Shown one piece after another: positions 1 to 49,017 of a DNA stretch of 49,017 bases. The first letter of the stretch is position 1; each line of letters opens with the position of its first letter. This stretch comes from Spirochaetota bacterium (GTDB lineage: Bacteria; Spirochaetota; UBA4802; UB4802). Both the position numbers and the translations under genes were made by a program. The stretch is from assembly GCA_029907515.1 (NCBI GenBank), contig JARYLT010000012.1, positions 1 through 49,017 of the forward strand. The letters run 5' to 3'. Below the pieces are notes generated by a model that was not told the DNA's origin, made no database searches, and worked only from the letters and a program-made list of their open reading frames with translations.

Positions 1-18
1 CGGCATTTTAATGGAACA

Positions 19-969
19 ATGAAAAAACAACTGCGCATACGTGATATTTTAGAAAATACACAGAAGATTGACCTGCAGCTTACACTGATAACGGGCAGGG
101 AGGGAATTGATAAGGCTATCACCGCAATAGAAATTAACCGGCCAGGTCTTACCCTGGCGGGTTTTTTTGATTATTTTGCCTACGACCGTATTCAGATTTT
201 TGGTTTGGGTGAAACAGCATATATCAAGCAGTTATCACGTGAAAGGCGTGAGGAAATTTACGCTAAATTTTTTTCTTATGATATAGTGTGCTGTGTATAC
301 ACCCATAATGAATATCCCGATGAAATTTTTATTGAGTACGCTAAAAAGCACAAGGTCCCAACCTTTGTGACACAACATCCAACGACCCGGTTTATAAGCT
401 TGTTAACCCATATCGTTGAAGCTGCATTTGCAGAATCAGTAACCATACATGGTACATTGATTGATGTATTTGGTATAGGAATATTGCTTATTGGTAAAAG
501 TGGCGTTGGGAAAAGTGAAACTGCTTTAGAGTTAATAGAAAGAGGACACCGGCTGATTGCAGATGACCTGGTTGAGATTAAAAAAATTGATGAGTCATTA
601 CTGATGGGAAGTGGTTCTGAGCTTATACGGCATCATATGGAGATACGGGGAATTGGAATATTAAATGTTCGTGATATATTTGGTATCAGGTCAGTAAGGA
701 ACAGAAAGCGTATTGAGCTTGTTGCGGAATTACAGGAGTGGGATGCAAATACTCACTACGACAGGCTTGGTATAGAAGAGCAGGTGTATACCATCCTTGA
801 TATTGAAGTTCCGTATATTATTGTTCCAGTAAGGCCTGGGCGGAATATCCCGATAATTATAGAAACTGCAGCACTTAATCAACGGTTAAAAAAAATGGGC
901 GTGTTTTCCGCGCAGGAACTTGATAAAAAGATTCAGGAGTGGATTGCAAGGGAGAATAACAACAAATGA
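19..969 (+). CDS. hprK: HPr kinase/phosphorylase
   Basis: Bifunctional enzyme that phosphorylates and dephosphorylates HPr on a serine, and so reports the energy/metabolite state; cytosolic. The 316 residues match the usual family length. The N-terminal HprK domain covers about 1-130. H144 lies in an HGTLIDVFG stretch, as in the catalytic domain of known enzymes. The Walker A loop GKSGVGKS is at 159-166, an ADD acidic pair at about 181-183, and the family signature (MEIRGIGILNVRDIFG) at about 207-222. The stop overlaps the start of ptsH by four bases (ATGA), so the two are translationally coupled. No convincing Shine-Dalgarno is visible for this start. A TAA at 9-11 may end an upstream gene lying outside the window. 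Identification is firm. Confidence 0.96.
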   Translation: MKKQLRIRDILENTQKIDLQLTLITGREGIDKAITAIEINRPGLTLAGFFDYFAYDRIQIFGLGETAYIKQLSRERREEIYAKFFSYDIVCCVYTHNEYPDEIFIEYAKKHKVPTFVTQHPTTRFISLLTHIVEAAFAESVTIHGTLIDVFGIGILLIGKSGVGKSETALELIERGHRLIADDLVEIKKIDESLLMGSGSELIRHHMEIRGIGILNVRDIFGIRSVRNRKRIELVAELQEWDANTHYDRLGIEEQVYTILDIEVPYIIVPVRPGRNIPIIIETAALNQRLKKMGVFSAQELDKKIQEWIARENNNK

Positions 970-1241
970 AGGAAAAGAAAGTTAAGGTAAAAAGTGATGC
1001 TGGTGTTCATGCACGTCCTGCATCTATACTGGTACGGGAGGCGATGAAATTCCCATGTGATATCTATATCATTAAAGGCCAGATGGAAGCAAACGGCAAA
1101 TCCATAATGTCAGTGCTGGGTCTGGCTATAACCAAGGGAAGTTCTCTGATAATAAGGGCTAATGGCGAAATGGAAGAAGAAGCTGTAGACCGATTATCAA
1201 CTCTCATTGAAAATGATTTTGCGGAGTTAGCTTCAAAATGA
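966..1241 (+). CDS. ptsH: Phosphocarrier protein HPr
   Basis: Small phosphocarrier and the substrate of HprK. The 91 residues are typical. H15 in GVHARPAS is the enzyme-I phosphorylation site, and S46 in NGKSIMS is the regulatory serine, so both classical sites are kept. No enzyme I or sugar-specific PTS component is present in this window, so the role may be mainly regulatory; that is inference. The gene overlaps hprK at its start and the next gene at its end (ATGA in both cases), which places it inside a coupled operon. The S46-type regulation fits the adjacent kinase. Confidence 0.95.
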   Translation: MKEKKVKVKSDAGVHARPASILVREAMKFPCDIYIIKGQMEANGKSIMSVLGLAITKGSSLIIRANGEMEEEAVDRLSTLIENDFAELASK

Positions 1242-1819
1242 AAACTCATGGTATATATTGTATAATATGGCTGTTGATTGCAGTCATACTGGTATTACAA
1301 AGCCCTCTTCAAGCGCAAACAAAGAAAAAAGAAGCTCCTTCTCAGGAACTATCGCTAACTGATGATGAAATCAAGGTGCTTTTTGAAAAAAAGAAGGACC
1401 CCCTTTTTGCCGGTATTCTTTCTTTTTATATGCCAGGCCTTGGCCAATTTTATAGTGACGAAAAATTAAAAGGTGCTCTTTTCCTGGTTACTGAATATAC
1501 CATAGTGATAGGATCACTTTTTTATTTTCTTGATTTTAATTTTAAAGCTGGAAGTGATTCCGGTTTTAATTTAGGAATTGATGCAAAGCGTACTGATTTA
1601 GGTGTCATCAGCACTCAGCGAAAATATCTGTTTTATGCTACAGTTGCCACACTATCACTAATTCATATTTATAACATAATTGATGCAGTTCAAAGCGCCG
1701 GTTCCTTTAACACTTCGTTACAGGAAAAACGACAGGAATTGATAAAAAAGTATCCACAACTTAACTTTGGATATAATGGTGATGGAGGTATGTATTTTGG
1801 GTTATCGTCTTGTTTCTAA
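1238..1819 (+). CDS. Exported membrane protein, DUF5683-like (paralogue 1)
   Basis: Function unknown. The 193-residue protein has an N-terminal hydrophobic signal segment (about 8-26) ending in LQAQ, then a charged linker. A conserved core DPLFAGILSFYMPGLGQFY (about 53-71) follows, with two further hydrophobic segments and an IDAVQSA motif near the end. This layout resembles the DUF5683 family of small membrane proteins. The next gene encodes a clear paralogue with the same core (DPFIAGVLS...GLGQFY and IDAVDSA). The start overlaps ptsH by ATGA. Family naming is from memory of the motif and is moderately secure; the paralogy is seen directly. Confidence 0.7.
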   Translation: MKTHGIYCIIWLLIAVILVLQSPLQAQTKKKEAPSQELSLTDDEIKVLFEKKKDPLFAGILSFYMPGLGQFYSDEKLKGALFLVTEYTIVIGSLFYFLDFNFKAGSDSGFNLGIDAKRTDLGVISTQRKYLFYATVATLSLIHIYNIIDAVQSAGSFNTSLQEKRQELIKKYPQLNFGYNGDGGMYFGLSSCF

Positions 1820-2360
1820 GATAAGTTTGGTTGCAATTATCATACTATCTTTGTTTTCAATTGCATTTGCCCAGAAGGATAAACAAATACAGCAAAATAA
1901 AGAATCTGCTGTGCAAAGTAATGGTACTCCTATAATCTTTGAAGAGCCTGAGCGAAAGGATCCATTCATAGCGGGTGTGCTGTCGTGGTCATGGAGCGGG
2001 TTGGGACAGTTCTATACTCAGAATTATAAAAAGGGCTCAGCCTTTCTGCTTGCTGACCTGGCTGAAAAGGGAGTGCTTGTATATATGTTATTTCATATTT
2101 CTGAAAAGTATTCCAGCAGTGATCAGGATGTAAACTGGAGTGATATCAGCAAAAAAGACCAGACTGTTGTTGTGGGGCTCCTTTTTTCAATTTTTATTAC
2201 AAGGGTGTTTTCTGTTATTGATGCTGTTGATTCAGCTCATGACTATAACAGATTGATTTATTATCCATACTGGAAAAGCAAACAGGGATTTAAAACTTCA
2301 TTTGAGCCTGAAAATAAATCACTACATATAAGTGTATCGTATCCAGTGAATTTTAAATGA
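1797..2360 (+). CDS. Exported membrane protein, DUF5683-like (paralogue 2)
   Basis: Function unknown; tandem paralogue of the preceding gene. The open frame extends up to 1767, but I choose the TTG at 1797. It sits 8 bases after a perfect GGAGG (1784-1788) and gives a normal signal peptide ending in AFAQ. ATG codons at 1776 and 1782 lack this spacing. With the TTG start the gene overlaps its neighbour by 23 bases. Mature features are the core RKDPFIAGVLS...GLGQFYTQ, three hydrophobic stretches and IDAVDSAHDYN. The end overlaps the DUF4390 gene by ATGA. Both paralogues probably sit in the inner membrane facing the periplasm. Confidence 0.7.
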   Translation: MGYRLVSKISLVAIIILSLFSIAFAQKDKQIQQNKESAVQSNGTPIIFEEPERKDPFIAGVLSWSWSGLGQFYTQNYKKGSAFLLADLAEKGVLVYMLFHISEKYSSSDQDVNWSDISKKDQTVVVGLLFSIFITRVFSVIDAVDSAHDYNRLIYYPYWKSKQGFKTSFEPENKSLHISVSYPVNFK

Positions 2361-2914
2361 AAAAATTAATTATAACTATATTATTGTTATTATATTCTAT
2401 CACTGTTTTTGCACAGGATATTATTTTTGGGAAAGTTAATTTTAATTCCAATAATCTCAATGTGTTTTTTTCGGTTACTGATATTAAAACCAATGATATT
2501 GTTGAGGCATTAAAACGCGGGCTTGAAGGCCAGGTAGAATATACAGTCCAGATTGTTGAAGACCCTTTATTACCGCTGATGCCAAAAGAAATTATCAAAT
2601 CCATTACAGTGAAGAAAAAAGTAAAATTTGATTTTTTTAATAAGTCCTACATAGTTATACAGGCAAAAGTTCCAATTTCCTTTTACAGTGATGAATCGCT
2701 TATTGATGAGCTCTTTTTTAACAGGCAGATAGTTATTGAAGATGGTTTTAAATACAGGAAATCAAATTATTTAATACGTGTCCGAGTTACCTTCACTTCA
2801 GTTAAGTTATATTTCCCATTGAATATTATATTTAATTATGTTGTTGGCATCTGGGATTTTGATACTGGATGGCAATATGGGCCAAAACTGGTTGGAATAC
2901 CTTACTCTGAATAA
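2357..2914 (+). CDS. Exported DUF4390 protein
   Basis: A 185-residue protein with a signal peptide (MKKLIITILLLLYSITVFAQ, predicted cleavage at or just before Q20) and a mostly beta-strand mature part. The pattern of a short basic/hydrophobic middle, the stretch EALKRGLEGQVEYTVQI and a C-terminal GPKLVG fits DUF4390. In other bacteria DUF4390 genes are commonly found directly upstream of NtrY/NtrX-like two-component genes, and the same order is seen here. It could serve as a periplasmic partner of the sensor kinase, but no experimental role is known to me. The start overlaps the previous stop by ATGA. Confidence 0.75.
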   Translation: MKKLIITILLLLYSITVFAQDIIFGKVNFNSNNLNVFFSVTDIKTNDIVEALKRGLEGQVEYTVQIVEDPLLPLMPKEIIKSITVKKKVKFDFFNKSYIVIQAKVPISFYSDESLIDELFFNRQIVIEDGFKYRKSNYLIRVRVTFTSVKLYFPLNIIFNYVVGIWDFDTGWQYGPKLVGIPYSE

Positions 2915-3047
2915 TATACTATGATAGCAATTATTCCTGAAAAATATGGTATGAATAAAAAAGCAGTACTCCCGCACCGCCAAAGATGGGCAGAGTGTGC
3001 ATTAATATTTTGTTTGTAATTTATATTAAGGAATAATTTGTGATACC

Positions 3048-4826
3048 ATGATGTCATTTCCCATAAAAGATTATTTAAAAGAATATGTATCAAAGAAAAA
3101 TATTAAAAATTCACTGATTTTTATTGGCGCATTTTTTATATTTGCAACTATCATTGCTTTTCTTTTGCCTCCCCAGAGTGAAAATACTTCAGTTGGTGAA
3201 GGTTTTTTTGTAAATCTTGTCATGATTGTACCACTGGCTGCTGCAGTATTTTTTATATTAATATCATTTCGTTTGAGGGTTCATCCTGAAGTTATTTACA
3301 GCAGCAGTATAAGGACAAAGATAGCATTAGCTCTCATAGTTATTGCTACCGTTCCAACTATTCCTATTATAGTCATTACCAGTAATATTTTAAATTCAAC
3401 TATTAATCAGTTTTTTACTGAAAAAACCATTTCTGCGCTGGAAAAATCTGTTGACCTTGCAAATCAAATGGTTCTTGAAGCAGAAGAAAATCTGGTGCAG
3501 CAGTTGAATCAATTGAGATATGATTTAAACAATCATTATGTAAGTACAGAATATCTATTACATCCTGCTTTCAGCCAGCGATATAGGTATGCAAAAACAT
3601 CGTTGATTGTGACACTTGTTGAAACAAAAGGTGTACTGCAAAATAATGTTACATTGCTGCATGCTGGGAACAATAATCCAGATATTGTATCTAATATTGT
3701 TACCTTTCTGCAACTTGCACATATTGCTAATATTACTCATTGCAGCAGATTATCTATATTTAATAACATCTACTCTGTTGCTTATACACAATATGGTCCG
3801 TACTGTATTGTAATGTACAGATTAATTCCAAAAGATATGTTTGCAACTGCTGATTTTTTAAATACCGCATACAGTGAATATAAGAAGCAGGAATTTCTTA
3901 AACCGTATTTTCAGACTGGTATTGGCATAGCGTTAATTTTACTTTCACTGGGTATTATTTTACTTGCTATCATCCTGAGCATCATGATATCGCAAAGTAT
4001 AACACGGCCAGTGCTTGAACTGGTTGAAGCTTCTGAAAAGATTGCAAAAGGTGATTTCCAGATAAATCTTTCCAGAAAAGAACAGGATGAGATAGCTGCT
4101 TTATATGAATCATTTAACCAGATGGCCAAACAGCTTGATCATGGCAGAAAAATGATGTACCAGACACAGAAGTTACAGGCGTGGAGTGATATAGCAAGGA
4201 AATTAATACATGAGATAAAAAACCCTTTAACACCTATTCGTCTGTCGGCAGAAAGGCTTTACCGAAGGTATGAGGAAAATCACCCTGATTTCCCTGTTAT
4301 TGTCAAAGATGCTACCAGTACAATAATTGAAGAAGTAAACCTCTTAATGAACATGCTTTCTGAATTTTCTAAATTTGCACGATTGCCTGAAATAAAAATT
4401 AAGCAGGAAAATATTAATACTATTATTGAAAATTGTGTTGCCATCTATAAGGGGAATGATGCTATAACATTCAAGCTTGATTTAAATTATTCCATACCTG
4501 AAATTATGTGTGACAAAACTCTGTTGCGGCAGGCTTTGTTAAATATTATTCAGAATGCAATAGATGCCAGGTCAACAACTATAACCATTTCTACAATATA
4601 CAATGATGGAACCAGGACAGTTAATATTATAATTAAGGATAATGGGATAGGAATGAGTAATGAAACAGTCAGCAAGGTCTTTGAACCAACATTTTCAACC
4701 AAAGAAAGCGGTATGGGTCTTGGGCTGGCTATTGTTGAAAAAATTATTATTGACCATAAATGGAATATAACCTGTGATTCAAAAGGAGATGGTACACAAT
4801 TTACGATTACTATACCTTCACAATAA
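3048..4826 (+). CDS. NtrY-like membrane sensor histidine kinase
   Basis: Sensor of a two-component system; the adjacent gene is its predicted response regulator. Order in 592 residues: hydrophobic segments at about 21-40, 53-73 and 89-110, a sensory region of about 175 residues (112-285), a membrane segment at 288-313, a HAMP linker (314-365), HisKA with phosphoacceptor H388 in LIHEIKNPLTP, then the ATPase domain with N503 (NIIQNAIDA), DNGIG at 531 and GMGLGL at 555. The topology (several N-terminal membrane helices before a HAMP) matches NtrY rather than NtrB. An AAGGA lies about 16 bases upstream, so the start may be weak; ATG 3048 or 3051 could be used. The ligand is unknown. Confidence 0.9.
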   Translation: MMSFPIKDYLKEYVSKKNIKNSLIFIGAFFIFATIIAFLLPPQSENTSVGEGFFVNLVMIVPLAAAVFFILISFRLRVHPEVIYSSSIRTKIALALIVIATVPTIPIIVITSNILNSTINQFFTEKTISALEKSVDLANQMVLEAEENLVQQLNQLRYDLNNHYVSTEYLLHPAFSQRYRYAKTSLIVTLVETKGVLQNNVTLLHAGNNNPDIVSNIVTFLQLAHIANITHCSRLSIFNNIYSVAYTQYGPYCIVMYRLIPKDMFATADFLNTAYSEYKKQEFLKPYFQTGIGIALILLSLGIILLAIILSIMISQSITRPVLELVEASEKIAKGDFQINLSRKEQDEIAALYESFNQMAKQLDHGRKMMYQTQKLQAWSDIARKLIHEIKNPLTPIRLSAERLYRRYEENHPDFPVIVKDATSTIIEEVNLLMNMLSEFSKFARLPEIKIKQENINTIIENCVAIYKGNDAITFKLDLNYSIPEIMCDKTLLRQALLNIIQNAIDARSTTITISTIYNDGTRTVNIIIKDNGIGMSNETVSKVFEPTFSTKESGMGLGLAIVEKIIIDHKWNITCDSKGDGTQFTITIPSQ

Positions 4827-4888
4827 GATGCTGTTCAATTAAGAAGCTCTTGTATTGTTATGTAAGATTATTCTATTTATGAGGTATT

Positions 4889-6244
4889 ATGGCAAAGATA
4901 CTTGTTGTTGATGATGAAAAAAACATTTTAAATACCATGAAAGCCATTTTGCAGGATGAAGGCCATACTGTATATACTGTTGAAAATGGCAATGATGCAG
5001 TACAATTTATTAAATCAAATGAATGTGATGTTGTATTCTTAGATGTATGGCTTCCTGACATTGATGGATTGGAAGTACTGCAACGTATTAAGCAAATAAA
5101 GCAGGATGTGGCTGTTATCATGATTTCGGGGCACGGGTCAATTGATATAGCAGTAAAGTCAACACGGTTTGGTGCCTACGATTTTCTGGAAAAACCACCT
5201 TCAATGGAGCGGGTGATAACATCATTAAAGAATGCGCTGGAACAGATTGAATTAAAAAGAGAGAATATTCTATTAAAGAAAAATATTACGTTAGAAGATG
5301 AAATGATTGGCAACTCGCCTCCAATGCAGGAGGTTAAGCGGATTATTGATACAGCTGCATCAACCAATGCAAGAGTTTTTATAACCGGTGAAAATGGAAC
5401 AGGCAAGGAACTGGTTGCACGAGCTATTTATCGAAAATCTAAACGCAGTGATAAGCCTTTTATAAAAGTCAACTGTGCAGCAATACCCGATGAGCTTATT
5501 GAAAGTGAGTTATTTGGACATGAAAAAGGCTCGTTTACAGGAGCTGTCGCCCGCCGCTTGGGAAAATTTGAGTTAGCAGATAAAGGAACAATATTTCTGG
5601 ATGAGATATGTGATATGAGTCCCAGCGCACAGGCCAAGGTGCTGCGTGTATTGCAGGAACAGCAGTTTGAGCGTGTGGGTGGCAATGAAGTCATTACAGT
5701 TGATGTGCGTGTTATTGCTGCAACCAATGTGGATGTAAAAGAGGCCATTGAACAGGGACGCTTCCGTGAAGACCTTTACTATCGCCTCAATGTTATCCCC
5801 ATTTATGTACCGCCTCTTTCAGAACGTCGTGAAGATATACCATTACTGGTTGATTACTTTCTGGAAAAATTTGCGCGCGAGCATGGCCTTGGTGTTAAAC
5901 AAATGAACGACAGTGCCATGGAATTTCTGGTTAATTATTCGTGGCCAGGTAATGTCAGGGAACTTAAGAATGTCATTGAACGGCTTACCATTATGGTGCC
6001 ATCAGAAGTTATACAGGTACAGGATGTTACCAAACATATTGAGTCCTATGATTATGAAGATACAATTGCCAAAGAAACATCCAGTTTGAAAAAAGCACGT
6101 GAACAGTTTGAAAAAGATTATATTATCAAAGCATTGAAACAGTATGATAAAAATATTTCAGCCACTGCCAAAGCGTTGGGAATTGAGCGCACCAATTTGC
6201 ACAGAAAGATCCGGCAATATCATATTAATATTGACAGGTTATAG
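4889..6244 (+). CDS. NtrX/NtrC-like sigma-54 response regulator
   Basis: Transcription activator in three domains: a receiver with D52 (VVFLDVWLPD) and the acidic pair in VVDDE; an AAA+ domain with Walker A GENGTGKE and the sigma-54 contact loop GSFTGA (a serine variant of GAFTGA); and a C-terminal Fis-type helix-turn-helix ending ALGIERTNLHRKIRQY. The 451 residues are the normal length. GAGGT precedes the start. It lies 62 bases downstream of the histidine kinase and is almost certainly its partner. No confident -24/-12 promoter was found in this window, so its targets lie elsewhere or were missed. Confidence 0.93.
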   Translation: MAKILVVDDEKNILNTMKAILQDEGHTVYTVENGNDAVQFIKSNECDVVFLDVWLPDIDGLEVLQRIKQIKQDVAVIMISGHGSIDIAVKSTRFGAYDFLEKPPSMERVITSLKNALEQIELKRENILLKKNITLEDEMIGNSPPMQEVKRIIDTAASTNARVFITGENGTGKELVARAIYRKSKRSDKPFIKVNCAAIPDELIESELFGHEKGSFTGAVARRLGKFELADKGTIFLDEICDMSPSAQAKVLRVLQEQQFERVGGNEVITVDVRVIAATNVDVKEAIEQGRFREDLYYRLNVIPIYVPPLSERREDIPLLVDYFLEKFAREHGLGVKQMNDSAMEFLVNYSWPGNVRELKNVIERLTIMVPSEVIQVQDVTKHIESYDYEDTIAKETSSLKKAREQFEKDYIIKALKQYDKNISATAKALGIERTNLHRKIRQYHINIDRL

Positions 6245-6294
6245 CACGCCAGTGTGTATTTTACATCAGTCAAAACTTAACTACAGGCACTATT

Positions 6295-6927
6295 ATGTAC
6301 CATTTACTTAAAGAAGCAATTGTGACACATATACAGTATGGCAGGCGAACACCACTGGTACTGGCCTATACTGATGAAATCAGTTATTTTTCTAACAGAA
6401 AAAATGTTGCTGTACCTGTTGAATTGAATACATTCCAGGAAAAAGTGCAGCATGCGGTTGCACAATGCAATAAATGCAAAACTACAGAAAAGAATACAAT
6501 CCATGGTGGTGATGCTTCATCAGGAATCATGATAATATTAAACCCGCCATCGATGCTTTCATCTGTTGAAAAGAAGGTGTTGAAGCCTGATGTTGATACG
6601 ATGCTTGATAAGATGATGAAAGCTATTGGTGTCCATGTTAAAACCTGCTATGTTACACACATGATTAAATGTGAAAGCCAGCGTGAACTTCCCGGTACCA
6701 TGTTTTCACATTGCCAGAATCTTCTGGCAAAGGAAATAGAACTTGTAAAACCACAGATAATTATTGTTATGGGTGAAATGCGTCCCTTACAGAAGATTGT
6801 TAAAAACAGTAGCGGTATCCAGTGGTTTAATATTGAGCACCCTATAACTCTTTTAAAAAACCCTGAATTAAAAAAACCAGCCTGGAATACATTGAAGCTT
6901 GTTAAAACTGTGCTGGATGGAAAATAG
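6295..6927 (+). CDS. Family-4 uracil-DNA-glycosylase-like Fe-S protein
   Basis: Fold resembles type-4 UDG. Four cysteines in the expected order (C58, C61, C126, C140) could bind a 4Fe-4S cluster. YVTHMIKC matches the family's 'YITNxVKC' strand, CQNLLAKEIELVKPQIIIVM matches the 'Pkviv.LG' segment, and HPITLLKNP (from H182) matches the second active-site loop. However, the first catalytic motif, GEAPG in known enzymes, is replaced by ILNPPSML at about residue 81, so activity is doubtful or altered. The 210 residues are a normal length. The gene sits two bases upstream of priA, which suggests a DNA repair or replication role. The family call is fairly secure; the function is not. Confidence 0.7.
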   Translation: MYHLLKEAIVTHIQYGRRTPLVLAYTDEISYFSNRKNVAVPVELNTFQEKVQHAVAQCNKCKTTEKNTIHGGDASSGIMIILNPPSMLSSVEKKVLKPDVDTMLDKMMKAIGVHVKTCYVTHMIKCESQRELPGTMFSHCQNLLAKEIELVKPQIIIVMGEMRPLQKIVKNSSGIQWFNIEHPITLLKNPELKKPAWNTLKLVKTVLDGK

Positions 6928-6929
6928 AT

Positions 6930-8867
6930 ATGTTTGTAGATGTTGCTGTAGGATTCCCTGTTGATGGATTTTTTACATACAGCACTGATGATACTAGAAT
7001 AACAAAAGGGATGCGGGTTGTTGTCAATTTCAACAATCGTAAAACAACTGGTTATGTTGTTCATGTCCATGACGACCCCCCAAATTTTGACGTGAAGCCT
7101 GTCATAAAGGTACTTGATACACAGCCTATCTTTGATGATCGTTTGCTCACGCTGGCCCAGTTTATTTCAAGCCATTATGTATGCTATTTTGGTGAGGCAC
7201 TGGGTACTGCGTTGCCTTCGGGAAAATCGTATAACATACGCACAAAGCCATTTACTTTTGGCGATAGCGCTAAAGAGGTAATCCTCACTGAAGAGCAGGA
7301 ACAAATATATAGGGCTATTATGAACCAGCCACAGAAGGTGCATTGCATTTATGGTATAACCGGCAGCGGGAAGACCGAGGTGTACATTGCTCTGGCAAAG
7401 AAGATGATACAGCAGGGAAAAGCTGTTTTGTATTTGGTGCCTGAGATTTCTATTTCCTCACAGATGTTTGAGCGCCTTAAAGCTGTGTTTGGTCAGACAT
7501 TGGTGATGTACCATAGCGGAATGAATCCAAACCAGCGGCTTGTAAGCTGGAAGCGCTTTTATACTGGCCAGGCAATGATTGCTGTTGGCACACGCTCTGC
7601 AATCTTTATGCAGGCTCCTAATTTAGGTCTTATTATTATAGATGAGGAGCATGACAGTTCATATAAAGAAAACAGCACGCCGCGCTACCATGCACGCACG
7701 GTTGCCTGGTACAGGCACCGGCAGGAAGGTGCAATGCTGGTATTGGGTTCAGCAACACCATCACTTGAAACACTGTATGCAATACAGCGTACCAGTATTG
7801 TGCAGCACCAGTTGAACAAACGTTTTGGAACTGCAAAGCTTCCTGAACTGGAGATAGTAACTGTAAAGGCATCAAATCCACGCACTATATTTTCGAATAC
7901 ATTGCTGTTTTCAATTAAAAAGGCAATTGAGGCTAGAGAGCAGGTCATACTGCTTTTAAACAGACGAGGTTTTGCTCCGGTGATGTTGTGTCAGGATTGT
8001 GGTACAGCTGTGCAGTGCCCTCATTGCAGTATTAGTCTTACACATCATAAACAAAAATTGCTATGCCACTACTGCCACTATGAAGCTGTTGTGCCAGAAC
8101 ACTGTAGTAACTGCGGTTCAAAACATCTGGTTATGGTGGGCAGTGGTACACAGCGTGTTGAGGAAGTTTTGCAAAAAATGTTTCCTGCAGCAACGGTAGT
8201 GCGGCTTGACCAGGATTCAGCACGCAGAAAAAATTTCCTTCCTGCTGTTGTCAATGATATGATGAATGGCAACATTGACATTCTTTTAGGAACACAGATG
8301 GTGGCAAAGGGATTTGATTTTCCCAATGTATCGCTGGTTGGTGTTATGTTAGCAGATATTGGGCTTTTACTTCCTGATTTCAGGGCAGTAGAGCGCACCT
8401 TTGCATTGTTAGTACAGGTAGCAGGCAGATCAGGGCGAGGTGAGGTTGGTGGGAAGGTGATTGTGCAAACAATCAATCCGGATAATCCCATATTTCATTT
8501 TTTAAAAAATCACGATTATATGGGCTTCTGCCAGAAAGAGCTATCAATACGAAAAGCATTGAACTATCCACCCTATGTTCGCCTGGCACGTCTTGTGGTC
8601 AGAGGTGCAAAGGAGGACATTGTGGCAACCGTTGCCGGTCAGTGCAGGGATATATTACAGGAACTATCGCCACAATTTCCTGACATAACAATACTTGGGC
8701 CATCCCAGGCACCATTGCATAAAATAGCATCACAGTACCGGTATCATATTGTGTTAAAATCAAACAATGTTGAAAAGCTAAGTGGCATACTGGCGCAGTG
8801 TAAAAAGAAGGTCAACCTGCAGGGAACATATTTAGAGATAGATATTGACCCATTGGATCTTTTGTGA
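6930..8867 (+). CDS. priA: Primosomal protein N' (replication restart helicase)
   Basis: Superfamily-2 3'-5' helicase that reloads the replicative helicase at stalled forks. In 645 residues I see an N-terminal DNA-binding domain (VDVAVGFPVDGFFTYS), Walker A GITGSGKTE, a DEEH box (IIDEEHDSSYK), and a zinc-binding block with paired cysteines (CQDC, CPHC, CHYC, CSNC). After it come helicase motifs V and VI (LLGTQMVAKGFDF and QVAGRSGRG). It is somewhat shorter than the roughly 730-residue E. coli protein. It follows the UDG-like gene after two bases. The end converges on a minus-strand gene. Confidence 0.96.
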   Translation: MFVDVAVGFPVDGFFTYSTDDTRITKGMRVVVNFNNRKTTGYVVHVHDDPPNFDVKPVIKVLDTQPIFDDRLLTLAQFISSHYVCYFGEALGTALPSGKSYNIRTKPFTFGDSAKEVILTEEQEQIYRAIMNQPQKVHCIYGITGSGKTEVYIALAKKMIQQGKAVLYLVPEISISSQMFERLKAVFGQTLVMYHSGMNPNQRLVSWKRFYTGQAMIAVGTRSAIFMQAPNLGLIIIDEEHDSSYKENSTPRYHARTVAWYRHRQEGAMLVLGSATPSLETLYAIQRTSIVQHQLNKRFGTAKLPELEIVTVKASNPRTIFSNTLLFSIKKAIEAREQVILLLNRRGFAPVMLCQDCGTAVQCPHCSISLTHHKQKLLCHYCHYEAVVPEHCSNCGSKHLVMVGSGTQRVEEVLQKMFPAATVVRLDQDSARRKNFLPAVVNDMMNGNIDILLGTQMVAKGFDFPNVSLVGVMLADIGLLLPDFRAVERTFALLVQVAGRSGRGEVGGKVIVQTINPDNPIFHFLKNHDYMGFCQKELSIRKALNYPPYVRLARLVVRGAKEDIVATVAGQCRDILQELSPQFPDITILGPSQAPLHKIASQYRYHIVLKSNNVEKLSGILAQCKKKVNLQGTYLEIDIDPLDLL

Positions 8868-8915
8868 AAAGTAGTGGTGTTACAACATTACACCGTCTTC
8901 TGTGGTGCAATCAGA

Positions 8916-9416
8916 TTATGATAATTTTTCTTCCAGTACAATTTTCTTTCCTGCAATTGTCAGATAAAAAATATCATCAGTTTCTTCAAGGCGGTCAAGA
9001 ATAGTAAATGATGCGGAGCGTTTGAATTTTGCAAGCATGGTGTTATTGCGTACATAGCAATACAGCTCTTTTCCCTTGCGAACATGAAGGGTAGAAACAT
9101 CAAGCTCCTCTTCCTGTCCTGTGCTTAACGTCAGAATTACCGTTTCAAAATCAGCAAAGCCTTTGAAACGAACGCCTGTTATAAATATTGGGGCATCCTC
9201 AACCACAATGGGGTATGTGAATTGTGAATAATGAATCACATATGTCCCATCTTTTGTTATGTTGATTGATTTATTAAAAAAATCTATAATGCGTTGATTG
9301 GTGAAAGGTTGCCCATTGTGAAACCAGTTGCCTTCAGCATCAAGCCTGATTTCGTCAATCTTTTCACCCTGCGCTAAAAGCTTTTTAATTTCATCAGGAA
9401 TTTCAGGGAATTGCAT
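8916..9416 (-). CDS. DUF1285-like conserved protein
   Basis: A 166-residue cytosolic protein of unknown function. The pattern EIRLDAEGNWFHNGQP, then DGTYVIHY and IVVEDAPIF, followed by beta-rich sequence and YCYVRNNTMLAKFKR, matches the DUF1285 family. The frame stays open upstream to 9518, but I choose the ATG at 9416. An AAAGG lies about 10 bases before it, and the extra upstream codons come from a diverged copy of the TPR-gene tail repeat (see 9433-9752) rather than a conserved domain. It lies downstream of the TPR gene on the same strand. Confidence 0.72.
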   Translation of the reverse strand: MQFPEIPDEIKKLLAQGEKIDEIRLDAEGNWFHNGQPFTNQRIIDFFNKSINITKDGTYVIHYSQFTYPIVVEDAPIFITGVRFKGFADFETVILTLSTGQEEELDVSTLHVRKGKELYCYVRNNTMLAKFKRSASFTILDRLEETDDIFYLTIAGKKIVLEEKLS

Positions 9417-9432
9417 GGATGCTACACCTTTA

Positions 9433-9752
9433 TTCTTTTTCAAAGAGAGTGTTTTTCCGTATGCTTCCATTGGGCAAACGGCGCTGTCCCAAAAGTCGTT
9501 TCGATATAATGTTTGCAAAATTTACTCAACGACCTCTTTTAGGAAAGCCAAAAAAATTATTTCAGAGAAAGTTCCTTTTCGTATGCTTCCATTGGATGAA
9601 CATTGCTGGATGAAAATCCAGCAAAAAAGAAAAAAATTATTTCAAAGAAAGTTCCTTTTCATACGCATCCATTGGATGAACGTTGCTGGATGAAAATCCA
9701 GCAAAAAAAGAAAAAAATTATTTCAGAGAAAGTTCCTTTTCATACGCCTCCA
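9433..9752 (-). repeat. Tandem copies of the TPR-gene 3' end with hairpins
   Basis: The last codons of the TPR gene plus about 45 following bases are repeated with a period of 80-81 bases: copies anchored at 9557, 9637 and 9718 (the native gene end), and a diverged fourth at about 9433-9482. Each clear copy encodes M-(E/D)-AYEKELSLK-stop on the minus strand. Two full units carry a perfect 9-bp inverted repeat (TTGCTGGAT, loop GAAA, ATCCAGCAA) at 9603-9624 and 9683-9704. On the minus strand the T-run precedes the hairpin, so this is not a textbook intrinsic terminator. The stretch 9417-9717 otherwise holds no gene. Confidence 0.85.
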
Positions 9753-11769
9753 TTGCTACTTTACGATTTAGACGTATTTCTTCATTGGTTGGGTCAAGCT
9801 CTGAAGCTTTAGTTAAGAACTGCAGCGATTTTTTGTATTCGCGTTTAGCGTAGTAGCAACGTCCAATATTATGATATGCCTGTGCGGTAATGCTATCCTC
9901 ACTGGAAGATTCAAGTACCTGATAAAAAATCTCCAGTGCCTTGTCATATTTATGCTGGTTGTATGCAATAGTGCCCATTGCCAGAAGCGCTTCGGGTTCA
10001 TTGGGTGAAATAAGCAATGCCTTCTGAAGAGACTGTACAGCCTGTGCCTGCTGTTTTTCATCCTTTGAACCAGATAGTATAATGCCAATATTTACATAAG
10101 CTTTTTTTGCATATTCATTGTTGCCATTTATTGCAATTACTCTGTTGAATGCCTCCAGTGCATAATCATTTCTTCCTTTATTGAAATAGAGCATACCAAG
10201 TGTAAACTGGGCTTCCTGCAAATTGGGCCACAGCCGCACCACTTTTATGTATTCATCCAGCGCTAAGTCCAGATACCCTTTTTCATAATACAGGTCAGCA
10301 ATGGCAAGCCGTGGTTTGGGATTGTCGGGATTATACTGTGCAGCGTCGTTAAATGCTGCAACGGCAAGCTCAGGTTTTCCAGCATGTTTGTAGGCAATCC
10401 CTAAGTTATACAGGGTGGAGCTGTCCTTAGGATCTATTGCAAGTGCCTTTTTATAAAAGCTAACTGCTTCTTCATACCGGTGCTGATCATCACGGATATT
10501 GCCCATATTGGCATAAGCCACACGGGCATTTTCCGAAACAGGCTCATACACGGTAATCTGCTTGTAATATTCAAACGCAGTATCTAAATCACCTTTACGG
10601 TAATATAATTCTGCTAATCGTGCAATGATGGCAACATTCCTGTTTTGCACTGGCTGCAGGCGTTCAAGCACCGCAATACTTTCATCATACCGTTCAAGTG
10701 ATGCATAAGCCTCTGAAAGCCCTTCTAAAAGTTTTTCTTCATTTGCACCAGATGATTCAGCTGCCTTGAATTCAGCCAGTGCCTTTTCATACTGCTGGCG
10801 CTGCATATACACTATACCCAAATTATAGTGATTAACTGGCTCATTGGGGTCAAGCTGTATGGCCATGGTCAGGTATTTTTCAGCCATTGCATAGTCACGC
10901 CTGCCTGTATAAAATGCACCTAAACGGCCATAGGCTAATTTTGCAATAGTTCCTGATGCATCAGCAGATGCAGCCTTTTTAAAGTATTCCACTGCTGATA
11001 ATTCGTCACCGGTTTTCAGGAATGTTAGTGCTGTGTTGTAAAGGGCTTGTGGGTTGTTGGGTGCAATGTCCAGTGCTTTTGTGTAGCTTTTAATGGCATC
11101 GGGAAACCTGCCCATATCATAGAGTATATTTCCTTTAAGTATCAGTAAATCAGGATTGTTTTCATCAATGTCAATGGCTTTTTCAATGGTAGCCAGTGCA
11201 TTGGGATAGTCTTTTTTGTGTCTGTAGGCAAGTGCTAAATTTTTTAAAATAGTGCTGTCTTTGTGTTTATATTTTAATGCTCGCAGGAATGTTTCAATGG
11301 CTTTAGTATAGTCGCCTCTGTCATCGTAGATCATGCCAATATAGGTAAGGGCAATAGCCTTATCGCTGTCAGGTGCATCGGATGCAACCACCTCATTAAA
11401 TTCATCAATGGCACTGGTATAATTCTTTTTAAAATAATATGTTTTGCCACGCAGTATGCGCGGGTTTTGCGATAGATCCTCCGGGATAAGCTTCTGGTCG
11501 CTTAAGCCTGGTAACAGTGTATTGTCCTGTGCAATGGTTTGCTTTTGATCAAGGAATGATGAAGGTTTTTTTATGACAGTTACTATCGCCACAACAAGTA
11601 CAACAAAAAGAATAAGGAACAATGCTGTAATTAAGGGATGATATTTTTTTGGAATTGATATGGCAAAACTTTTTTTAACGGGTTCTTCATTGTCTATAGA
11701 AAAGATGCGCATGCCTTCCGGTTTTTCTTCTGGAATGATTGTGAACCTGTGTTTTTTTATAGGAGGCAT
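9718..11769 (-). CDS. Membrane-anchored TPR repeat protein
   Basis: A 683-residue protein with a basic cytosolic N-terminus, one transmembrane helix (about 44-66, ALFLILFVVLVVAIVTVI) and then roughly sixteen 34-residue tetratricopeptide repeats. Recognisable repeat signatures include YNLGIVYMQRQQYEKALAEF and ALYNTALTFLKTGD. TPR arrays are protein-binding scaffolds; which partner it holds is unknown. GAGGTG lies a few bases before the ATG. It starts 3 bases after nusB ends, so it belongs to the ribH-nusB operon. Its 3' end is duplicated in tandem downstream. Confidence 0.88.
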   Translation of the reverse strand: MPPIKKHRFTIIPEEKPEGMRIFSIDNEEPVKKSFAISIPKKYHPLITALFLILFVVLVVAIVTVIKKPSSFLDQKQTIAQDNTLLPGLSDQKLIPEDLSQNPRILRGKTYYFKKNYTSAIDEFNEVVASDAPDSDKAIALTYIGMIYDDRGDYTKAIETFLRALKYKHKDSTILKNLALAYRHKKDYPNALATIEKAIDIDENNPDLLILKGNILYDMGRFPDAIKSYTKALDIAPNNPQALYNTALTFLKTGDELSAVEYFKKAASADASGTIAKLAYGRLGAFYTGRRDYAMAEKYLTMAIQLDPNEPVNHYNLGIVYMQRQQYEKALAEFKAAESSGANEEKLLEGLSEAYASLERYDESIAVLERLQPVQNRNVAIIARLAELYYRKGDLDTAFEYYKQITVYEPVSENARVAYANMGNIRDDQHRYEEAVSFYKKALAIDPKDSSTLYNLGIAYKHAGKPELAVAAFNDAAQYNPDNPKPRLAIADLYYEKGYLDLALDEYIKVVRLWPNLQEAQFTLGMLYFNKGRNDYALEAFNRVIAINGNNEYAKKAYVNIGIILSGSKDEKQQAQAVQSLQKALLISPNEPEALLAMGTIAYNQHKYDKALEIFYQVLESSSEDSITAQAYHNIGRCYYAKREYKKSLQFLTKASELDPTNEEIRLNRKVAMEAYEKELSLK

Positions 11770-11772
11770 GTT

Positions 11773-12186
11773 TCACCTCGTTTGGAGTTCATGTACCCGT
11801 ATTGCATCAAGGATTCCGTTTATAAACTGGCCAGAGTTTTCACTTCCATAAATTTTTCCCAGTTCAATCCCTTCATCAATAGTGACTGCATGGGGTATAG
11901 AATCTAAATATAACAGGGCGTAAATAGAAATTCTCAGTATAGACTTGTCAACAGGGTTGATGCGTTCAAATTTCCAATTTTTTGAGTATCGCTTTATCAG
12001 GTCATCAATAAAATCTAAATGATCTATAGTGCCTTCAATTAATGTAATGGCAAAATCCCTGATATCCTCCGGAATTTCCTTATCTACCCATTGCAGGGAA
12101 ATTAGCTCCTGTACTGGTGTACGAACCGTTTCGTACATATACAGCGCCTGCATGGCATATTCACGGGCTTTTCTTCTATGACCCAT
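11773..12186 (-). CDS. nusB: Transcription antitermination factor NusB
   Basis: RNA-binding partner of NusE (S10) in rRNA antitermination. The 137 residues are full length. Typical all-helical landmarks are RRKAREYAMQALYMYE at the N-terminus, the central NWKFERINPVDKSILRI and the C-terminal GKIYGSENSGQFINGILD. The start overlaps the ribH stop by one base. The ribH-nusB order is widely conserved in bacteria and supports the call. Confidence 0.95.
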   Translation of the reverse strand: MGHRRKAREYAMQALYMYETVRTPVQELISLQWVDKEIPEDIRDFAITLIEGTIDHLDFIDDLIKRYSKNWKFERINPVDKSILRISIYALLYLDSIPHAVTIDEGIELGKIYGSENSGQFINGILDAIRVHELQTR

Positions 12187-12650
12187 CAGCTTATCTTTTT
12201 ATACAGTTGTGCCATCTCAATAGCTGCCATTGCAGCGTCAAAGCCTTTATTGCCTGATTTGGTTCCTGCACGTTCAACAGCCTGTTCAATGGTATCGGTT
12301 GTAAGAACCCCGTAGATAACCGGCATCTGCGATTGCAGCGATACAAGCGCAACACCCTTTGAAACTTCTGCTGCAACATAGTCAAAATGTGGAGTAGCAC
12401 CCCGTATAACTGCGCCCAGGCAAATCACAGCATCATAACCACCTTTGGTGGCTACTTTCATTGCCACAGGAGGAATTTCAAACGCACCGGGTACCCATAT
12501 AACCGTTATGTTTTTTTCATCAGCATTGTGCCGTTGCAGGCAATCTAAAGCGCCAGATAAAAGTTTATTGGTAATAAATTCATTAAAACGTGAAACTATT
12601 ATTGCAACCTTTAAACCCGATGCATCTAATTTCCCTTCAATTGTGTTCAT
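12186..12650 (-). CDS. ribH: 6,7-dimethyl-8-ribityllumazine synthase
   Basis: Penultimate step of riboflavin synthesis, usually a cytosolic capsid-like oligomer. The 154 residues show [21 protein letters not shown] (substrate-binding), [16 protein letters not shown] with the catalytic H88, and [11 protein letters not shown]. It is the first gene of a minus-strand ribH-nusB-TPR unit and has its own candidate promoter at 12692-12720. No other riboflavin genes are in the window, and I see no FMN riboswitch in the 108-base upstream gap. Confidence 0.95.
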
Positions 12651-12691
12651 AGTTAACCTGCTTATATAATAAATTTTAATTTGGTCTAAAG

Positions 12692-12720
12692 CTTATAATA
12701 ATAAATCTAATGCATGACAA
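12692..12720 (-). promoter_or_regulatory. Candidate sigma-70 promoter for ribH-nusB-TPR
   Basis: On the minus strand TTGTCA (12715-12720) is followed after exactly 17 bases by TATAAG (12692-12697). The predicted start is near 12685, about 35 bases before the ribH ATG. The consensus match is good, but it is a sequence prediction only. Confidence 0.55.
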
Positions 12721-12758
12721 AGTTTGTTTCAATATATTCTATTCCGTCAAGTTATTTT

Positions 12759-14036
12759 TTAAAAACCTGCAGCGGTCATGATCATAACAACCTGACTCAC
12801 ATTATCATCCTGTGACAGATTTTTGCTTATACCATGTGTAAGCCATATAGGAAGTCCCCCGGGTCCCAGTATTCTGAAGCCATAGCCGCTGCCTGCAATG
12901 TGTTGTGATGCAGGGTTTATAATATAAGCATAATCAGCATAAAGATTCATCCGTAACCGTGTTGCCACATTAAATCCATACTGCAGGTTACACAGGGCAA
13001 AAGACTCTACTCTGAACTGATCCACTGTAGTGCCATGTACCACATCCAATTTGGCATTGTCAATGGTTCCGCCAAAGCGTGGCTGAGATAAAAAGTCATT
13101 ATCAATGCCACCTTTAATGCGCATGCGTACAATGAGGTTCTGGCTGTTACCAAAGACTTTGCCACAGGTTAATGTTGATGAATAAATAACAAAGGTTTTA
13201 GCTTCTTTCCCCATCTGAAGTTTGCCGGGTTCACCCCACGTGTCCCACTGGCTGCGGATCCCATATCCAATCCAGTTCTGAAATGCAATGCCATTAAATA
13301 ATTGGTCAATCCCCTGTTCGGTATAGTGCTCAATATTCCAATCAATGCGCGGAAAAAGATTATAGTGGTTTTTTGGCATAATAAAATCAGGGGGTGTATC
13401 TCGCTTTATAAAGAAGTATTGCCGGGAATCAATTGTTAAGCCCAGGATGTTATATAATGGCAAAGAAATTTTTAAGGTAACTATCTCTGATGTATAGTTT
13501 GTATAAAACAGGAGGTCTTCATTAAAGCGCTCGCCAAAGAAACCAAAGTTTGTACCACTGGCATATAAAAATGATCCAATTAATGTTTCCTGTAATGAAA
13601 CATTATCCCATATAAATTTTTTCTGGGTAAATTTTGCAGTAGCTTTGAACCCAACCCAGGTAAAAGCAAAATCCGTATTTGAGTTAAAAATATTGTTTTT
13701 GTTATAAAGGATAGCAGGGGCAAAAATACTATTTTTAGATTCCAGTGGTATCTCACCCAGCAATACTATAATGGTTGAGATATCTTCATGGGTAGCATCC
13801 TTCAATTTATCAAAATCAGCCTGCTGGTATGTTTGTATTTGTTTTTTTTCTGCTTTATCCTGTTCGGTCTCTTTTTTTTCTTTGTATAATGTTTGTTTGT
13901 CAATTGTCTCAATTGTTTTCTTTATAGTTTTGCCAATAGAAGATTTTTTTTCTTGAGGTTTGTCCTGTGCAAATAGTACCATTGAAATGGAAATGACTGC
14001 AGCTAACAGAATGTATCGTATTAATTTTTCCACCAT
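12759..14036 (-). CDS. Predicted outer-membrane beta-barrel protein
   Basis: A 425-residue exported protein: signal peptide (about 1-23, ending in LFAQ), a Lys/Glu/Gln-rich linker (24-75), then a beta-rich body of alternating aromatic strands ending in ...MTAAGF with the terminal phenylalanine typical of barrel proteins. The C-terminal third (PRFGGTIDNAKLD..., FALCNLQYGFNVATRLRMNLYADY, GSGYGFRILGPGGLPIWL) resembles the last strands of Omp85/surface-antigen barrels (BamA/TamA-like). No POTRA domains are seen. The Omp85 relation is inference. It stands alone between ribH and the transporter fusion. Confidence 0.65.
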   Translation of the reverse strand: MVEKLIRYILLAAVISISMVLFAQDKPQEKKSSIGKTIKKTIETIDKQTLYKEKKETEQDKAEKKQIQTYQQADFDKLKDATHEDISTIIVLLGEIPLESKNSIFAPAILYNKNNIFNSNTDFAFTWVGFKATAKFTQKKFIWDNVSLQETLIGSFLYASGTNFGFFGERFNEDLLFYTNYTSEIVTLKISLPLYNILGLTIDSRQYFFIKRDTPPDFIMPKNHYNLFPRIDWNIEHYTEQGIDQLFNGIAFQNWIGYGIRSQWDTWGEPGKLQMGKEAKTFVIYSSTLTCGKVFGNSQNLIVRMRIKGGIDNDFLSQPRFGGTIDNAKLDVVHGTTVDQFRVESFALCNLQYGFNVATRLRMNLYADYAYIINPASQHIAGSGYGFRILGPGGLPIWLTHGISKNLSQDDNVSQVVMIMTAAGF

Positions 14037-14167
14037 GAGTTCCTGAAAGTTGTAATTTTGTAAGTTATTTACAATACCTGTTTACGATATACCTGCCATC
14101 ATTGGTCACAGGCTTGTACCTTTCATTATCTATGACAATTGTATAAATAATACATGCTGCATTGTAT

Positions 14168-17137
14168 TCATATATTGTATTGTGATAATGTTGATCTGAG
14201 GCGATCCGCAATCACTTTCATGACATTGATGGCTATCACAGGATTGGATTTAACTGTTAATAAAAAATCATTTCGCTTTAATGAAAGTAAAAGGGATTGT
14301 CTGGTAGTTTTCACGGTAGCACTGCGGGGCTCTTTATCTATAATGGATAACTCACCAATACAATCGCCAATTCTAAGACGCGCTATCTCTTTTCCTTTTT
14401 TGCTTACACTGACTTCCCCCTCCATAATTATAAAAAGCTCATCACCAGTTTGGCCTTCTTTGATGAATTCAGTATTTTCAGGAAGCTTTTGTATACGTGC
14501 AATCTGTATCAGATGAACAAGCTGGTCAACAGGTGTATCTTTGAACAGTGCATTCTGTTTCAGGAAGGTAAGTATCTGTATTGTCTGTGTCACTGGATCC
14601 TCCTTGGCGCTTTGAGTATTATCAATAAGTGAAATACAATAGTCAAGCTGTTTTGCCAGCGCAGGTATACTTGAACGCAGGTATTTACAATTTTTAATAA
14701 AAAGAGGTAGAGGTGCAGGTGCAACGTCCTTTGCAGAATAGGTTTCAAGTAATGCTAACTTTTTGCCTTTTTGCGTCAGAGTCAAAAATTCAATGATGTA
14801 ATTTTCAATTTCTATATCTTTAAAAAGCAGATTTGATTCGTATGCAATATCAACATGTATTCCGGTAGATAGCGCCAGGGCTTTTATAAGCAAATTTTTT
14901 TCATACAGTATTGCATCAGTAAATATAAACATAAGAAAGTCTTTTGCTATTTTATTTAATTGCAGTGGTGTAATAGTGGCACGGCACTGATATAGCTGGT
15001 GAATACGTGCTATTGAAGCATTAATAAAAAGTGGCAGGTTTTCCTCTGGCACTATATTCAAAGCAATAAATACATTCAGATAGTTTGCTTTTTTGTGGTA
15101 GGACCGTTTCTGAATGATTCGATTTTCCAGAATAGAATAGTTGCTTTCAGTGCTTAATAGTGCGGAAAGCATTTCTACAGGAAGATCAAAGCGGAAATCA
15201 CACAGCATAAACCGTATTTCAGGATTTACCTGTGCTTTAGTCAGGAAACGTTGCAGGTCATGAAGTGGTGCATGTTTAAAGCGATAGAGTATTCGTATAG
15301 CCTGTGACTGAGAAAGCATATCAGCATGAAGAATAATAAATTGAAATAGGAAAAGATTGCCACTAAAAAGTGCCAAACGATATAGTATATTGATATATAA
15401 TTCTGGTTTACTAACAGAACAGAGCATGAGAAACTCCGTGTCAGCTCTTTCTTTTCCCTCCAGAATGTTTTGTTCAAGTTCATGGAATGTGTTGATGATG
15501 GATTTTTCACTGTATGCATTGTCATTTATCAGCAAAGATTGAATCAAAGGTTCAATTGCAAGTTGTGGGTTAGATTGTAGCAAAATTTCCTTACGGGTAA
15601 CTATCGCACATTGTGATAGAAAACGATAGGCATATACTCGTACCAGCGGGTTTTCATCATTTACTGCTTTTTTACATAGTTCAACAGCACGTTCTTCTGG
15701 TGCTTCATATATAATTGAAAGCAGGTGTATTTTGGTGTTTTCGGATAGCACATCATAATATTGGATAATCATAGGAAACAGTTCTGCTGACATACCCTGC
15801 TGTAGCAGCGTATCAATAAATTCAGATTTATTTTCTATGTTTGGGTTTTTGATAATCTCAATGATATCACTGCCAGATATTTGTAGTGTGTTTGGTAGCT
15901 GTGGCTGTAATTTGAAATAGATTGCTTTTTTATACAGGGCATTCTGTTTTATGGTTATGGTCACAAATAATAATCCAATTGCAAACGCTATGATGAAAAC
16001 CGTATGTAATGGAAGTGTTGCATATAGTGAAAGTAATAGCCCGCCTGCTATCATGCCCAGTGGACTTACGATGCTGTTGATGATGGACCGCGCCTGGTTT
16101 ACTCTGTCAGCAGGATAGATAGACAACATTATATTGCTGACAGGCTGACGAATAAAGAAGCTCATATTTTTGCGGAAAAAACGCAATGCTACAGCAGCAA
16201 GCAACGTGGGTGTTAACACTGCATATATGATAATTAGGCAGTATGATGAGGGATAGAGCAGGTTGGCAGTTGGAATACTTAATTTTTTAATGATGCGTGA
16301 TGTAACAAAAAGTTGCATGGCTACTGTTATGAAATCGGTTATAAATGTATACCTGCTTATAAAGACAGCCAGTGTTTCCTGTGAAGGATAAAGATGTGTG
16401 GCAATGCGTGCAAAAAAATACTCCGTGTGTTGATTGGCAATTGCCATAACAAAAACTGCAATAGCGCTTACAATAAACATGCGGCTTGAAAACAGAGTAG
16501 AAAGTTTGTCCAAAAATTTGTGTTCCGAATAGCCACGTGTGCTCGTATTGATTTTTGCAGTTGCAAAAAATGGGATAAGTATCAGAATACCGGCTGCAAG
16601 CCATAGTAACGGGGCATAGTGAATAAAGAGTGTACTGTACAGGGAAATTATAATGGTAATAATTATTCCGCCTAATTTGGATCCAGCCATTAAAAACGGG
16701 AATATCCGTTTGGAACTTTGCAGGGTAAGGAACTGAAATGAAAAATTAATGAAATGAGCATCTAAATAAAATGTTGCAATATAATTGCCAATAAAAAGAT
16801 AAAGAGGGTCATGTGGTGCCCAGCCTGAAGGAAGTAGTGTGCTGCCGGGTATACAGCAAAATAACACAATGAGCAGAATATATGCTCGATTTAAAGAAAA
16901 TAATTCAAGGAAATAGGTGTAGATAAATCCAGAAAGGAATAATACAATGCCATTAATTGCAAAAAATTTGTATAGCCCGGCTGCCCCGTATGTTTGTAAA
17001 AACAGTGATTCGGTATATACCTGACCAGTTGCGAAGAATATTCCTGAGAACAGATACAGAAAGAAAAGCGGGATGGTGAATGATAATTCCTCACTGCGCA
17101 GTGAAAATATTTTCCATCCCGCTTCTTTTATATTCAT
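14168..17137 (-). CDS. MFS/nucleotide-translocase-like + HEAT + cyclic-nucleotide-binding fusion
   Basis: A 989-residue three-part protein. Residues about 1-410 contain around 12 hydrophobic helices with the look of an ATP/ADP-translocase-like or MFS-like transporter (SEELSFTIPLFFLYLFSGIF at the N-terminus). Residues about 415-850 are helical HEAT-like repeats (e.g. NPLVRVYAYRFLSQC). Residues about 868-985 form a cyclic-nucleotide-binding domain with an intact phosphate-binding cassette (GDCIGELSIIDKEPRSATV, with the usual Glu and Arg). Similar transporter-HEAT-cNMP fusions are known in several phyla. The substrate is unknown. cAMP/cGMP control of transport is plausible, but no cyclase is in the window. 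Confidence 0.8.
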   Translation of the reverse strand: MNIKEAGWKIFSLRSEELSFTIPLFFLYLFSGIFFATGQVYTESLFLQTYGAAGLYKFFAINGIVLFLSGFIYTYFLELFSLNRAYILLIVLFCCIPGSTLLPSGWAPHDPLYLFIGNYIATFYLDAHFINFSFQFLTLQSSKRIFPFLMAGSKLGGIIITIIISLYSTLFIHYAPLLWLAAGILILIPFFATAKINTSTRGYSEHKFLDKLSTLFSSRMFIVSAIAVFVMAIANQHTEYFFARIATHLYPSQETLAVFISRYTFITDFITVAMQLFVTSRIIKKLSIPTANLLYPSSYCLIIIYAVLTPTLLAAVALRFFRKNMSFFIRQPVSNIMLSIYPADRVNQARSIINSIVSPLGMIAGGLLLSLYATLPLHTVFIIAFAIGLLFVTITIKQNALYKKAIYFKLQPQLPNTLQISGSDIIEIIKNPNIENKSEFIDTLLQQGMSAELFPMIIQYYDVLSENTKIHLLSIIYEAPEERAVELCKKAVNDENPLVRVYAYRFLSQCAIVTRKEILLQSNPQLAIEPLIQSLLINDNAYSEKSIINTFHELEQNILEGKERADTEFLMLCSVSKPELYINILYRLALFSGNLFLFQFIILHADMLSQSQAIRILYRFKHAPLHDLQRFLTKAQVNPEIRFMLCDFRFDLPVEMLSALLSTESNYSILENRIIQKRSYHKKANYLNVFIALNIVPEENLPLFINASIARIHQLYQCRATITPLQLNKIAKDFLMFIFTDAILYEKNLLIKALALSTGIHVDIAYESNLLFKDIEIENYIIEFLTLTQKGKKLALLETYSAKDVAPAPLPLFIKNCKYLRSSIPALAKQLDYCISLIDNTQSAKEDPVTQTIQILTFLKQNALFKDTPVDQLVHLIQIARIQKLPENTEFIKEGQTGDELFIIMEGEVSVSKKGKEIARLRIGDCIGELSIIDKEPRSATVKTTRQSLLLSLKRNDFLLTVKSNPVIAINVMKVIADRLRSTLSQYNI

Positions 17138-17197
17138 AATAAAGATGAAATCCCATAGCTCCTTTGCTTGTATTATCGGAACTATCGGACATAAAAA

Positions 17198-17962
17198 TTA
17201 CTTACTCATTGCTGCCTGTACAAATTCTAAGGTTTTGCGGACATTTTCATCAAAGAAACACTTCAATTCTTTTTTCATATCGCCTTCTTTTAGCTCTTTT
17301 TTAATCCTTTCCGCAGTCTCTTTTCGTATACATAGTTTCAGAGGAGTAAAGGCATTGCCAGGATTATTCTTCCAGAGATTTATAAGTTCTTTTGCCCTGC
17401 TTATCAGCTTATCCTCATCAACAAGTTCATCAATGAGGCCTAATTGCAACGCCTGTTCGGGGCCAAACATATTACCAAAATACATGATGTCTCTGAACTT
17501 TTTGTCACTATCAAGACCAAATCGAACCACATTCCATTGCGCAATAGAAAGAGGTAGACCAATTTTAATTTCGCTCATACCCATCTTGATTTTTGGATGG
17601 TTTTTCATGATTCGGTAATCACAGGCCATTGCAAAAATCATACCGCCGGCAACGGTATGACCATTTAATGCTGCAATGACTGGCTTTTCAAACATAAACA
17701 GTTCCAGTAAAATTTCTTCTTCAACTTCAAAAAATTTAACTACTTCATCCACATCCTTAAAACTCAAAAACATAGGCAGGCTGAATCCGGATGAAAACGT
17801 TTTGCCTTCCCCGGTTAAAATAACACCTTTAATTGAAGTATCAGCTGCTGCTTCTTTAAGATAATTGCGAAGGTCATTCAGCACCGTGTCGGTGAGTGCA
17901 TTCATTTTGCCATCATTCAAGGTCAGAATGTAAACATTATCTTCTACTTTTTTTTGCAACAT
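17198..17962 (-). CDS. Enoyl-CoA hydratase/isomerase family protein (crotonase)
   Basis: A 254-residue crotonase-fold enzyme that acts on acyl-CoA thioesters. It shows an oxyanion-hole region (FSSGFSLPMFL), GHTVAGGMIFAMACDYRI and the second active-site loop MSEIKIGLPLS, where the Glu of the hydratase active site is kept. The first catalytic Glu position reads as GGMIFAM rather than GGxxEL, so it is more likely an isomerase- or other crotonase-type activity than a standard hydratase. The upstream region contains two TGTACA sites, one of which resembles a box before the thiolase operon. The substrate is not certain. Confidence 0.85.
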   Translation of the reverse strand: MLQKKVEDNVYILTLNDGKMNALTDTVLNDLRNYLKEAAADTSIKGVILTGEGKTFSSGFSLPMFLSFKDVDEVVKFFEVEEEILLELFMFEKPVIAALNGHTVAGGMIFAMACDYRIMKNHPKIKMGMSEIKIGLPLSIAQWNVVRFGLDSDKKFRDIMYFGNMFGPEQALQLGLIDELVDEDKLISRAKELINLWKNNPGNAFTPLKLCIRKETAERIKKELKEGDMKKELKCFFDENVRKTLEFVQAAMSK

Positions 17963-18001
17963 ACCATGCCCCCATTTTGTGTAATAAAAATTTAACTATA
18001 T

Positions 18002-18020
18002 ATGTACACAATATTGTACA
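18002..18020. promoter_or_regulatory. Candidate operator: paired TGTACA sites
   Basis: TGTACA at 18003-18008 and again at 18015-18020, 12 bases apart. The first lies in ATGTACACAAT, which matches ATGTACACTAT at 24051-24061 in 10 of 11 bases. It sits about 40 bases upstream of the crotonase start. TGTACA alone is common by chance (about 16 expected in the window), so only the longer match and the placement are suggestive. Confidence 0.35.
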
Positions 18021-18107
18021 GGCGTATAAGTTGTAAAGAAGAAATTTTTGGAAAAATACTCTTGACCTTTTTATGCAGCCCAAATGTTTTAATTTCGTTG
18101 CTATTTA

Positions 18108-18116
18108 TGGTATAAT
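18108..18116 (+). promoter_or_regulatory. Candidate extended -10 promoter
   Basis: TGGTATAAT at 18108-18116 is an extended -10 element, identical to the one in front of the glycosyltransferase at 33590. The -35 region is poor. If used, it gives a leader of roughly 285 bases before the dehydrogenase start. Confidence 0.35.
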
Positions 18117-18339
18117 TTGAGAGAAATGGTTGCTTTTATTGATAATAATAATCTTCTAAAATAATGTATTTTGTGTTTTTTAACCATTGTTTTATTGGGT
18201 TGACTATTACCACATAAAGTATAAACTCATTGATTCTGGGATGTTTTATTTTGCTGCATGGTTTGTAAGTAATGTTTTTGTCTATTACCGTGGATTTTTA
18301 AACAAAATGAAAATATTTACACATCTTACCTTTAACTCA

Positions 18340-18376
18340 TTCCCTTGCGAAGGAGAGGGGCTGGGGGTAAGGTTAA
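18340..18376. repeat. Fragment resembling a dispersed 'CCCAGCCCCTCTCC'-type repeat
   Basis: On the plus strand this reads CCCTTGCGAAGGAGAGGGG then CTGGGGGTAAGG, locally far richer in G/C than its surroundings. The reverse strand contains ACCCCCAGCCCCTCTCCTT, a wording I recognise from short intergenic repeats scattered in many bacterial genomes. A second copy is not present in this window. Confidence 0.4.
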
Positions 18377-18407
18377 AGATTTAAATCTATTTTCACAGGA
18401 GAAATAC

Positions 18408-19520
18408 ATGAACGATATAACCTGGATACCCTTTGATATTGCCACGCAATATATGATTGATGTATTTACCAGCATTGGTGTACCAGAAGAAGATGCTGCA
18501 ATCTGTGCAGATGTGCTGATTACGGCCGATAAGTTTGGCATTGATTCGCATGGTGTTAACCGTATGAAGCCAATATATTATGATCGCATTAAGATAGGCA
18601 TTCAGAAGCCGGTTACTCACTTTGAAATCATAAAGGAAGGGCCCACGACGGCAGTCGTTGATGGACATGATGGCATGGGACAGGTTATAGCCTACCGATC
18701 AATGCAGATGGCTATCGCCAAGGCTAAAAAGTATGGCCTGGGGATGGTGGCTGTGCGCAATTCCACTCATTATGGCATTGCAGGCTACTATGCAAAGATG
18801 GCTGCTGACAACAATATGATAGGGATAACCGGTACTAATGCACGGCCTTCGGTTGCGCCAACCTTTGGTGTGGAAAATATGCTGGGTACCAATCCATTGA
18901 CCTTTGGCATACCCACGGACGAGGAATTTCCGTTTTTGCTTGATTGTGCTACCAGTTTAAGTCAGCGGGGCAAGGTCGAAGTATATGCACGGCTTAATAA
19001 GCCGCTTCCTCCCGGTTGGGTTATTGATCATGAGGGGAATACCTGTACTGACCCGAATGAGGTGCTGGATGGACTTATCAAAGGAACTATGGCTCTGACC
19101 CCACTTGGTGGCATTGGCGAGGAGGGTGCTGGCTATAAAGGGTATGGCTACTGTACGGTGGTTGAAATATTATCGGCCGCATTGCAGGCAGGCAGCTATT
19201 TAAAGATGCTTTCTGGATTTGATGCCAAAGGGAATAAGGTGCCGTATCATCTGGGTCATTTTTTCATAGCCATTGATATTGAAGCTTTTACGGATATCAA
19301 TACGTTTAAAGAAATCACGGGGGATATATTACGCCAGCTACGTAATTCTCGCAAGATGCCAGGTCAGGCAAGAATTTACACTGCTGGTGAAAAGGAATAT
19401 CTTGTATATTTGGAGCGCAAAGATAAAGGTGTGCCGGTTAACAGGGAAGTAATGAAAGAGCTTATTACAATGCGCGATGAGCAGGGTATTACGGGATATG
19501 AAATGCTGAAATTGGTATGA
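18408..19520 (+). CDS. Malate/L-lactate dehydrogenase family oxidoreductase (LDH2/MDH2)
   Basis: NAD(P)-dependent 2-hydroxyacid dehydrogenase of the LDH2/MDH2 fold (malate, L-lactate, ureidoglycolate and similar substrates). Landmarks: DKFGIDSHGVNR near the N-terminus, VRNSTHYGIAGYYA with the active-site His, NMLGTNPLTFGIP and FLLDCATS in the cofactor region, and GYKGYGYCTVVEILSAAL. The frame opens at 18345, but ATG 18408 has AGGAG 7 bases ahead and gives the standard N-terminus (370 residues). Substrate cannot be assigned from sequence. Confidence 0.88.
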   Translation: MNDITWIPFDIATQYMIDVFTSIGVPEEDAAICADVLITADKFGIDSHGVNRMKPIYYDRIKIGIQKPVTHFEIIKEGPTTAVVDGHDGMGQVIAYRSMQMAIAKAKKYGLGMVAVRNSTHYGIAGYYAKMAADNNMIGITGTNARPSVAPTFGVENMLGTNPLTFGIPTDEEFPFLLDCATSLSQRGKVEVYARLNKPLPPGWVIDHEGNTCTDPNEVLDGLIKGTMALTPLGGIGEEGAGYKGYGYCTVVEILSAALQAGSYLKMLSGFDAKGNKVPYHLGHFFIAIDIEAFTDINTFKEITGDILRQLRNSRKMPGQARIYTAGEKEYLVYLERKDKGVPVNREVMKELITMRDEQGITGYEMLKLV

Positions 19521-19679
19521 TTGCTGTACAGACAGTAAGTGGAATATTGTTTGTGAATACAATTATGGAGTAATGTGCACGTAAATATAATATTTTGAAG
19601 AAAAATACTTCATTAAAAAAATAAAAAATTTTTTAAATTTTTTTATCTCAAAGCGTTTTATATATAAAAGTGTAGTGGA

Positions 19680-19715
19680 ACGTTCAATATATGATTGACT
19701 TTTCAATATGAACGT
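19680..19715. promoter_or_regulatory. Inverted repeat upstream of the coiled-coil gene
   Basis: ACGTTCA (19680-19686) and TGAACGT (19709-19715) form 7-base arms around a 22-base centre, just after a TATATAAAAG stretch and about 30 bases before the gene start. It could be an operator or a weak leader hairpin. The preceding 19610-19650 is nearly pure A/T. Confidence 0.35.
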
Positions 19716-19744
19716 GTTACAATTTTTATGGAAGGAGATTGAAA

Positions 19745-20341
19745 ATGGGAATGCATCTTTCGGCTGACGTCTATGACATTTTTGAAGATGTTTTTAAGGG
19801 CAAAGAAAAGGCAAAAAAAGTAATGAGTGCACTGGAAGAGGTGATAGTGACTACAGTACATGACAGCTGGTACAGAACAAAAGAAGAGCTCAAAATGGAG
19901 GTGTTCAGTCACTATGCTACGAAGCAGGATCTGGAAGAGCTTCGCAAAGAGCTTTTAGGGAAATTTGATATAGTATATGAAAAGACGGAAAAAGATAAAG
20001 CAGAGCTTTTAGGCATTATCAATCAGAACAAAGAAGAACTTTTGGGGATAATGAAACAGGACAAAGCTGAGCTTACAGGGAAAATTGATGCACTATATGA
20101 AAAGACAGAGAAAGACAAAGCTGAACTGATAGGTATGATGAAACAGGATAAAGCGGAGCTTACAGGGAAAATTGATGCATTATATCAAAAGACAGAAAAA
20201 GACAAAGCTGAGCTTACATTAAGGATTGAAAGGCTTGATAAAAAGTTCAGTATATATTTTGCGGTGTTATTATTTGCCATTATATTCCTGAATCAGAATG
20301 CATTAGAATTCATTGCTAAAATGATAGGAATAATACGATGA
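19745..20341 (+). CDS. Coiled-coil protein with internal repeats and C-terminal membrane helix
   Basis: A 198-residue protein of unknown function. A short N-terminal region (MGMHLSADVYDIFEDVF...) is followed by a long Lys/Glu-rich coiled coil made of repeated EKDKAEL/KQDKAELTGKIDALY units, and a single membrane helix near the C-terminus (IYFAVLLFAIIFLNQNALEF). Overall it resembles DUF1640/CCDC90-type tail-anchored coiled-coil proteins. The frame also opens at TTG 19739, but ATG 19745 lies 7 bases after AGGAG and is preferred. The repeats suggest a variable-length rod held at the inner membrane. Confidence 0.75.
   Translation: MGMHLSADVYDIFEDVFKGKEKAKKVMSALEEVIVTTVHDSWYRTKEELKMEVFSHYATKQDLEELRKELLGKFDIVYEKTEKDKAELLGIINQNKEELLGIMKQDKAELTGKIDALYEKTEKDKAELIGMMKQDKAELTGKIDALYQKTEKDKAELTLRIERLDKKFSIYFAVLLFAIIFLNQNALEFIAKMIGIIR
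20051..20224 (+). repeat. 87-bp in-frame tandem repeat (two units)
   Basis: Two near-identical 87-base units (20051-20137 and 20138-20224), each 29 codons starting MKQDKAELTGKIDALY. They differ at a handful of mostly third-codon positions. A further, more diverged EKDKAELLG segment precedes them. 29 residues is close to four heptads plus one. Confidence 0.85.
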
Positions 20342-20394
20342 AAATAACCTGTAATTTTTGATATATAAACGCAAATATACACAAGGAATACTCC

Positions 20395-20643
20395 ATGAAT
20401 AATGAAAATGATTTCCCTCAGGAAATAACTTTTAAAGTTATATGCAAAAATTTTCCGTACATACGGGATGTCCTTTTCAACACCTGTGGAGAACATGCTC
20501 AAGCCATAACTATAACCGAAAAAGAAAGCAGGCGTAATACGTTTATTTCATATACAATCACGGCAACATTCAGCACGCCTGAACATATAGACAGATTATG
20601 CAATGCTATTTCACACATTGAAGGGTTTATCACGATGTTTTAG
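20395..20643 (+). CDS. DUF493 (YbeD-like) protein
   Basis: An 82-residue cytosolic protein of the DUF493/YbeD family, an ACT-like fold with no settled function. It shows PQEITFKVICKNFPYIRDVLF at the start, a central TEKESRRNTFISYTIT strand and a closing HIDRLCNAISHIEGFITMF. AAGGA lies about 9 bases before the ATG. Its stop codon overlaps the stop of the convergent flavoprotein gene. Confidence 0.75.
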   Translation: MNNENDFPQEITFKVICKNFPYIRDVLFNTCGEHAQAITITEKESRRNTFISYTITATFSTPEHIDRLCNAISHIEGFITMF

Positions 20644-21857
20644 ACATTTTTCCCGGCGATAGCTCCTGTGCTCCATGCAAACTGAAGATTATATCCACCG
20701 CTGTCACCATCCACATCTAATAGTTCTCCAGTAATGAAAAGTCCTTTGTGCAATGTTGATTCCATCGTTGCAGGATTAACCTCATTTACATCAATCCCAC
20801 CTGCTGCTACCACTGCCTCAGTAAAAGGGCGTGGCTTACCTGGATACAATGTTGCACGGGTAAATGCCTGAATGATTGTATCAATGTCATTAAATGATTC
20901 AATTGCAGGCCATTCATACGGAATACCTGCCATTGATAAAAACACACGGGGCATTTTGTTGTTCATAATGCCATATAGTGCAAATTCTAAGGATTTTTTG
21001 GGCTGCGAAAGAAGTTGCGTAAACAGTGAACGTAAGGTGTGCATATCATAGTGTGGAAAAATATTGCAGCTGATGTGTACATCTTTATTAAGTAATACTG
21101 CTTCATTTACTGCGCGGGAAATACTCAAGGCAGCCGGCCCTGAGATACCATAGGCGGTGAACAGTACCTCATCGGTTATCTGCTGTACAGTAGTGTTGCC
21201 AATAACCACACTCAATGTGCAATCCCAGCGTATTCCCTGTAACGTGTGAAGCTGCTTGTTGACAATGTTTAAGGGCAGTATTGCCGGAAATGGTTCAATG
21301 ATAGTATGCCCTAATGACTGAGCAAGTTCATAGCCATCTTTTGAAGCACCCAGTGACCCGTAGGCGCAACTGCCACAGGCAAGTATAACTTTATGGAAGA
21401 AATGTTCTTCTTTACCTGCAGTAATTACTTTAAAACCGTGATGAACAGGTTGTATGGATTCAATCTTTCGTGAAAGATGTATCTGGACATTATTGTGCGA
21501 TAGTTCATGTTCAAAAACTTTTACCACAGTAGAAGCCTGCAGTGATGAAGGATACACCTTACCATTTTCCAGCGTGGTTGTCACGATGCCAATGGAATGG
21601 AAAAAGTTGAGTGTATCCTGCAGTGTAAAATGTTGCAGAACATCGCTGACAAAATGTATATCACCGGAGTGATAATGCTCTGACCCCATATTCATATTGG
21701 TCAGATTACACCTGCCATTGCCTGTTGCTGCTACCTTGCGACCAATCTTATTCTGTTTTTCAAATATATGGACTTCGGTATGCTTATTGTGTGAAGCAAA
21801 ATACGCTGCAATAAGACCTGAAGCGCCTGCGCCAATGATGCCTATTTTTTGTTTCAT
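20640..21857 (-). CDS. NAD(P)/FAD-dependent oxidoreductase, HI0933/BaiN-type flavoprotein
   Basis: A 405-residue flavoprotein of the HI0933-like family (YhiN/BaiN relatives). The N-terminal FAD-binding motif GIIGAGASGLIAAYFA is followed by KIGRKVAATGNGRCNLTN, both diagnostic for the family. The C-terminal GGIDVNEVNPATMES and GLFITGELLDVDGDSGGYNLQFAWSTG is the second signature. The physiological substrate is unknown for most members. It stands as a single gene; the 198-base gap upstream holds a short direct repeat (TAGCTATACG twice near 21920) but no other feature. Confidence 0.9.
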   Translation of the reverse strand: MKQKIGIIGAGASGLIAAYFASHNKHTEVHIFEKQNKIGRKVAATGNGRCNLTNMNMGSEHYHSGDIHFVSDVLQHFTLQDTLNFFHSIGIVTTTLENGKVYPSSLQASTVVKVFEHELSHNNVQIHLSRKIESIQPVHHGFKVITAGKEEHFFHKVILACGSCAYGSLGASKDGYELAQSLGHTIIEPFPAILPLNIVNKQLHTLQGIRWDCTLSVVIGNTTVQQITDEVLFTAYGISGPAALSISRAVNEAVLLNKDVHISCNIFPHYDMHTLRSLFTQLLSQPKKSLEFALYGIMNNKMPRVFLSMAGIPYEWPAIESFNDIDTIIQAFTRATLYPGKPRPFTEAVVAAGGIDVNEVNPATMESTLHKGLFITGELLDVDGDSGGYNLQFAWSTGAIAGKNV

Positions 21858-22055
21858 GCACGTTCTATTTGGTGGCTCTACAGTTTAAAGTCAATCATAT
21901 CAATAATATGTGCAAATATAGCTATACGTAGCTATACGTACCATGAGTAAGCCAGGCAAAAGTTTTTTCATAAGTAACTATCTCCGCTTTATAAGTGTTA
22001 CAGCTGGTATAGTGGATATACTGGCATTAAAAAATCAATGTTTTTTCTACTACAA

Positions 22056-23897
22056 TTACACCACCATTCCTGCATCAAGCACTCCGGTTGCTTTGCCTTT
22101 ATCCACTACTTTTTTGCCGTTTATGAACACATAATCAATGCCAGATGGCCGTTTATTGGTTTCGGTCAATGTGTTGTTATCTTTTACGTTTTTCCAGTCA
22201 ACGATGGTAATGTCAGCCATATAACCTTCTTTCAGGTAACCGCGTTTTTTCAGCATAAAACGGTCAGCAATAGCACCGGTCATTTTTCGTATTAATTCCT
22301 GGGGCGATAGTAACTGGTAATCGCGGGCTATTTCAAAGAAACGAGGATAGTTGCCAAACGCAGCCGGATTCTGAGCACCCTGTGAATACGGTGTGGCGTC
22401 GGTCATAAACAGTGATGCGCGATGCTTCATGAGATCCAGTATGTTTTGAAAACTTGAATAGCGGTGATTGAGTACACGTGCACGACCGTTGGATTTTTTT
22501 GCAAAATCAATGAAATTTTCATACTGGCTCATGCCACGTTCTTTTGCAATGTCTTTTAAGAATTTGCCATTGTATTTCGCAAGTTCAGGATTGTTGGCAT
22601 TGATAATCTGAATATCGTTATAGCCAAAACCAAGCAATGCAACAATCAATTCTAACTGAGCGCGAAGTTTAAAAAGAGCTACTTTTTCTTCATATATCTG
22701 TGGCGTCTTTGCTAAAAATGAACTTGGAAAAAATACATTGATGACCGATGTGCCACAATGGTATGCATACGTATCAAACATGACATCCATTCCTGAGTCT
22801 ATTGCTTTGTCGATAATGGCAAGTGCATCCGGGCAGTTTTTCCATGTCTTGGAGCCCACAAAAATGAGGTGCGACAGCTGCAGTCGAACATCTGTTTGCT
22901 TTGCAATGTCAAGCATCTCATTGATTGCAATGATGTTATGTGGTGTACCAAAAGGCTTTAGCGGATACGTTGCCGAAAGGGCTGAATATGCTTTCATATG
23001 GCAGGTGACAATTTTATTTTTATTCTTTACCAGTTTGCAGATTTCAGCTATTTCATCGTTGGTTGCAAAGATGCCTGGCTCATATTGCAAGCCAAACGAA
23101 ACGCCATATGCACCTTCATCCATTGCCTGTTCTAATAGATACAGCATCGTTTTCATCTCGTCTTTTGATAAAGGCTTTGATTCATAGCCTCGCAATGACA
23201 TCCGCGTTGTTCCGTGTCCTGCTAAATTCACCATGTTCATGGGAATGCCATGATTTCGACAATAGTCAAAGTACTTTCGCATAGAGGTAAGCGACACGGC
23301 AACCTGTTTTACAAAATTGTCATTTTGCGTTGAACTATCGCCGCTAAAAAAGCCTTTGCCAACATTTTTAATCATGGTAAGATATGTACTTTTTGGTTTA
23401 AAGCCTGCAACGCCATACCCGCAATTGCCGGTAACTGTTGTGGTGATACCCTGTTCCATAAATGGATTTTTTAGCTCAGGATGACCATCCAGCGACAAAA
23501 CCCAGTCTAAGTGTGAATGGGCATCGATAAAACCGGGAGCAATTATTTTGTCGGTACAATCAATAGTGGTGCCTGTAAATTGTATCTTCTGGGGAGTGAT
23601 AATTTCTATGGTAGTGCCGTTTATCATGACATCACCGGTATATGGTGGCTTGCCGCTGCCATCGATGATAATGCCGTTTTTAAGCAATATGCGTGATGGT
23701 GAGTAGGCAACGTTTTTGGTAGGCCTTTTTTGCGGTGTATATGATATCCAGTTGAGATTCTTTGAAGGTTGTTTTGGTGTTTCTTCAGAGCAGTGAAGCA
23801 ATGAAAGTGCTGAAAGAGATATGAGTAATGATGAGGTTGTTGTAAGAAACTCTTTTCGTGTCTGTTCGTTATCAAATATAGATTCATTAAATTTCAT
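22056..23897 (-). CDS. Exported N-acyl-D-amino-acid deacylase family amidohydrolase
   Basis: Metal-dependent amidohydrolase resembling D-aminoacylase. It has DAHSHLDW with metal-binding histidines, VTGNCGYGVAGF (a D-aminoacylase hallmark), GHGTTR, CHMKAYS and a C-terminal GYMADITIVDW. The frame is open to 23927, but ATG 23897 follows GGGAGG by 6 bases (613 residues). The N-terminus reads TRKEFLTTT followed by a hydrophobic stretch and LLHC, with C36 as a possible lipid-attachment cysteine. That looks like a Tat-type signal with RK instead of RR and an atypical lipobox, so membrane-anchored export is likely but not certain. Confidence 0.85.
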   Translation of the reverse strand: MKFNESIFDNEQTRKEFLTTTSSLLISLSALSLLHCSEETPKQPSKNLNWISYTPQKRPTKNVAYSPSRILLKNGIIIDGSGKPPYTGDVMINGTTIEIITPQKIQFTGTTIDCTDKIIAPGFIDAHSHLDWVLSLDGHPELKNPFMEQGITTTVTGNCGYGVAGFKPKSTYLTMIKNVGKGFFSGDSSTQNDNFVKQVAVSLTSMRKYFDYCRNHGIPMNMVNLAGHGTTRMSLRGYESKPLSKDEMKTMLYLLEQAMDEGAYGVSFGLQYEPGIFATNDEIAEICKLVKNKNKIVTCHMKAYSALSATYPLKPFGTPHNIIAINEMLDIAKQTDVRLQLSHLIFVGSKTWKNCPDALAIIDKAIDSGMDVMFDTYAYHCGTSVINVFFPSSFLAKTPQIYEEKVALFKLRAQLELIVALLGFGYNDIQIINANNPELAKYNGKFLKDIAKERGMSQYENFIDFAKKSNGRARVLNHRYSSFQNILDLMKHRASLFMTDATPYSQGAQNPAAFGNYPRFFEIARDYQLLSPQELIRKMTGAIADRFMLKKRGYLKEGYMADITIVDWKNVKDNNTLTETNKRPSGIDYVFINGKKVVDKGKATGVLDAGMVV

Positions 23898-24016
23898 GGC
23901 AACCTCCCTGGTAAGATAAAATGTCAAATTTAGATTAAAGTAAGAACTTTCACAGGTTATTTCAAGAAGATAATTTAAAATAGTATGTAATTTTTTAACA
24001 TTAATGGATGAAGGAT

Positions 24017-24061
24017 GGAGTGTACACTCCAGCTGCAGAGAGTGGAGGGAATGTACACTAT
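24017..24061. promoter_or_regulatory. Palindrome GGAGTGTACACTCC and second TGTACAC box
   Basis: A perfect 14-base palindrome (24017-24030) and a related box ATGTACACTAT (24051-24061), 31 bases apart from TGTACA to TGTACA. That is about three helical turns, so both would face the same side. They lie 65-100 bases upstream of the candidate -35, a position more typical for an activator. The second box resembles that before the crotonase (18002). Confidence 0.45.
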
Positions 24062-24121
24062 TACATATTTGTTCATAACCATACTACATAAAAAATTTTT
24101 TATAAACTACAGAAAATTTGG

Positions 24122-24196
24122 TTGACCGTTCAGTAGGTATGTAATACAGTAATAATGTAATACATAATAAATATGCATTAATATATTTATGCATAT
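24122..24196 (+). promoter_or_regulatory. Candidate promoter and symmetric elements for the thiolase operon
   Basis: TTGACC (24122-24127), 17-base spacer, TACAGT (24145-24150). Two copies of ATGTAATACA (24139-24148 and 24155-24164, spaced 16) overlap the -10 and the predicted start. An 8-base inverted repeat ATATGCAT/ATGCATAT (24171-24178 and 24189-24196) lies in the leader. These could bind a repressor; none is encoded next to it. Confidence 0.4.
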
Positions 24197-24228
24197 ACAA
24201 ATTATTATTTATATTGATGGAGGATTCA

Positions 24229-25524
24229 ATGGCAAAGGGTGACAGAATTGCAATAATTGATGGATGCCGTACGCCCTTTTTACGCTCCGGTACAGATTAC
24301 CGGGAAATGATGGCGTATGAAATCTGTCGTCATGCGGTTAAGGGCTTGATAGCAAAAACAGGCATTCCCAATGACCTGGTAGACCATGTCATTATGGGGG
24401 GTGTTGCAAATGATATTGCAACCACAAATGTTGCGCGTGAGATTATGCTGGCGGCCGGGCTTCCCTATACAATACCTGCATATACCTGTACGGTGGCATG
24501 TATATCGGCAAATGCTGCTATTATCAGTGGAGCCAATTTGATTGTGAATGGTAATGCGGAGTGTATTGTTGCGGGAGGTGTTGAGACTTTTTCAGATCCT
24601 GATATAAAAATATCTAAAAACTATCGCCGATTTATTTTAGACCTCACCATGTTCAAGCGCCCAAAAGGTATAATCGGCAAACTGAAATTATTAAAAGGCA
24701 TGAGCTTTAAGGATTTTATAGTTCCCCAACAACCTGCAATCGGTGAATTTTCTACAAAAATGCGCATGGGGGATACAGCAGACAGGCTGGCAAAACGGTT
24801 AGGTATCAGTCAACGTGAACAGGATGAATTTGCAGCACTATCGCATAACCGTGCTGCAGCTGCCTGGGAAAAGGGGGTCTTGAAAAAAGAGGTGGTACCG
24901 GTTGTAACACCGCAGGGGAAGCTAGTGGAAAAAGACAATGGTTTCCGTAAGGATACAACCCCAGAAAAATTAGCAAAATTAAAACCTGCCTTTGACAGGC
25001 GGTATGGTACAGTAACTGCAGGCAATTCATCATTTTTGACGGATGGTGGGGCGGCGGTTCTTCTTATGAGTGAAACAATGGCAAAGAAGATGGGAATAAA
25101 ACCACTGGCATATATCAAGTCATATGCTTTCACAGCACAGGATTTGTGGGAAGAACTTCTCCTGGGGCCTTCTTTTGCAATACCAAAAGCATTAGCAATG
25201 GGTAAGCTTAAGTTTAAGGATATTGGAGTATGGGAAATTCATGAAGCTTTTGGTGCCCAGATGATTGGTGTTATTAAAACGCTTGCATCCGCTTCTTTCT
25301 GCAGAGACAGGCTTGGGTTGCCGGGCAAATTGGGCGAAATCCCCATTGATGCACTCAATGTATATGGCGGTTCCCTTTCATTGGGGCATCCATTTGGTGC
25401 TACCGGGGCACGTCTTGTTACTACATGTGCCAACAGGTTGCGGGAAACTGGCAAACGATATGGCGTGGTTGCCGGGTGTGCAGCCGGTGCAGTGGGCAAT
25501 GCCATCATATTAGAGCGTGCATAA
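24229..25524 (+). CDS. Acetyl-CoA acyltransferase (3-ketoacyl-CoA thiolase)
   Basis: Last step of beta-oxidation, cleaving 3-ketoacyl-CoA with CoA. 431 residues from ATG 24229, chosen because GGAGG ends 5 bases before it (the frame opens at 24214). Active-site candidates: C91 in TVACISANAA (nucleophile), the HEAFGAQ His, GHPFGATGAR, and a C-terminal GCAAGAVGNAIILE where the second Cys of FadI-type thiolases sits. The wording is closer to FadI than to FadA. The next gene, 13 bases on, is the hydratase/dehydrogenase fusion, so the pair forms a FadIJ-type complex. Confidence 0.92.
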   Translation: MAKGDRIAIIDGCRTPFLRSGTDYREMMAYEICRHAVKGLIAKTGIPNDLVDHVIMGGVANDIATTNVAREIMLAAGLPYTIPAYTCTVACISANAAIISGANLIVNGNAECIVAGGVETFSDPDIKISKNYRRFILDLTMFKRPKGIIGKLKLLKGMSFKDFIVPQQPAIGEFSTKMRMGDTADRLAKRLGISQREQDEFAALSHNRAAAAWEKGVLKKEVVPVVTPQGKLVEKDNGFRKDTTPEKLAKLKPAFDRRYGTVTAGNSSFLTDGGAAVLLMSETMAKKMGIKPLAYIKSYAFTAQDLWEELLLGPSFAIPKALAMGKLKFKDIGVWEIHEAFGAQMIGVIKTLASASFCRDRLGLPGKLGEIPIDALNVYGGSLSLGHPFGATGARLVTTCANRLRETGKRYGVVAGCAAGAVGNAIILERA

Positions 25525-25537
25525 AGGAGGAATGACC

Positions 25538-27661
25538 ATGAAAGATCTGCAGTTTTTAAAAACTGAAGTTATCAATGATGTGCTGGTGGTAAGCATCAAT
25601 TGCCCCGGCAAGGTAAATAAAGTTTCCAGTGATCTTTTACGTGAAATTGAAACAATAATTAACCAGACTAAAGGCAAACAATATAAAGGGATGGTAATAC
25701 TCAGTGAAAAGCCAGACAACTTTGTTGTTGGGGCTGATATTGATGAATTAAAAGCAATGAAAACTGATGAAGAGATTAAGCAGTATATCTCTAAAGCAAA
25801 TGATATTCTATTCAAGTTAGAAAAACTTCCATTTCCTACTGTATCAATGATTAATGGCAACTGCCTGGGTGGCGGTGTGGAGCTTACGCTTGTCACTGAT
25901 TACCGCATTGCTACTGATTCCACTGACACAGTGATGGGTCTGCCTGAAATTAAGTTAGGCCTTATCCCTGCAGCTGGCGGTACACAGCGCCTTCCCCGCC
26001 TTATTGGCATACAGAATGCACTGCCACTTATTTTACAGGGATCCAATGTGCGACCAAGAAGGGCAAAGCGTCTGGGGCTCATTGATGAGATAGTTATACC
26101 ATATGGATTAAAAGAGATAGGCGTTAAAAAGGCATTACAGTTAAAAGGAAAGCGCACAATAAAACGCAAAAGGAAATTTATTGAATGGTTGCTTGAATCA
26201 AATCCTCTGGGCCGAAAGATTATCTTTTCACAGGCCCGAAAGATGGTAATGAAGCAAACACGGGGATTATATCCTGCAGCGCTGGCAGCTATAGATTCAG
26301 TTGAGTATGGTTACAAAACCAATGTTACAAAAGGTGTGGCAAAAGATATAGAGCGCTTTGTGACTTTAGTAAAAAGTTACCAGTCAAAATCATTGATGAA
26401 TCTTTTCTTTGCAATGACCGATCTCAAGAAAAATCCATTAGAGAAGAAAGCAAAAAATATTTCAAAATTAGCGGTGATAGGCACCGGCCTCATGGGTACG
26501 GGGATTGCTCAGGTTTCGTTACCGTTGTGTGATACTGTGCTTGTTAAGGACATGGCGCTTGATGCAGTGTCACGGAGCATGGCGCAGATTCGCAAGAGTT
26601 TAGAAAAACGCGCTCGCTCTGGTGCCATACGGGATTTTGATAAAGAAATATTATGGGGCAAAATAGTTCCATGTGATGATTATGTGAATTTTAAGAATAC
26701 CGACCTTGTCATTGAAGCAGTATTTGAAGACCTGCAATTGAAACAGAACCTGGTAAAAGAGGTTGAAGCAGTTACCGGCGATAACACAATTTTTGCATCA
26801 AATACATCAGCCATTCCTATAAGCCTCATTGCCAGAGCTTCAAAACGACCACAGAATATGATAGGTATGCATTATTTTTCCCCAGTTCCTGCCATGCCAC
26901 TGTTAGAAATTATAAAAACTCCAAAGACAGCTGATTGGGTAGTGGCAACAGCTCTAAAATTTGGCATTGCGCAGGGCAAAACATGCATAGTGGTCAAGGA
27001 TGGCCCGGGATTTTACACAACGCGAATACTTGCACCATATCTCAATGAAGCGGTGTTCCTGATTGAAGAAGGTGTGCCAATGAATGATATAGACCGAGCC
27101 CTGTTGCAGTTTGGCTATCCAATTGGTCCTGTTGGACTCCTTGATGAGGTTGGTATTGATGTTGGCGCACATGTGGCAATTGAGCTGGGGCAGGAATTCA
27201 AGGCACGGGGTGCAGCACCGTCCAATGTATTGCCACTTTTATTCAGTAAGGGATTTAAAGGTAAAAAGAATAAGAAAGGGTTCTATGATTACAGCAAACC
27301 AAAGAAGAAAGGTATGCGTGTACCCAACGAAGAAATCTACAAGGTTATAGGTAAAGTAACCTGGCAGCATTTGCCAATGCAGGAAATTCAGGAGCGTGTA
27401 AGCCTCATGATGATTAATGAGGCAGCCCTGTGTCTGCAGGAGGGTATTATATCTTCGCCGCGTGACGGTGATGTTGGTTCTATTTTAGGATTGGGTTTTC
27501 CACCATTCAGAGGAGGAATTTTCCGTCATATAGACCGGGAAGGTGTCAAAACCATCGTTGATACTATGATGAAATATTATGATAAAGGGATGAAACGTTT
27601 TATTCCGGCACAGATACTTGTTGATATGGCAAAGAGTGGCAAACGCTTTTATAAAGATTAA
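25538..27661 (+). CDS. Fatty-acid oxidation complex alpha subunit (enoyl-CoA hydratase / 3-hydroxyacyl-CoA dehydrogenase)
   Basis: Bifunctional beta-oxidation enzyme of the FadB/FadJ type, 707 residues. The hydratase half (about 1-290) keeps both glutamates (GGGVELTL and GLPEIKLGLIPAAGGTQRLP). The dehydrogenase half opens with the NAD-binding VIGTGLMGTGIAQ near residue 311 and contains SNTSAIPIS and GMHYFSPVPAMPLLEI, then two C-terminal helical domains. ATG 25538 is 7 bases after AAGGAGG; the frame itself opens at 25517. It partners the upstream thiolase. Confidence 0.93.
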   Translation: MKDLQFLKTEVINDVLVVSINCPGKVNKVSSDLLREIETIINQTKGKQYKGMVILSEKPDNFVVGADIDELKAMKTDEEIKQYISKANDILFKLEKLPFPTVSMINGNCLGGGVELTLVTDYRIATDSTDTVMGLPEIKLGLIPAAGGTQRLPRLIGIQNALPLILQGSNVRPRRAKRLGLIDEIVIPYGLKEIGVKKALQLKGKRTIKRKRKFIEWLLESNPLGRKIIFSQARKMVMKQTRGLYPAALAAIDSVEYGYKTNVTKGVAKDIERFVTLVKSYQSKSLMNLFFAMTDLKKNPLEKKAKNISKLAVIGTGLMGTGIAQVSLPLCDTVLVKDMALDAVSRSMAQIRKSLEKRARSGAIRDFDKEILWGKIVPCDDYVNFKNTDLVIEAVFEDLQLKQNLVKEVEAVTGDNTIFASNTSAIPISLIARASKRPQNMIGMHYFSPVPAMPLLEIIKTPKTADWVVATALKFGIAQGKTCIVVKDGPGFYTTRILAPYLNEAVFLIEEGVPMNDIDRALLQFGYPIGPVGLLDEVGIDVGAHVAIELGQEFKARGAAPSNVLPLLFSKGFKGKKNKKGFYDYSKPKKKGMRVPNEEIYKVIGKVTWQHLPMQEIQERVSLMMINEAALCLQEGIISSPRDGDVGSILGLGFPPFRGGIFRHIDREGVKTIVDTMMKYYDKGMKRFIPAQILVDMAKSGKRFYKD

Positions 27662-27682
27662 TGTAAGTGATGGGGGTTGGCT

Positions 27683-29473
27683 ATGTATCCTGGACTTATG
27701 CAGGCATTTGCAGATCATGTGTCACAACAGCCTGAGATGGTGGTTTTCAGGTATAAAGAACATGGAAAGTTTGTTCCTATGAACTATCGCCAGGCTTACG
27801 AAAAAGTTGGGGCAATAGCTTCATGGCTGTCAGCTAAAGGTATTGGTAAAGATGATAGGGTTGCAATATTGTCAGAAAATTCAGTGTACTGGGCTCTTGT
27901 GGATTTAGCCATTATATCGTTAGGTGCTATTTCTGTTGCTATCTATCCCACACTGACACCACGCGATGTCCATTACATCATTCAGAATTCAGGCAGCACC
28001 ATTGTCTTTGTGCAGGATCTTATGCAGTTAGAGAAGGTTCGGAGTTATCAGAATATCGATGACATTACCTCAATAGTTGTAATGAATAATCAGTACAAAG
28101 GAAATGGCAATGTTGTAAATCTGCATGATGTTATCAATTATACTGACAGTAATATTAAGATTGATAATACTATACAAACCATTACTCCCGATGATCCTAT
28201 CTGTATTATCTACACCAGTGGTACTACCGGTCCACCTAAAGGGGTGGTGCTCACACATGGGAATATAGCTTATGTTATTAACACTATTGCAGGTATGATA
28301 GGAGATGTGAGCGTTATTACAGAAAGTTTGAGCTTTCTGCCGCTGTCGCATGCACTGGAGCGCATTGCAGGGTTATTCTTTGGTGTGTATTTAGGGAAAA
28401 CGGTGGCGTTTGCTGAATCTCTCAATACTATACTTTCCGACATGCAGGAAGTCAAGCCCACTCATGCTATTGCAGTCCCGCGTGTGTTTGAAAAGATATT
28501 TGAGCGTGTGGTTCAGATGGCTGAAAAAAGTCCGGTAAAAAAGAAGATATTCTGGTGGAGTGTTAAAGTTGGCAGAAAATGGAGTGAAATTGTATCAAAT
28601 AAACAAAAGCCCGGAATAGTGTTGAAGGTAAAATATGCTATTGCCAGTGCTCTTATTTTTAAAAAGATAACCAGAGCAACCGGTGGCAGGCTGAAATATT
28701 TTGTTTCTGGTGGGGCACCGCTTTCAAAGCAGATAGCTGAATTTTTCCATGCTGCAAATATTCTGGTGCTGGAAGGATGGGGCGCTACAGAAGTATCAGC
28801 ACCAGCAACATGGAATAGCCCGCATGAGTTTAAATTTGGTTCAGTGGGCAAGCCACTACCTGGTGTTGAAGTGGTGGTAGCCGATGATGGGGAACTTCTT
28901 GTTCGCGGACCCATTGTTTTTAAAGAATACTGGGGCAGACCTGAAGCTACTGCTGAAGCAAAGGACAGTGAAGGCTGGTATCATACCGGCGATATTGGAT
29001 ATATTGATAAGGATGGTTGGGTATATATCACTGACAGGAAAAAAGAGCTTATAATAAACGCTGCTGGGAAAAATATTTCACCGCTCAATATTGAAAGTGT
29101 TTTAAAGCAATCACCATATATTTCCAATGTGATGGTATATGGCGACAGAAGGAAATATATAACGGCACTGGTTAACATTGACATGGATAATGTAATGCAG
29201 TATTGCAAGGAAAAAGGTCTTGATGTCAATGAAAAGACAGATTTACATACCCTGCCACCAGTCAATGAACTTATTGGGAAAGAGATAGAGCGACTGAATA
29301 AGGATTTAGCGCGCTTTGAGCAGGTGAAAAAGTTTACAATCATTCCCGAAGATTTTTCAGTTGAGAATGATATGCTAACCCCAACGCTGAAATTAAAGCG
29401 GAAAAACATAATATCACGGTACAAAGATGCCATAGATGCTATGTATGAAGGGGAATTATTGTTGGTTGAATAA
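27683..29473 (+). CDS. Long-chain acyl-CoA synthetase (AMP-forming)
   Basis: Activates fatty acids to acyl-CoA through an acyl-adenylate, feeding the upstream genes. ANL-superfamily landmarks: the P-loop-like IIYTSGTTGPPKGVVLTHGN, GWGATEVSAPATWN, GWYHTGDIGYID and DRKKELIINAAGKNISP. I use ATG 27683 with GGGGG 5-9 bases ahead (596 residues); TTG 27677 is possible. It follows the fusion gene after 21 bases and is probably co-transcribed with it. No membrane helix is obvious, so it is likely peripheral to the membrane. Confidence 0.92.
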   Translation: MYPGLMQAFADHVSQQPEMVVFRYKEHGKFVPMNYRQAYEKVGAIASWLSAKGIGKDDRVAILSENSVYWALVDLAIISLGAISVAIYPTLTPRDVHYIIQNSGSTIVFVQDLMQLEKVRSYQNIDDITSIVVMNNQYKGNGNVVNLHDVINYTDSNIKIDNTIQTITPDDPICIIYTSGTTGPPKGVVLTHGNIAYVINTIAGMIGDVSVITESLSFLPLSHALERIAGLFFGVYLGKTVAFAESLNTILSDMQEVKPTHAIAVPRVFEKIFERVVQMAEKSPVKKKIFWWSVKVGRKWSEIVSNKQKPGIVLKVKYAIASALIFKKITRATGGRLKYFVSGGAPLSKQIAEFFHAANILVLEGWGATEVSAPATWNSPHEFKFGSVGKPLPGVEVVVADDGELLVRGPIVFKEYWGRPEATAEAKDSEGWYHTGDIGYIDKDGWVYITDRKKELIINAAGKNISPLNIESVLKQSPYISNVMVYGDRRKYITALVNIDMDNVMQYCKEKGLDVNEKTDLHTLPPVNELIGKEIERLNKDLARFEQVKKFTIIPEDFSVENDMLTPTLKLKRKNIISRYKDAIDAMYEGELLLVE

Positions 29474-29493
29474 TACTATTTTCCACGATTATA

Positions 29494-29521
29494 GTAGGGG
29501 CATGTGTCAATATGCCCCTAC
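29494..29521. repeat. Perfect 10-bp hairpin, dispersed-repeat or terminator-like
   Basis: GTAGGGGCAT (29494-29503), an 8-base loop, then ATGCCCCTAC (29512-29521). There is no T-run after it, so a standard intrinsic terminator is unlikely. Short 'GTAGGGGC...GCCCCTAC' hairpins are a known kind of dispersed intergenic element in several phyla, and this looks like one. It sits between the synthetase and the acyl-CoA dehydrogenase. Confidence 0.6.
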
Positions 29522-29556
29522 GGTTGTAATATGCAATGTAATCAAAGGAGTACACA

Positions 29557-30702
29557 ATGAAGCGTTCTATACAATTTTCTCAGGAACATGATATATTCAG
29601 GCAAACAGTGCGTAAATTTTTTGAAACAGAAGTTATGCCGCATTACGACAAATGGGAAGAAGAAGGTATAGTGCCACGACAGATGTGGAAGCGGAGTGGA
29701 GAATTGGGGTTACTACTTCCCTGGCTGGATGAGAAGTATGGAGGGCCTGGTGGTGATTTTTTGTATTCGGTGATAGTGAGTGAGGAATTAGCCTATAGTG
29801 GGGCTAATTCATTCATGATACCACTACATAACGATATTGTGGCACCATATATCCATTCATTTGGCACAGAAGAACAGAAGATGAAGTACCTGCCAGGGTG
29901 TGCGTCTGGCGATATAATTCTGGCTGTAGCAATGACCGAGCCTGAGGCTGGTTCGGATTTAGCGGCAATGAAAACGAGTGCAACCCTGGATGGCGATAGC
30001 TGGGTACTCAATGGTCAGAAGACATTTATATCCAATGGTATATTGGCTGACCTTGTAGTTGTAGCAGCAAAATCGTCAAAAGAAGCACCACCGCATCAGG
30101 CTGTAAGCCTTTTTCTGGTGGAAAACGGTACACCTGGGTTTACAAAGGGAAAAGCAATAAAAAAGATAGGCTTAAAAGCTCAGGACACTGCAGAGCTATT
30201 TTTTGATAACTGTCGCATACCAAAAGAAAATCTTCTTGGTCAGGAAGGAATGGGGTTTATGTACCTTATGCAGAAATTACAGCAAGAACGGTTGGTATGT
30301 GCTTTGGCGTCACAGGCAGCTATGGAAAAATGTTTAGCAATAACTATCGACTATGTAAAAGAACGCAAACTTTTTGGGAAACCATTGTCAAAATTCCAGA
30401 ATACCCAGTTTGCCATAGCGGAAATGGCTTCTGAAATTGCTGTTGGCCGCAGTTTTGTTGATGATCTGATACTCCATCACATTCGGGGTGAAGATGTTGT
30501 CAAAGAAACCTGTATGGCAAAGTACTGGATATGCGAAACAGCAAAGCGTGTTGCCGATCGATGCCTGCAACTTTTTGGCGGTTATGGGTACTGTACCGAA
30601 TATCCTGTGTCACGCTTCTATGTTGACGCACGAATTCAGACAATCTATGCTGGCACATCCGAAGTGATGAAGATGATTATCTCGAAAATGATGGGATTGT
30701 AA
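29557..30702 (+). CDS. Acyl-CoA dehydrogenase
   Basis: FAD enzyme making the 2-enoyl-CoA, first oxidative step of beta-oxidation; 381 residues. MTEPEAGSDLAAMKT and WVLNGQKTFISNG are the family signatures, with QLFGGYGYCTEYP in the C-terminal domain. The usual catalytic Glu in 'IYEGT' is Ala here (TIYAGTSEV). E257 in AAMEKCL, before YVKERKLFGK, sits where long-chain dehydrogenases carry their base, so it is probably LCAD-like. AAAGGAG precedes the ATG. A hairpin separates it from the synthetase gene, so it may have its own transcript. Confidence 0.93.
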   Translation: MKRSIQFSQEHDIFRQTVRKFFETEVMPHYDKWEEEGIVPRQMWKRSGELGLLLPWLDEKYGGPGGDFLYSVIVSEELAYSGANSFMIPLHNDIVAPYIHSFGTEEQKMKYLPGCASGDIILAVAMTEPEAGSDLAAMKTSATLDGDSWVLNGQKTFISNGILADLVVVAAKSSKEAPPHQAVSLFLVENGTPGFTKGKAIKKIGLKAQDTAELFFDNCRIPKENLLGQEGMGFMYLMQKLQQERLVCALASQAAMEKCLAITIDYVKERKLFGKPLSKFQNTQFAIAEMASEIAVGRSFVDDLILHHIRGEDVVKETCMAKYWICETAKRVADRCLQLFGGYGYCTEYPVSRFYVDARIQTIYAGTSEVMKMIISKMMGL

Positions 30703-30797
30703 TTTAATAGTTGACATTCATAGCAAAGTATAGTGTAATCCTTGCGTTTTTTAAAATTTGTTCAAAATTTAATATTTGTTGAATTGTGGAGGCCATT

Positions 30798-31544
30798 ATG
30801 AATCCAGTGATACGCAAGGGTTACACATATATGGCATGGCTTTTCATTGGTGTTGATACCGCTTTCTGGGGAACTATCTCCCTGTTTTCCTGGTTTGTAA
30901 GCCCCAGGGGTAACCTGGCACACTTTTGCATGCAAAACTGGTCAAAAAATATACTCTGGTTTTGTGGCATTCGCTATCAGGTTGAAGGTCTTGAAAATAT
31001 TACGAAAGATAAAGTTCAGATATTTGCATCCAACCATCAGAGTTTTTTTGATGTGTGGCTACTGAGTGCCATTATTCCGGTAAAGTTTGGCTGGACTGCT
31101 AAAAAGGAGCTTTTTAAAATCCCATTTATGGGGTGGCACATGACATTGAGCGGGTACATCCCCATTGACAGAAAAAACAGAGAGCGGGCAATCGAAAGCA
31201 TGAAATTAGCTGCCATTAAAATACGAAAAGGTAACCGCATCATGATCTTCCCTGAAGGCACACGCAGCCGCACGGGAGTATTACAGCCGTTTAAAAAAGG
31301 CTTGTTTTATTTGTGTATTGAAACAGGGGTGCCGATAGTTCCTATTTATATACACGGTACCTATCAGCGGCTTAAGCCTGAATCAGGAGATATTAATCCC
31401 GGAAAGGTATATGTACTTGTTGGCAAAGAGATGCCAACCGAGCATTATACCGTTGATACCATTGAGCAGGCAATGGAAGATTTGCGCCAGAGAATTTTGG
31501 CTTTACAAAATGAGTGCCTGCAACGATATGGTGAAGCGGTATAG
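30798..31544 (+). CDS. plsC: 1-acyl-sn-glycerol-3-phosphate acyltransferase
   Basis: Adds the second acyl chain in phospholipid synthesis; membrane-associated. The 248 residues contain a hydrophobic N-terminal segment (about 11-34), the catalytic NHQSFFDVWL (HX4D) and FPEGTRSRTG glycerophosphate-binding motif, then the IPIDRKN region and VPIVPIYIHGT. The frame opens at GTG 30786, but ATG 30798 lies 5 bases after GGAGG and is preferred. Together with the fatty-acid genes before it, it suggests salvage of fatty acids into lipids. Confidence 0.88.
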   Translation: MNPVIRKGYTYMAWLFIGVDTAFWGTISLFSWFVSPRGNLAHFCMQNWSKNILWFCGIRYQVEGLENITKDKVQIFASNHQSFFDVWLLSAIIPVKFGWTAKKELFKIPFMGWHMTLSGYIPIDRKNRERAIESMKLAAIKIRKGNRIMIFPEGTRSRTGVLQPFKKGLFYLCIETGVPIVPIYIHGTYQRLKPESGDINPGKVYVLVGKEMPTEHYTVDTIEQAMEDLRQRILALQNECLQRYGEAV

Positions 31545-31577
31545 GTGAATATTCTATTCTTTCAGGAGATACAATGT

Positions 31578-32864
31578 ATGGAAGACCTTAAAAAAGCATA
31601 TCGCACCATCATGGATGACCATTTCCCTGACACCATGACCATTACCTTTGGCAATCAGACACTTGTATATAGAAAGCGAACGTGGAAGATTAAAGATGAA
31701 GGACAGCTCATTGAAAAGGGTTTGCGCTACGGTGAAAACCCAGGGCAGGAGGCAGCATTGTATGAGCTTGTCAATGGCAATCTTGTATTGGGCGATTGTG
31801 CCTTCATTACTCCGGGACATTCGCTTGTAAGCGGTATTGATGAATCGATGATGCTTCAGTTTGGAAAGCATCCCGGCAAGATTAATTTTACTGATATTGA
31901 CAATGCACTCAATATATTAAAATACTTAATGAAAAAGCCTGCAGCAGTTATTGTAAAACACAATAACCCCTGTGGTGTTGCGTATGGTTCAACAATTGCA
32001 GATGCATATAACAGGGCAAACAGGGCCGACCGCATAGCAGCTTTTGGAGGCTGTGTGGCATTTAACAGATCTGTCGACAAAGAAACTGCACAGCTCATTT
32101 CAGCTAATTATTTAGAGGTACTGGTTGCGCCTGATTTTGAACCGGGGGTTATGGAAATCCTTGCAAAGAAAAAAGACCTGCGTATAGTGCAGATAAAACG
32201 AATAGACAGGCTTGAAGACTATAAAACAATGCGCTTTGTTGATTTTAAATCACTTATTGATGGTGGGATTATTGTGCAGCAATCACCAATAAATATTGTT
32301 AATACAAAAGAAGATTTGAAACCAGCACAAGCTGAATATAAGGGGCAGCTTTACAAAATTGACAGGCTGCCAACCGAAAAAGAATATGAAGATTTATTGT
32401 TTGGATGGTTTGTTGAGCAGGGTGTTACTTCCAATTCTGTGTTATATGTTAAGGATGGGGTTACTGTAGGAATTGGTACCGGTGAACAGGATAGAGTAGG
32501 TGTTGCAGAGATTGCTGTGCAAAAGGCGTATACTAAATATGCCGATATACTTTGCTTTGATAAATACGGGATTTCGTACTACCAGTTAGCACTTGAAGTA
32601 GAAAAAGGAATACGTAAAGAAGCCGATAAAATTGAGATAGATGAGGCAACAAAAGAAGCTAAAGGCGGGCTTATTGGTGCAAGTATGGTGTCTGATGCAT
32701 TCTTTCCCTTCAGGGATGGTGTTGATGTGGGTATAAAGCAGGGAATTACTGCAATTGTACAGCCTGGTGGCTCCATACGTGATTGGGAAAGCATTGTTGC
32801 ATGCAATGAAGCAAATCCAAAAGTTGCAATGGTATTTACAGGACAGAGGGCGTTCAAGCATTAA
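31578..32864 (+). CDS. Stand-alone AICAR formyltransferase domain (PurH C-terminal type)
   Basis: Transfers formyl from 10-formyl-THF to AICAR in purine synthesis. 428 residues from ATG 31578 (AGGAG 9 bases ahead; the frame opens at 31545). Motifs: RYGENPGQEAALYE, VKHNNPCGVAYG with the catalytic Lys-His pair, AAFGGCVAFNRSVDKETA, and QPGGSIRDWE followed by MVFTGQRAFKH at the C-terminus. The N-terminal IMP cyclohydrolase domain of ordinary PurH is absent, so IMP cyclisation must be done elsewhere. Stand-alone forms are known in some bacteria. The gene follows plsC closely. Confidence 0.88.
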   Translation: MEDLKKAYRTIMDDHFPDTMTITFGNQTLVYRKRTWKIKDEGQLIEKGLRYGENPGQEAALYELVNGNLVLGDCAFITPGHSLVSGIDESMMLQFGKHPGKINFTDIDNALNILKYLMKKPAAVIVKHNNPCGVAYGSTIADAYNRANRADRIAAFGGCVAFNRSVDKETAQLISANYLEVLVAPDFEPGVMEILAKKKDLRIVQIKRIDRLEDYKTMRFVDFKSLIDGGIIVQQSPINIVNTKEDLKPAQAEYKGQLYKIDRLPTEKEYEDLLFGWFVEQGVTSNSVLYVKDGVTVGIGTGEQDRVGVAEIAVQKAYTKYADILCFDKYGISYYQLALEVEKGIRKEADKIEIDEATKEAKGGLIGASMVSDAFFPFRDGVDVGIKQGITAIVQPGGSIRDWESIVACNEANPKVAMVFTGQRAFKH

Positions 32865-32867
32865 AAG

Positions 32868-32894
32868 GCAAAAGCGCATTACCTGCGCTTTTGC
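32868..32894. terminator. Bidirectional hairpin between convergent genes
   Basis: A perfect 11-base stem (GCAAAAGCGCA, 32868-32878; TGCGCTTTTGC, 32884-32894) with a 5-base loop. It lies just after the formyltransferase stop and overlaps the last codons of the minus-strand gene. The T/A tracts lie inside the stem and no clear T-run follows, so its efficiency is uncertain. Confidence 0.5.
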
Positions 32895-33454
32895 TCATAT
32901 TCCTTCATATATTCTTCTATTAAGCTACCGGTCTTATGCTGTTCTTCCTTAACAGGTTTCATGCGTCGTGCTGCAAAATCAGCTATAGCTTTTACTGGTT
33001 TTCTGAAAAGGTCAATGATAAGTTCAATAAAATCGCGCAGTCCAGAAAGTATAGTTTTGGTAATTGATGTTCTGGTGCCTTTTGGGGCTGTTCGCATGGG
33101 GGTAATGCTGGTAGCAACTGTATCTGCCACATTTTTTACACCATACATAGCAGGAATAGGATTGTAGCTATCCTTAATGTATGCTTTCTGCGGTCTGAAA
33201 GGTACCCGTTTAGGTAGGCGGCTTGTCAATACAATGTTTGTTCCAGATTCGGTTGTCCTGTCGATGATGAAAAGAAAAATATAGTAAATATACAGAAAAA
33301 GATTTCCAAAGATAGCAAAAAAGTGATACCAGATATCAAGAAAAGCCCAGAATACATCAGCCCATATTTTGATAAAGTCTACTATCTTATAAAAGAAATT
33401 AAAAAAATTGTCAACGGTATTTACCCAGAATTGCTTTACTACTCTATAGTTCAT
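32879..33454 (-). CDS. Predicted membrane protein, unknown function
   Basis: A 191-residue protein not recognised as a family. The N-terminal 70 residues are strongly aromatic/hydrophobic (two probable helices, about 16-38 and 45-65), then a basic loop with many Arg/Lys/Pro/Thr, a helix-rich segment and a Lys/Glu-rich tail (EEYMKEYEQKRR). AGGAAA lies before the ATG. Stands divergent to the glycosyltransferase (151-base gap) and convergent with the formyltransferase. Confidence 0.6.
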   Translation of the reverse strand: MNYRVVKQFWVNTVDNFFNFFYKIVDFIKIWADVFWAFLDIWYHFFAIFGNLFLYIYYIFLFIIDRTTESGTNIVLTSRLPKRVPFRPQKAYIKDSYNPIPAMYGVKNVADTVATSITPMRTAPKGTRTSITKTILSGLRDFIELIIDLFRKPVKAIADFAARRMKPVKEEQHKTGSLIEEYMKEYEQKRR

Positions 33455-33568
33455 AATAGTTTCCTCGTTTTGTTTAATGGTGTTTTGATATTGAACAATG
33501 TATGAGTAAATAGCAGATAATCGTCAATAAAAAAAATAACTGAAATAATAAGAGCTCAATTAAAATAC

Positions 33569-33598
33569 TTGCAATTAATAATTTCATCATGGTATAAT
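33569..33598 (+). promoter_or_regulatory. Strong promoter giving a probable leaderless transcript
   Basis: TTGCAA (33569-33574), 18-base spacer ending in TGG, then a perfect TATAAT (33593-33598), so the -10 is extended. The glycosyltransferase ATG begins at 33606, 8 bases after the -10, which is where transcription would start. The 7 bases between have no Shine-Dalgarno, only GAGAAC. Confidence 0.65.
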
Positions 33599-33605
33599 TG
33601 AGAAC

Positions 33606-34859
33606 ATGGAATACTCTACAGCATTGCGCCCTTTTATCATCAAACGGCTTGAACAGATAAAGAAAGCCGATATTCTTGTAGGCATACCATGCTTTAATAA
33701 TGAAGCAACCATTGCCAATGTCATGACCATGGTAAGCGATGGGCTGTTTACATATTATAAAGACTTGCGGCCGGTAATCTTTGTATCGGATGGGGGCTCC
33801 ACTGATGACACCCGGGATATTGCCCAATCAATTGAATTAAAACCATGGCAGGAGCGCATCATTCAGATTTATCGGGGTGTCGCAGGCAAGGGATCTGCAT
33901 TCAGAGCAATTTTTGAAGCGGCTCGCATACTTGATGTTGATGCATGCATGGTGGTTGATTCTGACCTGCGCAGTATATCTCCCCAGTGGGTACAGCGGTT
34001 ACTATCGCCCGTACTTGAAAAAAAATATGAATTTGTGGCGCCTGTGTATACGCGGTACAAATATGATGGCACTATTACCAATAATATTGTATACAATATA
34101 ATACGTGCTGTGTATGGCAAACGTATTCGCCAGCCAATAGGTGGTGACTTTACGTTTTCTAAAAGGTTAGCACAACTGTATCTGGATAAGCCGGTGTGGT
34201 CTACCGACATTGCGCGGTTTGGCATTGATATATTCATGACTGTCAATGCAATCGTGAGCCATGTGGAAGTGTGCCAGGCAAATTTAGGAGTTAAAATACA
34301 TGATGCCAAGGATCCGGCGCAGTCACTTGGGCCTATGTTTGTTCAGGTCATAGGGACATTGTTCAGGCTTATGGAGCACTATGAACCATACTGGAAAAAT
34401 ATTGAGGGCAGCAAACCGGTGCCAACATTTGGTGATATTGATATAATTGAACCTGAGGCAATTGAGGTTAATCTACAACGTCTTGTTGATGAATTTAAAA
34501 CAGGCTTTATACAGTTTAATGCTCTGTACAGGGAGATGTTCAGTAACCAGGTGTTTACATCCCTTAAAGATTCAGCGCATATGGATGTAGAAAGTTTCAA
34601 TATGCCAGTTGAAATATGGGTTAAGATTGTATATGAACTGGCAGCAATATATCATACCTGGCAAATTAATAAGGTGCGGCTTATAAATCTTATGGTGCCA
34701 CTGTATTTTGGGCGGATAGCGTCATTTATTAATGAAACCATTTCAATGAATTCATTTGAAGCTGAAGAAGTGGTAGAACAACAGGCTCAAGTCTTTGAGC
34801 ACTATAAACCCTATTTAATGGAGAAGTGGCAGGCCACAGGCAAAAATATTGAACTATAA
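33606..34859 (+). CDS. Glycosyltransferase, GT78/GT81-like (mannosyl/glucosylglycerate type)
   Basis: A 417-residue GT-A enzyme. It has ILVGIPCFNNEATIANV at the start of the nucleotide-binding fold, FVSDGGSTDDT, RGVAGKGSAFRAIFEAA, and a DSDLRSISP metal-binding DxD. QPIGGDFTFSKRL matches the 'GG(E/D)F' loop of glucosyl-3-phosphoglycerate and mannosylglycerate synthases. No membrane segment. It may make a compatible-solute precursor, but the acceptor cannot be fixed from sequence. The start is supported by the promoter position rather than a Shine-Dalgarno. The stop is one base from the convergent rlmB stop. Confidence 0.72.
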   Translation: MEYSTALRPFIIKRLEQIKKADILVGIPCFNNEATIANVMTMVSDGLFTYYKDLRPVIFVSDGGSTDDTRDIAQSIELKPWQERIIQIYRGVAGKGSAFRAIFEAARILDVDACMVVDSDLRSISPQWVQRLLSPVLEKKYEFVAPVYTRYKYDGTITNNIVYNIIRAVYGKRIRQPIGGDFTFSKRLAQLYLDKPVWSTDIARFGIDIFMTVNAIVSHVEVCQANLGVKIHDAKDPAQSLGPMFVQVIGTLFRLMEHYEPYWKNIEGSKPVPTFGDIDIIEPEAIEVNLQRLVDEFKTGFIQFNALYREMFSNQVFTSLKDSAHMDVESFNMPVEIWVKIVYELAAIYHTWQINKVRLINLMVPLYFGRIASFINETISMNSFEAEEVVEQQAQVFEHYKPYLMEKWQATGKNIEL

Positions 34860-34860
34860 T

Positions 34861-35583
34861 CTATTCTTTTAAAAGTTCCCACAACACAATGCCACAGGCA
34901 ACCGATGCATTGAGCGATGATACCTTTCCTTTAAGCGGAATGCGTACAATTACATCGCACAAACTTTGTGTTAGATGGCGCATGCCGCTTCCCTCACTGC
35001 CAATGACTACAACTGCAGGTTTATAGGTAGCAATAGTAGTGATTGGTTGAGTGCCTCTATCGCTGGTTCCAATTACCCAGAATCCTGCCTTTTTAGCATC
35101 ATCTAAGAATCGTGCCAGGTTAGGTACCTGCAAAACAGGGATATGAGCAGTAGCGCCCGCTGACGCTTTAATGATGGTTGGTGTAATCTCAGGTGCATGT
35201 GCTTTCGTAACAACTACTGCACTGCCACCTAGGGCCTCGGTGGTTCGGATGATGGAGCCAATGTTGTGTGGATCGGTTATCTCATCACAGGCCACAATAA
35301 CACCATGACTGGAAGCAATTTTTTTTAACTCACATTGTTTTTCTTCATTTTTGGGGCGATAGTTCATAACAAGAGCTACACCCTGATGATGGGCAGCACA
35401 GTGTGAATCAAACCAGCTTTTGTTTACTTTCTGTACAGGGATATGTTTACTGTGGGCCGCAGCAATAATAACATCGATGATTTTCCCGTGTGCAGATTCG
35501 GATACATACAGTGTTGCATCCCCTTGAAGGGTGGCAAGGTATTCAAGCACTACCTTGCGGCCAACTACGATTTGCGTATCCAC
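34861..35583 (-). CDS. rlmB: 23S rRNA 2'-O-ribose methyltransferase, SpoU/RlmB family
   Basis: SPOUT-class tRNA/rRNA methyltransferase; 240 residues. Motif 1 is DPHNIGSIIRTTEALG, motif 2 is VIGSEGSGMRHL and motif 3 is IPLKGKVSSLNASVACGIVL, forming the knotted SAM site. The N-terminal L30e-like domain (VVGRKVVLEYL) fits RlmB. The start is a GTG that overlaps the cysS 3' end by 19 bases and has AAGG upstream. The target nucleotide is inferred from family (RlmB modifies G2251 in E. coli); other SpoU substrates are possible. Confidence 0.88.
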   Translation of the reverse strand: MDTQIVVGRKVVLEYLATLQGDATLYVSESAHGKIIDVIIAAAHSKHIPVQKVNKSWFDSHCAAHHQGVALVMNYRPKNEEKQCELKKIASSHGVIVACDEITDPHNIGSIIRTTEALGGSAVVVTKAHAPEITPTIIKASAGATAHIPVLQVPNLARFLDDAKKAGFWVIGTSDRGTQPITTIATYKPAVVVIGSEGSGMRHLTQSLCDVIVRIPLKGKVSSLNASVACGIVLWELLKE

Positions 35584-36989
35584 CGGGTACCTTCTTTGGT
35601 GTCCTGTAATATAATGCCTTTTTGTAGAAGCTCATCACGGATTGCATCAGCTTTTGCAAAATTTTTTTCTTTGCGAGCTTTGTTACGTTCTTCAATCAGG
35701 GCTTCAATTTCTTCCTTATTGAGATGCAAAACTTCAGGGAAGAAGATAAATCCAAATACTGTATCTATTTTCTTTAACACATCCATTACATACATTGCAT
35801 CTGATTTGCTTAATGAATTGGAATCAATCATGGTATTAATATCATGGATGAAATCAAAAAAGATGCCGGTGCCTCCTGCAATGTTTAAATCATCATCAAC
35901 TGTTTCGGTAAACGCAGTAATGAAAGCATTGCATCGGTAGGTAACCTTTTGATTGGGTAATGCATCATGTTTTATGTCATTGAGGCGTGCTAAAAGGTTA
36001 TCAATGCGAAGGAGTGCCTGAGCAGCCTGATTCAATCCGTCAAAGGTGAAATTGAGTTGTTTGCGGTAATGCGCAGTTAAAAGCAGGTAGCGGATTGCCC
36101 GTGGACTATACCCTTTATCAAGAAGGTCGCGCAGTGTATAAAAATTGCCCAGTGATTTTGACATCTTTGAACCTTCAACAAGCAGGTGTTCAACATGGAT
36201 CCAGTACCGCACAAATGGTTCATCGTAGGCAGCTTCACTCTGAGCTATCTCATTTTCATGGTGAGGGAAGATTAAATCAACCCCTCCTGTGTGAATATCA
36301 ATGGTGGTGCCAAAGATTTTACGCACCATTGCTGAACATTCAATATGCCATCCAGGCCTTCCTTTGCCAAATGGGGTATCCCAGTATGGTTCGTTTTCTT
36401 TTGGTGCTTTCCACAGTGCAAAGTCGCGCACATCCTCTTTGCTGTATTCATCAGCGTCATAGCGGGCACCAGCTTTAATATCCATACTGGTAACGTTGCT
36501 TAAACGCCCATACCGGTGGAATTTTGCAATACTGAAATAGATGGAACCATCTTTTTCATAGATAAGCCCTTTTTTATCTAAATGGGCAATGATGTCAATC
36601 ATGGCATCAATGGATTCGGTAGCACGAGGGTAATGTTCTACAGGTTCAATGTTAAGTGTTCTAAGATCCTCAAAGAATATTTGAGTATATTTGTCAGTAT
36701 ATTCACGCAAGGTTATTCCTTCCTTAAGAGCACCTGCTATTGTCTTATCATCAACGTCAGTAATATTCATTGCGTGATTAACCTTAAATCCCCTGAATTT
36801 AAGGTAGCGCCGCAAAAAGTCATTAAACACAAAAGTTCGGAAGTTGCCTATATGGGCATAGCTATACACAGTGGGGCCGCACGAATATATGGTAACTGGC
36901 GGATAATCTTCTATATTTTCTTTGGGTACACCACCAGGTATGAATGGTTCAAGACGTCGGGTCAGTGTATTGAATATTTTCAGTGCCAC
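35565..36989 (-). CDS. cysS: Cysteinyl-tRNA synthetase
   Basis: Class I synthetase, 474 residues, full length. Zinc/substrate site YSCGPTVYSYAHIGNFR (HIGH variant HIGN), HIECSAM and HHENEIAQSEA for zinc binding, and SKMSKSLGN (KMSKS). GTG start at 36989 preceded by GGAGG with 7-base spacing. It overlaps rlmB by 19 bases, a pairing also common elsewhere (cysS-rlmB). Confidence 0.96.
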   Translation of the reverse strand: MALKIFNTLTRRLEPFIPGGVPKENIEDYPPVTIYSCGPTVYSYAHIGNFRTFVFNDFLRRYLKFRGFKVNHAMNITDVDDKTIAGALKEGITLREYTDKYTQIFFEDLRTLNIEPVEHYPRATESIDAMIDIIAHLDKKGLIYEKDGSIYFSIAKFHRYGRLSNVTSMDIKAGARYDADEYSKEDVRDFALWKAPKENEPYWDTPFGKGRPGWHIECSAMVRKIFGTTIDIHTGGVDLIFPHHENEIAQSEAAYDEPFVRYWIHVEHLLVEGSKMSKSLGNFYTLRDLLDKGYSPRAIRYLLLTAHYRKQLNFTFDGLNQAAQALLRIDNLLARLNDIKHDALPNQKVTYRCNAFITAFTETVDDDLNIAGGTGIFFDFIHDINTMIDSNSLSKSDAMYVMDVLKKIDTVFGFIFFPEVLHLNKEEIEALIEERNKARKEKNFAKADAIRDELLQKGIILQDTKEGTRWIRKS

Positions 36990-37309
36990 CGTTTTTCCTC
37001 CAGAAGTTTGGTGATAGTACTAACAAAGAAATTGCAGCTACTGTAAACAGTCAAGTAAAAGTGAAAAAGTGCAGCATTAAAATATGTATATGCTCTTTGC
37101 CAGGTGGATAAATTACTCTGGCCACTCCCATATTTACCAAAAAGATCTTTGCCTTTTTCATACGGATTGTTTATTTTATTATAATGTTCAAAAAACAGTG
37201 TAAGTGCTCTTTTTATTACTTCGGATTTTGATATATTTTCTTTTTTTTTGAGACAGCCCCTTTTATTTTTTGTCAGGAGTTATTAATACATTTTTTCTAT
37301 ATAGATATG
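36990..37309. other. Intergenic region without a gene (320 bases)
   Basis: No gene or confident regulatory site. A solo stretch near 37248-37262 (TGAGACAGCCCCTTTT) resembles ends of some insertion sequences but has no partner, so I do not call an element. Confidence 0.5.
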
Positions 37310-37819
37310 TCAATCCTGTATAATTTCTTCTCTGACTGGTACATATTCAATGGTTTTTTCTTTTACCTCAATGGAAGGAGGAGGAGCAGGCATTTCCGGT
37401 GCCGGGATATATGCTTTTGTAAAATCTATTTTATTAAAATCCTCAGGTGAGAGCTTATAATAGGCCAAAAGGAGGTGAAGCTTTTTTATATATTCAATAA
37501 GTTCTTTCATCTTTTTATTTTTACGGTCAATTGTTTCACGAGATTCTTTGACAACACGTTTTAGCAGCTCAGTTCTTTTTTTCAGTTTTTCTTCAAGTTC
37601 AACAATACGTTCATAGTACTCTTTATTGACTTTCTTAAAATCAATACGGGCTATAACAATTTCGCCTTCGTCCTTTTCCTTTTCTATTTCCTTAATGATG
37701 TCATTGAGTTCCTTGGAGGACAAAAGGTCCTTTGTAGATGTCTGCAGCCATTTTTTGCCGTCATCATCGGTAAACTCATATACATCAGGAAGTGTTTTCT
37801 TTTTTCGTTTAAATAACAT
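37310..37819 (-). CDS. Coiled-coil protein, unknown function
   Basis: A 169-residue, strongly charged protein. A short N-terminal part (FKRKKKTLPDVYEFTDDDG) is followed by a long helical Lys/Glu stretch (about 35-120, likely coiled coil) and a Pro-rich tail (APEMPAPPP). No membrane segment. Not recognised. Only a weak GAG precedes the start. Its position is between cysS and the FN3-type exported protein, both on the minus strand. Confidence 0.6.
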   Translation of the reverse strand: MLFKRKKKTLPDVYEFTDDDGKKWLQTSTKDLLSSKELNDIIKEIEKEKDEGEIVIARIDFKKVNKEYYERIVELEEKLKKRTELLKRVVKESRETIDRKNKKMKELIEYIKKLHLLLAYYKLSPEDFNKIDFTKAYIPAPEMPAPPPSIEVKEKTIEYVPVREEIIQD

Positions 37820-37929
37820 ACTCGTTACTGTAATATATATTCATGAAACTCCAGTTTGGAAGATACTGTGTTCTTTAGTATACTATCGACACTTTATCAA
37901 CATCTGTTTATGTAAATATTTCAGGCAAA

Positions 37930-39213
37930 TTACTGATTCGAATACTCTTTCATCTTTGCTCTGATTTCCTTGTTTGATGTACTCCATAGAATAGTATTGC
38001 CCGCCCAGTTTTTATATTCCTTAAAATATGTTGTTGCAATACCAATAGACTGATACAGCGGAAGCTGGGCTGTATATCCTTCATCGTCTGTTACTTCAAT
38101 GGTGCCATCCTGTGCTCCAAAAGCAATAGCATTGAGCAAAAGCCTCTGAACAAGCTCCATATCATAGTTACTTGTTGTAAGAAGATCAAACGGCTTTTTA
38201 GTTTCCAGTTTTACCACATACGTATTCTTCTTAATGAAGTACACAACATTATTTTCAGTATCCATAATTACTGTATCAAAATCCTTTAATACAGTAAGCT
38301 GCCCTCTGGAAATATATGATTTCACGACCTGCATGATGATTCTCAATTTAACTGAATTCATATATTGCGGCTTAATCAAATCAATATGTTCTTTTATCAG
38401 AGCTTTCTGTTCTTCATCCTGAGGTTTTTCTTCGGGCTTTTTATATTGCGAAAGCACCTTATCCAGGTCAAGGTTTTCCTTGTTCTCTGGTGTGATATAC
38501 GCCGATACAGGTGTTGAGCTGTCTATTGCAAAACCATCCTGTAAAGCCTGAACTTTGTACCAGTAAACAGTTCCAGGCTGAACATCAGTATCAGTATAGG
38601 TTGTGGTGGAAATGGTGGCGATAGTATCGTACGGTCCATCTTTCAAAAGCGAGCGCAGGATAGCATAGGAACTGCTGTTGCCATAGGCTTCAAAATTAAT
38701 GGTGATCTGATTTAAGGAACTATCGCCCAGAGCCACTACATTGCTTATTTTTATTATTTTTGTTTGCAGTATGAGCGATAGTTGTTTTTCAAGAGTTTTT
38801 GCAGAAAGATGAATGCTGTTATATAAAGCCCAATCAAATGATGTTGCAATGAAATTGTTATTTTCCCGTGAATACAGTTTATACTCTATGTTTATCTGCC
38901 CCACTGAATGCGATAGCTCTGAAAAAAGGACATAGTCAGATTTGCGTTTATCGGAAAATTTTTTAATTGATGAACGTGCACTGTCATCATTTAAATCCAG
39001 CATGGAGTTCAATGAACTAACGTTTTGAATGCTATCTATTGAAACACCTTCAATAGTCATGTTTTTAAGTGACTCAAATAATATGGAAGATTGATCGTTC
39101 AGGTCTTCCGGGCAAAACGGAAAGACAACTGTCAGGGTTTTTGCATTAAGCATGCTGACTGAAAACAAAACACATAAACAAGAATATGTAATCTTTTTTA
39201 ACAATGGTATCAT
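37930..39213 (-). CDS. Exported protein with a fibronectin-III-like domain
   Basis: A 427-residue protein with a signal peptide (cleavage after about residue 24, LNAKT). The middle (about 180-245) reads like FN3: FEAYGNSSSYAILRSL..., TTTYTDTDVQPGTVYWYKVQAL. The N-terminal 170 residues have an alternating beta/alpha look and the C-terminal part is unrecognised, with two probable strand-rich regions. Function unknown; probably periplasmic or surface-located. Four GCGATAG motifs lie within 300 bases (38617-38917). Confidence 0.65.
   Translation of the reverse strand: MIPLLKKITYSCLCVLFSVSMLNAKTLTVVFPFCPEDLNDQSSILFESLKNMTIEGVSIDSIQNVSSLNSMLDLNDDSARSSIKKFSDKRKSDYVLFSELSHSVGQINIEYKLYSRENNNFIATSFDWALYNSIHLSAKTLEKQLSLILQTKIIKISNVVALGDSSLNQITINFEAYGNSSSYAILRSLLKDGPYDTIATISTTTYTDTDVQPGTVYWYKVQALQDGFAIDSSTPVSAYITPENKENLDLDKVLSQYKKPEEKPQDEEQKALIKEHIDLIKPQYMNSVKLRIIMQVVKSYISRGQLTVLKDFDTVIMDTENNVVYFIKKNTYVVKLETKKPFDLLTTSNYDMELVQRLLLNAIAFGAQDGTIEVTDDEGYTAQLPLYQSIGIATTYFKEYKNWAGNTILWSTSNKEIRAKMKEYSNQ
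38617..38917. repeat. Cluster of four GCGATAG motifs
   Basis: GGCGATAGT (38617-38625), ACTATCGCC (38719-38727), AGCGATAGT (38774-38782) and TGCGATAGC (38909-38917). The densest local group of a 7/8-mer that recurs about 30 times across the window; all four lie in the coding region of the FN3-type gene. Confidence 0.7.
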
Positions 39214-39474
39214 ACTGTTCCCTTATCTCTTGTATGTATATCGAATAGTAACCATCTAATAGTTATGATTAAATAAAGTATAACTACTCACTCATCCTCA
39301 ACGTTCAACGGTTTTACAATGTAGCAATCTGTATTATGCCATTCATCAGTAAAGTGTTTGACATTAATAGTATGAACTATCATACTAAATATACTAAAAT
39401 AGTGTATGTAAATGCAACTATTTTGTTATGAATTTATTGTAAATACAATGTTATACACGTATTAGGGAGGATGT

Positions 39475-39915
39475 ATGGGCACGTACGAACACCTCATTGT
39501 GCGAAAGCCAATAAATGTTAATGAACTTCCGGATCATGATTTCAGCCAGGTTATTCCCTATCCTGTACTTATGGGTAAAGAACTTGTGCCCGAAGCCAAT
39601 GCATGGGCACTGTATCTATACATTAAAACAATTACACAGGAGATGAAAGATATTGCTATAAAGATGGACAGGGCAACACCACATAAGCATGACTTTGATG
39701 AGATGTACTTAATGATTGGCGACGAAAAAGCGATTACCTTTGAGGTGATGCTTGGTGATGAAACGTATCAGGTTGCAACTCCTGCGGCGGTGTATATCCC
39801 AAAGGGCACTCCGCATGCAATACGTCCTGTGGATGCAACCGTTGGTGCCACTGGAGGGTTGATACCGGTGTGTCTCAACGGTGAGTATATAACATTGCCT
39901 GTGGATAAGGGATGA
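39475..39915 (+). CDS. Cupin-domain protein
   Basis: A 146-residue single-domain cupin. HKHDFDEMYLMIGD carries two histidines and the acidic residue of cupin motif 1; PAAVYIPKGTPHAIRPV carries the motif 2 histidine, so a metal site is likely. No substrate can be assigned. GGGAGG lies just upstream, with 4 bases to the ATG. The stop is 3 bases before the glycerate kinase start, so the two are co-transcribed. It may act on a sugar acid, but this is only suggested by the neighbour. Confidence 0.8.
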   Translation: MGTYEHLIVRKPINVNELPDHDFSQVIPYPVLMGKELVPEANAWALYLYIKTITQEMKDIAIKMDRATPHKHDFDEMYLMIGDEKAITFEVMLGDETYQVATPAAVYIPKGTPHAIRPVDATVGATGGLIPVCLNGEYITLPVDKG

Positions 39916-39918
39916 AAC

Positions 39919-41235
39919 ATGAATCCACATGAAGACATCAAGGCCATGTATTCAAAGGCTATTGAGGCAGCCAGTCCCTATGGTGCTGTACGTTCGTCGT
40001 TGATACGGGAAGGCAATGCGTTGCGTTTAAAGGATGGCAGTGTGTTTGATCTTTCAGCTTTCAAGCATATTTATGTGGTTGGGGCTGGGAAAGCAACTGC
40101 ACCCATGGCAAAGGCAGTTGAGGATATTCTGGGCGATAGTATATCAGAAGGGGTGATTGCTGTAAAATATGGTTATCGTGAAAAGCTTTCCCATATTACC
40201 CTGCGTGAAGCAGCTCATCCAGTGCCCGATGAAAACGGACTAAAAGCATCTCAGGAGATCATTGATCTGCTTGGAAAAGCAGGGGAAGATGACCTGGTAA
40301 TATCATGCATTTCAGGTGGAGGATCGGCACTGTTGCCGTATCCGGTAAAACCAATTACACTGGCCGAAAAGCAGGATTTAACTCAAAAGCTATTAAAAAG
40401 TGGGGCTTCAATTAAGGAATTAAATATTGTTCGTAAACACCTATCACGAACAAAAGGTGGCAACCTGGCGCTTGCAGCATATCCTGCCACAGTTATTAAT
40501 CTCATGATGTCGGATGTAGTGGGTGATGATATGGACATTATTGCATCGGGTCCATTTGTGCCTGATGAAAGTACCTATTCAGAAGCTCTGTCAATATTAC
40601 AGCGGTATAAGCTGGAAAAAACGGTTGCTCCATCAATAATCCATCATCTTGAAAAAGGTGTAAATGGTGAGGTTCCTGAAACTCCCAAAGATAAACATAT
40701 CTTTGAAAAAGTGCACAATAGTATTATTGCTTCAAATATCATTGCATGCATGGCAGCATACAAGAAGGCACGCGATCTGGGATATAATTCACTGATTTTG
40801 TCATCAATGATTGAAGGCGACACTGCTCAGGCTGCAAGATTCCATAGTGCCATAGCATATGAAATTCTTAAAAGCGGTAATCCACTCAAAAAGCCTGCAT
40901 GTATCATCAGTGGAGGTGAAACCACCGTGGTGGTTAAAGGTTCAGGACTTGGTGGGCGTAATATGGAGTTTGCACTACAGATAGCCGGGTTAATTGAAGG
41001 AACATCAATCATTGCTGCAAGTGTGGGAACTGACGGTACTGATGGTCCAACTGATGCTGCAGGTGCACTGGCCGATGGTACAACAATAAAAAGAGCACAA
41101 AAACTTGGATTGAATATAGAGGAGTATATCAATAATAGTGATTCGTATCACTTTTTTGAAAAACTTGGTGATTTAATCAAAACAGGTCCCACCAATACCA
41201 ATGTGATGGATTTAAGAATTATTATTGTAGTATAA
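39919..41235 (+). CDS. Glycerate 2-kinase (MOFRL family)
   Basis: ATP-dependent phosphorylation of D-glycerate to 2-phosphoglycerate; 438 residues. HIYVVGAGKATAPMAKAVE, CISGGGSALLPYP, IVRKHLSRTKGGNLA, and GTDGTDGPTDAAGALADG (the MOFRL C-terminal motif) are diagnostic for the GckA/TtuD family. AAGGGA lies before the ATG. Some relatives were earlier labelled hydroxypyruvate reductases; the kinase motif here argues against that. Confidence 0.9.
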   Translation: MNPHEDIKAMYSKAIEAASPYGAVRSSLIREGNALRLKDGSVFDLSAFKHIYVVGAGKATAPMAKAVEDILGDSISEGVIAVKYGYREKLSHITLREAAHPVPDENGLKASQEIIDLLGKAGEDDLVISCISGGGSALLPYPVKPITLAEKQDLTQKLLKSGASIKELNIVRKHLSRTKGGNLALAAYPATVINLMMSDVVGDDMDIIASGPFVPDESTYSEALSILQRYKLEKTVAPSIIHHLEKGVNGEVPETPKDKHIFEKVHNSIIASNIIACMAAYKKARDLGYNSLILSSMIEGDTAQAARFHSAIAYEILKSGNPLKKPACIISGGETTVVVKGSGLGGRNMEFALQIAGLIEGTSIIAASVGTDGTDGPTDAAGALADGTTIKRAQKLGLNIEEYINNSDSYHFFEKLGDLIKTGPTNTNVMDLRIIIVV

Positions 41236-41369
41236 AAAATTATTGATTAATTAAAAAAATACTTGCTAAACAAATGGCTGAGTAGTACATTTATTTCCAA
41301 TCTAGCTAATTGTATATGCAGGGATGCTAAAAAATATTATATGTTAATTTCAATTAAAGGAGTAATACA

Positions 41370-42095
41370 ATGAAAAAGAAAAGCATACTTTTTGTTTTGG
41401 CAATTGCTCTGGTTCTTTCACTGCAGTTTACACCTATGGTAAAGGCACAGCAGGCACAGCCAGCTGAAAAACAACAGTTTACAGAAGCAACACGGCCTGA
41501 AGAAAATTATTTAGCACGTTTTCATGCACTGGAGCGGGTTGAATTTTTAAAGAAATCAAATTTAGACAAAATATATATGTTAAAGGTTATAATATCCAAC
41601 TATAAAGATCAGGGCTGGGATAAAGATTACCAGGCAATATATGAAGGGTATAAAAAAGGCATGGATTATTACTATAAGCGCGATATTATATATGCCCAGG
41701 TGGAACTTGAAAAAAACCGTAAGGATATTTTTGAGTTATACAAAAAGATAGCAGAAGTTTATAAACAGAGAACACAGGCATTACTCAATGAATGTGCCAC
41801 TAAAATCCTTGACCTGGATCTGGATGAGCGAAGCAGGTCAAATCCTGACAGGAATAAAGTCTTATTCAAAAATGTTGCGCGTTTGCGCATAGCGTATGGC
41901 CAGTATGATGATGGGCAGAATATGATGGATGACCATGTATATGATACAGCAGTAAAACATTTCAGAGTTGCAAAATCGTATGCAATTCAGATACTTGAAG
42001 ACATAGACCCGGAAAATGCAAAAGGCAAATATGATCTGGATAAAGCCGACAATTTAAATAGAGTATTGAATCCGCCACAGCAGTCGGCTAAATAA
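41370..42095 (+). CDS. Exported helical protein, unknown function
   Basis: A 241-residue protein with a signal peptide (MKKKSILFVLAIALVLSLQF..., cleavage near VKAQ, residue ~27) and an almost wholly helical, Lys/Glu/Tyr-rich mature part. TPR-like segments such as DKDYQAIYEGYKKGMDYYYK and DTAVKHFRVAKSYAIQIL are suggestive only. AAAGGAG precedes the ATG. A strong terminator follows at 42126. Not recognised. Confidence 0.7.
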   Translation: MKKKSILFVLAIALVLSLQFTPMVKAQQAQPAEKQQFTEATRPEENYLARFHALERVEFLKKSNLDKIYMLKVIISNYKDQGWDKDYQAIYEGYKKGMDYYYKRDIIYAQVELEKNRKDIFELYKKIAEVYKQRTQALLNECATKILDLDLDERSRSNPDRNKVLFKNVARLRIAYGQYDDGQNMMDDHVYDTAVKHFRVAKSYAIQILEDIDPENAKGKYDLDKADNLNRVLNPPQQSAK

Positions 42096-42125
42096 GTATT
42101 ATTGTAAGTATTATGGTATTTTGCT

Positions 42126-42156
42126 AAAAGGCTGTCTGTAATAAGGCAGCCTTTTT
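42126..42156 (+). terminator. Rho-independent terminator
   Basis: AAAAGGCTG (42126-42134), a loop of about 12 bases, then CAGCCTTTT (42147-42155) running into TTC. Additional C-G pairing at the loop edge lengthens the stem. It follows the exported protein gene by about 30 bases, and the amidase starts beyond it. Confidence 0.85.
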
Positions 42157-42197
42157 CATAATACTATCTTTTTTTTAAGAGAGTGGTACACTATATA

Positions 42198-43550
42198 ATG
42201 GCAAACGTTGATTGCTTACAAAAAATTGTAGTATTTCTTGTGGTAATTACTATTACTATCTTTTCATTTAAAATTCCCATAACCAGATTGGAATTCCCGC
42301 TATATCGTGTTGTGCTTGATCCTGGACATGGTGGCAAGGCAACCATACCAAAGGATGAGTACGGTGATAGGTTTGACGTGCTTTCCATGAAATACCTGGA
42401 TGTATATCGTGAAGGAGCGTCGTATAAGAATTATCATGAGCATATTTATACCTTTGAAGTTGCTAAGCGTGTTGAGACACTTTTACAGTTACTATCGCCC
42501 AATGGTAATTTTGAAAAATTTTATACAATACTGCAAAAATATACTGATAAGCCTGTCAAAAGGATATATATACAGACATTCATGAGCAGGGGCCCATCAT
42601 TAAATTCACACCTTATCCATAAAGAACCTAACGCACCATACAGGTTATTTGATTTTATAAGCAATGATGGTACACTTAAAGAAGGCAGAATAAGCTACAT
42701 TAATAGCCTTAAGCCGCATCTGGTGGTTTCAATACATTTTGCTTTGAATTCGTCACCATACTTTCGTGGTATGAATGCAGTCATTGCAGCACCATACAGT
42801 ATTTTATATAAGGGATTGCAGTATTTTCAGGGTACTATCCCTGATAGGTCTTTCTTTTATACCAGTAAATATGCTGACTGGTTTACTGAAGATGAACGTA
42901 AGTCAGGGTTTTTCTGGTATTCCAATGATGTTGTTATGTATTTCACGGGCTATCGGATAAAGAATGATTATAGCATTGACACTGATGCATTCAGAGGCTA
43001 CAGGTATAATATGGTTCAGTGGGCTTATAATGACCCACCTGGCTGGGCACATATTGCAAAGCATCATCCGCCCAACACACCGTATGCAAACAATATACAA
43101 CAGTTTATTCCTCAAAATGCCTTTTTTACCCGTGAACAAAGCAAATATGAACAGTATCGCCGTGACGGAGGATTTGAAGGTTATGGTGGTGACAACCTCT
43201 ATGCATCAAATGAGATTATACGATTTGTGCTGTATAATCTTTATTCAAAGGGCATACGGCATAAAGATCAGCGGCTTGCTCCACCGTATATATCAATATG
43301 GTCAGTACCACTGCATATCAATGCCATTAATGCATTTATTGAGTTTGGATACTTAGCCCGTCCATATACCCGAACTATTATCAATAATCATCTGGATGAT
43401 GTTGCGGAGGGAATTGCTGTTGGCATATATTCACTTTTTGCTGGTGTAGAAGTTACCAAAAAGTATCCCTACACACCGTATGGAAAAAAGATTGACCTTG
43501 AAAAGTATAAAATTGATAACGATAATGACTATTTTACAATAGTGCGATAG
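42198..43550 (+). CDS. N-acetylmuramoyl-L-alanine amidase (Amidase_3) with large insertions
   Basis: Peptidoglycan amidase of the AmiC fold, about 450 residues. N-terminal membrane anchor or signal (10-27), VVLDPGHGG with the first zinc His, the acidic residue in YHEHIYTFEVAKRV, SIHFALN with the second zinc His, and the C-terminal AFIEFGYL Glu. The distances from the first His to SIH (about 130) and from SIH to the Glu (about 200) exceed the usual ones, so two insertions are present. The start is unclear: ATG 42198 or GTG 42183. Followed 31 bases later by the HtrA gene. Confidence 0.85.
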   Translation: MANVDCLQKIVVFLVVITITIFSFKIPITRLEFPLYRVVLDPGHGGKATIPKDEYGDRFDVLSMKYLDVYREGASYKNYHEHIYTFEVAKRVETLLQLLSPNGNFEKFYTILQKYTDKPVKRIYIQTFMSRGPSLNSHLIHKEPNAPYRLFDFISNDGTLKEGRISYINSLKPHLVVSIHFALNSSPYFRGMNAVIAAPYSILYKGLQYFQGTIPDRSFFYTSKYADWFTEDERKSGFFWYSNDVVMYFTGYRIKNDYSIDTDAFRGYRYNMVQWAYNDPPGWAHIAKHHPPNTPYANNIQQFIPQNAFFTREQSKYEQYRRDGGFEGYGGDNLYASNEIIRFVLYNLYSKGIRHKDQRLAPPYISIWSVPLHINAINAFIEFGYLARPYTRTIINNHLDDVAEGIAVGIYSLFAGVEVTKKYPYTPYGKKIDLEKYKIDNDNDYFTIVR

Positions 43551-43581
43551 TTCATAGTAGTATGTCTTCTGGAGAGAAAGT

Positions 43582-44850
43582 GTGAAAAAACTGTATGCAA
43601 TTATCATACTATTTTTTTCTTTATCATCTGCTTACGCTCAGGATACCGTCAGTGAAAAATTTATTGCTGCTGCGCAGAAAGCAAGCCCATCGGTAGTGAG
43701 TATACAGGTTTTTGTTGTTGAAAAAGGACATTATAGAAAAGTTGGCTATGCGTCGGGTACTATTCTTTCATCAAAAGGCTATGTTGTAACCAATTATCAT
43801 GTTGTTTCAAAAGGTACTGTATATCAGATTAATTTAGCGGATGGCACAGAATGTGAGGTTGAATCATTTTCTGATGGAAGTATCTACAGAGTAGATGAAA
43901 AAACTGATATTGCACTGTTAAAGGTACGGCATCCTGCTGGCATTCCTTTACAGGCAATAGAGTTTGAAGATGAAAAAGTATATCCTGGTCAGTGGGTACT
44001 TGCAATAGGTAATCCTTTTGGGCTGCAGCAATCGGTGACAGGTGGTATTGTATCGTCAGTGGGGCGCAGTGACATAGGCTTTGCTGATATAGAAGACTAT
44101 ATTCAGACTGATGTCCCTATTAATCCAGGTAATTCAGGTGGGCCACTTGTGTCACTGAACGGAAGGCTTGTTGGCATCAATACAGCAATACGGACGCAGA
44201 CGGGTGGGTATCAGGGGATAAGTTTTGCAATTCCTGCTTCTATTGTTAAACAGGTTGTTGGTGAACTCATACAGTATGGCAGGGTGCGCCGTGGCTGGCT
44301 TGGATTTTTAGTTCAAGAAAAATGTATAAAAGATGGCGCACAAATGCAGGTTGAAGTTATATCGGTTGTTGATGGTTCGCCTGCTTCCCGTGCAGGTATA
44401 GAAGTTGGTGATATTGTACGCAGGGTTGATGGTGTACAGATAAAAAAAATTTCAGACCTGGTAAAATCAATTCATGCAAAACAGGTGGGCTCACCTATTG
44501 AACTGGTTATTGCTCGTGACGGACAGCTATTGACATATAATTTTGTGTTAAATGAAAAAACAACTGCTAAAAAAGGTAATCAATGGCTCAATGCTTTGCA
44601 ATCCAGGTATGGAATCACAATTGATGATTCACGCAATGGTGTGGTTATTGTCGAAGTTCTTCAATTTGGTCTTGCTTACAATGTATTAAAAAAGGGCGAT
44701 ATCATACAGTCAATTGATGGTATGGGTATTGCATCTTTACAGGATGTGATTGCAGTATTGAAAAAAAATAATGGAGTAATCCAAAATTGTATTGTACTGC
44801 GAGGCGGCAGGGTTATACGATGTTCCTTTAATTCACAGGAAGTTGAGTAA
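43582..44850 (+). CDS. HtrA/DegP-type serine protease
   Basis: Periplasmic quality-control protease, 422 residues with a GTG start (GGAGAG ahead). Signal peptide ends in AYAQ. The trypsin-like domain has an intact triad: H73 (TNYHVV), D109 (KTDIALL) and S185 (NPGNSGGPL). Two PDZ domains follow, about 230-320 and 335-420. The first has GWLGFLVQEK and ASRAGIEVGDIVRRVDG, the second AYNVLKKGDIIQSIDG. The downstream small exported protein starts two bases later. Confidence 0.92.
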   Translation: MKKLYAIIILFFSLSSAYAQDTVSEKFIAAAQKASPSVVSIQVFVVEKGHYRKVGYASGTILSSKGYVVTNYHVVSKGTVYQINLADGTECEVESFSDGSIYRVDEKTDIALLKVRHPAGIPLQAIEFEDEKVYPGQWVLAIGNPFGLQQSVTGGIVSSVGRSDIGFADIEDYIQTDVPINPGNSGGPLVSLNGRLVGINTAIRTQTGGYQGISFAIPASIVKQVVGELIQYGRVRRGWLGFLVQEKCIKDGAQMQVEVISVVDGSPASRAGIEVGDIVRRVDGVQIKKISDLVKSIHAKQVGSPIELVIARDGQLLTYNFVLNEKTTAKKGNQWLNALQSRYGITIDDSRNGVVIVEVLQFGLAYNVLKKGDIIQSIDGMGIASLQDVIAVLKKNNGVIQNCIVLRGGRVIRCSFNSQEVE

Positions 44851-44852
44851 TC

Positions 44853-45287
44853 ATGAAGTGGATATATAGTACCATTTTATTTTTATTCTGTGCGATAGTA
44901 ACTGTACATGTAACTGCTGATGAAGCAAAAGAAGTTATACTTGACACTCAATGGTATACTTCTTTACAAAATAGTGATGCAATCAAACGATTACAGATGC
45001 TTGACGCATTGAAGGATAAAGTGGTTAAAGCTCAGGGCCAGGTTATCAAAGTAGAAGAATCTAATCTTTTAAAAAAGAAATATCGAATTATCCTGTCTGT
45101 CAATCTTCCAAAGATAAAGATACTGTATTATTGCTATACCGACAAAGAAGATTATTCAGATCTTTTGCAGCCACAGGATACCTTTGAATTCAGTGGCCAG
45201 TTTGTTGTTGCAACACCACTCAATACTCGAATAGATGCCATACTATGTGATATTATTCTGGAAGATGGTGCTGTAGTAGTAAAATAG
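44853..45287 (+). CDS. Small exported protein, unknown function
   Basis: A 144-residue protein with a signal peptide (MKWIYSTILFLFCAIVTVHVTAD, cleavage near residue 22) and a beta-rich, possibly OB-like, mature part (KAQGQVIKVEESNLLKKKYRI, FEFSGQFVVATPLN). Translationally linked to the HtrA gene (two-base gap), so it may be a partner or chaperone of the protease. Not recognised. Confidence 0.65.
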   Translation: MKWIYSTILFLFCAIVTVHVTADEAKEVILDTQWYTSLQNSDAIKRLQMLDALKDKVVKAQGQVIKVEESNLLKKKYRIILSVNLPKIKILYYCYTDKEDYSDLLQPQDTFEFSGQFVVATPLNTRIDAILCDIILEDGAVVVK

Positions 45288-45291
45288 GGGA

Positions 45292-45909
45292 TTATTCCCG
45301 GTAAACGGTGAATATATAATCCAGTATTGCAATCCTGTCAGTGTCGTCCAGCCCTACAAATGAAATGTCATAATGGGTGCTGTTAATACCTGTTACTTTG
45401 CCGGTTATATCTATATCTTTTGTGCCTAAGTGCAGGTGGCCCTTAACAAAATGTTCCGGTGTAATTTCTGTGTTAAGTAACGCTTCCCTGTCAGTAAGTT
45501 CAAGAATAGTACCCTGGTGCCATTGTATATCCTCAGAAGAAAAGCTTTTTGTGGTATTAATTGAAAATGTAAAGAAGGTAAAGGGAATATTTACTTTAGC
45601 TCTGAGACACTGACGTGTGGGGTTATAGACAACGGAATCGGTATGTTTAAGTAAAATGATGGGAAATGGTGAAGAAATTTTACCCATAACTGTAGTGGTG
45701 AAATCATACGAACCATCAGGATATGGCCATATATAACATTCCACAGTTTCATTTTCCGGGATATATGTAAAAAAATCCTCAGGTGATTTGCATATAAGAA
45801 ATAAGTCATTATTTTCAATTAATGTAAGCAATGTATATCCATACCCTTTTTTATACACTCGGATAGGGGTATTGGTTTTAATGTCATTTGTTCTGGTAAT
45901 TTTTTTCAT
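45292..45909 (-). CDS. PilZ-domain protein (YcgR-like N-terminal domain), degenerate motif
   Basis: A 205-residue cytosolic protein. The N-terminal half (about 15-95) reads like the YcgR/PilZN beta domain; the second half starts with TRQCLRAKVNIPF, giving the PilZ RxxxR. The second c-di-GMP motif, normally DxSxxG, reads ELTDREA (E-x-T-x-x-E), so ligand binding may be lost or changed. Convergent with the upstream exported-protein gene (4-base gap). It could affect motility or adhesion, as PilZ proteins do elsewhere; unproven. Confidence 0.7.
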   Translation of the reverse strand: MKKITRTNDIKTNTPIRVYKKGYGYTLLTLIENNDLFLICKSPEDFFTYIPENETVECYIWPYPDGSYDFTTTVMGKISSPFPIILLKHTDSVVYNPTRQCLRAKVNIPFTFFTFSINTTKSFSSEDIQWHQGTILELTDREALLNTEITPEHFVKGHLHLGTKDIDITGKVTGINSTHYDISFVGLDDTDRIAILDYIFTVYRE

Positions 45910-46019
45910 GATACAATTTTCTCCAGAAAGTTAGTCAATACATGGTGTCATTACAGGCAATTTTTGCCCAAAAAACCAGTGAAATAATATAAAATAAAGC
46001 ATTTCACGTCAAGGGCAAA

Positions 46020-46048
46020 TTGTTAACGTCATGTAAAATTGTTATAAT
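46020..46048 (+). promoter_or_regulatory. Sigma-70 promoter for rpsF-ssb-rpsR operon
   Basis: TTGTTA (46020-46025), a 17-base spacer, TATAAT (46043-46048). The predicted start is near 46055, giving a leader of about 205 bases. Confidence 0.65.
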
Positions 46049-46201
46049 TAATGTACTCATACATATCGTAGAACCCTGGAGGGATTAAATTTAGGATACC
46101 ATTGTGGTGAATTCAAAAAATTAGTTTTTAAAAATTTACAGTTCCCATAAAAAAGTATTGAAAAAAAGTTGTTGCAAATTGTATTATGTGCAAAAATAGT
46201 G

Positions 46202-46238
46202 GTAGTCCTTCTGCTGCACGCATATGCAGTGCAGCTAC
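46202..46238 (+). promoter_or_regulatory. Structured rpsF leader, candidate S6:S18 autoregulatory hairpin
   Basis: Three 4-base helices stack into one hairpin: GTAG/CTAC outside (46202-46205, 46235-46238) with a left-hand TCCTT bulge, CTGC/GCAG, then TGCA/TGCA closing a 6-base loop (46219-46224). A 5'-leader hairpin that binds S6:S18 is known in many bacteria. Whether the conserved bases are present here I cannot confirm. Confidence 0.35.
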
Positions 46239-46259
46239 TATTATCCATAGGGGGTAACT

Positions 46260-46553
46260 ATGAATAAATACGAATTAATAGTCATATTGCGGCCTTCGGA
46301 CAAGCTAGAATCGCTTAAAGAAAAGGTCCGTGAAATTTTAAAGAAAAATCAGGTTGTTATTGAATCTGATGACCCATGGGGTATACGGAGTTTAGCCTAT
46401 ACTATCGACAGGGCAAATGACGGTTACTATGAGTATTTTATTGCCCAGATAAATCCCACAGCGGTGAGCAATATTATTGCCGAATTCAGATTGCAGCCGG
46501 ATATCCTCCGATATCTTTTTGTTAAACTTCCAACACTAAGCAAAACAGCGTGA
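46260..46553 (+). CDS. rpsF: 30S ribosomal protein S6
   Basis: 97 residues, normal length. YELIVILRPSD at the start, GIRSLAYTIDRANDGYYEYFI in the core, and RLQPDILRYLFVKLP near the end are typical. GGGGG (46250-46254) lies before the ATG. First gene of the operon with ssb and rpsR. Confidence 0.95.
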   Translation: MNKYELIVILRPSDKLESLKEKVREILKKNQVVIESDDPWGIRSLAYTIDRANDGYYEYFIAQINPTAVSNIIAEFRLQPDILRYLFVKLPTLSKTA

Positions 46554-46558
46554 CGTGT

Positions 46559-46981
46559 ATGGCCGGTGATTTAAACAAGGTTATACTGGTAGGAAGAGTT
46601 GTCAGGGATCCTGAGTTGCGATACACTCCGGGTGGGTCAGCTGTTGTTTCCTTTTCAGTGGCCAATAACAGGATTTACGTAAAGAATAACGAAAAGCAGG
46701 AAGTTGTTTCGTTCTTTAATTGCGTTGCATGGGGCAAGTTGGCTGAAACTGTTGCCAATTACTGTAAAAAGGGGCAGCAACTGGCATTGGAAGGAAGACT
46801 GCAGCAGCGTTCCTGGCAGGATAAAGAAGGCAACAAACGTTCAACGGTGGAAATAGTTGCTGAATCGTTACAGTTTTTGGGTGGCCGACAGCAGGCTGAT
46901 TCACAGGTTACTATCGAACAAGATGAGCCCGTTGATATAAATAGCGATCAGCCATTTGCTGATGATGAGATACCATTCTAA
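46559..46981 (+). CDS. ssb: Single-stranded DNA-binding protein
   Basis: 140 residues from ATG 46559 (GTG at 46550 is a possible alternative overlapping the rpsF stop). OB-fold signature NKVILVGRVVRDPELRYTP, FFNCVAWGKLAETVANY, GQQLALEGRLQQRSW, and an acidic tip DDEIPF that recruits partner proteins. Position between rpsF and rpsR matches the widespread order. Confidence 0.96.
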   Translation: MAGDLNKVILVGRVVRDPELRYTPGGSAVVSFSVANNRIYVKNNEKQEVVSFFNCVAWGKLAETVANYCKKGQQLALEGRLQQRSWQDKEGNKRSTVEIVAESLQFLGGRQQADSQVTIEQDEPVDINSDQPFADDEIPF

Positions 46982-47012
46982 CTATTCACATTAAGGTATA
47001 AGGAGTACTATA

Positions 47013-47360
47013 ATGAGTGAAGAAATTAAACATGATGAAACTATAGAGGCGCAGGACAATGTTAATCCTCAGGAAGTTAAACCGGAAGCGGTAGCTCCTG
47101 AGGAAGATGATAAGGTGCTGGCAACAGCTGTTCAGGTACAGCGAATACCTAAATTTAAGAAAAAAGTATGTCGTTTCTGCGAAGATCCAAACTTAGCTAT
47201 TGATTACAAAAATCCGGATTTGCTGGTCAGGTTTATTACCGATAGAGGTAAGATACTCCCACGGCGGATTACGGGAACCTGTGCAAAACATCAGCGCCAT
47301 TTAGCGCGTGCTATTAAGCGTGCTCGTATTATCGCATTGTTGCCGTTTGTTGTAAAATAA
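47013..47360 (+). CDS. rpsR: 30S ribosomal protein S18 with acidic N-terminal extension
   Basis: 115 residues, against about 75-80 in most bacteria. The core [25 protein letters not shown]... with CxxC and the later CAKHQRHL (zinc-binding, C+ type) starts near residue 51. The first 35 residues are acidic ([16 protein letters not shown]...EEDDK). RBS AAGGAG at about 46999. The core identification is certain; the role of the extension is unknown. Confidence 0.94.
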
Positions 47361-47377
47361 TTTTTTAACGTGACATT

Positions 47378-48226
47378 GTGGAACTGCTGCTTCATTTTAT
47401 ACTTGGTATAGCTTTAAGCGTAGTTATAGCTATGCTGGTGTATAAACTGCAATCACAATGGGGTGCGATAGCTCTTATCATTATTGCAACAGCCAGCTAT
47501 ATAGGTCTATCGTACCTTGTAAATGAAATGATCGGTATACAATTTATTATTGCTGGTGCAATTTTTGGGTATACAGCACAACGGTTTTCATTTCAGAAAT
47601 ATTTTATGACAAGTGTGCTGGTATTGTGGTTTTCGCTTCTTGTTGTCTACTATTTGCAGTATTATCTTAAAGGTGTTGATGTAGTTGCAGACAACCACGC
47701 AATGATACAGCAGATGATTGAAGGATCATCGTTAGATGCTGCAGAAAAGTCGGTTATGATGCAGCAACTTGAAAACTTTATGCCAACAATGCGCATACTT
47801 ATGCCATTTTCGTATTTTTTCAGTTCAATTGTTATTTCGCTTTTTATATATGTTCTTGTGTATGCCTTTTTTATACGGTTTAAATTTTTAACAAATGCTA
47901 ACAGCACGTTTGCTTTATTTCGTATTAATGAGTGGACTGTTTTTTTGCTCATTGCAAGCTGGGCAACAGTGCTTCTAAGCAGCAATGATCATATAGTATG
48001 GGCAATAGCTCTTAATGTGGGTCTTATTTTGTGTGTGGTGTACACCATTCAGGGATTGTCCATCGTAAGTTTCTATTTTGAGAAAAAGCAATGGCCTAAA
48101 CTTTACGGTATAGTGCTGTTATTTGTTGGCATGCTGTTGGGGTTTCAGGTGCTCTTTTTTATCATAACGATGCTTATGGGTTTGGGCATCATTGATTTCT
48201 GGATGAATTTTAGAAAGATTGTTTAA
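47378..48226 (+). CDS. DUF2232 membrane protein
   Basis: A 282-residue multi-helix membrane protein (about 7-8 segments) with a GTG start, located between rpsR and rplI, which is where DUF2232 (YybS-like) genes are commonly found. The function is unknown. A hydrophilic loop (about 100-135, ADNHAMIQQMIEGSSLDAAE) separates two helix groups. The family name rests on position and topology, so moderately secure. Confidence 0.75.
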   Translation: MELLLHFILGIALSVVIAMLVYKLQSQWGAIALIIIATASYIGLSYLVNEMIGIQFIIAGAIFGYTAQRFSFQKYFMTSVLVLWFSLLVVYYLQYYLKGVDVVADNHAMIQQMIEGSSLDAAEKSVMMQQLENFMPTMRILMPFSYFFSSIVISLFIYVLVYAFFIRFKFLTNANSTFALFRINEWTVFLLIASWATVLLSSNDHIVWAIALNVGLILCVVYTIQGLSIVSFYFEKKQWPKLYGIVLLFVGMLLGFQVLFFIITMLMGLGIIDFWMNFRKIV

Positions 48227-48248
48227 TTTTTTTCAAAGGAGTTTGACT

Positions 48249-48692
48249 ATGAAGGTCATATTACAGAAGGATATTTCAAATTTAGGTGAAGCAGGTGATG
48301 TAAAAGAGGTTGCAGAAGGATATGCACGCAACTACCTTTTGCCCAAGAAACTTGTCATCCCTTATAATGAATCAAGTGCAAAAGCAATAGAACATCAGAA
48401 GAAGCTTGTAAAAATAAAGAAGGAAAAACGCAAAAAAGAAGGGCAGAAACTTGTAGAAGCATTATCCAATGTTGCCCTGACAATTGGTGCACAGGTTGGC
48501 GAAGAGGATAAGCTGTTTGGTTCAGTTACTGCAATTGATATAGCACAAAAGCTATCGCACATGGGATACTCAATTGATAAACGAAAAATAGTATTGCCTG
48601 AGCCAATAAAGAAGGCAGGGGAACATGAAGTAAAGATTAAATTGGATGAAGGGCTGTCTGCAACCATTAAGGTTACTGTGGTGAAGGAGTAA
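48249..48692 (+). CDS. rplI: 50S ribosomal protein L9
   Basis: 147 residues from ATG 48249, 6 bases or so after AAAGGAG; the frame opens at 48219. MKVILQKDISNLGEAGDVKEV is truncated here to its key part: the N-terminal domain has VILQKDISNLGEAGDV and EVAEGYARNYLLPKKL, then the connecting helix and the C-terminal domain (SVTAIDIAQKL...). Normal length. Confidence 0.95.
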   Translation: MKVILQKDISNLGEAGDVKEVAEGYARNYLLPKKLVIPYNESSAKAIEHQKKLVKIKKEKRKKEGQKLVEALSNVALTIGAQVGEEDKLFGSVTAIDIAQKLSHMGYSIDKRKIVLPEPIKKAGEHEVKIKLDEGLSATIKVTVVKE

Positions 48693-48696
48693 CCGC

Positions 48697-49017
48697 ATGC
48701 TTGATGCTGGCATGCCACCTCATGATGTTGAGGCCGAAGCTGCGTGCTTATCTTCCATACTATTAAGCAAAGATGCTTTATTAAAGGTTATTGAAATCCT
48801 CCAGGTGGAGGATTTCTACATTGATGCCCACCGAATGATTTATGAGGCTATCAGGGAATTAGAAATAAAAGCCATACCTATTGACCTTATTACAATAAAG
48901 CAGCGGCTGATTGACAAAAAGCAATTTGAAAAAGCTGGTGGCGACCCTGCACTGGTTAATATATACCGTACGGTTTCTACTGCAGCCAATGCTGAGTTTT
49001 ATGCCAACAGGGTTAAA
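48697..49017 (+). CDS. dnaB: Replicative DNA helicase DnaB, 5' part (cut by window end)
   Basis: First 107 codons only. The N-terminal helicase domain is visible: PPHDVEAEAACLSSILLSKDAL, EDFYIDAHRMIYEAI and DLITIKQRL, then VSTAANAEFYANRVK at the window edge. GAAGGAG ends 7 bases before ATG 48697. The Walker A and later motifs lie beyond the window. The position after rplI matches the common rplI-dnaB pair. Confidence 0.93.
   Translation, partial: MLDAGMPPHDVEAEAACLSSILLSKDALLKVIEILQVEDFYIDAHRMIYEAIRELEIKAIPIDLITIKQRLIDKKQFEKAGGDPALVNIYRTVSTAANAEFYANRVK

Follow-up and report, generated by a model that had tools for sequence, protein, structure and literature searches.

The locus raises the question of why one short word, GCGATAG, recurs on both strands of the window (the whole stretch of DNA analysed, 49,017 nucleotides), and which machinery might read it.

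An over-represented octamer is the core of a graded element

Exact counting on both strands of the window gave 30 copies of GCGATAG, 20 of GCGATAGT, 13 of GGCGATAGT and 7 of GCGATAGC, and every count and coordinate that the initial annotation had listed for these words was exact. Its claim of over-representation is real and was understated: from base composition 1.2 copies of GCGATAGT are expected by chance in the window, and 100 dinucleotide shuffles gave a mean of 0.53 and a maximum of 3. The excess also stood in the whole-genome count that had been suggested as a check, with 1151 copies of GCGATAGT in the 3.49 Mb genome compared to 83 of the reversed control word. The Markov part of this check was performed on a 0.62 Mb sample, in which 234 copies were found and 12.3 were expected from a third-order model.

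The octamer GCGATAGT belongs, as the core, to a longer element of ~20 bp, tkGGCGATAGTTMCTGnnAAA, which is soft and not palindromic. The core is graded and the flanks are AT-rich, being T/A-rich upstream and A-rich at +15 to +17, which corresponds to an A-tract past two uninformative positions. The element holds 16.8 bits over ~20 positions, is gapped, and is not a short exact word as Chi requires. No conserved flanks were found around it past ~20 bp. Counting both strands together, one element occurs per 1.3-1.6 kb. The ~20 bp extent, the graded core and the sharing throughout the genus are points absent from the initial annotation. The sites in the window are listed in Table 1.

Table 1. Motif sites and further GCGATAG cores in the window. 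Cores without a score are not among the sites >9 bits.
Site	Position	Strand	Score (bits)	Remark
13-bp core, exact GCGATAGT	1343..1355	-	22.3	
variant core	2726..2738	+	14.4	
variant core	4089..4101	+	13.7	
variant core	5538..5550	-	17.4	
exact GCGATAGT	5773..5785	-	13.9	
variant core	7851..7863	+	16.9	
exact GCGATAGT	8658..8670	-	25.5	window's strongest
variant core	10943..10955	+	13.7	
exact GCGATAGT	11577..11589	-	24.4	
variant core	13475..13487	-	14.7	
exact GCGATAGT	15595..15607	-	19.7	
variant core	17176..17188	-	19.4	
GCGATAGC	18706..18718	-	13.4	
GCGATAGC	20656..20668	+	18.0	
exact GCGATAGT	21497..21509	+	22.3	
variant core	21972..21984	-	18.1	
exact GCGATAGT	22304..22316	+	23.6	
variant core	22871..22883	+	14.3	
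exact GCGATAGT	23329..23341	-	18.5	
exact GCGATAGT	24615..24627	-	14.8	
exact GCGATAGT	27778..27790	-	17.0	
variant core	30204..30216	-	13.9	
variant core	30338..30350	-	18.7	
variant core	30868..30880	-	15.8	
variant core	31332..31344	+	18.0	
exact GCGATAGT	33996..34008	-	18.8	
exact GCGATAGT	35356..35368	+	21.9	
exact GCGATAGT	38714..38726	-	20.9	
exact GCGATAGT	38775..38787	+	17.7	
GCGATAGC	38910..38922	+	13.6	
exact GCGATAGT	40133..40145	+	15.4	
exact GCGATAGT	42486..42498	-	23.7	
exact GCGATAGT	43544..43556	+	16.5	TAG = stop codon of ORF 42183-43550
exact GCGATAGT	44892..44904	+	21.9	
variant core	46905..46917	-	13.2	
variant core	47088..47100	+	15.0	
GCGATAGC	47465..47477	+	18.6	
variant core	48002..48014	+	15.4	
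GCGATAGC	48546..48558	-	15.4	
GCGATAG core	7261..7267	+	12.8	exact core, weak flanks
GCGATAG core	11469..11475	+	12.6	exact core, weak flanks
GCGATAG core	15281..15287	+		exact core, outside >9-bit list
GCGATAG core	24838..24844	-	10.6	exact core, weak flanks
GCGATAG core	29993..29999	+		exact core, outside >9-bit list
GCGATAG core	35057..35063	-		exact core, outside >9-bit list
GCGATAG core	38618..38624	+	11.2	exact core, weak flanks

The motif had been likened to HIP1, and this comparison did not hold. Cyanobacterial HIP1 (GCGATCGC) has the letters GCGAT in common with the element and is likewise in genome-wide excess within genes, but it is an 8-bp palindrome, whereas the element is not palindromic. 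Moreover, the window contains no copy of GCGATCGC, and the 0.62 Mb sample shows no enrichment of this word (2 copies vs 2.3 expected).

The excess does not follow codon use, gene strand or replication strand

In the window, 30 of 30 GCGATAG and 19 of 20 GCGATAGT copies lie wholly within gene calls. The observation that copies lie almost only inside genes is therefore true here, but it has little meaning, because the window is 92% coding. Across a 1.0 Mb sample a slight non-coding excess was found, with 0.79 sites per kb outside genes vs 0.60 inside. Occurrence on both strands and in more than one reading frame was confirmed. Synonymous-codon shuffling reduced the 518 in-gene sites to 51-73, and the 273 in-gene copies of GCGATAGT to 21-33. 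Codon use is thus rejected as the cause, in agreement with the initial annotation, and the excess survives the codon correction named as a check.

Sites are distributed almost evenly between sense (258) and antisense (271), and no bias by gene strand or by position along the gene was seen in the 1.0 Mb sample, the underlying gene calls being 87% coding. In view of this lack of preference a promoter, terminator or RNA signal was rejected, which bears out the earlier exclusion of a promoter site. No replication-strand bias was detected either: 202 of 404 sites are on the G-rich strand, and 170 of 330 where the skew is >0.05, with replichores inferred solely from the GC skew of contigs. Because this bias is absent, a KOPS-like segregation signal, which had been among the options of the initial annotation, is unlikely and was rejected.

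The element is shared by the genus and has a dialect

Five genomes of the genus (G000-G004) were compared with each other and with further genomes, including G005 of the sister genus, which is 71% complete. When GCGATAGT was compared with the reversed word, all five genus genomes searched showed a 6- to 14-fold excess, while in 74 others it was at most ~3-fold. G004 uses the dialect GGCGATAGC, in which position +7 is C. Among 41 sites kept in both genomes, T at this position in the own genome corresponds to C in G004 in 14 cases, and the opposite direction was found in none; background T-to-C and C-to-T changes are equal (5502 and 5688). The weaker excess of GCGATAGT in G004 had been considered as decay after loss of ComEC, which was rejected, since G004 has its dialect at the same density.

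GCGATAG was kept at 20 of 30 sites in G003, 15 of 27 in G002, 43 of 64 in G004 and 10 of 27 in G001, compared to 39, 21, 16 and 10% of matched words, respectively. Within 30-mers around own sites, the mean identities of core and outer positions were 0.95/0.92 in G003, 0.89/0.83 in G002, 0.87/0.80 in G004 and 0.79/0.73 in G001, and conservation at the level of single sites is modest. In an alignment to G003 that covered ungapped blocks and left out sites at gaps, the partner sequence scores <13 bits at 11 of the 39 own sites and at 8 of the 36 sites of G003; sites are therefore gained and lost by substitution. Judged from these alignments, sites are better preserved than matched words, yet they turn over.

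These comparisons also bear on the idea that the sites are a dispersed small mobile element or repeat. Many dispersed copies exist, as this would predict, but conservation ends at ~20 bp and the sites of relatives differ by substitution in the ungapped blocks, sites at gaps being uncounted. An insertion element is therefore unlikely, and a mobile origin in general is highly improbable.

Sites of the same orientation avoid each other

Sites in the same orientation avoid each other to ~1.3 kb, whereas sites in opposite orientation do not. In the training set, same-orientation pairs <1.3 kb were found at 0.68 of expectation at 13 bits and 0.58 at 16 bits; in the held-out set the effect was weaker (0.78 and 0.84, respectively). 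When orientation was tested per genome, G004 reached significance at each of four thresholds, only just at 15 bits (p 0.0498), and G001 at 11 bits only (63:35), with nothing at 15 (26:26) and 17 bits (18:18). G002 and G003 had the same lean, significant at no threshold. With exact words, the first G000 sample gave 177:109 for GCGATAG, 156:118 for CGATAGT and 173:150 for GATAGTT, the last not being significant. In the first comparison the stretches from G001-G004 partly overlap the window by orthology; in the 241-site set, which is free of these stretches, 131 of 216 neighbours were opposite, compared to a permutation mean of 116, and this value was reached in 96 of 5000 permutations.

Overall spacing is close to random, with near-exponential gaps (CV 0.93) and a variance/mean of 0.92 in 5-kb bins. 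Close inverted pairs are rare: only 9 of 374 neighbouring pairs are <60 bp apart, 8 of them opposite. Neither empty 5-kb bins (5 of 114 vs 4.4 expected) nor gaps >6 kb (six vs 8.2 expected) were commoner than chance. There is therefore no clear avoidance of foreign DNA, which speaks against an uptake signal, and the possibility that mobile DNA is motif-free was rejected overall. One phage-tail region of 10 kb (L113 10000-20000) contains two weak sites only, of 13.0 and 12.0 bits. The motif as a phage signal was likewise rejected, as 21 viral stretches, which were retrieved by an 18-letter pattern, carry 1-2 sites >13 bits each. Orientation had no effect in a rough control on USS, composed of redundant prophage-type contigs chosen for carrying a USS (171 opposite and 193 same; with the shorter core, 180 opposite and 218 same).

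The orientation-dependent spacing rule is new in that it is absent from the descriptions found of USS, DUS or Chi. It is possible, if rather doubtful, that the element represents a novel class of self-DNA marks that are directional and strand-autonomous. Such a polar element of ~20 bp would punctuate each strand separately every ~2.7-2.9 kb and would be read by a translocating machine, for import, end-processing or another process, with a redundancy range of ~1.3 kb.

Two further readings were considered. A site for a one-directional chromosome-organising or DNA-translocating protein (a nucleoid protein, loop extruder or roadblock) would be consistent with the polar rule and the coverage of both strands, and a graded, gapped motif fits a double-strand-binding protein. 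It is nevertheless unlikely, as bias by replication strand, gene strand or place in the gene is lacking and gaps are near-exponential overall. The element could also be a functionless product of motif-specific mutation, repair or methylation, as argued for some cyanobacterial HIP. HIP-type over-representation tied to methyltransferases is described in PMC4390886, and the excess found here is genus-specific. However, the ~20 bp length, gap, grading and AT-flanks do not fit a methylase target, and avoidance between same-orientation sites over a kilobase range would not be expected from context-dependent mutation bias, which leaves this origin improbable.

A Chi-like recombination signal is the main rival

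In a Chi-like system, RecBCD degrading a broken end and reading one strand would switch to repair at a correctly oriented motif. Strand-autonomous reading by RecBCD would account for the redundancy of same-orientation sites alone, and the repulsion to ~1.3 kb is suggestive of such polarity. Chi and the element are both non-palindromic, polar and enriched genome-wide, and RecC, the subunit searched, was identified in 5 of 5 genus genomes; no RecC was detected in G005 of the sister genus, whose genome is incomplete (71%). This looked specific for the genus, but RecC is common in the order (38 of 46 genomes), where 33 genomes outside the genus carry it without motif enrichment. According to PMC5959072, the strand skew of Chi does not reach significance in B. 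subtilis, S. aureus and H. influenzae, and Chi of P. syringae has none; the missing skew of the element is therefore not fatal to a Chi reading. The same source gives the Chi sites of E. coli and P. syringae as octamers found once per ~4.5 and 3 kb, whereas the element is graded over ~20 bp with a spaced A-tract, has about twice this density or more, and shifts its dialect inside one genus. A Chi-like signal is thus considered rather unlikely, although it is the strongest competitor.

A directional uptake signal is the preferred reading

Of the options in the initial annotation, the uptake-sequence type is best supported, by density, graded core and AT flanks, restriction to the genus, dialect, preservation of sites, the slight non-coding excess and the lack of strand bias. 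With a chance just short of even, the sites represent a signal by which the cell recognizes its own DNA, of the DNA-uptake-sequence (USS/DUS) type and read directionally. The literature consulted describes genome signals of the uptake type for Pasteurellaceae and Neisseriaceae. As in USS/DUS genomes, which have about one copy per kb, the excess is strong and genome-wide, here at one per 1.3-1.6 kb, and does not come from codon use; the element is AT-flanked, as in the Pasteurellacean type, and has dialects in related species; the close inverted pairs that also belong to this pattern were few (8 among the 374 neighbours).

Like the element with its core, flanks and A-tract, the Pasteurellacean USS has a core and AT-rich segments (excerpt of PMC1626085). 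The element differs in sequence and phylum, no clear type IV retraction ATPase was found in its genomes, and its close inverted pairs are rare and same-orientation sites repel, whereas USS pairs are described in the same excerpt. Neisserial DUS have dialects, some one base apart (PMC3630211, in the part available), as G004 has compared to the others. However, inverted pairs are common in DUS according to that text and few in the element, and the DUS core is given in the PMC1626085 excerpt as 10 bp without flanking motifs, in contrast to the graded, AT-flanked ~20 bp found here. USS binding is reported as orientation-independent in the portion of PMC1939737 consulted, which counts against a directional uptake reading, as does the lack of an orientation effect in the USS control.

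If the reader is an uptake receptor, it would recognize double-stranded DNA across about two helical turns, first the core GGCGATAGTTMCTG and then the A-tract, and would putatively favour the import of motif-bearing DNA. Recombination of imported DNA would keep and spread sites, which may build up neutrally on both strands wherever proteins tolerate them. A receptor working one way would make a second same-orientation site within ~1.3 kb redundant, and an opposite one not.

Genes for competence and secretion were searched as well. ComEC was matched in 4 of 5 genus genomes; in the fifth, G004, only a 3' tail was found, probably cut at a contig end (contig of 15.4-19.5 kb by rank). The 5 genomes from outside the genus that were tested all have ComEC too and lack the motif. 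Two DprA were identified in G000, the genome searched for them, and a type II secretion (T2SS) locus is present that looks ordinary. For the PilT family, no match above the cut-off was obtained in any of 8 genomes, the single G000 match being within the T2SS ATPase. ComEA-type HHH matches were weak: within the genus G004 alone passes the cut-off, and G003 has none. ComEC and DprA speak for the uptake reading; the PilT and ComEA results, the ordinary T2SS and the ComEC of motif-free genomes speak against it. The apparent case of G001 as a genome with the motif and without T2SS was rejected, since its contig stops <200 bases from the T2SS locus.

In a literature search no report of natural transformation was found for this group, and neither natural transformation nor a Chi-like code for the phylum. 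If the preferred reading or its Chi-like rival is true, a dense, dialect-forming signal in an uncultured spirochaete genus would give a way to test for natural transformation, or for a repair code of the Chi kind, in this phylum. The orientation-dependent spacing is a quantitative handle on polarity that is applicable to any USS, DUS or Chi genome, and it would tell directional from non-directional readers.

A dense polar element in the window and the genome

The initial annotation had reported 30 copies of GCGATAG in the window, with 20 of GCGATAGT, 13 of GGCGATAGT and 7 of GCGATAGC, and a recount gave exactly these numbers. The GC content is 38.9% over 49,017 bases, and in 100 dinucleotide shuffles of the window GCGATAGT occurred 0.53 times on average and three times at most. 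In the whole genome, of which the window is contig C33 (G000; 3.49 Mb, 193 contigs, 98.55% complete), GCGATAGT was counted 579 + 572 times compared with 43 + 40 times for the word read backwards. Therefore, the proposed excess also holds across the genome, where it is ∼14-fold.

Expectation maximization (EM) on 624 kb of G000, seeded with GCGATAG and using a third-order background, yielded ∼489 sites, corresponding to one every 1.27 kb. The element carries 16.8 bits, with almost all information inside ∼20 positions. The element is T-rich upstream, followed by tkGGCGATAGTTMCTG, two uninformative positions and finally an A-tract. The GATAG core is almost invariant, while A is tolerated at +1 and C at +7. 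At 14 bits, 370 sites were found versus 13 in reversed sequences; at 13 bits, 1.005 Mb of G000 contained 632 sites, or one per 1.59 kb. Thirty-nine sites above 13 bits lie in the window (18 on the + and 21 on the - strand).

Placement relative to genes and strands

Sites were placed on 884 genes called in 1.005 Mb of G000 (87% coding), which gave 258 sense, 271 antisense and 87 intergenic sites and 16 at gene edges. As sense and antisense sites were similarly frequent and spread roughly evenly along the genes, a role in gene regulation was rejected. The sense frame that places TAG in frame was almost unused (5 of 258 sense sites). Synonymous shuffling within each gene, performed five times, left 51-73 sites above 13 bits where the real genes had 518 (and not 529, since each gene was scanned by itself); for GCGATAGT, 21-33 copies were left of 273. 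This rules out codon use as the source of the excess, as had been argued from the window. On the G-rich strand 537 of 872 genes were found, so that GC skew marks the strands moderately well, and 202 of 404 sites lie on this strand.

Conservation and dialects in related genomes

In all five genomes of the genus (G000-G004), GCGATAGT was 6- to 14-fold more frequent than the reversed word, whereas in 74 genomes outside the genus the greatest ratio was ∼3-fold; the only one of these with a notable ratio was G072, from another family of the phylum (70 versus 22). The only sister-genus genome (G005, 71% complete) showed no excess (30 versus 46), and EM identified no motif of this kind in it. For Spirochaetota, the phylum to which the genus is assigned, no such motif was found among the papers listed by searches of the open-access literature.

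When re-estimated for G001-G004 individually, the element kept its shape and was about as dense, with one site every 833-1165 bp. In G004 a C is present at +7, giving GGCGATAGCTCCTG, which explains the low GCGATAGT count there. Of the 41 orthologous sites that exceed 13 bits in both G000 and G004, 14 have T in G000 and C in G004 and none shows the opposite pairing, compared to 5502 T-to-C and 5688 C-to-T background differences. In aligned cases GCGATAG was retained more often than CpG-containing words matched for composition: 20/30 versus 39% for G003, 15/27 versus 21% for G002, 43/64 versus 16% for G004 and 10/27 versus 10% for G001. Sites nevertheless turn over: in G001, at 74% identity, just 9 of 27 G000 sites still exceed 13 bits.

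Orientation-dependent spacing

Adjacent sites favored opposite orientations in 1.0 Mb of G000 (371 of 615; permutation mean 318, SD 12, reached in 0 of 5000 permutations). For pairs 30-1300 bp apart, 199 same-orientation (∼271 expected), 155 convergent (∼136) and 156 divergent pairs (∼136) were observed, and the effect died away past ∼1.3-2.5 kb. In 381 kb of G000 outside motif building, 128 neighbors were opposite and 85 same (p = 0.004). Same-orientation pairs there reached 0.78 of the expected number, a weaker effect than the 0.68 of the training part. At 13 bits, opposite:same ratios were 113:63 in G004, 44:31 in G001, 42:36 in G002 and 25:17 in G003, significant only in G004; at ≥15 bits G001 showed no orientation effect. 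For 241 sites of other genomes, picked without reference to the window, 131 of 216 neighbors were opposite (reached in 96 of 5000 permutations). None of 150 control 7-mers had a same/opposite ratio as low as the 0.64 of the motif (controls: mean 1.23, minimum 0.80). A rough control with Pasteurellacean uptake sequences (USS) in 120 prophage-type stretches, a redundant and selected sample, gave no orientation effect (171 opposite, 193 same). Divergent pairs (-+) were over-abundant near 1 kb in samples of G001, G002 and G004 (20 observed, 2.3-fold, 750-1000 bp).

Because same orientations are avoided, each strand behaves as though punctuated independently, and this spacing rule suggests a directionally acting element.

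Other features of the genome

A second enriched dispersed word, GGGGTCAGAGC, was observed in the G000 sample, in which GGGGTCAGAG was counted 34 times over ∼1 Mb; it may represent a mobile element, for instance one of the REP type. GGGTCAGA is enriched in G001 and G005 as well.

Locations of features in the window and in G000 (L, sampled stretch; C, contig)
Feature	Location	Remarks
PurH-type protein	window 31545-32864	AICARFT domain; best protein matches in an unclassified MAG (97%) and Spirochaetia bacterium UBA2205 (91%), followed by MAGs of which most are named Spirochaetes (74-78%)
Motif copy	window 43544-43551	provides TAG stop of ORF 42183-43550
DprA-family gene	C174 13966-14583	
DprA-family gene	C190 280-879	
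CRISPR-like array	L003 (C3) ∼43-1370	18 repeats containing CTGCCCCGCTAATAGGGGATTGCGAC, spacing 73-79 bp
GGGGTCAGAGC examples	L004 2836; L010 90; L100; L102; L243	
Contractile-tail gene cluster	L113 (C150) 10000-20000	tape measure, baseplate, tail fibre; prophage or tail-like particle; no more than two motif sites, both weak (13.0 and 12.0 bits)
Longest motif gap found	C193 38715-53849 (L248 end, L249 1-13849)	15 kb without a site >12 bits; on visual inspection, genes resembling those of a methyltransferase, a flavodoxin and a sigma factor; perhaps acquired recently

Candidate machinery and possible function

RecC was found in all five genus genomes and in 38 of 46 genomes of the order. The element could be a Chi-like recombination signal, with which its polar spacing is compatible since it suits a directional reader, and one objection is removed by the published statement that the strand skew of Chi does not reach significance in several species (PMC5959072); we regard this as rather unlikely.

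Searches detected ComEC in G000-G003, and the G004 gene is probably cut by a contig end, as contig C67 of that genome carries the flank downstream of the gene together with a small part of its 3' end. Two DprA-family genes are present in G000. A type II secretion (T2SS) cluster (PDZ protein, GspD, E, F, G and a further pilin-like protein) was identified in G000 and G002-G004 and probably exists in G001, where the contig stops. ComEA-type matches were weak, and the PilT-family search gave no match above the family cut-off. In Veillonella parvula, the likely DNA uptake machinery is described as part of a T2SS-like locus (PMC5397411).

Motif-free stretches were not more common than chance, which slightly reduces confidence in an uptake signal. 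In contrast to USS and the Neisserial DUS, the spirochaete element rarely forms close inverted pairs, and since its pilus machinery and its role in uptake are also only putative, it is not classed as a member of these families. It resembles Pasteurellacean USS (PMC1626085, PMC7811141 and PMC1939737) in how densely it occurs, in being graded and gapped between AT-rich flanks, in showing no strand bias and in its mild non-coding excess, and its dialects resemble those of Neisserial DUS (PMC3630211). Because these properties fit, a USS/DUS-like DNA uptake signal is, tentatively, the most likely reading of the element.
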